Shown: positions 1 to 64,000 of the stretch, piece after piece | Layout of the letters: each line of letters starts with the position of its first letter | Numbering within the stretch: the first letter of the stretch is position 1 | NCBI RefSeq assembly: GCF_964204865.1 | Contig: NC_135255.1 | Coordinates: 12,925,135-12,989,134 of the forward strand | Reading direction: 5' to 3' | From: Styela clava | Lineage: Eukaryota; Chordata; Ascidiacea; Stolidobranchia; Styelidae | Length of the DNA stretch: 64,000 bases | Position numbers and translations under genes: made by a program | Notes under the pieces: model-generated | Seen by the model: the letters and a program-made list of their open reading frames with translations, nothing else | Databases searched by the model: none | Told to the model about the DNA's origin: nothing

Positions 1-554
1 TGTAGAAAATTTACTGAGAACAAATACCCGTAAGCAATAACTCTGCTAGCTCGATTGTATTGAATAAGTATGCCTATAACATAATCTCTTTACGTGAAAT
101 AGCAAGTGCATTTGTAGGCTTTTGTTAAACCCTGTGGCCGTTGGTGATAAAATTTGTGTCTGTTTAGGCTGCAAAATACAAACAAGGCAAATACAGGATT
201 AGCCAAAATATAAAAAAAAAACATAAAGTTCTTAATTACTTCTTCTTTTTGTGTGAGATGGGAGAAGGATCTGATCGAAACAGCAGCATATATGTGTCTT
301 ATTAGTATTTAAACTGTGAAGACGGATAGTTTAAAGCAGCATTTTATCTTCATATGTTTTAATCAAACTCGACGTCGGGCAAAATTAACTGCCAACAATC
401 AAGATCAAAGGAGGCATTACTTGCTCCGACTCGACTTCAAATTTGATTCGTTAAATTATTCTGAAATTCTTATTAAATTTTTTAAATTTGTTAGAGTTTT
501 AACATTCGTTTGTAAAGTGTTTGGCTCGCACAATATTTAAATATTCAGTTACAA
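1..554. other. 3' flank of the acyl-CoA synthetase gene, no gene seen
   Basis: AT-rich sequence downstream (minus-strand sense) of the stop codon at 555-557. An open stretch at 316-540 has low-complexity, Phe/Leu-rich composition and no recognisable family motif, so I do not call it a gene. Part of this stretch is presumably the 3' UTR of the minus-strand gene, but I saw no clear poly(A) signal close to the stop. Confidence 0.4.
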
Positions 555-3500
555 TTATTCTAAGGAATGACTGAGGAGTTTTGCTAGTTTTTTCAGTTCG
601 TTGCGTTGTATTTTTCCGAACGTGGATTTTGGTATTGCTTCAATAAATTCCACGCCTCCTCGAAGATGCTTGTAATCTGTCAGATTACCTGAAAAATGAT
701 GAACATTAGTTGGAAGAACACGTGAAATAGGGTTAGCAAGAATAATATATATTTCTCACTTGCTACGAATTTCACGACCTCGTCTTCAGTAAGGGATTCA
801 TCGTTTTTCACAATAAAAGCTTTAGGAATTTCTCCACATTCTTTATCAGGTAATCCGATCACACCGGCATCTGCAATCTTTTCATGGGTTAGAAGAACTG
901 ATTCTATTTCAACTGGCGGAACCTGATGTGAGAAAAGTTTAGTAAATGCTGTCATTTTATATTTTATTATTGATTACTTTCTTAACAATTTTAGTCAGAT
1001 GAATATATGATACAGAACGACATGACTGGCTCGTTCGAGTGCGTTCATTTAACTAGGTTTACATAACAATTTCGGGGTGCTCCCGAAGTATGCGAACCGA
1101 GATGGCGGACATCGGAACGTAACATGGGTAACAGGTTAGGGTTAGGCGATAATTTTTCTCCAATTTTCCTTATTTTAGTCCTATTATCAGTTCGAAGACT
1201 AGCCAAGAGCCTCCCGTAGTATTTATACCTAAAATTATGGCCTAACCTAGTACACATATTACATTCCGATGTCCGCCATCTTGGTTCGCATACTTCGGGA
1301 GCCCCAATTTCGGTATATTTATTGATTTATATATTTTTTGATAACGTGATGGAAAGCTCCTTATTTTCCTGCGAAAAAAAATAATAAAACGAATTTATGT
1401 TTTTTGGAAGAATTCGAAGTCTAAATAATATATTCCTTCATGCCTGAAGGCCTTTATATTTGATAACTTCTTTAATTCGACCCACAACATACAGCATTCC
1501 ATTTTCGTCGCAATATCCAATATCTCCAGTACGAAGAAAACCATCATCAGTTATGGCATTTCTTGTTGCCTCCGGATTATTCAGATATCCTTCCATCATC
1601 TACAAATATATCATAAAAGAAAAAGTCCAATACGAATCGCGGATGACCGTCAAATTTAAAACTTTGAAACAAACATTAACAATTACTAAGATAAATGAAA
1701 ACAAAAAAGTTCCTAGCTTTCATGCATATATTGTATGCATTCATTGTATATAGAAACCTGTCATTTCAATGTGATTGGCGTTTTTTTTACGTGAGATTAT
1801 CTGGTACTGGTTGTAGAATTACTTGATCAAAACACACTGAAAGACCTATTCTGTTCAGTTTGATGACATGCTCATCTTTGCGCGCTCATTCTGAATAAGA
1901 TAACCAGATATAAGCGATGCACGACCCTTTCCAATTCTTGATTCGTACGTAACAAGGTCAGACGCTGACAGACAGACACTAATCATCGCGTAAATATTGC
2001 GTTTATATCACCAGTTCTATCGCTTTTCGCATCAGAAATTTGGGCGCCCCAGAAGTATGTGTACCAATAAGGTAACTAATTTTGTTCGCCTACTTTACAT
2101 CAAGTTGTGTAAAGGGACTGAAACCTATGAGCAGGGGGTATATCCACTTGGCTAACAAATACAGTTCCCGACTCGTAATAGAACTAAAATAGTGAAAATC
2201 GGAATAGAATTATGGCTTAACCCAAACCTGCTACAGGAGTATCGAAATTTGTAACTCTAAAAACAGTTAACAGCAATATGATCCAACACAAGTAAAGAAT
2301 GACATTTCATCAAAATTGTGTTTGTATATATAGCTGAATCCAGAATCTACGACTTACGTGTGGACCTTTTACCAGTATTTCACCGGATTGTTTACATTGT
2401 TTCTCTTCTCCTGATTGCAAATCCACGATCTGAGGTTGAAATAAAAAAAATTAAATTAAATTAAGTAAAATTAGGTACTTGTCTAAATGTTTATTCTTCA
2501 AACAGACCTTGATAACAGTGTTGGGACTGAGAGACCCGTTCGACTCAATGAAATTGTCAAGGTCGTAGTTTATCGCAACAGGCGTACATTCAGTCAAGCC
2601 GTAACCTGCGGAAAAACAGTTTGCAGTTATGATGTATTTACTTTGAGGATTTTTGAACTTTAGCGAGATAATTTGTATGGTGCATCAGATCGAGGTCGTT
2701 TTAACTGCTTTTCTATCAAAGCGAAAATGTTTAATTTACGATCACAGATGCAGTTTAAATAATAGCATATTTAATGAAAGATTATGATTATATTAGGAAA
2801 AAAGTAGTTTACTGGTAATTTTCTTCGGCAGAAATCACCACTATATGCTATAACACTGTACTTGCGTATACTTTGATCCCGTATTTTTCTTTCACGGAGC
2901 AGAGTACAGATGGGGCAACAGACGCACCACCGAAAACAGCAGTTTTTAGTGAAGAAATGTCATAATTATGGAAAGAATGTGTTTGCGCAAGTATCAGCAT
3001 AGCAGATGGAGAGATGAAAGAATGATCGACCTGAGCGAACAAATAAGAAAATATTATTTTTACATAGTTTGTCTACAAATTGTTGAAGAACTAGATTTTG
3101 ACTAACGGGTAAACGTGTTCACTGGTACTAAAATGAAAATTTTGCCTGTCTGTGCGACTAAAAACCTATGAAGCCCAAAATTGGGTACTCCTGAAGTATG
3201 CGCACCGAGATGTCGCACAACCTGAACCCTAACCTTGTACACAACCTGAGTTCAGGTTGTGCGCTATCTTGGTGCGCATACTTCAGGAGGTCCCAAAATT
3301 GTATTATAGAAACACTATTCTCCATATTTATTATGTATAAAACGAGGTGTAATCGTTTTCATAATATGCCCCTAACATACCTTATACGTTTCGACAGCTT
3401 TCAGCATTCGATCTGCATCAAATGTTTGATCAAATATGATTTTTGCACCATAGTGAAGAAGTCCTAATGTAAATGTATACCCAACAGTATGAAAAATAGG

Positions 3501-6345
3501 ACGATCGTGATAATATGTTTTGCCCTCCAAATCTATTCCTCGCAATCTAGAAGAGAAGAACTTAAAATGTTAATACCCATGTGCAAGCACAACTGTTTCT
3601 ATTCTAAACTTCTTCAATATCACAAAGCGTTGATTACAAGCATAAAATAGTAGTATTCTCTCTTAGTAATAAATGTTAGTTCCCCAATATAAATAGAAAG
3701 TTATTGGAGATGTTGGAATTCGTTTGGCTAGGTTTTGAGACATGTGCATCTTTGAATATTATTTGAGTTTGTAACGTCGGTAAGAGTGAAATTTGTTATG
3801 AGAACGCTACTTCCATTCGAACAAAAAATGCATTTTAAACCGCCGATTTCCTAATAACATTCAAAAAATCAAGTAATATCTTGAATACTTTCTAAAAAAT
3901 GTCGCTGTCATTAGACTGCGATAGGTGTGCATCACGCATTTTGGTGGTCCTGTTGTTCCGCTTGACGATGCCAGAATACAAATATCTTCCATGGTGTTGA
4001 TATCAACATCATTAAAATTATCTACAAAATACGAAAGACAGGCATCAATGAAAATCAAAGGTTATATATTGGGACTTAAAGACCAAAAAACTAACGATGA
4101 TACCGAAAAGCCAGAAAATTGATATTGCACCTAATGCCATAAAATCGTTATGATTCAACGAAAAATTGTAAATATTGAAGTAAAGTATTCTAGATACTTC
4201 TACCATCGATAACTGACATGGGCAAACTACAACTCGCAGGCCAAACACGGCCCGTTGGGTAGTTCGATCTCGTCCGCCTGATGCTACCGCAACCAAACTA
4301 ATACCAAACATCTTAAGGAATACGTTGAGATTGCGATTAAATTTAGTTTCGTCATGAGACTTATTGTTTTCCTTATTTGCTTTTTTAACACTGTAAATAT
4401 CGTTCATAAAATGTAACTTTTTACGTCACACTTACATGGGGCCCGCCAGTCTAGGTGGGCAAAATATTTGGCCCTTGGTCCAAAAACCTTGCACACCCTT
4501 GATCTATAAGTACTGGTAAATCGACTTGCTTTTTAGTTTTGTAGAGAAAATATTTATCATAACCTCAACGATAACAGCAACAGCGATTACAAACGGACAA
4601 ATAAAAAAATAATCCTTAGGACCATTTTAATCCAAAAACGATTGCGAGTAGAGTTAACTCAATTTTATTGGAAATTTCGAAAACAATACCAATTTTCAAG
4701 TATGGCCGTGCTAGTTTCCATCTTATTTTCTCTTATTGCATTCCCGCGATGGGAAATATAGAATCACATATGAGTATTTGAAGATTTTTTGTGAGAGTTA
4801 CTTTAACATGTTCAATTGCACAACATGACAGTACGAGTCGACTTTGTACAAAATAAATTATAAATTGTTATTTATTTACTAAAATGATTTCGCACATCGA
4901 AATGAACTTACCCTCATCAGTATTTTTAATCATCTCAGAAAGCGACACAAAATCATCCATTTCTTGTCCGATTACAAAAACTTTCTACAAATGAAAAACA
5001 CAATCATTAAACCTATTCCTAAATTTACATGCAAGAAAGATTAAAAATCAAACTAACCTCTATGCTCGGTATCTCATTTTTGATTTCCTTTATTTTATCA
5101 ACAGCAGTATCAGCTACAAAAACCATCTTGGGATTATATATTCTGTATTGCTGCAGAATTTCATCTGAACAAATATTGGTTTACTTTACTAAATAAAAAT
5201 TATAAATAAGCCTCATGATATCTGAAAGTTAAGTTTCGGAAGTCCAAGCGGGAGCCTTGTGTCAAGTTAGATTGGCTTGATTGACTGATAGGTTCAAGTT
5301 GTGAATCTAATTCCACAAACCCCTAGTTCTAAGCATTCAAGAAATAATGAATGCGAATAAAAGCGGAAAAAAATTCTATTCAAGTCATGGACGGTTTTGC
5401 AATTCGCCAAATATAAGAGAAGTTTGAAATGGAGATATTTCTATAAATCTAAGGAAAATCGTTTTGAAAATCGAAACTATTAAATTGTTCTACCATATCC
5501 CACTCAGTGAATGACGGAGGCGGCGCAGTATCCGTCCGAGGTATATTTAGTTTCAAAAGATCGCCTTATTAAAAAAGTAGAAATCAATACATGTTCACAT
5601 ACCCTTTGTGTACCAAGGGTTACACGGAGCAATCGTCCCTCCGCATAAAAAAGCTCCAATCATTATGGCTGGATAGTTCACAGTGTTCAAGGATAGTATG
5701 CTGATGACGTCACCTTTACGAAATCCCTGCTTACGAAGCGCGCTTGCACACGATTTGGATCTCGCGTATAATTGACTGTAAGTGACCGATGATCCATCAC
5801 AGAGATTTACCTGAACGACGAATGATAGAATTAAATTAATTTAACAATTCGATATGTAATGAGTTAGAAATCATAAAACCACAACCAAATCGAATAATCT
5901 ACTATTCGGAATACATTCGAAATTTAAACAAGAGAGCTATGCTCAAATAAATGGATACGACGGCCAAAACTAAGTGGTACGAGTATATATGCAATCTGTC
6001 ACAAAACGTCACCGCCACGAGATGCGCAATTATTATTGTTGATGACGTCATTCCACACACAAAGAGACGAATCCCTTAGAACCAACAGAAAGTAATAGCA
6101 TTCTAGCGAACAATAAGAACAAGAATAAGCATACAAAATGACAAAACGATCTATTGGCATACAAGTACAATATTTATATGTAGGCCTATGTAAAGATATG
6201 TACGAAATGCTATACATATATTGAATTGACTTGCCGTTGCAATTCTGTCGCCATATTTCTTCATCTGAGTGAGCATGTAATTTCCAAGTGGACTTTGTGG
6301 AAGATCAAAGTCTGGAAATGGAGACTTGATTGGCATTTTTGTCAC
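555..6345 (-). CDS. Acyl-CoA synthetase, 4-coumarate:CoA ligase/luciferase-like (ANL superfamily), 12 exons
   Basis: Predicted 529-aa enzyme that would activate a carboxylic acid with ATP to an acyl-adenylate and pass it to CoA. Coding exons in transcript order: 6345-6235, 5810-5603, 5164-5058, 4984-4912, 4021-3889, 3546-3381, 3030-2862, 2605-2508, 2429-2358, 1599-1444, 922-760, 688-555 (1590 nt, all phases consistent). Motifs seen: P-loop [10 protein letters not shown] (186-195), SYGLTE (323-328), RTGD with Asp405, hinge [11 protein letters not shown] (419-429) and the C-terminal [10 protein letters not shown] with the expected catalytic Lys511. Length matches the family (about 530-550 aa). 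Odd points: the last P-loop Gly is Cys195, and introns 1 and 10 have GC donors. The protein ends in SLE, so no peroxisomal SKL-type signal is present. The ATG at 6345 gives the family's usual short N-terminus; a second Met lies at residue 4. Substrate cannot be predicted. Confidence 0.93.
1074..1305. repeat. Fold-back MITE in intron 10 of the acyl-CoA synthetase gene
   Basis: Long inverted repeats pair about 1074-1145 with 1237-1305; the outer arms share 'cccgaagtatgcgaacc' and 'gatggcggacatcgg'. The element is flanked by the 6-bp direct repeat aatttc at 1068-1073 and 1306-1311, which I read as a target-site duplication. No coding capacity. It shares arm sequence with the element at 3183-3294. 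Confidence 0.85.
2040..2075. repeat. Single degenerate arm of the fold-back MITE family
   Basis: The text 'ccccagaagtatgtgtacc' near 2047-2066 resembles the arms of the two complete fold-back elements in this gene, but I see no partner arm or target duplication. It lies in intron 9. Confidence 0.4.
3183..3294. repeat. Short fold-back MITE in intron 6 of the acyl-CoA synthetase gene
   Basis: A near-perfect 112-bp palindrome: the left arm 'ctcctgaagtatgcgcacc' pairs with the right arm 'ggtgcgcatacttcaggag', and the centre carries a second inverted pair (cacaacctgaa / ttcaggttgtg). The 6-bp direct repeat aaaatt at 3177-3182 and 3295-3300 looks like a target-site duplication, the same size as for the element at 1074. 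Confidence 0.85.
4214..4502. mobile_element. Small hAT-like non-autonomous element in intron 4 of the acyl-CoA synthetase gene
   Basis: The left end reads 'gggcaaactac...cggcccgttggg' and the right end is roughly its inverse ('tttggcccttgg...cttgcacaccctt'), the pattern of old hAT elements beginning CAGGGGTGGGCAAAC. The flanks tcgataac (4206-4213) and tctataag (4503-4510) agree at 6 of 8 positions, compatible with a decayed 8-bp target duplication. It holds no transposase. Confidence 0.5.
5929..6163. repeat. Member of the 'caagagagctatgctcaaat' element family, intron 1
   Basis: Begins caagagagctatgctcaaat and ends near 'gacaaaacgatctattgg'. Both ends, and 'aatagcattctagcgaa' inside, match the 1.3-kb insertion at 36534-37831; its ends also match the shorter element in intron 3 of all five lectin-like genes. 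Non-coding; mechanism unknown. Confidence 0.6.
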
Positions 6346-8565
6346 AGTGTGTGGTATCTTTGCATTGACGGTTTCTTTCGAAAGATAGATTTAGCTGTAT
6401 ATAGGCCTACACTTGAAGATGCAATTTTCGGGTAAGGTTACAATCGTATACTGTAAAGTTATCCTATCCTTCAGCCACACACCAGTTCGTCGGGCACGTC
6501 AATATTGAGATGATCTCGTAGGAGAGATTAGCTGGGATAATCCCTATCACATTGTAGTTCGCGACCATAGCTTCATTTGTCGCAATGGTTGCCTAGCATC
6601 AAGGCGGCTTTTCTAATTTGCGCAAGTCTGCAATGTCGAAAAAGTTGTAATCCGCTCAAACACATATCAGGTCGAGGAAAATTTGGCTCGAATCAATTTA
6701 AGTTGTGCCCATGGAGCGCATAGACTCACAATCACAAATAACTATTTGTAAATTCTTGACATCTCAGTAATTGCTCATAATTTGCATTTGCGTGAAGTGT
6801 TTTCATTTTAGGCTGGCCTCGGTAACTGCACCTTGAGCAAAGCTTTATAGAGCAAAAGATAAATATGGACAATGACACAAAAATGTCTGGAAAAATGCAC
6901 CAAATTTTGGGAGCACGATTCGATGTCCATTACCTTTTGACCACTGGCGAAAATCTTACTCCAACAATCACAATTGTCGACATTGTCGTGCAAATTAGAA
7001 GACCCTATCTAGATGTTTACCTAGTGCTCGTAGTTCGTCGAACTGCGACATCGCAAAGTACAAATATAATGCTCATCTGGTTGTCTTGTTATTTTGGACA
7101 GTTTCATATGTTCATGTCAATGTATGGATGAAAGTGTTCATACCTCGGATTTCTGCAAGTTTGCAAAAGCGTTTCAAATATCTCAATTGCTAAGTTATTT
7201 ATATAAAGTTAGCTTTCTGACAAGGCTATAAATGAATGTGGCCAGTGAGGCACTTATCTTGGCACTGACTGCAAATTAAAACCGGTATTATTCTGTAGCA
7301 TGGATATTTGACGACATTGTTCCAGCCTAATTCCAAGTAGTTGGTGAGATTTTAAACTTGAATTTGAAATTTCCCTTCTAAAAGTAAACTAAACATTCAT
7401 ACTATACTGATCAAAACCGCGTGTTTGTCATTGGGCTTCGCTGATATCCAACTGAATTGTCAGTCAGAATACAAGGCGGACTGCAACCTTAACTGCGCGT
7501 CGAACTATTTACAAGTGTGCAATGAAGCATGCAGAAGCATTCGGTCGTCGTAGGGTTGTTTGCGTCGTCGGCAAACAAATTATATTTCACAATTGTTCAT
7601 GCTATACGGGAAACATGCAGAGACTTGTTAATTTAAATTGAAGTTTATGGCAATTCCCACCAAATAAATTCATATCAGCTACTAATCAATTATTACTGAT
7701 ACTACGCAAACAAGCAGAAAAAGGGCACGCTATGTAGATCCATAACGTAACGTTAATATTCTAACTTATGGCTGCAAACTAACGGATAGGTTGGGCGAAG
7801 GATTCCTTCTTCGAACAATCAAAATTGAGAAAAGTTTGCATTAAAAATTAACAAAGGGTTGCATTGTCAATAAAACGTTCATATCAGCCCCAATTTCGTC
7901 CTTATTTATCGTATTTAATAGCAATAACAGCACGAAAACCAGCCGCACGTATAGTTAGTTCAATTGAACTGCAACGGGTTACAAAAAGGACTTTTGTGTG
8001 ATAGCGAGCTGCAACCGAAAATCACTATTAAATATTATAAATAAAATAACATTTGCTCGAATCTGTTTATACTATAGCCTGGTTCTATGTTTTGCTCTTG
8101 TTAAAACGAAACATATTCACAATTAGATATTTTTATTCATCTTTTATATCTTCGGGAAACACAAGAAAAAATTGTTTATAATTTAACGATACATACATTT
8201 CAAGAAATATTCACACGAACATTTGATGTATCCATTGTGTTATTAAGAGTTGAATAGTTATTAATATTTACTACTAACATGCCATTACGTCAAGAGTTAC
8301 TGCATGGAGTTGTCCATAACTGTATGTACATTTTATGGTGAATACGATCTGTATATTCGAATATTGACTGGACCAAATAATTATTTTCAGTTTGTTGTTT
8401 AAACTATCTACTATAACTTTTTTTACCAAATACCAGTGAAACGGATGACGATTCATTTAACAACTTTATGTTGGCAAGCAGCTACATCAATGAGGAATTT
8501 AGGTTTAATTCTTCGTGAGGTTAATTATGGTGTTATCTTTAAATCTGTTGAGCAATCAGTCACAG
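6346..8565. other. Intergenic region between the two minus-strand genes, no gene seen
   Basis: About 2.2 kb. It should contain the promoter and 5' UTR of the acyl-CoA synthetase gene and the 3' UTR of the transporter gene. Open stretches at 6808-6993, 6865-7131 and 8274-8456 show no family motif and overlap on opposite strands. I saw no transposon ends or RNA genes here. Confidence 0.5.
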
Positions 8566-11500
8566 CTACATCAAGTTTTCATCCAGTTTCTCCATTTCAT
8601 GACAATCGTTATTCGATTTTTTAGGATTGGCGAGATTTCTGAAAACACGATTGAATTAGAATGATGGGCAATGGCAAATTGTACTAGAATCTGATATTCA
8701 CATACCTGGCTTTGGCGTAAAATATTTCTGCGTCTTCTAATGTGGTGGTTAATCGGGCGTCTTTTGTTTCGGGTAAGTATAAGCACATTGCTGCAGCTAA
8801 CAGGGACAAAGCACCAAATAAGACCTGGAAACAATTTATTTAACTATTTATAGGTATAGCCGATATATCGGTATAGCCTATTAGCATGGTATTTTGAACT
8901 CTTTATGGAAGATAATAAATTGATTAAAAATATTAATTAATGTCAACGTCCTAAATGTTGATTAAAGATCAAAAATGTTAACGATTACGAGGTTTGCAAT
9001 ATTTTGGGTTATTTGTCCTAAATAAAATATATATATATATATATATCTTACTCCAGGAAGCCACGGTAGTGAATATTGTATCAAAATCACTAACGGTGAA
9101 CATATTCCTCCTAATCTTGCTGACATTGATCCTGTACCGACGGCAGTAGCTCTAGGTATAGAAAAATATTATATATCAGCAAAATAGAAATTCGTTTTGA
9201 AAGTACACGATGAGGTAAAATGAATCTTGGATCAACGAGAACGTTTGCACAAGTGCATTGATTGCATACTTACCTCAAAACGGTCGGGAAGAGCTCTGCT
9301 GTATAATTATATATGATTGCAAAAGCAGATGAGATTCCGAGTTTTCCTAATAAGGCAAATATCGTGCCAACTACTCCAAGAGCTGGATATGTAAAAAAAA
9401 AACGATCTTCTTATTTGACAAATAACAATACTAAAAAATTAACACGAAAAATCATGATTTCCTCCACGATGCTGATAGTACCAACCAATCAATAACACTA
9501 GCTAATTTGTTTAATCACTGGTACCATGCCAGCGTTTACCATTTGTTGGTAAAACAAAACCACAAATACGCTATTTAGTACATATAAAATACGCCCACAG
9601 TGGGAGTGGTAGCGTTACATCAGTTCCGTTTGCAGCATTACATGAGTGCGTCGGCAATGCCTTTGTCAGCGTCACATCAGTGCGATGGCAGGATACCGTT
9701 AATGATTCTTGAAATACAGCATATTTATTCACCAACTCTTATTTTTATAAATCTCTCATACCTGAGTCAGCCGACGAAAAATAATTAGCAGCGGTTGAAA
9801 ATATACATGCGAGTCCAGCTGCGATTAATATGATGAATAATACTGGTCTTCTACCAAAACGATCAATCGTGAATATAGCAAGAGGACACGACAAAATTTC
9901 ACATAAACCACCGAGTGCATTGTTGATTCTGGTATCACCTGAATATTTTAATTTCCCGAGTTATTATAATGAAAATTAATATTTGATTCGTGATCATTTA
10001 AATATAAAAACTAGTAACCAATTCGAGTATGGCAAAAAAAATTAATTTCAAACCTGCCAAACTTCCAACGTTTAGAGACAGTCCATAATAAACCAATGAA
10101 CAGACGAACCATATAAACATCATCCTCAACGTTATTAATTTCATTAATCTTCGCTTAAACAACTCGTGCGGATAAATATGAGCTTCAGTCATCTCATTCT
10201 GAAACAACAATTGCTTGATTTTACATTCAAATAATTCATGAACTGTTTAATAGAGTGAAAGTCGAATCGGCGGGAGAATACAAAACCAATATCAATCTAA
10301 TACTCAGAAAAACCAGGAAAATAATAACTAAACAGATATTCTCCGCCTAACATGCAAATGTTATATAAATATGGCCGTCCATATATCCTTTGTATGGAAT
10401 AAAGTGTAAATTACGATGCCCAAATTTCATTATGCCGTCTTCAACATATTTTTGCCCCACGCCAACAAAAGTCAAATAAACGTACTCCATCTTTTATCAG
10501 TGCTTGATTCCAGATGTCATCAGGCAATTTTCTCCCGTTCCTCCTTGCAATTGTATCGGAAATTTTCATGCCTTTCTCAACTTCTCCCTTTGATAAGAGC
10601 CATCTAGAATTATAAAATATGTTATTTTGATTTCCTTTATTACCATGATTGACAATAATCTTTTTTTTAAATTTGAAGCTTTTATCCATACCTTGGAGAT
10701 TCGGGAAGAAAAATCCAAAGTATTGGAAACACACATGACGCCACGGCAACGCCAAGTTGTAAACTGCGCCATTCCCTCAAGTAATATGACATTACGGATA
10801 ATAGTATGTATCCAACAGCAAACACTCCTTGAATACTTATTCCTACAGGTGTTCTCCACTTATTTCCAATTACTTCGATCACTGAAACAAACCAACACGA
10901 GGGTCAAAAGTAATGCAATCATCATTTTTTTATTGATTGTTTATTCAATACTATCATATATAATTGAAATGGAACTTACTGTACACAAATGATGCTTCCC
11001 ACGAAGCAATCACGCAACATGCGATTGCAAACCTGAGAGCTGAGAACATGATGAGACTCGTGGAAAAAGAGCATCCGATTCCTAGTCCCACCATAGCAAG
11101 TTGTGCAATAAGCATTACGCGTGTCCGTCCAAATCTGATTAAAAAATTTGTAAAAACGTTTATGTATGATATTGATAGCAGGTTGATACATACCGCTATC
11201 CAAACATACATACCCCGACCATGGTAATTCACTCCGATATTTTAACAATTGTAAATGAGCTATTTACGCATCTATATCTAATATGTGTCCGCGAAGTTAA
11301 AAATTACTTGAATGATATTTATTTCACCTGTCTGATAGATTTCCTCCGACAACCGAACTTATGCCCACTCCAGCAAAATATATCATGAGAGAAACAGTCC
11401 CCCATATTAGTCTGTCACACACGATATTCCACTAAAAGCAAAAAATATAATACATCAGTTGCTAAATTATCACTGAATGGTTCGTCTGATAATTTTTCAA

Positions 11501-13791
11501 TGTATTTTATTAACATTTCGCAGACTAGAGTTGACATTAGTCGAAGTTCATATTTTATTCAATAATGAGTTTCAAACAGTATCCGGGATCGTATATGGTA
11601 TGCTTAAATTATGAAAAGATTGAAGCAGTTGCTTAGCATAACATTTTTCATATACCAACATGCAAGAGAATAACTGCACACACGGATACAAAAAACTCCA
11701 CCGCTGCCAATAAGAAGGCTTTGTTGGCACATTATTATTAAAATTTTATTTTTTATTAAATTGTATTTTTTATGTTCCAATAATATTGTTGATTTGATTT
11801 GTACCCGGAGTAAATGTTTCATTATTTATTTAAGTAAGATTTTATTTAAATCATACAATTCAGATAAGGCTGATTTTTCATTCAAATAATTCGTGTACTG
11901 TTCAATGAAGTGAAAGTCGAATCGGCGCCCAATTATCTAAACAGCGAAAAATAATTATTCTCAAACTACGAATGTTACATGACTGCTCAAACTTCAGTAT
12001 CTAATTTACAATTTCCTCCAAACGCGATTCCTCGCTCGCTTAGAATTAGAACAAATTGGGCATTTTGATGCCACTGCTACCATTGCAAATAAAAGGCATC
12101 ACACTACTCTTGGAGTGAGACAATAACTTTCGCATACTGCGGAAGTTATTGTAGGGTCGTTTGTCAGTGTAGTCTAGACACGCGATATTCGCACTTCATT
12201 TTCAAACCTTTGTAACGGATAAACTTTTGCTAATAATATGCTTTATCGGGCTTGCCCAGACTGAAATACTATATGTGTATATTGCGCATGTAAAGTACTG
12301 TATTCTTCCTGTTGTAGAACACCCAACTGGTTCGAGGCAATTTTTGGGGGTATTTCGATAAAACTCACTCAACTTCAGACGCGATCGACTGCTCGAGAAG
12401 TGGTGATTGACCGGTCGATCGCGATCGGCGTGTTTGCCACCCCTACTTTATTGTATACAATTTCTGAAACAAAAAGCAGATTCGACTTTTGTTAACGTAT
12501 ATGAACTACGATTGTACTATACTAGAAAAAATATAATGAAAAACATTCCATTCGTCATATCGATTATAACAAATTATTAATTTAAACTGAATTATTTTTG
12601 GACATTATAATTCTATATTTTTCATAGTTTACTAATTTTATTCGTCAGTCTTTTTTTGAAAAAAGGTCACTTTCAAGATGTGGATAGCACGCTAAGATTC
12701 AAATTCAGATGTTTACAAACAATTGAGATAAGCATTTCTAATCGGTGTTGAGAATGCGCTGTTGGTTGTGCATGCGGTAAAACATGTTAAACGATTTTAA
12801 TGATACTCCTTTGTGGTTTTATTATATTTACTGTAAACAAAGTCACTATTGAACTTCTTTTTCACACTTAATGAAATTTTCCGCTTCTAAAAGTTCCATA
12901 TACCTCAGTCGCAATGGTGCTCTCAAATTCTGTGCGATCATAAACATATCCTGCATCACAAGCTTTTGTATCGTTGGTGAAACAATTAGACAAGTCTTCT
13001 TCGGTGCAGTTTTTCACAGGGATGTATCTTCGACATTCATCATATTTCTAGAAATAAATGTTTGGATTCACATGTCCTTATGTTAAAGTTTTGTCAATTT
13101 TTAAACATTTTGTCAATTCATTTTCATTGCTTACGTAGTGATGCAAACCAATAATGATGCCGACATTCCAAACTGAAAACCTCAAGTTGGAATATCTACT
13201 ACGCTGATCAAATCACGGTCTGCAACACAGGATGTATCATAAGCAACTGCAATATAGAAATCTTGCTTATTAAACAATGCTTATTAACAAATCAGACTTG
13301 ATGATATGTCATGGGTTAGGATAGGTAGTAAAATTCGAATCATAGGGAAATTAGAATTTTGCGCATACACTGACTTTTTACTTTTGCGTAAAAAGTTTGT
13401 TTAGGACACCGAATTCGCCCTACAGACGGTAAGTTGCAAAATCTAGACTATAAATAAAAATCATACTGCTTGGTTTTTATTTCCACGCATAAATTGAATA
13501 TTAACTTACGTTCGTATCCAGCACTGGAATATATAATTCCCATAGGTGTTCTTCCGTCAAATTTTTGTAGGCTCCAGGAAGATTATCAAACTCTAGAATT
13601 TTACAACGATGCTTTGGAATTGCAGCAACAAAAACTGAAGCTACTTGATTCATGCCTGACGGAATGGCAATATAATATGCCAAACAGATTAGTAGAATTT
13701 GGTATTTTCCGGCTGAACCGATATGCTTGATTATTATGTCGAAGTCTAATCTTTGAAATCTTTTTCTTGAATCCTGTTCTGGGTTTTCCAT
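8566..13791 (-). CDS. SLC22-family organic ion transporter (major facilitator superfamily), 12 exons
   Basis: Predicted 571-aa plasma-membrane transporter for organic cations, anions or zwitterions such as carnitine. Exons in transcript order: 13791-13510, 13047-12904, 11431-11328, 11134-10980, 10881-10692, 10603-10486, 10198-10054, 9938-9762, 9382-9274, 9151-9052, 8824-8706, 8638-8566 (1716 nt, phases consistent, all GT-AG). Family signatures: cytosolic start then TM1; a large first extracellular loop with six Cys (63, 99, 108, 116, 124, 147) and NxT glycosylation sites; GYVYDRTEFESTIATE then WNIVCDR; the MFS motif SDRFGRTR after TM2; LPESPRW in the central loop; SLVYYGLSLNVGSLAG; a second MFS-type motif DRFGRRP; YTAELFPT; LPET at 525-528. 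Length and topology match SLC22. The exact subfamily (OCT, OCTN or OAT) cannot be set by eye. Confidence 0.93.
9027..9046. repeat. (TA)n microsatellite in intron 10 of the transporter gene
   Basis: Simple dinucleotide run 'atatatatatatatat' just 3' (minus-strand sense) of exon 10, beginning a few bases past the splice donor. Confidence 0.8.
12000..12443. mobile_element. Possible hAT remnant in intron 2 of the transporter gene
   Basis: The segment ends in 'gatcgcgatcggcgtgtttgccacccct', the kind of GC-rich terminus seen on hAT elements (inverse of AGGGGTGGCAAAC). I could not define the other end or a target duplication, and no coding sequence is visible. Confidence 0.3.
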
Positions 13792-15610
13792 TTTTACCTA
13801 TAGTGTGCTGTAATAACGTGCTAGTCTATGTACCTATTGAATATTAAAATAAGGTATGCGTACACAAGGTAATACGTACTTAAAAATCCGCAATATTAAA
13901 AAAAATTAAGCGATCAAAAATGGGACAAATATATCCAGCTGCCAAAGCTGCACTCAAGGCCACAAGCGTTGCAAAATATTATCGGGAAATGTCCTTTTCA
14001 AATTCTTACAGCGAAAACCCGAAGAAATAAATCTTTAAATAAAAATAACAATTTTGATTAAATTATAAATTAGTCATAACGAACGTTTTCTAGCTGCATT
14101 ACCGCGGGACACTGATTCCATATACACAAGCTGGATTTAGGGACCTCTTAAAAATCAAAATATGCAAACATAACGATAAAATCAATCAATGATGCTCAAC
14201 CATAATAAACTAATCATCTAGCTTCAGGCATATTTCTAAGTTTGGCATCAAGTGTTTGAGACATTGCAACTGCGATGTCGGATAGAACGACGACATACTG
14301 GAAACGCCAAAATAACGGTTTATATTCAATCATATTGATCAACGGCGGAAATTCGAGTAGAGAATAAGCATCATTTCTTGCCGAGGATAAAGTCGGAACA
14401 TTTAAAACATGATTTTAGACTTATCGACTATATTGCAACGAGGCCAACAATTCAACAAGACTGTGGTTTGACCTCCAAAATCATATAGAAGCAAAAATGC
14501 TGGATATATCATCATATCATTTTCTCCTTGATATTTTTCATAAGCGAATTTTCAAATAAAGTAATACAGAATGTTACGGGCTTGGAGATGAAAATGAGAA
14601 AATTGTGCAGTGACCTCGCACTGTGAAGTCAGAAAATCCTACACGTGATTCAAAAACAATCATGGATCAAAATATAGGATATATACAAAAGTTCACACCT
14701 GGAGTAGGGTATATAATATTCGCAAATTTATTATCATATTGCATGCTAAATTTTCGCCTATTTGACACAAAATCTCAAATTAGTTTGAAGATGATAAAGT
14801 TGGTGTCTGCGAATTTTTAATGCAATAAACTTAAGCTCATCTCAAAAAGGATATTTCATAGCCGCCGTTTCTCTTCTGCTCTCTTGCGTGCGTGTTGAAA
14901 TCACACAACTTATCGGAGCCAGAGGAAGCCGCCATTGCATCTTAAAGACTAACGGAAAAATTATCAATCGATCACACCACTGGTACCCTCATTCAAAGTT
15001 GTTCATTCATGATATACTGTACTATAGAATAAAACAATACAAACTTAACATAATTTTGCGAACATCCAAATAGCAATATACAGGGAAGGAAAAAAGTAAG
15101 GTTACAGTTACTCTTTTATGAGTCTGTGTTCACTGCAACCCTACTTTTCGCTAACCCCATACACATATACAACTAATATATCAATTTAATATTACCTTTT
15201 ATTAGGTGTATAAATGTTGTACACGCGTAATGTTGCCAATACACTATCAAAAATACCTTGTAACTCTCTACTACCATAACGCGTGCGCCGGTCTTTAAAG
15301 AACTAAATATTGTGTGTCGTTCGCAGCGAAACGCTGTTGAATGAATCCAGAGTTGCGTTTACCTCGCCCTCCCTATGCTAGAGGTCGTTTGGTGAATATT
15401 TTGCTCGTCTAATTTCAAACATCTGCTTATCGTCGACCATTGAGAACACGACAAAACTGCGAAGCATTGCGTTCAAACTCGCGCCGCAAACATTAAGTTT
15501 TAAGATCACAGATATAAAAATATTGTAACTTTACTTAATATTTTAGAAATAATTGATAACGTCAAGCGGAAATAGGAGACGCTGTTGCTGTATGATATTT
15601 ATACCACTAA
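13792..15610. other. Intergenic region between the transporter gene and the lectin-like array
   Basis: Upstream of the minus-strand transporter gene and left of the first array unit. Weak open stretches (14623-14820, 14888-15073) show no family motif. A short imperfect inverted repeat lies at about 15089-15142 ('aaaaagtaaggttacagt' against 'actgcaaccctactttt'). No gene identified. Confidence 0.5.
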
Positions 15611-16228
15611 ATAGCTAATTTCCGATATGCCAGCTTTTCGGAAACGAAGTTTATCGATCCCATATTAATCTTCCAGTTCTCACATCATGCCAGTATTCTG
15701 TTGCTCGGAGTATAATGATAATTACGTCTCTAAGAAGTGTTTCATCGCCACTTTGCGCCTTTCATAATCTCGACCATTTCGAACTGTATCGGATCGCCTG
15801 AACCATGCATGACCATTTATCAATACTTCGCAATCAAAGTGGACTAGGTGCCAGTTGAAATTATAACCTACCCATCCTAAATAATAACTGACAATCATAC
15901 TATCGCGAAAACAGCGCTGTGATCAAATCCAAAACACAAGCTCCGTTATTATACGCTGGGTGTCACAGATATTTAAGCAATAAAACTATTCTAACTAACT
16001 TCGGTATTAGTGGAATGAAGTTTTGTTAAACGTATATTTTATCATCGCCTTGTAGATTTGACAAATTTGTGCCTTGAAAGAGCTGACTAGTTTCAGCATG
16101 TTTAAGGCCAGGGCGTGCCGGAGGAATAGCGATCTTTGCAGCATGATATTTTGTTAGTATGTCGTCACGCTTGATTTTATTGATTGCTAACTGCACAACA
16201 AGAATTAGATCTGCCGCTCATACTGATT
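15611..16228. repeat. U1 repeat block R1/R2
   Basis: Non-coding block present in U1, U2 and U5 (R1), continuing from about 16109 into R2 ('cagggcgtgcc...'), which occurs in all six units. In U1, R2 is shortened by an internal deletion that also removed the left end of element A. No coding sequence seen. Confidence 0.7.
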
Positions 16229-16822
16229 TTACCAATAAGGGCGCGGGCCACTTAACATTGTAGTTATGTTTTAATTTTGATACACTGACTACAGGTAATG
16301 ATAAAACAAACAATACTCTCACGCCAAATTTTCACAATTATTAGAACAATAAAACGGTTGTTTCCCAACCATTGATGGGGCACCATCAGTGGTTATTCCC
16401 AAAAGTTTCGCAAAAAACAAGCCAAGACGCTTGATCATTTCCATCACAGCTCCCAACAAATCAATGTCCATAGTCGTGCCACTAATTGGGGCAATGGCTG
16501 TGAACTCTTCAGGAATTTCAAAATCATCATTAACTCCACGCATGAAGAGCAGTAGACTTAATGCCAGTATTTTCGTCAAACACCGAGGAATATGATGAAA
16601 AGTTTCCCGCTTTTGCAATTGAAGCTTCTGCTATATAATTCCCAAGCTCTTCAACACGAAGAGAATCGTCTGTATTGACAGGCTTATATTTGCAAACGAC
16701 TCTTTTATTTCCGGACATCAATACTCAATTTTTTTATTCAATTCCGAAAAATACAGCGCGGGCCACTCAAAATGTTTGCGCGGGCCACATATGGCCCACG
16801 GGTCACGGGTTAGACGACCCTG
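16229..16822 (-). mobile_element. Element A copy 1 (hAT, Buster/GTF2IRD2-like), left end missing
   Basis: Minus-strand transposase fragments include FEIPEEFTAI, GTTMDIDLLGAVMEM and GITTDGAPSMVGK, typical of the hAT transposase related to GTF2IRD2-like proteins, plus an N-terminal piece starting MMSGNKRVVCKY. The coding region is frameshifted and lacks most of the catalytic part. The right terminus 'gacgaccctg' ends at 16822, followed by actcagat, a mutated form of the ccttagat target duplication seen in other units. Left terminus deleted. Confidence 0.8.
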
Positions 16823-16830
16823 ACTCAGAT

Positions 16831-17885
16831 TATAGCGGAGGGCAAATACCAGTACATCACATTTGCGTTGCGTATTTCACGCTTTCGCTCAGAATTAATT
16901 TCTGGAAACGTCGTTTACAACTGAGTAATGCGATAAATGAAAACACTATTTCACATGACGTATATTCACGGTTTTCGTCATAACGGGGCCCTTGCAAGAT
17001 CTAGGGAAAATCGCGCTTGCGGCGGTACCCGCGCAGGGGGGTAGGGAAATATTTTAAGGGAAGTAGAAGCGGACGCTCGTTAGAAGGGGTCGATAGATGC
17101 ACGCGGGTTGTTGCGCCGGTCGAATGGCGGTAATTCGTCCGGTTTGCTGCCCCCGACCCATTTAGACCCCTGAGTAATTCGGATAACACATTTTTTGTGA
17201 CAAACTTGATCTCAATTGCTTCGTATAACTTAAATATGGCATCTCTACCTATTACCATTCCGAGATATTACCTGAAATCACTGAAGCGTGACTGGGGGTA
17301 GGAGGGAAAAAATGCATTTAAATAATTATTCCAGCCGTGCCCATGTCTTTAGATTCCTAATAGGATTCGCCAGAAGATTGCAATAATTTAAAATCCCTAT
17401 ACCGTGACTGGGGGTGGGTGTGAAAAAATATTTAAAAAAACATTGACCTAACGTTTCCAACCATTCTTATGTTCTTCAATTCCTAACAGGACCTCTCAGA
17501 GGCCTGTAATAAGTCAAAATCACTGGGTCGTGACCGGGGGGGTAGGAGAAAAAAAAATCCTCAAAAAATTTCAAATAACTTTTCCAACTATTTTCATGTA
17601 CTATATTTTTTAATATCCTCATTCCGAGCCGCACAACATTCCAAAGTCACTGGAGCGTAACGGGGAGGGGGAAATACCAAATTTCCGGTCATGAAATATT
17701 CAATAAATTGTTCTTATCGGTAATTAGGCAACGCATTGCCGAAAATCGTTTTGACTCGTCTTCTCTGGCTCGATCGTTCTGAAAAATATTCTTAGTTAGT
17801 TTGGATTAGTTAGATCTAAACCCCGACCCTCATGTCAATTTTTGTCCGGATCGGCACGCCAGTTTTCAAGGAAACGCACGTCAAA
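16831..17885. repeat. U1 block R3: GC-rich segment followed by degenerate ~120-bp tandem repeats
   Basis: Present in every unit. The first part (to about 17240) is GC-rich and contains no convincing gene. The second part repeats a 'cgtgactgggggtaggag' core at 17287, 17403, 17529 and 17656 (spacing 116, 126 and 127 bp), each followed by an A-rich run and 'ttccaacca...ttatgt' text. It looks like a non-coding element with internal subrepeats; its class is unknown. Confidence 0.7.
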
Positions 17886-18528
17886 TAAAATGGCCGATTG
17901 ACGGCTTGAACTGCCAGTAATTCAGACAGTGAACTTGTTTCATTCCCGATATCTATAACAAGACATAAAAGTGAAACTAATTAGCATGATCATAAATCAT
18001 CGAGGACTATTTGAAAAAGTAGTATAGTCAAGAATAATTTTGAAATATATTCAAAATTCTCTAATAAATCTCTTTCACTTTGGAATAATAAACTAGTAAT
18101 TTGGAAGATACGAGAGATCTATTGAGTATACATATTATCCTCAATCTTAGTTATGTTTCACTTTTATAATATAACTTGGTATTATTATTGGCTCTACGTC
18201 GAGACGCACAATGTGTGAGGCCATTGCGATTGAGATCTAGCTAGTATCAGTTAGACATACAAATTTGAAAGATTGTAGTTTTTTATATTTCCATATATCG
18301 GATCCGGTGACTGGGCTGAAAACATTTACAATCGGAATTTTTGTAAATTCAAAAAATCAGGTATAATAAAAATTTCATTTTCTGCTTAAATATAGAAATC
18401 CGTTTATAAATCATAATTTTACGTTTTTTTATGTTTTATAAATGTAAATTCATTTTAGGTCGAACACAAGAGACAAAGAAACACAATTTGGCAAATAGAC
18501 TTGTTCAGAAACAAAGACATACAATATA
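17886..18528 (+). promoter_or_regulatory. Conserved 5' flank of alpha1 (P-alpha)
   Basis: About 640 bp shared by all alpha genes, from 'aaaatggccgattgacgg' to the start codon. It should hold the promoter and 5' UTR. A TATA-like 'ttataatataac' lies near 18165. The octamer agttagac near 18249 is an empty insertion site here but is occupied by elements D and E in two other units. Transcription start unknown. Confidence 0.5.
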
Positions 18529-20542
18529 ATGGGTAATATTGTGATGTTGGTATTTACCTATCATGTTTACGATTACATCATATTAAATGCGGAATAAGTA
18601 TAAAGTGTTAAAGTTTTAAATTGTTGGTATGTTTTATTTGAAGGAAATACCAAAAGAAATGTTATCATTTCGTTGATAGCAGTTGTTCTTATAATCAGCG
18701 GCATTGTAGTTGCGATTGTAACAAATATGAACACTTTTTCTTTTACTATCACCACTACAACTCCGACTACAACTCCGACGAATACTACTGCCGCTTCAAC
18801 AACTACTGAGACTATCCAGATGTTAACTGATCCAGGTTGGCTATAAATATCTGAAAACGAAAAGGGCATAATTTTAAATAAAAAGGGTAACAAGGTCCCG
18901 GTTTCAAACTCTTACTTAACAGACGGGTGCAAAATGCACTTGAATTGCATGTGCATGCGAATGATATATTTATAATCAATCGAAACAAGTCATTCAAGCA
19001 GTCATGTAATTAGTATCAGAGACATCCAATTAATCTATTAATTAAAAAAAAATGTTCACGTCGGGTAGATTTGTGATGGAGGGAATGCATAATATACAAC
19101 TATCCTATAGTGACAAATGATTTATAGGACTTCTGTGCGCTTCTACAAATATTCTATCATTGAATAAACGAACGTTTTTTGATTGGCAGTAAACGCGCTA
19201 TGTACTATAACAATTCGGGTTCAAAATGAATTACGATTGCACCTATTGTTTAAATATCTCGGATAGGTTTCATTGACTGAACAAGTTATATTCAAACCTC
19301 TCTGTTTTTACTCATTTCCAAAAATTTTGAGCTTGAACAGAATAAACTTGATCGATCTTAACTTATTCTGCAGATCCGGCTTGTTACTGGATTGAAATCG
19401 ATAAATCAATCAACATGAATTATGATGATGCGGTTGACGCCTGTTTGAAAAATAATGGAGTTATTGGTTCTCCGAAGGATGAAAATGCTCTTAACGCATT
19501 TATGGACTATGTGAGGCCGGAAAGAGGATACCGTAGAAGAATATGGACAAGTTTACAGATTGATCCTGAGGTAATTAACTGTCTTAGAAAACACTAAATC
19601 AAAACATTTGAGTTCAAAAGGGTTTGTATATGTTTTTCCATGCGTTAATTGAACAATTCCAAAAAATTAGCAAAAGCCAAAAACTGTTGCTAGAGGCTGG
19701 TAGAGGCTATCCATAAGCAACGAAATATTTTGTAGTTATATTTTTTTAAACAAGAGAATGATGCTTAAATATATAGATACGAATGCCAAAGCGAAGCATT
19801 AGCCTACCTTACCTTTTACAGAAACCTTACGTAGTCTACTGTACGGTACGATGGAAAAAACTTACGCGTTTCGCGTAGAAAGAGAGAGGTCGCTGAACCG
19901 CTACAAATAATTTTTTAATTTTGAAGAGGTCATCACACAAATTTCGGACGGAAAATCGAATCACATAGAATCATAAAGCACACATGAAGTTTAGAAATAA
20001 ATTAAGCAGTAGATCTCAAGCGAAAAATACGTTCTTAAACCACTAAAATTTCGAAGCAATTGGTCTAGTAGTAGATGAGGAAAGCAGTTTTTTCATAAAA
20101 AGAAGAAAAATATCAGCGAAAACAACAAACAACCTCATAATAACAAAACGATCCATAGATACACTAAAATGAGTTTAATAAAATATTGCTGTTATCCCCC
20201 CCCCAATCGAATTCTCCCAGCAATTCCAACCTTTGAACTAACTTATTAATATTGCTTTAATTAAACCATGCTATCTCTCAAATTCAATTGACTTATTTTT
20301 AGACGAATGTGATATCACCTGAGGGTGCATACACCAAATGGTCAAAAGGGCAACCTTACCTAGGTTCTCCGTTCAAAATTTATACCGGAGTTATGCTGAT
20401 GGTACATGTAGACAAGACAACAGACGAGAACGGGATGGCAAATTGGTTTGTCACATCAATAGCATACGGAGTTGTATGCCAGACTCATCTAAATGACAAC
20501 AAAAGGCCAACCGATGTTGATTACCTCGATGGACCATGTTAA
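18529..20542 (+). CDS. alpha1: membrane-anchored C-type-lectin-like protein, 4 exons
   Basis: Predicted 210-aa protein. Exons 18529-18532, 18644-18835, 19374-19570, 20303-20542 (633 nt). Exon 1 holds only ATG+G; the phase-1 junction gives MGNTKRN. Residues about 8-27 are hydrophobic (type II anchor or signal peptide), 33-64 are a Thr-rich stalk with an NTT sequon, and 69-192 are a C-type lectin-like domain: ACYW, YDDAVDAC (Cys89), IWTSL, the long loop with Q148-P149-Y150, and GVVCQT (Cys190). The loop cysteines of a standard domain and the WND calcium motif are missing; an extra Cys210 is the last residue. A frame beginning at MRNKYK inside intron 1 hits a stop here, which favours the spliced start. 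Poly(A) signals AATAAA lie at 20730 and 20935. A cell-surface recognition role is inferred. Confidence 0.85.
19751..20166. repeat. Intron-3 element of alpha1 ('caagagaatgatgc' family)
   Basis: Starts caagagaatgatgcttaaat and ends near 'aacgatccatagatacac'. Present at the same place in all five alpha genes, so it was inserted before duplication. It shares ends and the 'ccactaaaatttcgaagcaattggtc' region with the insertion at 36534-37831. Confidence 0.6.
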
Positions 20543-21395
20543 AATGATTTTATTCAGTGATTAAAACGATTATTACGTATATGATTTTTTTCTTATATTC
20601 GCCAATCCCGTGATACTTCTTATCTGTCAATTTCTCATAAATTTGTAGATGTATAAACTGGAGTTTCAATTGTAGAACAATGTCATCACTCCAATATAAT
20701 TGACATAAGTCAACTGCAAAAGAACAGACAATAAAAATCGGTTAGATTTGCCCAAATTGCCAGCCAATAACCTCATTTTATTTTGGAAAACGATGCATGT
20801 TGTATATCTCAACGATGTGTTGACAAAATCATTAAGTTTGCATCTTGAACGCCATAATAATTACAAACATACAAAATTAAAAAAAAATCGATACTGACAG
20901 TTTTCTTATGAAAGTGTGACATACTTTGTATTCGAATAAAATTTCTATTTCATCTAGTGTCGTATTGAGAAAACCATTGCGGGTTTTTAGGTGAAAGTGA
21001 ACATATCAGTTCTGCGACGAAAAAAAAAGATACCGAAACCGGCCTGTATGGTGGAGAAAGAATGAACTAGTTTATGTTTCTGTAATCTGCAGACGATCGT
21101 TGTTAATTTATATTTCTGCCGCATAACCAGAACATCCAAGGTATTAAGGAGAATGATCTCACAGTCTGAGACATATATCTTATTCAAGAGGTAGTCGCTT
21201 GATGATTTATACAAGATAGAACTTTGAAAATGCAAAGACAGCAAGACCGCTTTGGGTAGTTCAATTATTGGACATTTGCAGAGTATACAAAATATCTTCG
21301 TCCATACGCTTCTTTTGGATGCATTTGGTCTCTTAAGAGTAAATGAATAGTCCGGTAAGATGACATATAAGAGAAGTGGTATTCACGTCAATTAA

Positions 21396-22070
21396 AATGG
21401 CCGATTGACGACTTGAACTGCCAGTAATTCAGACAGCAAACTTGTTTTATTCCCGATATCTATAACAAGACATAAAAATCAAACTATAGCATGGCCATCG
21501 AGGACTATTTAAAAAAGTAGTATAGCCAAGAATAAATTTGAAATATTATTAAAATTTCTTATATAACTGTTTCACTTTGGAATAATAAACTAGCAATTTT
21601 GCGACGACGCGAGATATATTGGTTTACCCACATTGACATAGAAGAGTACACTTTACGTAGTGATCCAACATTTTTGTATATGCGTTTTTACAATTGAGTA
21701 TACCCATTATCCCCAATTTTAGTCGTGTTCCACATTTATAATATAATTTGGTATTATTAATATTGGCGCTACGTCGATTTGCCCAATGTGCGAGGCTATT
21801 GCAGTTGAGATCTAGCTAGTATCAGTTAGACATACAATTTGAAAGATTGTAGTTTATTATATTTCAAAATAGCGGCCCCGTTGACTGACCTGAAAATAAT
21901 TACAAACAGAAATTTGCAAATTCAAAAAACCTGGTATGACATAATTTTGCCATTTTCTGTAAATATAGCACTCCGATTATAAATACTTATAAATGGATTT
22001 TAGGTAGAATATGGGAAACAAACAGAGAAAAAGTATCTGAAGCAGTTGGGAAAAAAAGAAACACAATAAA
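21396..22070 (+). promoter_or_regulatory. Beta1 5' flank (P-beta), undisrupted version
   Basis: A diverged copy of the alpha flank (same 'aaaatggccgattgac' start, agatctagctagtatc and agttagac text). The octamer taatttgg (21744-21751) occurs once here: this is the empty site that holds hAT element B in other units. Confidence 0.6.
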
Positions 22071-22394
22071 ATGGGTAGTAATATGATGTTGTTATTTACC
22101 TATCATGTTTACTACTACATCATATTGAATGCGGAATAAGTAAGTATAAAGTGTATCAAATGTACATTTGAAATTGTTGGTATGTTTTATTTGAAGGAAA
22201 TGCCAGAAGAAATGCGATCATTTCGTTGATTGCCGCTGTTGTTATAATCTGCTGCATTGTAGTCGCGGTTTTAACAAATAAGAACACTTTTTCTTCTACT
22301 ATCACCACTACAACTCCGACGAATACTACTGCCGCTTCAACAACTACTGAGACTACGCAGATGATAACAGAGAAGAAGACTACAAATGATCCAG
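22071..22394 (+). pseudogene. beta1: lectin-like gene with only exons 1-2
   Basis: Exons 22071-22074 and 22197-22394 encode MGNARRN, a hydrophobic anchor with two adjacent Cys, and a Thr-rich stalk ending TEKKTTNDP; the frame is open and the donor (gttggg) is retained. Similarity to alpha intron 2 stops at about 22679, where a hAT end begins, and no CTLD exons follow before the next unit. Probably a 5' gene remnant; a short secreted or anchored stalk peptide is conceivable but unsupported. Confidence 0.8.
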
Positions 22395-22679
22395 GTTGGG
22401 TATAAAAATCCGAAAAAAAGCAAGCAGCATAAATAATTTTTCAAACTAGAATGTAACAGAGTGCCCTCGTCCATCTGTTACTTAACAGCCCGGTGCAAAA
22501 TGCATTTGAAATGCATGTACATTCTTATGATATATTTACAATTATTCGAAAAAATTCCCAAGCAGTCATGTAATTAGCATCAGAGACATCCAATTAATCT
22601 AATAATTCAATAGATCTGATAACGTATGATATGTGATATGTGATGGATATAATGCATATGCAGCTATCACAGTGGTTCT

Positions 22680-22748
22680 CGTACTTTTCGAAAAAAAATT
22701 CCACAACGGACCCCTTGCAATTTTTTGATTCCCGGCCTTGTTCATAGC
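22680..22748. mobile_element. Element F, left end only (hAT), in beta1 intron 2
   Basis: Starts cagtggttctcgtactttt and continues to 'cggaccccttgc', the classic look of a Charlie/Buster-type hAT terminus. The preceding 8 bp, agctatca, fit the nnnTAnnn target pattern of Buster-type hATs. No right end found. The insertion coincides exactly with the loss of the beta1 CTLD exons. Confidence 0.6.
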
Positions 22749-24020
22749 TAATTTCCGATACGCCAGCTTTTCGGAAACGAAGTTTATCGATCCCATATTA
22801 ATCTTCCAGCTCTCACATCATGCCAGTATTCTGTTGCTCGGAGTATAATGTTAACTACGTCTCCAAGAAGTGTTTCATCGCCACTTTGCGACTTTCATGA
22901 TCTCGACCATTTTGAACTGTAGCGGATCGCCTGCACCACGCATGATCATTTATCAATACTTCGCAATCAAAGTGGACTAGGTGCCAGTTGAAATTATAAC
23001 CTAGCCATCCTAAATAATAACTGACAATCATATTATGGCAAAAACAGCGCTGTGATCAAATCCAAAACACAAGCTCCGTTATTATACGCTGGGTGTCACA
23101 GGAATTTAAGCAATAAAACTATTCTAACTAACTACAGTATTAGTGGAATGAAGTTTTGTTAAACGTATATTTTATCATCGCCTTGTAGATTTGACAAATT
23201 TGTGCCTTGAAAGAGCTGACTAGTTTCAGCATGTTTTAGGCCAGGGCGTGCCTGAGGCATAGCGATCTTTGCAGCATGACATTTTTCACGCTTGTTACTT
23301 ATCAATTTTAATCGGTTAGTATGTTGATAAGTATTTGTCTGTTTGTTTGTCTGTCTGTCTGTTAGATGTACGCGATATCTCACGAAAGCGAGATTGAATC
23401 TGCTCCAGATTTTGCATGTGCATTCATCATATGTCGTACCAGAAGCCTATTGATTTTGGATGAATTATGTAATATAATTAGCAAGTTATTGATTAATTAG
23501 TGATGGGATTAATAGTGATAGTGATTGGGACAAGGTGTGACTATGGAGTAAAAGCGCTGTTTTGGGGGATCCCCTAACTTTCGATCGATGAGTCTTCGGT
23601 CTCTGACCATTTTATTGATTGCTAACTGCACAGCAAGAATTAGATCTGCCGCTCAAACTGATTGTCCATGTTCATTCCCAATGCCCTCACACAGAAGTAT
23701 AAAAATATTTTGTATATACTGTATATATTATATATATTGTGTATACATATTTTTGATGTAATGTGATATGGAACGATTACAAGAACAGTGTTTGTTTTAT
23801 GCGAGGATCTGCATTTAGGCATATTTCATGTTTTCGTGCATGTGAACTCAAACCGTTTATACAGACCGGTTTTGATAAGGGCTGTAGTCTAAAATAGCAC
23901 CACAATCTTGTGATTTTTTACCCTCGAGGTAATTATCACATTTTACCATAACAAAATTCTGGTTTATCTTTTTTCGTATCGACTGTTGATGAAAAGTAAG
24001 ATCATGTATTTTGATCATGT
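22749..24020. repeat. U2 repeat block R1/R2
   Basis: Matches U1 and U5. Includes a short (tgtc)n-like run near 23337-23362 and the TA-rich stretch 'tgtatatattatatatattg' near 23720. No coding sequence seen. The right end is fused directly into the middle of element A. Confidence 0.7.
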
Positions 24021-24438
24021 ATTCGCAAAAAACAAGTCAAGACGCTTGATCATTACCATCACAGCTCCCAACAAATAAATGTCCATAGTCGTGCCACTAA
24101 TTGGGACAATGGCTGTGAACTCTTCAGGAATTTCAAAATCATCATTAACTCCACGCATGAAGAGCAGTAGACTTAATGCCAGTATTTTCGTTAAGCGCCG
24201 AGGAATACGATGAAAACTTTCCCGCTTTTGCAATTGAAGCTTCTGCTATAGATTTCCCAAGCTCTTCAACACGAAGAGAATCGTCTGTATTGACAGGCTT
24301 ATATTTGCAAACGACTCTTTTATTTCCGGACATCAATACTCAATTTTTTTTATTTAATTCCGACAAATACAGCGCGGGCCACTCGAAATGTTTGCGCGGG
24401 CCACATATGGCCCGCGGGCCACGGGTTAGACGACCCTG
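24021..24438 (-). mobile_element. Element A copy 2 (hAT), left end missing
   Basis: Same transposase fragments as the other A copies (FEIPEEFTAI, MMSGNKRVV), but the left ~200 bp including GITTDGAPSMVGK are deleted; the junction is near 24020. The right terminus gacgaccctg ends at 24438. Confidence 0.75.
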
Positions 24439-24446
24439 ACTCAGAT

Positions 24447-25470
24447 TATAGCGGAGGGCAAATACCAGTACATCACATTTGCGTTGCGTATTTCACGCTT
24501 TCGCTCAGAATTAATTTCTGGAAACGTCGTTTACAACTGAGTAATGCGATAAATGAAAACACTATTTCACATGACGTATATTCACGGTTTTCGTCATAAC
24601 GGGGCCCTTGCAAGATCTAGGAAAAATCGCGCTTGCGGCGGTACCCGCGCAGGGGGGTAGGGAAATATTTTGAGGGAAGTAGAAGCGGACGCTCGTTAGG
24701 AGGGGTCGATAGATGCACGCGGGTTGTTGAGCCGGTCGAATGGCGGTAATTCGTCCGGTTTGCTGCCCCCGACCCATTTAGACCCCTGAGTAATTCGGAT
24801 AACACATTTTTTGTGACAAACTTGATCTCAATTGCTTCGTATAACTTAAATATGGCATCTCTACCTATTACCATTCCGAGATATTACCTGGAATCACTGA
24901 AGCGTGACTGGGGGTAGGAGAAAAAAATGCATTTAAATAATTATTCCAGCCGTGCCCATGTCTTTAGATTCCTAATAGGATTCGCCAGAATATTGCAATA
25001 ATTTAAAATCCCTTCACCGTGACTGGGGGTGGGTGGAAAAACATATTTAAAAAAACATTTAACTAACTTTTCCAACCATCCTTATGTTCTTCAATTCCTA
25101 ACAGGACCTCTCAGAGGCCTGTAATAAGTCAAAATCACTGGGTCGTGACTGTGGGGTAGGAGAAAAAAAATCCTTAAAAAATTTTTTCCAACTATTTCTA
25201 TGTACTAAATTTCTTAATATCTTCATTCCGAGCCGCACAACATTCTAAAGTCACAGGAGCGTAACGGGGAGGTGAAAATACCAATTTTCCGGTTGTGCAA
25301 TATTCAATTAATTGTTCTTATTGGTAACTAAGCAACGCGTTGCCCAAAAACGTTTTTGACTCGCTCTCTCTGGCTCGATCGTTCTGAAAAATATTCTTAG
25401 TTAGTTAGGTCTAAACCCCTCAATTTTTGTCCGGATCGGCACGCCAGTTTTCAAGGAAACGCACGTCAAA
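24447..25470. repeat. U2 block R3 (GC-rich plus ~120-bp subrepeats)
   Basis: Same organisation as the U1 copy. Subrepeat cores 'cgtgactgggggtaggag', 'cgtgactgggggtgggtgg' and 'cgtgactgtggggtaggag' are visible from about 24903. Confidence 0.65.
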
Positions 25471-27625
25471 TAAAATGGCCGATTGACGGCTTGAACTGTC
25501 AGTAATTCAGATCGTGAATTTGTTTCATTCCCGTTATCTATAACAAGACATAAAAGTGAAACTAATTAGTATGATCATAAATCATCGAGGACTATTTGAA
25601 AAAGAAGTACAGTCAAAAATAATTTTTAAATATTTTTAAAATTCTCTAATACATCTCTTTCACTTTGGAATAATAAACTAGCAATTTGGAAGATACGAGA
25701 GATCTATTGAGTATACTTATTATCCTCAATCTTAGTTATGTTTCACTTTTATAATATAACTTGGTATCATTATTGGCTCTACGTCGAGTCGCACAATGTG
25801 TGAGGCCATTGCAATTGAGATCTAGCTAGTATCAGTTAGACCAGGGGTGGCCTACCTTTCACACACCATGCGCCACATTTTAAACATAATGTTTCAGATG
25901 CGCCGTAAATCTCTTGTATTCCCACGCCCAATGTCCGCTTTTTGTTGAAATTATATAAATCTATGATACACACATATATATACACACGTATATGTAGTTT
26001 TTACAATTTACAACTTCACATGAATAGAAATTAAGCAAGGAAGTATAATGAATAAAACTGATCAATTTTAAGTACCGCCTTTATGAGACTTTTGCTGCTG
26101 TTTTACTTTCGCCAGTTTTTTTATTCTTGGAGTTAAGTTTGTTACTGAGAGGAGCAGTGCATTCTTCAAATTTAAATCTGTAAGTCTTGACCTCGCTTTG
26201 CTTTTAATTAGTTTCATGGCAGAAAATGTTTTTTCACATCTATATGTCGTTCCGAAACGACATATAAAACCCTGGACAAATTTTCTCAGTTCTGGAAAAT
26301 TTTCACGAGGTAACGATTGCCAGAACTTGATCATGTCAGATGCACTTGGGACTGAAGAAAGCTCATCAAATTGAATTTTCAATGATGTATGAGTTTTCAA
26401 GTCAATTAGTTCCAAATGTATATTGCTTGGCATCTTCATTATGGTTAGTTCACTAAGTGCAAATGGGTTTATAAAAGCAAGTATAGAGTCTTCTTCTTTT
26501 GAAATATCATGGAAACGACTTTCAAATAACTCTTGCAATAACTTGATTTTTTCTGTGTATATTGCCAAATTGCCATTATCAGCAGCACATTCACGGTGTT
26601 ATTTTATGTGAGATACGATTAAGAAGTAAAGTTAGGCGTAATATTGTGACAACAGGCCCTTAGTATCAATCTCTACTCCACTCTACCCTCGATTCTAATT
26701 GGCCTTTGCTAATCAGCTGTTTGGCCTAGCGTCGCGTGATTTTACTCCAGGGGCTTCTTCGAGATTAGTACTTGCGTCACAGCAAGCGATTTTACGGTTC
26801 GCTTTTGTTGACAACGGTCATTTGAAATTTGGATGGAAAAGGTGGTATTTAGGGGTCATTTTCAGCATGTTGTGGGTTGATTTATGAGAAATTTGTTGGT
26901 TGGTTGGAAAAAGGTTGTTCAATGGTTATTGGGAGATATTTGGGAAGTCTGAGCAATGGAAAATCCATGTTTCAAGCTGATAAATGACGATTTTCTATTT
27001 TTCCAGAAGTTCTGAACTTTTCACTTCAGTAGGGAAAAAATAGTAAATTTTACTAATTTTTGCTAAAAGTCTAGAATGAATGTCATAAAGTCCATCCAAA
27101 AGCTAACGTCGATAATCGCCTGTTGTTTCTAATTCCAACAAGCCGTAAGTGGGCGACGTGGAGTAAGAAGAATAGGTTTTAGGTACAATCAAAAGTCACC
27201 ATGTAAATCGCAAAAAAACGGCTTGGCGTGGAGAAGCCAAGTGCAATTAACAATTTTGGCATGAAAAGGGTTAAAGATGCAATGCGCCACCTCTAATCAT
27301 GCAATGCGCCACGTTTGGCGCATGCGCCATAGGTTGGCCACCCCTGAGTTAGACATACAAATTTGAAAGATTGTAGTTTTTTATATTTCCATATATCGGA
27401 TCCGGTGACTGGGCTGAAAACATTTACAATCGGAATTTTGTAAATTCAAAAAATCAGGTATAATAAAAATTTCATTTTCTGTTTAAATATAGAAATCCGT
27501 TTATAAATCATAATTTTACGTTTTTTTATGTTTTATAATTGTAAATTAATTTTAGGTCGAACACAAGAGACAAAGGAACACAATTTGGCAAATAGACTTG
27601 TTCAGAAACAAAGACATACAATATA
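25471..27625 (+). promoter_or_regulatory. alpha2 5' flank, interrupted by element D
   Basis: P-alpha sequence at 25471-25841 and 27355-27625, split by the 1505-bp element D at the agttagac octamer. Whether alpha2 expression is affected cannot be judged. Confidence 0.5.
25842..27346 (-). mobile_element. Element D: hAT transposon remnant with perfect 8-bp target duplication
   Basis: Starts caggggtggcctacc, ends ggttggccacccctg (inverted termini), flanked by agttagac at 25834-25841 and 27347-27354. A minus-strand 166-aa open frame (26068-26568) contains the hAT C-terminal region: ENFPELRKFVQGF, YRCEKTFSAMKLIKSKARSRLTD, similar to GTF2IRD2/EPM2AIP1-type hAT proteins. The N-terminal and catalytic core are absent, so it is non-autonomous. 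Alpha1, alpha4 and alpha5 show the empty site. Confidence 0.92.
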
Positions 27626-29650
27626 ATGGGTAATATTGTGATGTTGTTATATACCTATCATGTTTACGATTAGATCATATGAAATGCGGAATAAGTATAA
27701 AGTTTTAAATGTTTGGTATGTTTTATTTGAAGGAAATACCAGAAGAAATGTTATCATTTCGTTGATAGCAGTTGTTCTTATAATCAGCGGCATTGTAGTT
27801 GCGATTGTAACAAATATGAACACTTTTTCTTTTACTATCACCACTACAACTCCGACTACAACTCCGACGAATACTACTGCCGCTTCAACAACTACTGAGA
27901 CTATCCAGATGTTAACAGAAAAAGAGACCACAACTGATCCAGGTTGGCTATAAATACCTGAAAACGAAAAGTGGCATAATTTTAAATAAAAAGGGTAACA
28001 AGGTTTCGGTTTCAAACTCTTACTTAACAGACGTGTGCAAAATGCACTTGAATTGCATGTACATGCGAATGATATATTTATAATCAATCGAAACAAGTCA
28101 GTCAAGCAGTCATGTAATTAGTATCAGAGACATCCAATTAATCTATTAATGCAAAAAAAAAAATGTTCACGTCGGGTTGATTTGTGATGGAGGGAATGCA
28201 TAATATACAACTATCCTATAGTGACAAATGATTTATAGGACTTCTGTGCGCTACTACAAATATTCTATCATTGAATAAACGAACGTTTTTTGATTGGTAG
28301 TAAACGCGCTATGTACTATAACAATTCGGGTTCGAAATGAATTACGATTGCACCTATTGTTTAAATCTCCCGGATAGGTTTCATTGACTGAACAAGTTAT
28401 ATTCAAACCTCTCTGTTTTTACTAATTTCCAAAAATTTTGAGCTTGAACAGAATAAACTTGATCGATCTTAACTTATTCTGCAGGTCCGGCTTGTTACTG
28501 GATTGAAATCGATAAATCAATCAGCATGAATTATGATGATGCGGTTGACGCCTGTTTGAAAAAGAATGGAGTTATTGGTTCTCCGAAAGATGAAAATGCT
28601 CTTAACGCATTTATGGACTATGTGAGACCGGAAAGAGGATACCGTATAAGAATATGGACAAGTTTACAGATTGATCCTGAGGTAATTAACTGTCTTAGAA
28701 AATACTAAATCAAAACATTTGAGTTCAAAAGGGTTTGTATATGTTTTACCATGCGTTAATTGAACAATTCGAAAAAATTAGCAAAAACTGTTGCTAGAGG
28801 CTGGTAGAGGCTAACCATAAGCAACGAAATATTTTGTAGTTATTTTTTTTAAACAAGAAAATGATGCTTAAATATATAGATACGAATGCCAAAGCGAAGC
28901 ATTAGCCTACCTTACCTTTTACAGAAACCTTACGTAGTCTACTCTACTGTACGGTACGATGGAAAAAACTTACGCGTTTCGCGTAGCATGAGAGAGGTCG
29001 CTGAACCGCTACAAATGATTTTTTTTAATTTGGAAGAGGTCATCACACAAATTTCGGACGGAAAATCGAATCACATAGACTCATAAAGCACACAGGAAGT
29101 TTAGAAATAAATTAAGTAGTAGATCTCAAGCGAAAAATACGTTCTTAAACCACTAAAATTTCGAAGCAATTGGTCTAGTAGTAGATGAGGAAAGCAGTTG
29201 TTTCATAAAAAGAAGAAAAATATCAGCGAAAACAACAAACAACCTCATAATAACAAAACGATCCATAGATACACTAGAATGAGTTTAATAAAATATTGCT
29301 GTTATCCCCCCCAATCGAATTCTCCCAGCAATTCCAACCTTTGAACTAACTTATTAATATTGCATTAATTAAACCATGCTATCTCTCAAATTCAATTGAC
29401 TTATTTTTAGACGAATGTGATATCACCTGAGGGTGCATACACCAAATGGTCAAAATGGAAACCTGACCTAGGGTCTTCGTTCATAATTTATACCGGAATT
29501 ATGCTGATGGTACATGTAGACAAGACAACAGACGAGAACGGGATGGCAAATTGGTTTGTCACATCAATAGCATACGGTGTTGTATGTCAAACTCATCTAA
29601 ATGACAAAAAAAGGCCAAACGATGTTGATTACCTCGATGGACCATGTTAA
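27626..29650 (+). CDS. alpha2: membrane-anchored C-type-lectin-like protein, 4 exons
   Basis: Predicted 216 aa. Exons 27626-27629, 27733-27942, 28485-28681, 29411-29650 (651 nt, phases consistent). MGNTRRN, anchor, then the longest stalk form, ending TEKETTTDP, followed by GPACYW and the CTLD. The long-loop triad position reads K-P-D (KWKPDLGSSFIIYTG). As in the paralogs, both loop cysteines and the WND motif are absent and the C-terminal residue is Cys. Here intron 1 is open in frame from an upstream ATG (27675, MRNKYK), so an unspliced transcript could also be translated, with a longer N-terminus. Poly(A) signal candidate at 29830. Closest to alpha3. Confidence 0.85.
28854..29276. repeat. 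Intron-3 element of alpha2
   Basis: Ortholog of the element in alpha1 intron 3: same ends (caagaaaatgatgc ... gatccatagatacac). Confidence 0.6.
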
Positions 29651-30496
29651 AATTTTTTTATTCAGAGATTAAAACGATTATTACGTATATGATTTTTTTC
29701 TAATATTCGCCAATCCCGTGATACTTCTTATCTGTCAATTTCTCATAAATTTGTAGATGTATAAACTGGCGTTTCAATTGTAGAACAATGCCAATATAAT
29801 TGACATAAGTCATCTGCAAAAGAACTGACAATAAAAATCGGTTAGATTTGCCGAAATTGCCAATGTTTTGGAGCCAGCCAATAAACTCATTTTATTTTGG
29901 AAAACGATGCATGTTGTATATATCAACGATGAGTTGACAAAATCATTAGGTTTGCATCTTGAACGCCATAATAATTACATACATACAAAATTCAAAAGAA
30001 ATCGATACTGACGGTTTCCTTATGAAAGTGTGACATACTTTGTATTCGAATAAAATTTCTTTCTCATCTAGTGTCGTATTGAGAAAACCATTGCGGGTTT
30101 TTAGGTGAAAGTGAACCTATCAGTTCTGCGATGAAAAAAAAGATACCGAAACCGGCCTGTATGGTGGAGAAAGAATGAACTAGTTTATGTTTCTGTAATC
30201 TGCAGACGATCGTTGTTAATTTATATTTCTGCCGCATAACCAGAACATCCAAGGTATTAAGGAGAATGATCTCACAGTCTGACATATATCTTATTTAAGA
30301 GGTAGTCGCTTGATGATTTATACAAGATAGAACTTTGAAAATGCAAAGACAGCAAGACAGCTTTGGGTAGTTCAATTATTGGACATTTGCAGAGTATACA
30401 AAATATCTTCGTCCATACGCTTCTTTTGGATGCATTTGGTCTCTTAAGAGTAAATGAATAGTCCGGTAAGATGACATATAAGAGAAGTGGTATTCA

Positions 30497-32001
30497 CGTC
30501 AACTAAAATGGCCGATTGAATAAATTTGAAATATTTTCAAAATTTCTTATATAACTGTTTCACTTTGGTATTATTACCATCTTTCACAAACCGAAAAATC
30601 ACAGCCAGTTGGGAGACGCACGTGATGTCAGTTGTCTCGTCAGACTGAATCGAAAGGAACTGGCAATTCTCAATTTCCAGAGCCAAATGTTGTAAATAAA
30701 TTTTATACATTGAGTCGAGCAAATCATTTTGGATATCCTTAGATGTCCCTTTCGAAACAGTTGCGGCATCGAGATGATCTCTCAATACTGTATCTAGGGA
30801 TGCGGCGTATTCCACCATATCCAAAAATACCCCTCTATTAGAAGAGCCAGCCCGTTCATCGTGCCCACGGAGGGACAGCTCGTGACAACCAATGAACTTC
30901 AAAACAACTATCAATCGACCGAGAACATGGCGGTTTTTCTCGACGTTTTGGTTGTGCCGACGAATAGAAACCGCGCGTCCTTCATCCAACTGTGCTGCAA
31001 TATTAACATTTCCGAATGTTCGGTATTTTACTGCATTGTTCAGATGCTCCATAGAAGATTGATGATCCCTGGCACGCTCGGAAAGATGTTTGAGATCTCT
31101 AAAATCAAATTTATACCAACGTGAGTCACGGGGGTAGCAAAAAGTAGGCAATAAAAACAAAAAAGTGCATTTTTGTCCTCGCTGTAACACAACCATTCGT
31201 GTTTTTTATACCAAGTTCCTGCGCAGAATGTACGCCGACGCGTTCCTCCGTCATGGGATTGTCCAGTGAACAATTTTTTGGTTGATAAGGCCCAAGACGT
31301 TGTACCTCTAATTTTTGTTCCAGCGGCAGCTGCGAAAACGGAGTGCGAAGTAGTGCATCAACCTTAATCATTATGAGGTCTAAGGCTAAGAAATGCGAAG
31401 TCGGAAAGAAGTGAGGAGCTCAAAAGACATGTGGAAAATCGAAAGCAAATGGACTAAAGGTCTCTAACTGATTCAAATAGCGAAACAAGGAACAAAAACG
31501 AAGGCGAGGAAACTATCAACTCTTCAAGCAACCAACGAACGAGAAGGAATGCGTGAATATGTCAACACGTTGTTGTAAGAAACGTCGGCATTGTGTCGTC
31601 ATAATTTCGGGGCTAGCCCCGATCGGCCCCGATTATTTAGTAAAAGAAACAGAAAACAAACGAGACAAACGCGGCGAGTGGAAGATAAAAGAGAGAATAC
31701 GATATACAATGAGCAACCGGGGCAAAATCGGCGTCGCCCCGTCGACGTTCGGCGAAGGCTTTGCGAGCAAAAAATGAACCATGTCGGGAGAATATGGCTA
31801 GTGTAGACAGTCTGTGCAACCGATATTGAGGTATTTTTCGAATATTTTTTATTATACCGAAAAAACAACCGGGGCATTGCCCCGGTTGGCCCTATTGACG
31901 CGCCGTCACTGTAATTTGGTATTATTATTATTGGCGCTACGTCGATTTGCCCAATGTGCGAGGCTATTGCAGTTGAGATCTAGCTAGTATCAGTTAGACA
32001 T
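30497..32001. pseudogene. beta2 flank, deleted and invaded by element B
   Basis: Only scraps of the P-beta flank remain (30497-30575 and 31912-32001), around a truncated element B. No beta exons remain: the flank breaks at 'agttagacat' and joins block R2 directly. Confidence 0.7.
30575..31911 (-). mobile_element. Element B copy 1 (hAT, ZMYM1/TTF-type), left 1.7 kb deleted
   Basis: Right terminus 'gacgcgccgtcactg' ends at 31911 and is followed by taatttgg. Minus-strand frames show a TTF-type zinc-finger region (WYKKHEWLCY...CFYCLLFA, 31040-31273) and a 219-aa DUF4371-like transposase core (30537-31196: NRGVFLDMVEY, QNDLLDS, LSIQSDETTD, QLAVIFRFVKDG). The frame across 'caaacc' (about 30587) is intact here, whereas both longer copies have lost one base at this spot. 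The C-terminal dimerisation region is missing. Confidence 0.85.
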
Positions 32002-32793
32002 CAGGGCGTGCCTGAGAAATAGCGATCTTTGCAGCATGATATTTTGTTAGTATGTCGTCACGCTTGATTACTTATCGATCTTAAGATCGGTAAGTATGTT
32101 CATGGTATTTGTCTGTGTGTCTGTTAGATGAACGCGATATCTCAAGAAGGCGAGGTTGAATCTGCTCCAAATTTTGCATGTGCATTTACCACATCTCGTA
32201 CCAGAAGCCTATTGATTTTGGATGAATTATGTCGTATAATTAGTGAGTTATTGATTAATTAGTTATGGGACACGCGGTGTCACTATAGAGCCATGATTGG
32301 AAACCACAGTTTTGATTGATAAGTCTTCGGTCTCCAACCGATGTTCTCGTTTTATTGATTGCTAACTGCACAACAAGAATTAGATCTGCCGCTCATACTG
32401 ATTGTCTATGTTCATTCTCAATGCCATCACACAGAAGTATGAAAGTATTTTTGTATGTACTGTATATATTATATATATTGTGTATATATATTTTGATGTA
32501 ATGTGACATGGAACGATTACAAGAACAATGTTTGTTTTATGCGAGGATCTGCATTTAGGCATATTTCATGTTTTCGTGCATGTAAACTCAAACCGTTTAT
32601 ACAGACCGGTTTTGATAAGGGCTGTAGTCTAACATAGCACCACAATCTTGTGATTTTTTACCCTCGAGGTAATTATCACATTTTACCATAACAAAATTCT
32701 GGTTTATCTTTTTTCGTATCGACTGTTGATAAAAAGTAAGATCATGTTTTTTGACCAATAAGAGGCTGTGGGTGTGTAGATGAAACCTTAGAT
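32002..32793. repeat. U3 repeat block R2
   Basis: Starts cagggcgtgcctgag. Contains the perfect-looking hairpin 'cttatcgatcttaagatcgg...taag' near 32070-32096, a tgtctgtg run, and a TA-rich tract near 32462-32491. No gene seen. Confidence 0.65.
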
Positions 32794-33426
32794 CAGGGTC
32801 GTCCGATCTTTTTGGCCAAAGGGCCACATGTAATTTACTAATAAGTGCGTGGCCCACTTAACATTGTAGTGATGTTTTAGTTTTGCTACACTGACTACAG
32901 GTTTATAAAAAAAAAATACCCTCACGCCAAACTTTCACAGTTATTAGAACAATAAAACTGTTGTTTCCCAACCATTGATGGGGCGCCATCAGTGGTTATT
33001 CCCAAAAGTTTCGCAAAAAACAAGTCAAGACGCTTGATCATTTCCATCACAGCTCCCAACAAATAAATGTCCATAGTCGTGCCACTAATTGGGACAATGG
33101 CTGTGAATTCTTCAGGAATTTCAAAATCATCATTGACTCCACGCATGAAGAGCAGTAGACTTAATGCCAGTATTTTTGTTAAGCGCCGAGGAATACGATG
33201 AAAACTTTCCCGCTTTTGCAATTGAAGCTTCTGCTATAGATTTCCCAAGCTCTTCAACACGAAGAGAATTGTCTGTATTGACAGGCTTATATTTGCAAAC
33301 GACTCTTTTATTTCCGGACATCAATACTCAATTTTTTTTATTTAATTCCGACAAATACAGCGCGGGCCACACAAAATGTTTGCGCGGGCCACATATGGCC
33401 CGCGGGTCACGGGTTAGACGACCCTG
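32794..33426 (-). mobile_element. Element A copy 3 (hAT), complete ends and target duplication
   Basis: 633 bp from cagggtcgtc to gacgaccctg (10-bp terminal inverted repeats), flanked by ccttagat at 32786-32793 and 33427-33434. Minus-strand transposase pieces: MMSGNKRVVCKY near the right end, then FEIPEEFTAI, LLGAVMEMIKRL and GITTDGAPSMVGK. An internally deleted, non-autonomous derivative: the rest of the transposase is absent. Confidence 0.93.
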
Positions 33427-33434
33427 CCTTAGAT

Positions 33435-34551
33435 TATATCGGAGGGCAAATAACAGTACATCACATATGCGTTAAGTATTTCACGTTTTTGCTCAGAATT
33501 AAGTTCTGGAAACGTCGTTTACAACTCAGTAATGCGATAAATGAAAACACTATTTCACATGACGTATATTCACGGTTTTCGTCATAACGGGGCCCTTGCA
33601 AGATCTAGAAAAAATCGCGCCTGCGGCGTTACCCGCAAGGAGGAAGGTAAAGAAATATTTTGAGGGAAGTAGAAGCGGACGCTTGTTAGAAGGGGTCGAT
33701 AGATGCACGCGGGTTGTTGCGCCGGACGAAAGGCGGTAATTCGTCCGGTTTGCTGCCCCCGACCCATTTAGACCCCTGAGTAATTTGGATAACACATCAT
33801 AAACCAGTAACTCCTAATGGAAGTCGAGTTTCATCAATGTCCGGGTCCGTAATCACTCAACCGTGGCGACAGTTTTTGTGATAAACTTGATCTCAATTGC
33901 TTCGTATAACCTAAATATGGCATCCATACCTATTACCATTCCGAGATATTACCTGGAATCACTGAAGCGTGACTGGGGGTACGAGAAAAAAATGCATTTA
34001 AATAAATATTTTAAACGTGCCCATGTCTTTAGATTCTTAATAAGATTCGCCAGAAGATTGCAATAATTTAAAATCCCTATACCGTGACTGGGGGTGGATG
34101 TAAAAAAATATTTAAAAAAAAACATTGACCTAACCTTTCCAACCATCCTTATGTTCTTCAATTCCTAACAGGACCTCTCAGAGGCCTTTGATGAGTCAAA
34201 ATCACTGGGTCGTGACCGGGGGTAGGAGAAAAAAAAATTTCAAATAACTTTTCCAACTATTTTCATGTACTATATTTTTTAATATCCTCATTCCGAGCCG
34301 CACAACATTCCAAAGTCACTGGAGCGTAACGGGGAGGGGGAAATACCAAATTTCCGGTCATGAAATATTCAATAAATTGTTCTTATCGGTAATTAGGCAA
34401 CGCATTGCCGAAAATCGTTTTGACTCGTCTTCTCTGGCTCGATCGTTCTGAAAAATATTCTTAGTTAGTTTGGATTAGTTAGATCTAAACCCCGACCCTC
34501 ATGTCAATTTTTGTCCGGATCGGCACGCCAGTTTTCAAGGAAACGCACGTC
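33435..34551. repeat. U3 block R3 (GC-rich plus ~120-bp subrepeats)
   Basis: Same layout as in U1. This version has an extra segment 'cataaaccagtaactcc...' (about 33798-33870) that is absent from U1 and U2 and shared with U4, U5 and U6. Confidence 0.65.
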
Positions 34552-34925
34552 AAATAAAATGGCCGATTGACGGCTTGAACTGCCAGTAATTCAGACAGTG
34601 AACTTGTTTCATTCCCGATATCTATAACAAGACATAAAAGTGAAACTAATTAGCATGATCATAAATCATCGAGGACTATTTGAAAAAGTAGTATAGTCAA
34701 GAATAATTTTGAAATATTTTCAAAATTCTCTAATACATCTCTTTCACTTTGGAATAATAAACTAGCAATTTGGAAGATACGAGAGATCTATTGAGTATAC
34801 TTATTATCCTCAATCTTAGTTATGTTTCACTTTTATAATATAACTTGGTATTGTTATTGGCTCCACGTCGAGTCGCACAAGGTGTGATACTATTGCGATT
34901 GAGATCTAGCTAGTATCAGTTAGAC

Positions 34926-36256
34926 CAGGGGTCACCAACCTTTTCGAAGCCGAGGGCTACTTTTTGGGTACAGATTAAGCTGCGGGCTACCAGTTCAATG
35001 TACCTTCTAAAAAGTCAGTTGCTGGACTAAGCTTCAATTATTGATATAATTACTGGTATTTAGTGAAGTATAGACACTAATAAACTTTAGGATTCTTCAG
35101 GAAATCAAACGCATATCACAACGTTGCAAATAAATTTCTATCAATAATACTTGTATTTCAGAACTGAGTGTTTTTAAATTGATTTTCAACACTCTGCACA
35201 AGTCTAAGATAAAATGGACTTAACAGTTGTACTATCAAATGTTGCAGAGTATTATACTCCGACGTGTAACTTGACCCTGTAACTCTGAGCGAGTCTTGCA
35301 GATTTCCATCAGTGAGGCGTGTTCCATGTTTGTTCCTGGTAGAGTGAGTCATGGTCCATCGTGTTAAGCGTTAGGTTCGCAGGTTCGAATCCCATGCGGG
35401 GATAGTTATGTGCGAAAGGATTGATGGACTCCTCGCCGCCGTAGAGTCGTTCACGTAACCGCTGGTCGGCTGAGGCTTCCTTCGCCATCAAGTACAGGCT
35501 TTCGGGAACAAACAACTAACTAAACCCATACCCGACATGGTAACCGGCGAAAAGCAGTGGTTTGTCATATCGTTAAGCCGTCCTATCGGCTATCTTCTCC
35601 CCCGGGATAAATATGTAAATCTCCTCCTATCCTGAGTTTATGTCAAGAATGTTGATTCGAAAATACAGGTTGAAACAAACGATGGTCTCGTGGAATAGGA
35701 TTGCTGTATGATTTGAATCGCGAGCTTTTTCTGTCCGTACCGTGCTGACCAGCGGGTAGTTAGCGCGGAAGATTACGTGACAAGATTTGAAATATCCCTC
35801 CGCTTTGCCGTCGCTAATATCGCCCCACTAATAAGACACACGAAGGCTGTTTTTATAGTGGTAAAAATATATCCACTTCCCATTCATCGTGAAAATGATG
35901 GATTTTTCTTTGGAATCAGTAATTGTATTATTACTGCTCCGCTAATCAACGGACAAGAAAAAGCGCGGGTTTGTGGAAAGTGATCTCAGTGTGATGTCAT
36001 AATTGGAAGAGTGTTAATTGACCCGTCACATTACTGAGGTCAAATTAAAATAAGATTGATGGTTACAAAATTAATATAGTGTCATTTCTAGTTCCCATAT
36101 AAGTGTGATTCATACTAAAATTGCAGGACAAAATTTAATTGATGTAGCTTACTTATAATAGCCGTTATTAAGCTTAGTTTGGAACAGACCTGTGGGCGAC
36201 TCATATGGTCTTCGCGGGCGACTTGGTGCCCGCGGGCAACGCGTTGGTGACCCCTG
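34926..36256. mobile_element. Element E: second hAT-type insertion at the same octamer as element D
   Basis: Starts caggggtcaccaacctttt, ends gcgttggtgacccctg, flanked by agttagac at 34918-34925 and 36257-36264. The inner sequence is unrelated to element D and has no transposase frame I recognise. A SINE-like segment lies inside. Confidence 0.9.
35320..35650 (+). repeat. Candidate tRNA-derived SINE nested in element E
   Basis: The RNA polymerase III B-box-like 'ggttcgaatcc' at about 35380-35390 is followed by 'catgcgggga' and a GC-richer body ('gagtcgttcacgtaaccg', 'cctatcggctatcttctcc'). The A box is weak. I recall similar text from ascidian genomes, but that needs a database match. Confidence 0.45.
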
Positions 36257-36533
36257 AGTTAGACATACAAATTTGAAAAATTGTAGTTTTTTATATTTCC
36301 ATATATCGGATCCGGTGACTGGGCTGAAAACATTTACAATCGGAATTTTGTAAATTCAAAAAATCAGGTATAATAAAAATTTCATTTTCTGTTTAAATAT
36401 AGAAATCCGTTTATAAATCATAATTTTACGTTTTTTTATGTTTTATAATTGTAAATTAATTTTAGGTCGAACACAAGAGACAGAGGAACACAATTTGGCA
36501 AATAGACTTGTTCAGAAACAAAGACATACAATA

Positions 36534-37831
36534 CAAGAGAGCTATGCTCAAATATATGGACACGTAGAGTCACATAATTTTGATGACGTCATAGCGAAAA
36601 AATAATAGCCTTCTGGAGAAAATTTTTATCTTTAACCACTAAAAATTTCAAAGCAATTGGTCCAGTATTCGAAGAGAAAAGCGACTTTTTAAAAACGTGT
36701 CAAGCGGTACTGAGTTAGCAGTCAGGCAGCATCTTACCTGTACACTGTAGGCCATATACGGTAATTGATCACAGAACAGTTGTTCCCTTGCAAATTTTAT
36801 GTTGTTTACACTTTAGGACAGATAATTGATCACAGAACAATTCTTCCCTTTCAAATTTTATGTTGTTTCCAGTAGACTCTCATCAAAATAAACAAATATA
36901 GTAGGCTACAAGTGCTACAACGCTTGCATTACTGCACTGGTAGGACCGTGAAAGAATAAGTTACGGTAATTTCATTGTGGTAAGACACCGGTACCGGCAC
37001 CAGTACCAGTATCGTACTTACGTACTGAGCTACCAGTACCGGTTAGCAGTCAGCCAGCATCTTACCTGTACACTGTAGGCCATATACGGTAATTGATCAC
37101 AGAACAGTTGTTCCCTTGCAAATTTTATGTTGTTTACACTTTAGGACAGATAATTGATCACAGAACAATTCTTCCCTTTCAAATTTTTTGTTGTTTCCAG
37201 TAGACTCTCATCAAAATAAACAAATATAGTAGGCTACAAAGGCTACAACGCTTGCATTACTGCACTGGTAGGACCGTGAAAGAATAAGTTACGGTAATTT
37301 CATTGTGGTAAGACACCGGTACCGGCACCAGTACCAGTATCGTTCTTACGTACTGAGCTACCAGTACCGGTACCGAACCTGTAGGTCTGATATTCCGTTC
37401 CGCATACGATAGGCTATAAAACTTGCATTGCAGCATTAGTAATACCGCGGAAGGAATAAGTCAATTTCACTGCGTTACGGCACCGGTATGGCAACTTACC
37501 AGTACCGACCTACAGTAGCTGTAGTACTGAGCAAGACAATCGATCGCGAAACCGCTTGAAATAAGGGAAAAAACAGTGTTCCCATGAGTAAAAATAAATA
37601 CCGCGAAATTTTGTATGAAATATCATATCTCATAGGATTCATATAAAATTTAAGAATAAACAAAAGTAATAGCCTTCTAGCGAAAAAATTAATCTTTAAC
37701 CACTGAAAATTTCAAAGCAATTGGTCCAGTATTCGAAGAGAAAAGCGACTTTTTAAAAACGTGTCAAAGAACAAGAACAAGAACAACAACAACATAATAT
37801 TGAAACGATCGTTATGTCCACTACGTGTCCA
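36534..37831. mobile_element. 1.3-kb insertion directly upstream of the alpha3 start codon
   Basis: Compared with the other alpha genes, this copy gains 1298 bp between 'acata' text and the ATG, with ATA repeated on both sides (36531-36533 and 37832-37834). Ends: caagagagctatgctcaaat ... ctacgtgtcca; the subterminal ggacacgtag (36558-36567) is inverted at 37821-37830. The ends match the elements in alpha intron 3 and in acyl-CoA synthetase intron 1. No coding sequence. The middle is filled by tandem repeats. Confidence 0.8.
36715..37520. repeat. 328-bp tandem repeats inside the 1.3-kb insertion
   Basis: Two near-identical copies begin 'ttagcagtca' at 36715 and 37043 (period 328 bp), followed by a diverged partial third copy at about 37393-37520. 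Each copy contains a ~60-bp internal duplication around 'aattgatcacagaaca' and a 'ggtaccggcaccagtacc' run. Confidence 0.85.
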
Positions 37832-37834
37832 ATA

Positions 37835-39861
37835 ATGGGTAATATTGTGATGTTGTTATTTACCTATCATGTTTACGATTAGATCATATGAAATGCGGAA
37901 TAAGTATAAAGTGTTAAAGTTTTAAATTGTTGGTATGTTTTATTTGAAGGAAATACCAGAAGAAATGTTATCATTTCGTTGATAGCAGTTGTTCTTATAA
38001 TCAGCGGCATTGTAGTTGCGATTGTAACAAATATGAACACTTTTTCTTTTACTATCACCACTACAACTCCGACTACAACTCCGACGAATACTACTGCCGC
38101 TTCAACAACTACTGAGACTATCCAGATGTTAACAGAAAAAAAGACCACAACTGATCCAGGTTGGCTATAAATACCTGAAAACGAAAAGGGCATAATTTTA
38201 AATAAAAAGGGTAACAAGGTCCCGGTTTCAAACTCCTACTTAACAGACGGGTGCAAAATGCACTTGAATTGCATGTGCATGCGAATGATATATTTATAAT
38301 CAATCGAAACAAGTCATTCAAGCAGTCATGTAATTTGTATCAGAGACATCCAATTAATCTATTAATTCAAAAAAAAAATGCTCACGTCGGGTTGATTTGT
38401 GATGGAGGGAATGCATAATATACAACTATCCTATAGTGACAAATAATATATTGGACTTCTGTGCGCTTCTACAAATATTCTATTATTGAATAAACGAACG
38501 TTTTTTGATTGGTAGTAAACGCGCTATGTACTATAACAATTCGGGTTCGAAATGAATTACGATTGCACCTATTGTTTAAATCTCCCGGATAGGTTTCATT
38601 GACTGAACAAGTTATATTCAAACATCTCTGTTTTTACTCATTTCCAAAAATTTTGAGCTTGAACAGAATAAACTTGATCGATCTTAACTTATTCTGCAGG
38701 TCCGGCTTGTTACTGGATTGAAATCGATAAATCAATCAGCATGAATTATGATGATGCGGTTGACGCCTGTTTGAAAAAGAATGGAGTTATTGGTTCTCCG
38801 AAGGATGAAAATGCTCTTAACGCATTTATGGACTATGTGAGGCCGGAAAGAGGATACCGTAGAAGAATATGGACAAGTTTACAGATTGATCCTGAGGTAA
38901 TTAACTGTCTTAGAAAATACTAAATCAAAACATTTGAGTTTAAAAAGGTTTGTATATGTTTTTACATGTGTTGATTGAACAATTCGAAAAAATTAGCAAA
39001 AACTGTTGCTAGAGGCTGGTAGAGGCTAACCATAAGCAACGAAATATTTTGTAGTTATATTTTTTTAAACAAGAGAATGATGCTTAAATATGTAGATACG
39101 AATGCCAAAGCGAAGCATTAGCCTACCTTACCTTTTACCGAAACCTTACGTAGTCTACTGTACGGTACGATGTAAAAAACTTACGCGTTTCGCGTAGCAT
39201 GAGAGAGGTCGCTGAACCGCTACAAATAATTTGTTTTCATTTTGAAGTGGTCATCACACAAATTTCGGACGGAAAATCGAATCACATAGACTCATAAAGC
39301 ACACAGGAAGTTTAGAAATAAATTAAGTAGTAGATCTCAAGCGAAAAATACTTTCCTAAACCACTAAAATTTCGAAGCAATTGGTCTAGTAGAAGATGAG
39401 GAAAGCAGTTTTTTCATAAAAAGAAGAAAAATATCAGCGAAAACAACAAACAACCTCATAATAACAAAACGATCCATAGATACACTAGAATGAGTCCAAT
39501 AAAATATTGCTGTTATCCCCCCCAATCGAATTCTCCCAGCAATTCCAACCTTTGAATGAACTTATTAATATAGCTTTAATTGAACCATGCTATCTCTCAA
39601 ATTCAATTGACTTATTTTTAGACGAATGTGATATCACCTGAGGGTGCATACACCAAATGGACAAAATGGAAACCTGACCTAGGGTCTTCGTTCATAATTT
39701 ATACCGGAGTTATGCTGATGGTACATGTAGACAAGACAACAGACGAGAACGGGATGGCAAATTGGTTTGTCACATCAATAGCATACGGTGTTGTATGCCA
39801 GACTCATCTAAATGACAACAAAAGGCCAACCGATGTTGACTACCTCGATGGACCATGTTAA
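37835..39861 (+). CDS. alpha3: membrane-anchored C-type-lectin-like protein, 4 exons
   Basis: Predicted 216 aa. Exons 37835-37838, 37950-38159, 38700-38896, 39622-39861 (651 nt, phases consistent). Same layout as alpha2: MGNTRRN, anchor, Thr-rich stalk ending TEKKTTTDP, CTLD with CYW, DAC, IWTSL, a KWKPDLG loop (triad K-P-D) and GVVCQT, terminal Cys. Sugar- and calcium-binding motifs of classical lectins are absent. The upstream MRNKYK frame has a stop in intron 1, as in alpha1. The coding region is intact, although a 1.3-kb insertion sits directly before the ATG and element E is further upstream, so transcription may be altered. Poly(A) signal candidate at 40040. Confidence 0.83.
39070..39486. 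repeat. Intron-3 element of alpha3
   Basis: Ortholog of the alpha1 intron-3 element: caagagaatgatgc ... gatccatagatacac. Confidence 0.6.
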
Positions 39862-40708
39862 AATGATTTTATTCAGAGATTAAAACGATTATTACGTATA
39901 TGATTTTTTTCTTATATTCGCCAATCGCATGATACTTCTAATCTGTCAATTTCTCTTAAATTGTAGATGTATAAACTGGCGTTTCAATCGTAGAACAATG
40001 CCAATATAATTGACATAAGTCATCTGCAAAAGAACTGACAATAAAAATCGGTTAGATTTGCCCAAATTGCCAATGTTTTGGAGCAAGCCAATAAACTCAT
40101 TTTATTTTGGAAAACGATGCATGTTGTAAATCTCAACGATGTGTTGACAAAATTATTAAGTTTGCATCTTGAATGCCATAATAATTACATACATACAAAA
40201 TTCAAAAAAAATCGATACTGACAGTTTCCTTATGAAAGTGTGACATACTTTGTATTCGAATAAAATTTCTACTTCATCTAGTGTCTTATTGAGAAAACCA
40301 TTGCGGGTTTTTAGGTGAAAGTGAACATATCAGTTCTGCGATGAAAAAAAAAGATACCGAAACCGGCCTGTATGGTGGAGAAAGAATGAACTAGTTTATG
40401 TTTCTGTAATCTGCAGACGATCGTTGTTAATTTATATTTCTGCCGCATAACCAGAACAACCAAGGTATTAAGGAGAATGATCTCACAGTCTGAGACATAT
40501 ATATTATTCAAGAGGTAGTCGCTTGATGATTTATACAAGATAGAACTTTGAAAATGCAAAGACAGCAAGACAGCTTTGGGTAGTTCAATTATTGGACATT
40601 TGCAGAGTATACAAAATATCTTTGTCCATACGCTTCTTTTGGATGCATTTGGTCTCTTAAGAGTAAATGAATAGTCCGGTAAGATGACATAGAAGAGAAG
40701 TGGTATTC

Positions 40709-43700
40709 ACGTCAATTAAAATGGCCGATTGACGGCTTGAACTGCCAGTAATTCAGACAGCAAACTTGTTTTATTCCCGATATCTATAACAAGACATAAA
40801 AATCAAACTATAGCATGGCTATCGAGGACTATTTAAAAAAGTAGAATAGCCAAGAATAAATTGGAAATATTATTAAAATTTCTTATATAACTGTTTTACT
40901 TTGGAATAATAAACTAGCAATTTTGCGACGACGTGAGATATATTGGTTTACCCACATTGACATAGGAGAGTACACTTTACATACTGATCCAACATTTTTG
41001 TATATGCGTTTTTACAATTGAGTATACCTATTATCCCCAATTTTAGTCGTGTTCCACATTTATAATATAATTTGGCAGTGGCGGCGCGTGGTCATTTTGA
41101 CAACCGGGGAAAGCTACTGCGGGACCAAGTCACCCCCATCTACGGGGACAGGATGAGCGCTGTAAGTTCTCCCATCATTTTATGAGTATAAAAACCATTC
41201 CATCGGTAACAACCAATCGGCAAAAGCGACAATTTTTAACGATAAGAAAGTGTCTTTAAAACCGGTCCAAGTCAAGGGATTAATAAATATAGACATAGTT
41301 TATTTTGAAACCTCTTTCAAAAGGAAAGGCAATATTTACCCAGATAAACACAATGACATATTAACAGAAATTTCGGGAAAGCAGACAAAACCTAAAATAA
41401 GGTTTAAAACGTTACTATGAAGAAAGGAAAGATATTGCAAAGATAAGGACATGCGTCGCTCACTCATAGATATATATGCTGCTAGACTTCTACTGCTTGA
41501 ACATATATGCAACACGCCGCGGTTTCTTGGAAGCAATATGCTCAATAACGCGCTGATTAAAGTCATGCATCCCAGAAATAACGTCTATGTGAATGGATAA
41601 AACAGCCAAGGAAATATAATCTATCTTGCTTCATTGTGTTTCTAAGATACGTTTTAATACGCTTCAGCGTGCTGAATGTTCGCTGTGCATCGGCGGAAGA
41701 AATAGGCGTCGTCAAAATGATGTCCAGAAATTTTGCAGACGCCGCAAAGGTAGTTACTAGAGTGTTATCTATGAGGAACCCATAGAGCGCGCAAGTTGAT
41801 GTGATGTTCAAAAAAGTTTGATTGGTGTATATACATCGCAATTCATTTTCCAATTTACCCACGTTTATCATGGGGTTAAATTTGGAGACAGTAGCCAACA
41901 AATGGATGGGAAATTGACGTGCAAATTTTAAAAATTTTTGGGGTTCATCAAAGAGAACGCGGCAAGGTGTTCAGTGCGCATCGCCTTTTGATTCACCAGA
42001 ATATCACAGCATTCCTTTGCAGACAAAATCAAACGCTGCGTTGTTTGCCCGCGGCGTAAAGAAGCACTCCATGTGTCGTCGTATTTTATTGTTTCCCGGA
42101 TACGAGATACAGCATCGCAGAAGTCTGAAATACACGACTGCACAGACGCTCCATCCATTAGCCTTGACTGCAATGCGCCGTATAATACATCCACGTGATA
42201 GAATATTGTGGAGACAAAAGCGAGAAAAAATGAAAACTCACCATCTTCTAGCAGACGCTTTAGACCTGCCGCCTCCCTCACAGAGCGTTCGTCCCAAACC
42301 GGAGAGCTCTGAATGCCATTGAAACACTCAATGAGCTCAGACCTAATTTCGGACACGCCCTACACCACGCGTGATTGGAAGTTCCAACGTGTTGGTGCAC
42401 AAGCTGGGAGACGGCGGCTACATATCTGGCGAAGGAGGTCAGAGCGCTTCGGCGAAACGGAAAAAAATGAAGAAAACCCCGAAACATTTGCAAAAAATAT
42501 ACGGACGAGAGGGGTATCAAGACACATATTTTTAATAACGAGGTTAAATTGGTGTGCATAACAATGTAAAAAATGCGCATGAGGAAAATCTTCTTTTATA
42601 TAAACTTGAACACCATGTTTCGACCCACTCATGACTGCCGCGCCGTCATAAGTTTGAGCTATCAATTTTGACTTCGCGTTGTAAGGCTGTAACACTTCTT
42701 TCAGTACAGCCGATATCCCGCAAGCCGTGCGATCAACGATTGGTACAAAGCTGTGAAATCTCTCGGTAGGTTTACCATCTTTCACAACCGAAAAATCACA
42801 GCCAGTTGGGAAACGCACGTGATGTCAGTTGTCTCGTCAGATTGAATCGAAAGGAACTGGCAATTCTCAATTTCCAGAGCCAAATGTTGTAAATAAATTT
42901 TATACATTGAGTCGAGCAAATCATTTTGGATATCCTTAGATGTCCCTTTCGAAACAGTTGCGGCATCAAGATGATCTCTCAATACTGTATCTAGGGATGC
43001 GGTGTATTCCACCATATCCAAAAATACCCCTCTATTAGAAGAGTCAGCCCGTTCATCGTGCCCACGGAGGGACAGCTCGTGACAACCAATGAACTTCAAA
43101 ACATCTATCAATCGACCGAGAACATGGCGGTTTTTCTCGACGTTTTGGTTGTGCCGACGAATAGAAACCGCGCGTCCTTCATCCAACTGTGCTGCAATAT
43201 TAACATTTCCGAATGTTCGGTATTTTACTCCATTGTCCAGATGCTCCATAGAAGATTGATGATCCCTGGCACGCTCGGAAAGATGTTTAAGATCTCTAAA
43301 ACCAAATTTACTCCAACGTGAGTCACGGGGGTAGCAAAAAGTAGGCAATAAAAACAAAAAAGTGCATTTTTGTCCTCGCTGTAACACAACCATTCGTGTT
43401 TTTTATACCAAGTTCCTGCGCAGAATGTACGCCGACGCTTTCCTCCGTCATGGGATTGTTCCAGTGAACAATTTTTTGGCTGCTAAGGCCCAAGACGTTG
43501 TACCTAATCTTTGTTCCAGCGGCAGCTGCGAAAACGGAGTGCGAAGTAGTGCATCAACCTTATTCATTATGAGGTCTAGGGCTAAGAAATGCGAAGACGG
43601 AAAGAAGTGAGGAGCAAATGGCAAAGCACTAAAGGTCTCTAACTGATTCAAATAGCGAAAAAAGCGACAAAAACGAAAGCGAGGAAACTATCAACTCTTC

Positions 43701-44175
43701 AAGCAACCAACGAACGAGAAGGAATGCGTGGATATGTCAACACGTTGTTGTAAGAAACGTCGGCATTGTGTCGTCATAATTTCGGGGCTAGCCCCGATCG
43801 GCCCCGATGATTTAGTAAAAGAAACAGAAAACAAACGAGACAAACGCGGCGAGTGGAAGATAAAAGAGAGAATACGATATACAATGAGCAACCGGGGCAA
43901 AATCGGCGTCGCCCCGTCGACGTTCGGCGAAGGCTTTGCGAGCGAAAAATGAACCATGTCGGGAGAATATGCTAGAGTAGACAGTCTGTGCAACGGATAT
44001 TGAGGTATTTTTCAAATATTTTTTATTATACCGAAAAAACAACCGGGGCATTGCCCCGGTTGGCCCTATTGACGCGCCGCCACTGTAATTTGGTATTATT
44101 ATTATTGGCGCTACGTCGATTTGCCCAATGTGCGAGGCTATTGCAGTTGAGATCTAGCTAGTATCAGTTAGACAT
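40709..44175. pseudogene. beta3 flank, split by element B and lacking all exons
   Basis: P-beta sequence at 40709-41075 and 44086-44175 around element B. The flank ends at 'agttagacat' and passes straight into block R2 of U4, so the beta exons have been deleted. Confidence 0.75.
41076..44085 (-). mobile_element. Element B copy 2: full-length hAT transposon (ZMYM1/TTF-type), inactivated
   Basis: 3010 bp with inverted ends cagtggcggcgcgt / acgcgccgccactg and target duplication taatttgg at 41068-41075 and 44086-44093. Minus-strand frames from 5' to 3': N-terminal/TTF part (43651-43448), transposase core with DUF4371-like motifs (43393-42782), next segment (42818-42360), then 42356-41928 and the C-terminal hAT dimerisation region DAQRTFSTLKRIKTYLR (41901-41563). 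It is broken by a one-base deletion near 42787, an in-frame stop TAG (42360-42362) and a frameshift near 41612. A hairpin aaccggggc/gccccggtt sits near the right end. Confidence 0.92.
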
Positions 44176-44959
44176 CAGGGCGTGCCTGAGAATTAGCGAT
44201 CTTTGCAGCATGATATTTTGTTAGTATGTCGTCACGTTTGATTACTTATCGATCTTAAGATCGGTAAGTATGTTCATGGTATTTGTCTGCTTGTCTGTTA
44301 GATGAACGCGATATCTCAAGAAGGCGAGGTTGAATCTGCTCCAAATTTTGCATGTGCATTTATCACATCTCGTAGCAGAAGCCTTTTGATTTTGGATGAA
44401 TTATGTGGTATAATTAGTGAGTTATTAATTAATTAGTGATGGGACACGCGGTGTCACTATAGAGCCATGATTGGAAGCCACAGTTTCGATTGATAAGTCT
44501 TCGGTCTCCAACCGATGTTCTCGTTTTATTGATTGCTAACTGCACAACAAGAATTAGATCTGCCGCTCATACTGATTGTCTATGTTCATTCTCAATGCCA
44601 TCACACAGAAGTATGAAAGTATTTTTGTATGTACTGTATATATTATATATATTCTGTATATATATTTTGATGTAATGTGACATAGAACGATTACAAGAAC
44701 AATGTTTGTTTTATGCGAGGATCTGCATTTAGGCATATTTCATGTTTTCGTGCATGTAAACTCAAACCGTTTATACAGACCGGTTTTGATAAGGGCTGTA
44801 GTCTAACATAGCACCACAATCTTGTGATTTTTTACCCTCGAGGTAATTATCACATTTTACCATAACAAAATTCTGGTTTATCTTTTTTCGTATCGACTGT
44901 TGATGAAAAGTAAGATCATGTATTTTGACCAATAAGAGGCTGTGGGCGTGTAGATGAAA
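44176..44959. repeat. U4 repeat block R2
   Basis: Copy of the U3 R2 block, starting cagggcgtgcctgag, with the same hairpin (near 44245-44271) and TA-rich tract. No gene seen. Confidence 0.65.
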
Positions 44960-44967
44960 CCTTAGAT

Positions 44968-45606
44968 CAGGGTCGTCCGATCTTTTTGGCCAAAGGGCCA
45001 CATGTAATTTACTAATAAGTGCGTGGACCACGTAACATTGTAGTGATATTTTAGTTTTGCTACACTGACTACAGGTTTATAAAAAAAAAAAAAAATACCC
45101 TTACGCCAAACTTTCAAAGTTATTAGAACAATAAAACTGTTGTTTCCCAACCATTGATGGGGCGCCATCAGTGGTTATTCCCAAAAGTTTCGCAAAAAAC
45201 AAGTCAAGACGCTTGATCATTTCCATCACAGCTCCCAACAAATAATTGTCCATAGTCGTGCCACTAATTGGGACAATGGCTGTGAATTCTTCAGGAATTT
45301 CAAAATCATCATTAACCCCACGCATGAAGAGCAGTAGACTTAATGCCAGTATTTTCGTTAAGCGCCGAGGAATACGATGAAAACTTTCCCGCTTTTGCAA
45401 TTGAAGCTTCTGCTATAGATTTCCCAAGCTCTTCAACACGAAGAGAATCGTCTGTATTGACAGGCTTATATTTGCAAACGACTCTTTTATTTCCGGACAT
45501 CAATACTCAATTGTTTTTTTTTCAATTCCGAAAAATACAGCGCGGGCCACTCGAAATGTTTGCGCGGGCCACATATGGCCCGCGGGTCACGGGTTAGACG
45601 ACCCTG
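44968..45606 (-). mobile_element. Element A copy 4 (hAT), complete ends
   Basis: cagggtcgtc to gacgaccctg, flanked by ccttagat at 44960-44967 and 45607-45614. Same internally deleted transposase as copy 3. Confidence 0.92.
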
Positions 45607-45614
45607 CCTTAGAT

Positions 45615-46744
45615 TATATCGGAGGGCAAATAACAGTACATCACATATGCGTTAAGTATTTCACGTTTTTGCTCAGAATTAAGTTCTGGAAACGTCGTTT
45701 ACAACTCAGTAATGCGATAAATGAAAACATCATTTCACATGACGTATATTCACGGTTTTTGTCATAACGGGGCCCTTGCAAGATCTAGAAAAAATCGCGC
45801 CTGCGGCGTTACCCGCAAGGGGGAAGGTAAAGAAATATTTTGAGGGAAGTAGAAGCGGACGCTCGTTAGGAGGGGTCGATAGATGCACGCGGGTCATTGC
45901 GCCGGACGAAAGGCGGTTATTCGTCCGGTTTGCTGCCCCGACCCATTTAGACCCCTGAGTAATTTGGATAACACATCATAAACCGGTAACTCCTAATGGA
46001 AGTCGAGTTTCATCAATGTCCGGGTCCGTAATCACTCAACTGTGGCGACATTTTTGTGATAAACTTGATCTCAATTGCTTCGTATAACTTAAATATGGCA
46101 TCCATACCTATTACCATTCCGAGGTATTACCTGGAATCACTGAAGCGTGACTGGGGGTAGGAGAAAAAAATGCATTTAAATAAATATTTTAAACGTGCCC
46201 ATGTCTTTAGATTCTAAATAAGATTCGCCAGAAGATTGCAATAATTTAAAATCCCTATACCGTGACTGGGGGTGGATGTAAAAAAATATTTAAAAAAAAA
46301 CATTGACCTAACCTTTCCAACCATCCTTATGTTCTTCAATTCCTAACAGGACCTCTCAGAGGCCTGTAATAAGGCAAAATCACTGGGTCGTGACCGGGGG
46401 GTAGGAGAAAAAAAAATCCTCAAAAAATTTCGAATAACTTTTCCAACTATTTTCATGTACTATATTTTTTAATATCCTCATTCCGAGCCGCACAACATTC
46501 CAAAGTCACTGGAGCGTAACGGGGAGGGGAAAATACCAAATTTCCGGTCATGAAATATTCAATAAATTGTTCTTATCGGTAATTAGGCAACGCATTGCCG
46601 AAAATCGTTTTGACTCGTCTTCTCTGGCTCGATCGTTCTGAAAAATATTCTTAGTAAGTTAGGATTAGTTAGTTCTAAACCCCGACCCTCATGTCAATTT
46701 TTGTCCGGATCGGCACGCCAGTCTTCAAGGAAACGCACGTCAAA
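45615..46744. repeat. U4 block R3 (GC-rich plus ~120-bp subrepeats)
   Basis: Same layout as the U3 copy; subrepeat cores near 46147, 46262, 46390 and 46515. No gene seen. Confidence 0.65.
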
Positions 46745-47387
46745 TAAAATGGCCGATTGACGGCTTGAACTGCCAGTAATTCAGACAGTGAACTTGTTTC
46801 ATTCCCGATATCTATAACAAGACATAAAAGTGAAACTAATTAGCATGATCATAAATCATCGAGGACTATTTGAAAAAGTAGTATAGTCAAGAATAATTTT
46901 GAAATATTTTCAAAATTCTCTAATACATCTCTTTCACTTTGGAATAATAAACTAGCAATTTGGAAGATACGAGAGATCTATTGAGTATACTTATTATCCT
47001 CAATCTTAGTTATGTTTCACTTTTATAATATAACTTGGTATTATTATTGGCTCTACGTCGAGACGCACAATGTGTGAGGCCATTGCAATTGAGATCTAGC
47101 TAGTATCAGTTAGACATACAAATTTGAAAGATTGTAGTTTTTTATATTTCCATATATCGAATCCGGTGACTGGGCTAAAAACATTTACAATCGGAATTTT
47201 TGTAAATTCAAAAAATCAGGTATAATAAAAATTTCATTTTCTGTTTAAATATAGAAATCCGTTTATAAATTATAATTTTACGTTTTTTTATGTTTTATAA
47301 TTGTAAATTAATTTTAGGTCGAACACAAGAGACAAAGGAACACAATTTGGCAAATAGACTTGTTCAGAAACAAAGACATACAATATA
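46745..47387 (+). promoter_or_regulatory. alpha4 5' flank (uninterrupted P-alpha)
   Basis: Matches the alpha1 flank over its whole length; the agttagac site is empty. Confidence 0.5.
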
Positions 47388-49394
47388 ATGGGTAATATTG
47401 TGATGTTGGTATTTACCTATCATGTTTACGATTACATCATATTAAATGCGGAATAGGTATAAAGTGTATCAAATGTACATTTTAAATGTTTGGTATGTTT
47501 TATTTGAAGGAAATACCAAAAGAAATGTTATCATTTCGTTGGTAGCAGTTGTTCTTATAATCAGCGGCATTGTAGTTGCGATTGTAACAAATATGAACAC
47601 TTTTTGTTCTAATATCACCACTACAACTCCGACGAATACTACTGCCGCTTCAACAACTACTGAGACTATCCAGATGTTAACTGATCCAGGTTGGCTATAA
47701 ATATCTGAAAACGAAAAGGGCATAATTTTAAATAAAAAGGGTAACAAGGTCCCGGTTTCAAACTCTTACTTAACAGACGGGTGCAAAATGCACTTGAATT
47801 GCATGTGCATGCGAATGATATATTTATTATCAATCGAAACAAGTCATTCAAGCAGTCAAGTAATTAGTATCAGAGACATCCAATTAATCTATTAATTCAA
47901 AAAAAATGTTCACGTCGGGTAGATTTTTTATGGAGGGAATGCATAATATACAACTATCCTATAGTGACAAATGATTTATAGGACTTCTGTGCGCTACTAC
48001 AAATATTCTATCATTGAATAAACAAACGTTTCTTGATTGGTAGTAAACGCGCTATGTACTATAACAATTCGGGTTCAAAATGAATTACGATTGCACCTAT
48101 TGTTTAAATATCTCGGATAGGTTTCATTGACTGAACAAGTTATATTTAAACCTCTCTGTTTTTACTCATTTCCAAAAATTTTGAGCTTGAACAGAATAAA
48201 CTTGATCGATCTTAACTTATTCTGCAGATCCGGCTTGTTACTGGATTGAAATCGATAAATCAATCAACATGAATTATGATGATGCGGTTGACGCCTGTTT
48301 GAAAAAGAATGGAGTAATTGGTTCTCCGAAGGATGAAAATGCTCTTAACGCATTCATGGACTATGTGAGGCCGGAAAGAGGATACCGTAGAAGATTATGG
48401 ACAAGTTTACAGATTGATCCTGAGGTAATTAACTGTCTTAGAAAACACTAAATCAAAACATTTGAGTTCAAAAGGGTTTGTATATGTTTTTCCATGCGTT
48501 AATTAAACAATTCCAAAAAATTAGCAAAAGCCAAAAACTGTTGCTAGAGGCTGGTAGAGGCTGGTAGAGGCAACGAAATATTTTGTAGTTATATTTTTTT
48601 AAACAAGAGAATGATGCTTAAATATATAGATACGAATGCCAAAGCGAAGCATTAGCCTACCTTACCTTTTACAGAAACCTTACGTAGTCTACTGTACGGT
48701 ACGATGGAAAAAACTGACGCGTTTCGCGTAGAATGAGAGAGGTCGCTGAACCGCTACAAATAATTTTTTAATTTTGAAGAGGTCATCACACAAATTTCGG
48801 ACGGAAAATCGAATCACATAGAATCATAAAGCACACATGAAGTTTAGAAATAAATTAAGTAGTAGATCTCAAGCGAAAAATACGTTCTTAAACCATTAAA
48901 ATTTCGAAGCAATTGGTCTAGTAGTAGATGAGGAAAGCAGTTTTTTCATAAAAAGAAGAAAAATATCAGCGAAAACAACAAACAACCTCATAATAACAAA
49001 ACGATCCATAGATACACTAAAATGAGTTTAATAAAATATTGCTGTTATCCCCCCCCAATCGAATTCTCCCAGCAATTCCAACCTTTGAACTAACTTATTA
49101 ATATTGCTTTAATTAAACCATGCTATCTCTCAAATTCAATTGACTTATTTTTAGACGAATGTGATATCACCTGAGGGTGCATACACCAAATGGTCAAAAT
49201 GGCAACCCGACCTAGGGTCTCCGTTCGTAACTTTTACCGGAGTTATGCTGATGGTACATGTAGACGAGACAACAGACAAGAACGGGATGGCAAATTGGTT
49301 TGTCACATCACTAGCATACGGAGTTGTATGTCAGACTTATCTAAATGACAAAAAAAGGCCAACCGATGTTGATTACCTCGATGGATCATGTTAA
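47388..49394 (+). CDS. alpha4: membrane-anchored C-type-lectin-like protein, 4 exons, mosaic
   Basis: Predicted 206 aa. Exons 47388-47391, 47510-47689, 48228-48424, 49155-49394 (621 nt). MGNTKRN, anchor, and the shortest stalk (CSNITTTTPTNTT..., no EKKTTT block), then DPACYW and the CTLD. The triad position reads Q-P-D within KWQPDLG, the only copy with the galactose-type QPD spelling, but the WND calcium motif and both loop cysteines are still missing. Exons 1-3 resemble alpha1 (NMNY, same stalk deletion), whereas exon 4 resembles alpha5 (SPFVTFTG, DETTDKNG, SLAYG, TYLND), suggesting gene conversion or unequal crossing-over. Intron 1 is open from MRNRYK, so an alternative unspliced start is possible. 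Poly(A) candidate at 49574. Confidence 0.84.
48604..49018. repeat. Intron-3 element of alpha4
   Basis: Ortholog of the alpha1 intron-3 element, same ends. A small extra 'ggctggtaga' duplication lies just before it (near 48551-48570). Confidence 0.6.
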
Positions 49395-50245
49395 AATGAT
49401 TTTATTCAGAGATTAAAACGATTATTACGTATATGATTTTTTTCTAATATTCGCCAATCCCGTGATACTTCTTATCTGTCAATTTCTCATAAATTTGTAG
49501 ATGTATAAACTGGCGTTTCAATTGTAGAAGAATGCCAATATAATTGACATAAGTCATCTGCAAAAGAACTGACAATAAAAATCGGTTAGATTTGCCCAAA
49601 TTGCCAATGTTTTGGAGCAAGCCAATAAACTCATTTTATTTTGGAAAACGATGCATGTTGTATATCTCAACGATGTGTTGACAAAATCATTAAGTTTGCA
49701 TCTTGAACGCCATAATAATTACATACATACAAAATTAAAAAAAAATCGATACTGACAGTTTCCTTATGAAAGTGTGACATACTTTGTATTCGAATAAAAT
49801 TTCTACTTCATCTAGTGTCGTATTGAAAAAACCATTGCGGGTTTTTAGGTGAAAGTGAACATATCAGTTCTGCGATGAAAAAAAAAGATACCGAAACCGG
49901 CCTGTATGGTGGAGAAAGAATGAACTAGTTTATGTTTCTGTAATCTGCAGACGATCGTTGTTAATTTATATTTCTGCCGCATAACCAGAACATCCAAGGT
50001 ATTGAGGAGAATGATCTCACAGTCTGAGACATATATCTTATTCAAGAGGTAGTCGCTTGATGATTTATACAAGATAGAACTTTGAAAATGCAAAGACAGC
50101 AAGACAGTTTTGGGTAGTTCAATTATTGGACATTTGCAGAGTATACAAAATATCTTCGTCCATACGCTTCTTTTGGATGCATTTGGTCTCTTAAGAGTAA
50201 ATGAATAGTCCGGTAAGATGACATAGAAGAGAAGTGGTATTCACG

Positions 50246-50925
50246 TCAATTAAAATGGCCGATTGACGGCTTGAACTGCCAGTAATTCAGACAGCAAACT
50301 TGTTTTATTCCCGATATCTATAACAAGACATAAAAATCAAACTATAGCATGGCTATCGAGGACTATTTAAAAAAGTAGTATAGCCAAGAATAAATTTGAA
50401 ATATTATTAAAATTTCTTATATAACTGTTTCACTTTGGAATAATAATCTAGCAATTTTGCAACGACGCGAGATATATTGGTTTACCCACATTGACATAGA
50501 AGAGTACACTTTACATAGTGATCCAACATTTTTGTATATGCGTTTTTACAATTGAGTATACCCATTATCCCCAATTTTAGTCGTGTTCCACATTTATAAT
50601 ATAATTTGGTATTATTATTATTGGCGCTACGATTTGCCCAATGTGCGAGGCTATTGCAGTTGAGATCTAGCTAGTATCAGTTAGACATACAATTTGAAAG
50701 ATTGTAGTTCTTTATATTTCAAAATAGCGGCCCCGTTGACTGACCTGAAAAAAATTACAAACAGAATTTTGTAAATTCAAAAAACCTGGTATGACATAAT
50801 TTTGCCATTTTCTGTAAATATAGCACTCCGATTATAAATACTTATAAATGGATTTTAGGTAGAATATGGGAAACAAACAGAGAAAAAGTATCTGAAGCAG
50901 TTGGGAAAAAAAGAAACACAATAAA
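50246..50925 (+). promoter_or_regulatory. beta4 5' flank, empty element-B site
   Basis: P-beta copy closest to the beta1 flank. It carries a single taatttgg octamer near 50602, that is, no element B. Confidence 0.55.
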
Positions 50926-51249
50926 ATGGGTAATAATATAATGTTGTTATTTACCTATCATGTTTACTACTACATCATATTGAATGCGGAATAAGTAAGT
51001 ATAAAGTGTATCAAATGTACATTTAAAATCGTTGGTATGTTTTATTTGAAGGAAATACCAGAAGAAATGCGATCATTTCGTTGATTGCCGCTGTTGTTAT
51101 AATCTGCTGCATTGTAGTCGCGGTTTTAACGAATAAGAACACTTTTTCTTCTACTATCACCACTACAACTCCGACGAATACTACTGCCGCTTAAACAACT
51201 ACTGAGACTACGCAGATGATAACAGAGAAGAAGACTACAAATGATCCAG
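50926..51249 (+). pseudogene. beta4: lectin-like exons 1-2 with a premature stop
   Basis: Exons 50926-50929 and 51052-51249 match beta1, but the stalk codon TCA has become TAA at 51192-51194. No exons 3-4 follow; similarity stops at the element F end (51522). A decayed gene fragment. Confidence 0.88.
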
Positions 51250-51521
51250 GTTGGCTATAAAAATCCGAAAAAAAGCAAGCGACATAAATAATTTTTCAAA
51301 CTAGAATGTAACAGAGTGCCCTCGTCCATCTGTTACTTAACAGCCCGGTGCAAAATGCATTTGAAATGCATGTACATTCTTATGATATATTTACAATTAA
51401 TCGAAAAAATTCCCAAGCAGTCATGTAATTAGCATCAGAGACATCCAATTAATCTAATATTTCAATAGATGTGATTACGTCGGGATGGTATGTGATGGAT
51501 ATAATGCATATGCAGCTATCA

Positions 51522-51590
51522 CAGTGGTTCTCGTACTTTTTGAAAAAATATTCCACCGCGGACCCCTTGCAATTTTTTGATCCCCGGCCT
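51522..51590. mobile_element. Element F, left end only (hAT), in beta4 intron 2
   Basis: Same cagtggttctcgtactttt terminus and the same insertion point (after agctatca) as in beta1, showing that beta1 and beta4 descend from one disrupted gene. Confidence 0.6.
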
Positions 51591-52873
51591 TGTTCATAGC
51601 TAATTTCCGATACGCCAGCTTTTCGGAAACGAAGTTTATCGATCCCATATTAATCTTCCAGTTCTCACATCATGTCAGTATTCTGTTGCTCGGAGTATAA
51701 TGTTAACTACGTCTCCAAGAAGTGTTTCATCGCCACTTTACGAATTTCATAATCTCGACCATTTCGAACTGTAGCGGATCGCCTGCACCATGCATGATCA
51801 TTTATCAATACTTCGCAATCAAAGTGGACTAGGTGCCAGTTGAAATTATAACCTACCCATCCTAAATAATAACTGACAATCATAAAATGGCCAAAACATT
51901 GCTGTGATCAAATCCAAAACACAAGCACCGTTATTATACGCTGGATGTCACAGATATTTGAGCAATAAAACTATTCTAACTGACTACGGTATTAGTGGAA
52001 TGAAGTTTTGTTAAACGGATATTTTATCATCGCCTTGTAGATTTGACAAATTTTTGCCTTGAAAGAGCTGAGAACAGTAGTTTCAGCATGTTTTAGGCCA
52101 GGGCGTGCCTGAGAAATAGCGATCTTTGCAGCATGATATTTTGTTAGTATGTCGTCACGCTCGATTACTTATCGATCTTAAGATCGGTAAGTATGTTCAT
52201 GGTATTTGTCTGTTTGTCTGTTAGATGAACGCGATATCTCAAGAAGGCAAGGTTGAATCTGCTCCAAATTTTGTGCATTTATCACATCTCGGACCAGAAG
52301 CCTATTGATTTTGGATGAATTATGTCGTATAATTAGTGAGGTATTAATTAATAAGTGATGGGACACGCGGTGTCACTACAGAGCCATGATTCGAAACCAC
52401 AGTTTCGATTGATAAGTCTTCGGTCTCCAACCGATGTTCTCGTTTTATTGATTGCTAACTGCACAACAAGAATTAGATCTGCCGCTCATACTGATTGTCT
52501 ATGTTCATTCTCAATGCCATCACACAGAAGTATGAAAGTATTTTTGTATATACTGTATATATATATTGTGTATATATATTTTGATGTAACGTGACATGGA
52601 ACGATTACAAGAACAATGTTTGTTTTATGCGAGGATCTTCATTTAGGCATATTTCATGTTTTCGTGCATGTAAACTCAAACCGTTTATACAGACCGGTTT
52701 TGATAAGGGCTGTAGTCTAACATAGCACCACAATCTTGTGATTTTTTACCCTCGAGGTAATTATCACATTTTACCATAACAAAATTCTGGTTTATCTTTT
52801 TTCGTATCGACTGTTGATGAATAGTAAGATCATGTATTTTGACCAATAAGAGGCTGTGGGCGTGTAGATGAAA
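51591..52873. repeat. U5 repeat block R1/R2
   Basis: R1 matches U1 and U2; R2 starts near 52099. It contains the same hairpin and TA-rich tract. No gene seen. Confidence 0.65.
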
Positions 52874-52881
52874 CCTTAGAT

Positions 52882-53510
52882 CAGGGTCGTCCGATCTTTT
52901 TGGCCAAAGGGCCACATGTAATTTACTAAAAAGTGCGTGGCCCACTTAACATTGTAGTTATGTTTTAGTTTTGCTACACTGACTACAGGTTTATAAAAAA
53001 AAAAAAAAAAAAATACCCTCACCCCAAACTTTCACAGTTATGAGAACAATAAAACTGTTGTTTCCCAACCATTCATGGGGCGCCGTCAGTGGTTATTCCC
53101 AAAAGTTTCGCAAGACGCTTGATCATTTCCATCACAGCTCCCAACAAATCAATGTCCATAGTCGTGCCACTAATTGGGATAATGGCTGTGAACTCTTCAG
53201 GAATTTCAAAATCAATAATAACTCCACGCATGAAGAGCAGTAGACTTAATGCCAGTATTTTCGTTAAGCGCCGAGGAATACGATGAAAACTTTCCCGCTT
53301 TTGCAATTGAAGCTTCTGCTATAGATTTCCCAAGCTCTTCAACACGAAGAGAATCGTCTGTATTGACAGGTTTATATTTGCAAACGACTCTTTTATTTCC
53401 GGACATCAATACTCAATTTTTTTATTCAATTCCGAAAAATACAGCGCGGGCAACTCAAAATGTTTGCGCGGGCCACATATGGCCCACGGGTCACGGGTTA
53501 GACGACCCTG
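52882..53510 (-). mobile_element. Element A copy 5 (hAT), complete ends
   Basis: cagggtcgtc to gacgaccctg, flanked by ccttagat at 52874-52881 and 53511-53518. Lacks the 'aaaacaagtca' segment next to the GITTDGAP region that the other copies have, so its frame differs there. Confidence 0.9.
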
Positions 53511-53518
53511 CCTTAGAT

Positions 53519-54630
53519 TATATCGGAGGGCAAATACCAGTACATCACATTTGCGTTGCGTATTTCACGCTTTCGCTCAGAATTAATTTCTGGAAACGTC
53601 GTTTACAACTCAGTAATGCGATAAATGGAAACAATATTTCACATGACGTATATTCACAGTTTTCGTCATAACGGGGCTCTTGCAAGATCTAGGAAAAATC
53701 GCGCCTGCGGCGGTACCCGCGCAGGGGGGTTAGGGAAATATTTTGAGAGAAGTAGAAGAGGACGCTCGTTAGAAGGGGTCGATAGATGCACGCGAGTTGC
53801 GAGTTGCGCCGGACGAATGATGGTAATTCGTCCGGTTTGCTGCCTCCGACCCATTTAGACCCCTGAGTAATGTGGATAACACATCATAAACCGGTAACTC
53901 CTAATGGAAGTCGAGTTTCATCAATGTCCGGGTCCGTAATCACTCAACCGTGGCGACATTTTTTGTGATAAACTTGATCTCAATTGCTTCGTATAACCTA
54001 AATATGGCATCCATACCTATTACCATTCCGAGATATTACCTGGAATCACTGAAGCGTGACTGGGGGTACGAGAAAAAAATGCAATTGAATAATTATTCCA
54101 GCCGTGCCCATGTCTTTAGATTCCTAATAGGATTCGCCAGAATATTGCAATAATTTAAAATCCCTTCACCGTGACTGGGGGTGGGTGTAAAAAAATATTT
54201 AAAAAAACATTTAACTAACTTTTCCAACCATCCTTATGTTCTTCAATTCCTAACAGGACCTCTCAGAGGCCTGTAATAAGTCAAAATCACTGGGTCGTGA
54301 CTGTGGGGTAGGAGAAAAAAAATCCTTAAAAAATTTCAAATAACTTTTCCAACTATTTCTATGTACTAAATTTCTTAATATCCTCATTCCGAGCCGCACA
54401 ACATTCCAAAGTCAATGGAGCGTAACGCGGAGGTTAAATACCAATTTTCCGGTTGTGCAATATTCAATAAATTGTTCTTATTGGTAATTAAGCAACGCGT
54501 TGCCCAAAAACGTTTTTGACTCGCTCTCTCTGGCTCGATCGTTCTGAAAAATATTCTTAGTTAGTTAGGTCTAAACCCCTCAATTTTTGTCCGGATCGGC
54601 ACGCCAGTTTTCAAGGAAACGCACGTCAAA
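53519..54630. repeat. U5 block R3 (GC-rich plus ~120-bp subrepeats)
   Basis: Same layout as the other units; the subrepeat part resembles U2, the upstream part U3/U4, so it may be recombinant. No gene seen. Confidence 0.6.
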
Positions 54631-55273
54631 TAAAATGGCCGATTGACGGCTTGAACTGCCAGTAAATCAGATCGTGAATTTGTTTCATTCTCGTTATCTA
54701 TAACAAGACATAAAAGTGAAACTAATTAGTATGATCATAAATCATCGAGGACTATTTGAAAAAGAAGTATAGTCAAGAATAATTTTGAAATATTTTTAAA
54801 ATTCTCTAATAAATCTCTTTCACTTTGGAATAATAAACTAGTAATTTGGAAGATACGAGAGATCTATTGAGTATACTTATTATCCTCAATCTTAGTTATG
54901 TTTCACTTTTATAATATAACTTGGTATTATTATTGGCTCTACGTCGAGACGCACAATGTGTGAGGCCATTGCGATTGAGATCTAGTTAGTATCAGTTAGA
55001 CATACAAATTTGAAAGATTGTAGTTTTTTATATTTCCATATATCGGCCCCGGTGACTAGGCTGAAAACATTTACAATCGGAATTTTTGTAAATTCAAAAA
55101 ATCAGGTATAATAAAAATTTCATTTTTTGTTTAAATATAGAAATCCGTTTATAAATCATAATTTTACGTTTTTTTATGTTTTATAATTGTAAATTAATTT
55201 TAGGTCGAACACAAGAAACAAAGGAACACAATTTGGCAAATAGACTTGTTCAGAAACAAAGACATACAATATA
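54631..55273 (+). promoter_or_regulatory. alpha5 5' flank (uninterrupted P-alpha)
   Basis: Whole-length match to the alpha1 flank with small differences; the agttagac site is empty. Confidence 0.5.
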
Positions 55274-57298
55274 ATGGGTAATATTGTGATGTTGGTATTT
55301 ACCTATCATGTTTTCGATTACATCATATTAAATGCGGAATAGGTATAAAGTGTATCAAATGTACATTTTAAATATTTGGTATGTTTTATTTGAAGGAAAT
55401 ACCAGAAGAAATGTTATCATTTCGTTGATAGCAGTTGTTCTTATAATCAGCGGCATTTTAGTTGCGATTGTAACAAATATGAACACTTTTTCTTCTACTA
55501 TCACCACTACCACTCCGACTACAACTCCGACGAATACTACTGCCGCTCCAACAACTACTGAGAATGTCCAGATGTTAACAGAAAAAAAGACCACAACTGA
55601 TCCAGGTTGGCTATAAATACCTGAAAACGAAAAGTGGCATAATTTAAAAAAAAAAGGGTAACAAGGTCCCGGTTTCAAACTCTTACTTAACAGACGGGTG
55701 CAAAATGCACTTGAATTGCATGTGCATGCGAATGATATATTTATAATCAATCGAAACAAGTCACTGAAGCAGTCTATAATTAGTATCAGAGACATCTAAT
55801 TAATCTATTAATTCAAAAAAATGTTCACGTCGGGATGATATGTGATGGAGGGAATGCATAATATACAACTATCCTATAGTGACAAATAATATATTGGACT
55901 TCTGTGCGCTTCTACAAATATTCTATCATTGAATAAACGAACGTTTTTTGATTGGCAGTAAACGCGCTATTTACTATAACAATTCGGGTTCAAAATGAAT
56001 TACGATCGCACCTATTGTTTAAATATCTCGGATATGTTTCATTGACTGAACATGTTATATTTAACCTCTCTGTTTTTACTCATTTCCAAAAATTTTGAGC
56101 TTGAACAGAATAAACTTGATCGATCTTAACTTATTATGCAGGTCCGGTTTGTTACTGGATTGAAATCGATAAATCAAAAAGCATGAATTATGATAAAGCG
56201 GTTGACGCCTGTTTGAAAAAGAATGGATTTATTGGTTCTCCGAAGGATGAAAATGCTCTTAACGCATTTATGGACTATGTGAGGCCGGAACTAGGAAACC
56301 GTAGAAGAATATGGACAAGTTTACAGATTGATCCTGAGGTAATTAACTGTCTTAGAAAATACTAAATCAAAACATTTGAGTTCAAAAAGGTTTGTATATG
56401 TTTTTACATGTGTTGATTGAACAATTCGAAAAAATTAGCAATAACTGTTGCTAGAGGCTGGTAGAGGCTAACCATAAGCAACGAAATATTTTGTAGTTAT
56501 ATTTTTTAAACAAGAGAATGATGCTTAAATATATAGATACGAATGCCAAAGCGAAGCATTAGCCTACCTTACCTTTTACCGAAACCTTACGTAGTCTACT
56601 GTACGGTACGATGGAAAAAACTTACGCGTTTCGCGTAGCATGAGAGAGGTCGCTGAACCGTTACAAATGATTTTTTTAATTTCGAAGAAGTCTTCACACA
56701 AATTTCGGACGGAAAATCGAATCACATAGACTCTTAAAGCACACAGGAAGTTTAAAAATAAATTAAGTAGTAGATCTCAAGCGAAAAATACGTTCTTAAA
56801 CCACTAAAATTTCGAAGCAATTGGTCTAGTAGTAGATGAGGAAAGCAGTTTTTTCATAAAAAGAAGAAAAATATCAACGAAAACAACAAACAACCTCATA
56901 ATAACAAAACGATCCATAGATACACTAGAATGAGTTTAATAAAATATTGCTTTTATCCCCCCCAATCGAATTCTCCCAGCAATTCCAACCTTTGAGCTAA
57001 CTTATTAATATTGCTTTAATTAAACCATGCTATCTCTCAAATTTAATTAACTTATTTTTAGACGAATGTGATATCACCTGAGGGTGCATACACCAAATGG
57101 TCGAAAGGGAAACCCTGGGGGTCTCCGTTCGTAACTTTTACCGGAGTTATGCTGATTGTACATGTAGACGAGACAACAGACAAGAACGGGATGGCAAATT
57201 GGACCCTTGGATCACTAGCATACGGAGTTGTATGCCAGACTTATCTAAATGACGAAAAAAGGCCAACCGATGTTGATTACCTCGATGGATCATGTTAA
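55274..57298 (+). CDS. alpha5: membrane-anchored C-type-lectin-like protein, 4 exons, most diverged
   Basis: Predicted 215 aa. Exons 55274-55277, 55396-55605, 56142-56338, 57062-57298 (648 nt; exon 4 is one codon shorter than in the paralogs). MGNTRRN, anchor, stalk with AAPTTTENVQ changes and TEKKTTTDP, then GPVCYW (Ala to Val before Cys) and a CTLD with YDKAVDAC, RPELGNRRR and IWTSL. The long loop reads KGKPWGSPF, so the triad position is K-P-W, and NWFVTS of the paralogs is NWTLGS. Terminal Cys kept. Intron 1 is open from MRNRYK. The first AATAAA used as poly(A) candidate in the paralogs is mutated to AATCAG near 57485; the second (57690) is intact. Confidence 0.83.
56511..56936. repeat. 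Intron-3 element of alpha5
   Basis: Ortholog of the alpha1 intron-3 element, same ends. Confidence 0.6.
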
Positions 57299-58139
57299 AA
57301 TGATTTTATTCAGAGATTAAAACGATTATTACGTATATGATTTTTTTCGCATATTCGCCAATCCCGTGATACTTCTTATCTGTCAATTCTCATAAATTTG
57401 TAGATGTATAAACTGGCGTTTCAATTGTAAAACAATGTCATCACTCCAATATAATTGACATAAGTCAACTGCAAAAGAACTGACAATCAGAATCGGTTAG
57501 ATTTGCCCAAATTGCCAGCCAATGAACTCATTTTATTTTGGAAAACGATGCATGTTGTATATCTCAACGATGTGTTGACAAAATCATTAAGTTTGCATCT
57601 TGAACGCCATAATAATTACATACATACAAAATTCAAAAAAAATCGATACTGACAGTTTCCTTATGAAAGTGTGACATACTTTGTATTCGAATAAAATTTC
57701 TACTTCATCTAGTGTCGTATTGAGAAAATCATTGGGGGTTTTTAGGTGAAAGTGAACATATCAGTTTTGCGATGAAAAAAAAAAGATACCGAAGCCGGCC
57801 TGTATGGTGGAGAAAGAATGAACTAGTTTATGTTTCTGTAATCTGCAGACGATCGTTGTTAATTTATATTTCTGCCGCATAACCAGAACATCCAAGGTAT
57901 TAAGGAGAATGATCTCACAGTCTGAGACATATATATTATTCAAGAGGTAGTCGCTTGATGATTTATAGAAGATAGAACTTTGAAAATGCAAAGACAGCAA
58001 GACAGCTTTGGGTAGTTCAATTATTGGACATTTGCAGAGTATACAAAATATCTTCGTCCATACGCTTCTTTTGGATGCATTTGGTCTCTTAAGAGTAAAT
58101 GAATAGTCCGGTAAGATGACATATAAGAGAAGTGGTATT

Positions 58140-61100
58140 CACGTCAATTGAAATGGCCGATTGAATAAATTTAAAATATTATTAAGATTTCTTATATAAC
58201 TGTTTCACTTTGGAATAATAAACTAGCAATTTTGCGACGACGCGAGATATATTGGTTTACCCACATTGACATAGAAGAGTACACTTTACATACTGATCCA
58301 ACATTTTTGTTTATGCGTTTTTACAATTGAGTATAGCTATTATCCCCAATTTTAGTCGTGTTCCACATTTATAATATAATTTGGCAGTGGCGGCGCGTGG
58401 TCATTTTGACAACCGGGGCAAGCTACTGCGGGACCAAGTCACCCCCATCTACGGGGACAGGATGAGCGCTGTAAGTTCTCCCATCATTTTATGAGTATAA
58501 AAATCATTCCATCGGTAACAACCAATCGGCAAAAGCGACAATTTTTAACGATAAGAAAGTGTCTTTAAAACCGGTACAAGTCAAGGGATTAATAAATATA
58601 GACATAGTTTATTTTGAAACCTCTTTCAAAAGGAAAGGCAATATTTACCCAGATAAATACAATGACATATTAACAGAAATTTCGGGAAAGCAGACAAAAC
58701 CTAAAATAAGGTTTAAAACGTTACTATGAAGAAAGGAAAGATATTGCAAAGATAAGGACATGCGTCGCTCACTCATAGATATATATGCTGCTAGACTTCT
58801 ACTGCTTGAACATATATGCAACACGCCGCGGTTTCTTGGAAGCAATATGCTCAATAACGCGCTGATTAAAGTCATGCATCCCAGAAATAACGTCTATGTG
58901 AATGGATAAAACAGCCAAGGAATTTAATCTATCTTGCTTCATTGTGTTTCTAAGATACGTTTTAATACGCTTCAGCGTGCTGAATGTTCGCTGTGCGTCG
59001 GCGGAAGAAATAGGCGTCGTCAAAATGATGTCCAGAAATTTTGCAGACGCCGCAAAGGTAGTTACTAGAGTGTTATCTATGAGGAACCCATAGAGCGCGC
59101 AAGTTGATGTGATGTTCAAAACAGTTTGATTGGTGTATATACATCGCAATTCATTTTCCAATTTACCCACGTTTATCATGGGGTTAAATTTGGAGACAGT
59201 AGCCAACAAATGGATGGGAAATTGACGTGCAAATTTTAAAAATTTTTGGGGTTCATCAAAGAGAACGCGGCAAGGTGTTCAGTGCGCATCGCCTTTTGAT
59301 TCACCAGAATATCACAGCATTCCTTTGCAGACAGAATCAAACGCTGCGTTGTTTGCCCGCGGCTTAAAGAAGCACTCCATGTGTCGTCGTATTTTATTGT
59401 TTCCCGGATACGAGAAACAGCATCGCAGAAGTCTGAAATACACGACTGCACAGACGCTCCATCCATTAGCCTTGACTGCAATGCGCCGTATAATACATCC
59501 ACGTGATAGAATATTGTGGAGACAAAAGCGAGAAAAAATGAAAACTCACCATCTTCTAGCAGACGCTTTAGACCTGCCGCCTCCCTCACAGAGCGTTCGT
59601 CCCAAACCGGAGAGCTCTGAATGCCATTGAAACACTCAATGAGCTCAGACCTAATTTCGGACACGCCCTACACCACGCGTGATTGGAAGTTCCAACGTGT
59701 TGGTGCACAAGCTGGGAGAGAGCGGCTACATATCTGGCGAAGGAGGTCAGAGCGCTTCGGCGAAACGGAAAAAAAATGAAGAAAACCCCGAAACATTTGC
59801 AAAAAATATACGGACGAGAGGGGTATCAAGACACATATTTTTAATAACGAGGTTAAATTGGTGTGCATAACAATGTAAAAAATGCGCATGAGGAAAATCT
59901 TCTTTTATATAAACTTGAACACCGTGTTTTGACCCACTCATGACTGCCGCGCCGTCATAAGTTTGAGCTATCAATTTTGACTTCGCGTTGTAAGGCTGTA
60001 ACACTTCTTTCAGTACAGCCGATATCCCGCAAGCCGTGCGATCAACGATTGGTACAAAGCTGTGAAATCTCTCGGTAGGTTTACCATCTTTCACAACCGA
60101 AAAATCACAGCCAGTTGGGAAACGCACGTGATGTCAGTTGTCTCGTCAGATTGAATCGAAAGGAACTGGCAATTCTCAATTTCCAGAGCCAAATGTTGTA
60201 AATAAATTTTATACATTGAGTCGAGCAAATCATTTTGGATATCCTTAGATGTCCCTTTCGAAACAGTTGCGGCATCAAGATGATCTCTCAATACTGTATC
60301 TAGGGATGCGGTGTATTCCACCATATCCAAAAATACCCCTCTATTAGAAGAGTCAGCCCGTTCATCGGGCCCACGGAGGGACAGCTCGTGACAACCAATG
60401 AACTTCAAAACATCTATCAATCGACCGAGAACATGGCGGTTTTTCTCGACGTTTTGGTTGTGCCGACGAATAGAAACCGCGCGTCCTTCATCCAACTGTG
60501 CTGCAATATTAACATTTCCGAATGTTCGGTATTTTACTCCATTGTCCAGATGCTCCATAGAAGATTGATGATCCCTGGCACGCTCGGAAAGATGTTTAAG
60601 ATCTCTAAAACTAAATTTATACCAACGTGAGTCACGGGGGTAGCAAAAAGTAGGCAATAAAATAAAAACAAAAAAGTGCATTTTTGTCCTCGCTGTAACA
60701 CAACCATTCGTGTTTTTTATACCAAGTTCCTGCGCAGAATGTACGCCGACGCTTTCCTCCGTCATGGGGTTGTTCCAGTGAACAATTTTTTGGCTGCTAA
60801 GGCCCAAGACGTTGTACCTCTAATTTTTGTTCCAGCGGCAGCTGCGAAAACGGAGTGCGAAGTAGTGCATCAACCTTATTCATTATGAGGTCTAAGGCTA
60901 AGAAATGCGAAGTCGGAAAGAAGTGAGGAGCAAATGGCAAAGCACTAAAGGTCTCTAACTGATTCAAATAGCGAAACAAGCGACAAAAACGAAAGCGAGG
61001 AAACTATCATCTCTTCAAGCAACCAACGAACGAGAAGGAATGCGTGAATATGTCAACACGTTGTTGTAAGAAACGTCGGCATTGTGTCGTCATAATTTCG

Positions 61101-61491
61101 GGGCTAGCCCCGATCGGCCCCGATGATTTAGTAAAAGAAACAGAAAACAAACGAGACAGACGCGGCGAGTGGAAGATAAAAGAGAGAATACGATATACAA
61201 TGAGCAATCGGGGCAAAATCGGCGTCGTCCCGTCGACGTTCGGCGAAGGCTTTGCGAGCGAAAAATGAACCATGTCGGGAGAATATGCTAGTGTAGACAG
61301 TCTGTGCAACGGATATTGAGGTATTTTTCAAATATTTTTTATTATACCGAAAAAACAACCAGGGCATTGCCCCGGTTGGCCCTATTGACGCGCCGCCACT
61401 GTAATTTGGTATTATTATTATTGGCGCTACGTCGATTTGCCCAATGTGCGAGGCTATTGCAGTTGAGATCTAGCTAGTATCAGTTAGACAT
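58140..61491. pseudogene. beta5 flank, split by element B and lacking all exons
   Basis: P-beta at 58140-58384 and 61402-61491. It carries the same internal deletion ('gattgaataaattt') as beta2, and the same loss of exons after agttagacat as beta2 and beta3. Confidence 0.7.
58385..61401 (-). mobile_element. Element B copy 3: full-length hAT transposon, inactivated
   Basis: 3017 bp, same ends and the same taatttgg target duplication (58377-58384, 61402-61409) as copy 2. Minus-strand frames: 60807-60091 (238 aa, TTF part plus DUF4371-like core), 60127-59747, 59664-59236 and 59209-58799. The last is a longer, intact C-terminus than in copy 2 (DRLNSLAVLSIH...). It shares the one-base deletion (near 60096) and the TAG stop (59668-59670) with copy 2. 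Confidence 0.92.
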
Positions 61492-62275
61492 CAGAGCGTG
61501 CCTGAGAAATAGCGATCTTTGCAGCATGATATTTTGTTAGTATGTCGTCACGCTTGATTACTTATCGATCTTAAGATCGGTAAGTATGTTCATGGTATTT
61601 GTCTGCTTGTCTGTTAGATGAACGCGATATCTCAAGAAGGCGAGGTTGAATCTGCTCCAAATTTTGCATGTGCATTTATCACATCTCGTAGCAGAAGCCT
61701 ATTGATTTTGGATAAATTATGTCGTATAATTAGTGAGTTATTAATTAATTAGTGATGGGACACGCGGTGTCACTATAGAGCCATGATTGGAAGCCACAGT
61801 TTCGATTGATAAGTCTTCGGTCTCCAACCGATGTTCTCGTTTTATTGATTGCTAACTGCACAACAAGAATTAGATCTGCCGCTCATACTGATTGTCTATG
61901 TTCATTCTCAATGCCATCACACAGAAGTATGAAAGTATTTTTGTATGTACTGTATATATTATATATATTGTGTATATATATTTTGATGTAATGTGACATG
62001 GAACGATTACAAGAACAATGTTTGTTTTATGCGAAGATCTGCATTTAGGCATATTTCATGTTTTCGTGCATGTAAACTCAAACCGTTTATACAGACCGGT
62101 TTTGATAAGGGCTGTAGTCTAACATAGCACCACAATCTTGTGATTTTTTACCCTCGAGGTAATTATCACATTTTACCATAACAAAATTCTGGTTTATCTT
62201 TTTTCGTATCGACTGTTGATGAAAAGTAAGATCATGTATTTTGACCAATAAGAGGCTGTGGGCGTGTAGATGAAA
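61492..62275. repeat. U6 repeat block R2
   Basis: Copy of the U3/U4 R2 block, with the hairpin and TA-rich tract. No gene seen. Confidence 0.65.
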
Positions 62276-62283
62276 CCTTAGAT

Positions 62284-62921
62284 CAGGGTCGTCCGATCTT
62301 TTTGGCCAAAGGGCCACATGTAATTTACTAATAAGTGCGTGGCCCACTTAACATTGTAGTGATGTTTTAGTTTTGCTACACTGACTACAGGTTTATAAAA
62401 ATAAAAAAAAATACCCTCACGCCAAACTTTCACAGTTATTAGAACAATAAAACTGTTGTTTCCCAACCATTGATGGGGCGCCATCAGTGGTTATTCCCAA
62501 AAGTTTCGCAAAAAACAAGTCAAGACGCTTGATCATTTCCATCACAGCTCCCAACAAATAAATGTCCATAGTCGTGCCACTAATTGGGACAATGGCTGTG
62601 AACTCTTCAGGAATTTCAAAATCATCATTAACCCCACGCATGAAGAGCAGTAGACTTAATGCCAGTATTTTCGTTAAGCGCCGAGGGATACGATGAAAAC
62701 TTTCCCGCTTTTGCAATTGAAGCTTCTGCTATAGATTTCCCAAGCTCTTCAACACGAAGAGAATCGTCTGTATTGACAGGCTTATATTTGCAAACGACTC
62801 TTTTATTTCCGGACATCAATACTCAATATTTTTTATTTAATTCCGACAAATACAGCGCGGGCCACTCGAAATGTTTGTGCGGGCCACATATGGCCCGCGG
62901 GTCACGGGTTAGACGACCCTG
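62284..62921 (-). mobile_element. Element A copy 6 (hAT), complete ends
   Basis: cagggtcgtc to gacgaccctg, flanked by ccttagat at 62276-62283 and 62922-62929. Same internally deleted transposase as copies 3 and 4. Confidence 0.92.
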
Positions 62922-62929
62922 CCTTAGAT

Positions 62930-64000
62930 TATATCGGAGGGCAAATAACAGTACATCACATATGCGTTAAGTATTTCACGTTTTTGCTCAGAATTAAGTT
63001 CTGGAAACGTCGTTTACAACTCAGTAATGCGATAAATGAAAACACTATTTCACATGACGTACATTCACGGTTTTCGTCATAACGGGGCCCTTGCAAGATC
63101 TAGAAAAAATCGCGCCTGCGGCGTTACCCGCAAGGAGGAAGGTAAAGAAATATTTTGAGGGAAGTAGAAGCGGACGCTCGTTAGGAGGGGTCGATAGATG
63201 CACGCGGGTTGTTGCGCCGGACGAAAGGCGGTAATTCGTCCGGTTTGCTGCCCCCGACCCATTTAGACCCCTGAGTAATTTGGATAACACATCATAAACC
63301 AGTAACTCCTAATGGACGTCGAGTTTCATCAATGTCCGGGTCCGTAATCACTCAACCGTGGCGACATTTTTTGTGATAAACTTGATCTCAATTGCTTCGT
63401 ATAACTTAAATATGGCATCCATACCTATTACCATTCCGAGATATTACCTGGAATCACTGAAGCGTGGCTGGGGGTACGAGAAAAAAATGCATTTAAATAA
63501 ATATTTTAAACGTGCCCATGTCTTTAGATTCTTAATAAGATTCGCCAGAAGATTGCAATAATTTAAAATCCCTATACCGTGACTGGGGGTGGATGTAAAA
63601 AAATATTTAAAAAAAAACATTGACCTAACCTTTCCAACCATCCTTATGTTCTTCAATTCCTAACAGGACCTCTCAGAGGCCTGTGAAAAGTCAAAATCAC
63701 TGGGTCGTGACCGGGGGTAGGAAAAAAAAAAATCCTCAAAAAATTTCAAATACCTTTTCCAACTATTTTCATGTACTATATTTTTTAATATCCTCATTTC
63801 GAGCCGCACAACATTCCAAAGTCACTGGAGCGTAACGGGGAGGGGAAAATACCAAATTTCCGGTCATGAAATATTCAATAAATTGTTCTTATCGGTAATT
63901 AGGCAACGCATTGCCGAAAATCGTTTTGACTCGTCTTCTCTGGCTCGATCGTTCTGAAAAATATTCTTAGTTAGTTTGGATTAGTTAGATCTAAACCCCG
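62930..64000. repeat. U6 block R3 (GC-rich plus ~120-bp subrepeats), truncated by window end
   Basis: Same layout as the U3 and U4 copies, with subrepeat cores near 63465, 63582, 63708 and 63832. No gene seen. Confidence 0.65.

Follow-up and report, generated by a model that had tools for sequence, protein, structure and literature searches.

A tandem array of genes for small CTLD-like, probably membrane-anchored proteins in the tunicate Styela clava

The KLR genes of the mammalian NK complex (Ly49/KLRA, KLRC, KLRH) are clustered CTLD genes with species-specific expansion, and the passages of the source used here also describe recombination between their tail/anchor and CTLD parts, gene conversion, and pseudogenes (PMC5350243). 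The Sp185/333 genes of the sea urchin are clustered, similar immune genes with repeats at the unit edges, segmental duplication, and gene conversion, and one section in the part of that source used here is headed 'There are no pseudogenes' (PMC5103432). Group V CTLDs have lost carbohydrate binding, as stated in an excerpt of PMC514892. In tunicates, CD94-1 is represented by the CD94 orthologue of Botryllus schlosseri and by CiCD94-1 of Ciona. It was compared with the genes reported here by description only; it shares the tunicate host with them, but, unlike them, it is not mentioned as a tandem array in the part of the description used. Among the titles and abstract openings of the open-licence papers listed, no such tunicate array was described.

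The window is the whole stretch of 64,000 nucleotides of Styela clava DNA that was analysed (NC_135255.1, positions 12,925,135 to 12,989,134). Its larger part is occupied by a tandem array in C6 that runs from 15611 of the window to about 109.2 kb in window coordinates (about 12940745-13034340). The array is probably a young tandem family, specific to its lineage, that encodes small type II membrane proteins of a tunicate. It resembles the KLR complexes in having clustered CTLD-like genes, expansion, recombination between parts, and broken copies, and our guess is that the two are of independent origin. While KLRs have signalling tails or charged anchors, the array proteins combine a tail of seven residues with an uncharged anchor and a Thr-rich stalk, and they lack the C2-C3 pair. 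The four broken copies of the array set it apart from the Sp185/333 genes, going by the section heading quoted above, and the Sp185/333 proteins are not known to be related to the array proteins. The array, genes, and relics in the window are as follows.

15611..64000, forward strand: in-window part of the tandem array, which continues to about 109.2 kb
18529..20542, forward strand: gene A, exons 18529-18532, 18644-18835, 19374-19570, 20303-20542 (including the stop)
22050..22607, forward strand: relic a, second paralogue type, exons 1-2 only, 79.5% to gene A over this stretch
27626..29650, forward strand: gene B, exons 27626-27629, 27733-27942, 28485-28681, 29411-29650
37835..39861, forward strand: gene C, exons 37835-37838, 37950-38159, 38700-38896, 39622-39861
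47388..49394, forward strand: gene D, exons 47388-47391, 47510-47689, 48228-48424, 49155-49394
50905..51510, forward strand: relic d, second paralogue type, exons 1-2 only, stalk with a stop codon
55274..57298, forward strand: gene E, exons 55274-55277, 55396-55605, 56142-56338, 57062-57298

The stretch between 15.6 and 64 kb contains five open genes of four exons each (A-E) together with two relics, all in a single orientation. The original prediction had described five intact four-exon genes and at least two gene fragments, and both counts held. All five genes are open with GT-AG introns and identical phases, with the caveat that gene C has an insertion of ~1.3 kb before its ATG, and the fragments (22050-22607 and 50905-51510) are exons 1-2 of a diverged second paralogue type. 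The repeated unit was also recovered as described: it recurs at identities of mostly 93-99% with a spacing of 7.6-12.2 kb, a sixth unit begins at ~62.4 kb, and the array starts at 15611, where 15611-16152 matches 22744-23285 at 95.6%. Extension to the right, which had been advised, showed that the array runs past the right edge of the window. Its full content is ten open genes (A-J), gene K, which is a frameshifted second-type paralogue, and three exon-1/2 relics. GT-AG introns are found in all ten of the open, first-type genes.

Exon 1 is ATGG only, and the splice ATGG/GTAATA fits all ten genes. An exon-1 model with the tail MGNIVML was rejected, as the donor that it required is absent in B and C. 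In seven of the ten genes (B, D, E, G, H, I, J), a frame with an alternative start within intron 1 (MRN[RK]YK...) is open as well; it is closed in A, C, and F and is possible as an isoform at most. The protein of gene F equals that of C.

There are two pairs of long block copies in the array, of 13.2 kb and 13.6 kb, at 99.3% and 99.1% identity (39.5-52.7 versus 68.9-82.1 kb, and 52.1-65.7 versus 89.3-102.9 kb). Allelic divergence in tunicates can reach this level, and the blocks could therefore be haplotypes joined end to end in the assembly, with a true array that is shorter. We consider such a partial artefact unlikely. There is no N in 264 kb, the two copies of a block are set apart by a gap of 60 bases (intron 3, F versus C), and the spacing from relic to next gene is 4344 bases in one copy versus 2793 in the other. 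Moreover, A, B, C, D, E, and J differ from each other by 0.9-5.2% in introns 2 and 3, and therefore a multi-copy array remains.

The predicted proteins begin with a tail of seven residues, MGNT[RK]RN, in which no signalling motif was seen by eye. Residues 9-27 form a hydrophobic stretch with a mean hydropathy of 3.2, while the next best stretch in the ten proteins reaches 1.4 or less. The stalk is Thr-rich (44-52% Ser/Thr) and carries an N-glycosylation sequon in all ten proteins, and four cysteines (75, 95, 196, and 216 in the numbering of B) are invariant across them. The protein plan first proposed, with a single hydrophobic anchor, a Thr-rich stalk, and a CTLD-like domain, was found again, except that the CTLD is divergent and lies below the Pfam cut-off. 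Judging from the sequence, the protein is probably membrane-anchored. Another reading takes the hydrophobic segment for a signal peptide and the gene products for small, secreted, mucin-stalked CTLD proteins of mucus, tunic, gut, or gametes. The hydrophobic run starts at residue 8, like many signal peptides, and marine animals commonly have small, soluble CTLD proteins. But the run is ~20 residues long and strongly hydrophobic, the usual h-regions being shorter, and no clear cleavage site was seen by eye after it; secretion is thus improbable. As a membrane protein, it would be on the cell surface with its N terminus inside and its stalk glycosylated. Its CTLD would bind a protein or glycan ligand without a canonical calcium site, and without a signalling tail it may be an adhesion molecule or a ligand, or may signal via a partner.

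The CTLD profile match expected from the original prediction was below threshold in Pfam for all five window proteins, but it was obtained by profile-profile comparison for the exon-3 half only. Lectin_C (PF00059) was scanned against the five window proteins and scored 16.2 bits in A, 15.7 in B (scored with a wrong tail), 18.4 in C, 16.8 in D, and 17.5 in E. None of the five reached the gathering cut-off of 22.6, and so the array is not classed as a member of PF00059. The match falls at the same place in all five proteins; it is the top Pfam match only in A and D, while SirB (B, C) and New_glue (E), also below threshold, rank higher. An exon-3 profile of seven sequences, including four relatives that had themselves been found by likeness to the array, matched a profile of CTLDs of the same genome (seven of eight loci, L005 being left out for its incomplete domain) with an hhalign probability of 86.7 and a score of 34.1 (E 4.4e-6, 38 columns), versus 18.4 for the best of 200 column shuffles. 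With the array profile alone, the probability was 12% (E 0.0025) and the score 24.4 (best of ten shuffles 14.9), and adding the four relatives gave the higher score. An HMM of the seven genome CTLDs scored 5.6-8.0 bits on the ten array proteins (E 0.002-0.011 in a ten-protein search). Against the PDB, the top three matches of a five-protein profile were all the tetranectin CTLD (E 0.03-0.06), extending ~20 residues into exon 4. The exon-3 profile had a non-CTLD chain as its best match (E 0.014), followed by DEC-205 and E-selectin (0.13-0.15), and a phmmer search of the PDB with one C9 exon gave no match. The profile comparisons support homology of the exon-3 half to CTLDs; the loop half in exon 4 is presumed, by eye, to belong to the CTLD.

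We take the C1-C4 pair, the WIGL-like core, the C2-C3 pair, EPN/QPD, and WND to be the motif names of CTLDs. The C1/C4 cysteines are kept as Cys 95 and 196, with C4 placed by eye, and the WIGL-like core is W-T-S-L in nine proteins, W-T-S-S in G, and W-T-G-I or W-T-R-I in the four relatives. The C2-C3 pair is absent, the stretch from 95 to 196 being free of further Cys in all ten proteins. Since some CTLDs lack this disulfide, the pair was not counted as strictly defining. Read by eye, the first calcium-ligand site is QPY, KPD, QPD, KPW, KPL, KPR, or QAY depending on the copy, with QPD in D and G only, and WND is replaced in all ten proteins by W-F-V, W-T-L, or W-S-V. With regard to a possible group V membership, a hydrophobic N-terminal segment and the lack of WND were observed.

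All 14 matches of the anchor-stalk exon in the genome are inside the array. For CTLD exon 3, 77 matches were found on C9 across 2.4 Mb (21.05-23.45 Mb), and by sequence likeness the array CTLD exon is shown to be a branch of a far larger CTLD-like family. Four sampled exon-3 relatives (three on C9 and one on C8) are 38-43% identical to B, and each is either below the Lectin_C cut-off or without a Lectin_C score. The C9 cluster and the array have in common a homologous exon 3, the position at which this exon ends (among those read), and the cysteine of a CY[WFY] motif. In L049, the only C9 gene region read, and by eye, the upstream exons are coiled-coil-like, unlike the anchor and Thr stalk of the array, and the next exon ends differently.

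Repeats and insertions in the array are listed below.

16407..18256, no strand assigned: repeated segment before gene A, copies of which precede the other nine genes
about 24022-25841, 33010-34925, 45189-47115, 53111-55001, and 62505-64433: copies of the pre-gene segment, with four more right of the window
26068..26598, reverse strand: C-terminal piece of a hAT transposase (Dimer_Tnp_hAT, 27.7 bits, cut-off 21.4)
30537..31205, reverse strand: DUF4371 piece (45.1 bits, cut-off 32.1), with copies in other units
36534..37831, no strand assigned: insertion of ~1.3 kb just 5' of the ATG of gene C, in the expected 5' leader
41563..41970, reverse strand: C-terminal piece of a hAT transposase (29.5 bits)

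The copy of the segment before gene H is partial, and the ends of the insertion before gene C are also present before gene F. A frame nearly identical to the hAT piece at 41563-41970 is found at 58799-59278. A Pfam match was found for four of the ten reading frames scanned, and none for the one frame scanned from the segment before gene A. The pre-gene segment is a candidate substrate of unequal crossing-over, and such repeats before every gene would promote the gain and loss of units.

Variation is concentrated in exon 4, where 40 of 237 sites are variable versus 195 of 2140 non-coding sites (Fisher p 0.0005), about twice the variation of introns 2-3; the mean distance of intron 1 is likewise high (0.050). 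Seven triplets were tested for parentage switches. A switch in or beside the start of exon 4 was found in D, G, and J (0 of 1000 shuffles each), and none was found in A (D versus C) or B (C versus A), with 172 and 322 of 1000 shuffles. Gene D is a mosaic, A-like from exon 2 to intron 3 and J-like in most of exon 4. The alignments show that most of exon 4 has been exchanged between copy lineages, perhaps in no more than one or two events. With exchange close to the junction of intron 3 and exon 4, each copy would gain its own combination of stalk/N-half and loop-half. Together with the relics and the recent 13-kb block copies, the exchange at exon 4 supports the expansion with turnover that had been proposed for the array. 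In the loop region, which was delimited only after the alignment had been inspected, non-synonymous sites (23 of 100) and synonymous sites (6 of 29) are equally over-variable (p=1), and thus the loop excess may be imported old diversity and not positive selection.

It is also conceivable that the repeats drive unequal crossing-over and that the genes are carried along near-neutrally, with no recognition role. The same segment precedes ten of ten genes, the pooled dN/dS is 1.01, and four of the fourteen anchor exons are in broken second-type copies. That none of 70 variable coding columns carries a stop is only slightly surprising (P about 0.08). However, all ten first-type genes have stayed open with their GT-AG introns, and exon 4, rather than the pooled introns and 3' flank, carries the excess variation. 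In addition, coding gap blocks are multiples of three in 3/3 cases versus 5/33 in non-coding sequence (Fisher p 0.008), although the blocks are not all independent events, and the reading frames seem to be conserved. Passive expansion is therefore rather unlikely in our view.

For a family of surface proteins, recognition (immune or self/non-self) would be the most likely use, because the variation concentrates in the presumed loop exon. On these grounds the family probably serves recognition, and its use may be immune or allorecognitive. There is a small chance that the array serves self/non-self or pathogen recognition by passing the loop-bearing exon 4 between copies as a cassette, on an anchor-stalk module of recent assembly. 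It would then branch off, as an outlier, from a CTLD-like receptor complex on C9 that spans megabases and that standard profiles may miss, and would be an independently evolved tunicate counterpart of the NK complex. An allorecognition locus proper, with the copies as self-labels or receptors for self/non-self discrimination between individuals, is very unlikely. A histocompatibility locus of tunicates, fuhc, is not known to be a CTLD gene. In PMC12065747, the two passages on CD94 that were used here concern vertebrate receptors. Array turnover and loop-exon exchange do resemble the expansion, recombination, and gene conversion of the mammalian NK complex as described in the passages of PMC5350243 used here.

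Tunicates are sister to the vertebrates, and much of their recognition of microbes and of each other has yet to be worked out. The array and the C9 cluster provide concrete genes for testing blood-cell expression and variation between individuals. If this is merely an ordinary lectin-like expansion, it is an example of how divergent CTLD families can slip under profile cut-offs.

None of the flanking reading frames examined (one by a Pfam match, the others by eye) was immune-like, and two SLC22-like looking pieces (10954-11241 and 13501-13797) had no Pfam match. Rfam searches at the gathering threshold and tRNA searches found nothing in the window, and a search of the assembly for COX1, aimed at the mitochondrial code, gave no match. 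To our knowledge, GH6 is absent from animals other than tunicates. One GH6 exon was found on C9, with 35.4 bits versus a cut-off of 27, which speaks for a tunicate host. Tunicate CesA and GH6-1 carry GH6, according to an excerpt of PMC7464555.

All five genes of the original prediction (genes A-E) were present in the window (C6:12925135-12989134 of a 376.6-Mb assembly), each with four exons, GT-AG introns and an open frame. The array, predicted as five units and the start of a sixth, turned out to be larger: 264 kb of DNA without a single N was examined, including 30 kb to the left and 170 kb to the right of the window, and units could be counted on to an end at about 109.2 kb. It contains ten open genes of the first type (five inside the window and five beyond, F-J) and copies of a second, diverged paralogue type (K and relics a, d and g), which was broken in all four copies seen. 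No additional matches to exons 2-4 were found elsewhere in the 264 kb. The array is real and well-delimited.

Array copies right of the window, and all second-type copies (window coordinates)
Gene F, 67289, right of window, first type, open
Gene G, 76784, right of window, first type, open
Gene H, 83104, right of window, first type, open
Gene I, 92508, right of window, first type, open
Gene J, 103258, right of window, first type, open
K, 106.8-109.2 kb, second type, matches to exons 2-4, frameshift in exon 3 (by eye)
Relic a, in window, second type, exons 1-2 only
Relic d, in window, second type, exons 1-2 only, stop codon in stalk
Relic g, 80.3 kb, second type, exons 1-2 only, same stalk stop codon as relic d

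The left flank holds an acyl-CoA synthetase C-terminal piece (Pfam); an RRM protein was identified there by eye, as were SLC22-like pieces, of which two had no Pfam match. A methyltransferase and a myosin were recognized by eye in the right flank. Also by eye, a galactosyltransferase-like frame is repeated at least three times right of the array (L025-L028, about 200-231 kb), and long retroelement-like reading frames lie at 218-222 kb.

Exon 1 contributes only ATGG to the coding sequence. Exons 1 and 2 together encode a 7-residue tail (MGNT[RK]RN), a hydrophobic segment (residues 9-27 being the best 19-residue stretch) and a stalk with 44-52% Ser/Thr, and exons 3 and 4 encode the presumed extracellular domain. 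Cys 75 and a last-residue Cys are invariant, beyond the canonical cysteines of the C-type-lectin-like domain (CTLD), and D and G have one additional Cys outside, but within a few residues of, the hydrophobic segment. The proteins of C and F are identical. Were intron 1 retained, seven of the ten genes (B, D, E, G, H, I, and J) would keep an open frame, and their proteins would begin with a different segment of about 16-21 residues (MRN[RK]YK...).

The claim that the domain is a CTLD held in part. Lectin_C (PF00059) matched all five window proteins at the identical place, but at 15.7-18.4 bits, below the cut-off of 22.6 in 5/5; in three of the five, other sub-threshold profiles ranked above it (SirB in B and C, New_glue in E). 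In a PDB search with the five-protein profile, the best matches were tetranectin CTLDs (E 0.03-0.06), and the array profile alone matched seven CTLDs of the same genome with E 0.0025. When four distant relatives from contigs C9 and C8 were added to the exon-3 profile, the alignment to the genome CTLDs covered 38 exon-3 columns with a score of 34.1 (E 4.4e-6), while the best of 200 shuffles scored 18.4. Against PDB, the same profile ranked a non-CTLD chain first (E 0.014), followed by DEC-205 and E-selectin (E 0.13-0.15). The loop half and the last canonical Cys were assigned to exon 4 by eye, and the canonical C2-C3 cysteine pair and the calcium-ligand motif WND are absent from the array proteins. 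We class the domain as a divergent CTLD, neither a PF00059 member nor a lectin by motif. We consider it probable, with confidence lowered because profile support is limited to the exon-3 half, that the array is a young lineage-specific tandem family of small type II membrane proteins.

The anchor-stalk exon had 14 matches genome-wide, all inside the array. The CTLD half of gene B had 94, of which 22 are the array's own (exons 3 and 4, eleven copies each) and 72 are distant, 58 of these on C9. With a C9 exon as query, 150 of 455 candidates were scored: 77 lie on both strands of a 2.4-Mb region (C9:21.05-23.45 Mb), 10 in the array and 63 elsewhere, and since partial or stop-bearing matches are included, these counts exceed gene numbers. 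None of the C9 cluster matches appeared in the genome Lectin_C search among the 150 scored of 698 candidates. Lectin_C scored 17.1, 14.4, and 17.0 bits on three of the four sampled relatives and did not match the remaining one, each being scored as a single exon. At L049, the only C9 gene region that was read, the upstream exons look coiled-coil-like, and exon 3 ends in phase 0 as in the array. In this array, a branch of the CTLD family seems to have been combined with an anchor and stalk of its own. Equal-score match pairs on opposite strands at C9 ~22.6-22.7 and 23.06-23.09 Mb (22616042-/23090001+, 22626369+/23071221-, 22680137-/23063750+) suggest a large inverted duplication, either real or an assembly effect. 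Four other loci (L001, L003, L007, and L008) encode a CTLD after collagen-like Gly-X-Y stretches in a single open frame, and are collectin-like genes.

Unit repeats are spaced 7.6-12.2 kb apart and are mostly 93-99% identical over kilobases, so chance likeness is no concern. A ~1.9-kb segment upstream of gene A has copies upstream of the other nine genes (partial for H), and the one frame scanned in it had no Pfam match. The simplest mechanism would be expansion of the array by unequal crossing-over between repeats. Two pairs of blocks are nearly identical (39460-52673 and 68859-82054, 99.3%; 52099-65701 and 89316-102914, 99.1%), and it is possible, though unlikely, that they are haplotypes joined in assembly. 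The same ~1.3-kb insertion sits directly before the ATG of C and of F, and thus their expression may differ. hAT and DUF4371 transposon pieces occur elsewhere in the units, on the minus strand at 30537-31205, 41563-41970, and 26068-26598, plus repeats (e.g. 58799-59278); some blocks containing them are up to 98% alike from unit to unit.

All first-type genes are open (10/10). Gap blocks, not all of them independent events, were multiples of three in 3/3 coding vs 5/33 non-coding cases (Fisher p 0.008), and with 70 variable coding columns the absence of stops carries little weight (P about 0.08). Mean pairwise distance was 0.028 in exon 2, 0.038 in exon 3, and 0.068 in exon 4; the non-coding values were 0.033 (introns 2 and 3), 0.050 (intron 1, which is short), and 0.024 (3' flank, 800 bases). 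Exon 4 was variable at 40/237 gap-free sites and the introns plus 3' flank at 195/2140 (Fisher p 0.0005), while exons 2 and 3 (30/377) did not differ from the latter (p 0.56). In the exon-4 loop region, whose borders were chosen after the alignment had been inspected, both non-synonymous (23/100, p 7.6e-5) and synonymous sites (6/29, p 0.046) were more variable than non-coding ones, and equally so (p=1). Pooled dN/dS was 1.01 (exon 2, 3.06, based on just 11 N columns and 1 S column; exon 3, 0.98; exon 4, 0.76). Variation is in excess, without a clean signal of positive selection.

Exchange was analyzed by a maximum-chi-square test on seven chosen triplets with 1000 shuffles each. D and G are A-like from exon 2 until ~50 bases into exon 4 and J-like afterwards, and J is E-like as far as intron 3 and D-like from exon 4 onward (0/1000 shuffles in each of the three). 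Because D, G, and J share one end on two different bodies, one exchange or more must have taken place around intron 3/exon 4. D and G are also J-like in intron 1 (7/7 sites). Further breaks were placed in intron 1 of D (A vs E, 6/1000) and the 3' flank of B (A vs E, 0/1000); no switch was found for A (D vs C, 172/1000) or B (C vs A, 322/1000).

In plan, the nearest described molecules are tunicate CD94-1 proteins, and the Ciona one is reported not to bind carbohydrate (PMC5465252). In gene evolution, the array comes nearest to the NK-complex genes of mammals, which undergo recombination and gene conversion (PMC5350243), and to Sp185/333 (PMC5103432). All of these are likenesses, and imply no membership in CD94-1, the NK-complex genes or Sp185/333. 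By analogy, recognition is a likely use of the array proteins; the immune or allorecognition role originally proposed is unproven. A GH6 exon in the genome (35.4 bits vs a cut-off of 27) supports a tunicate host, since tunicate CesA and GH6-1 carry GH6 (PMC7464555).
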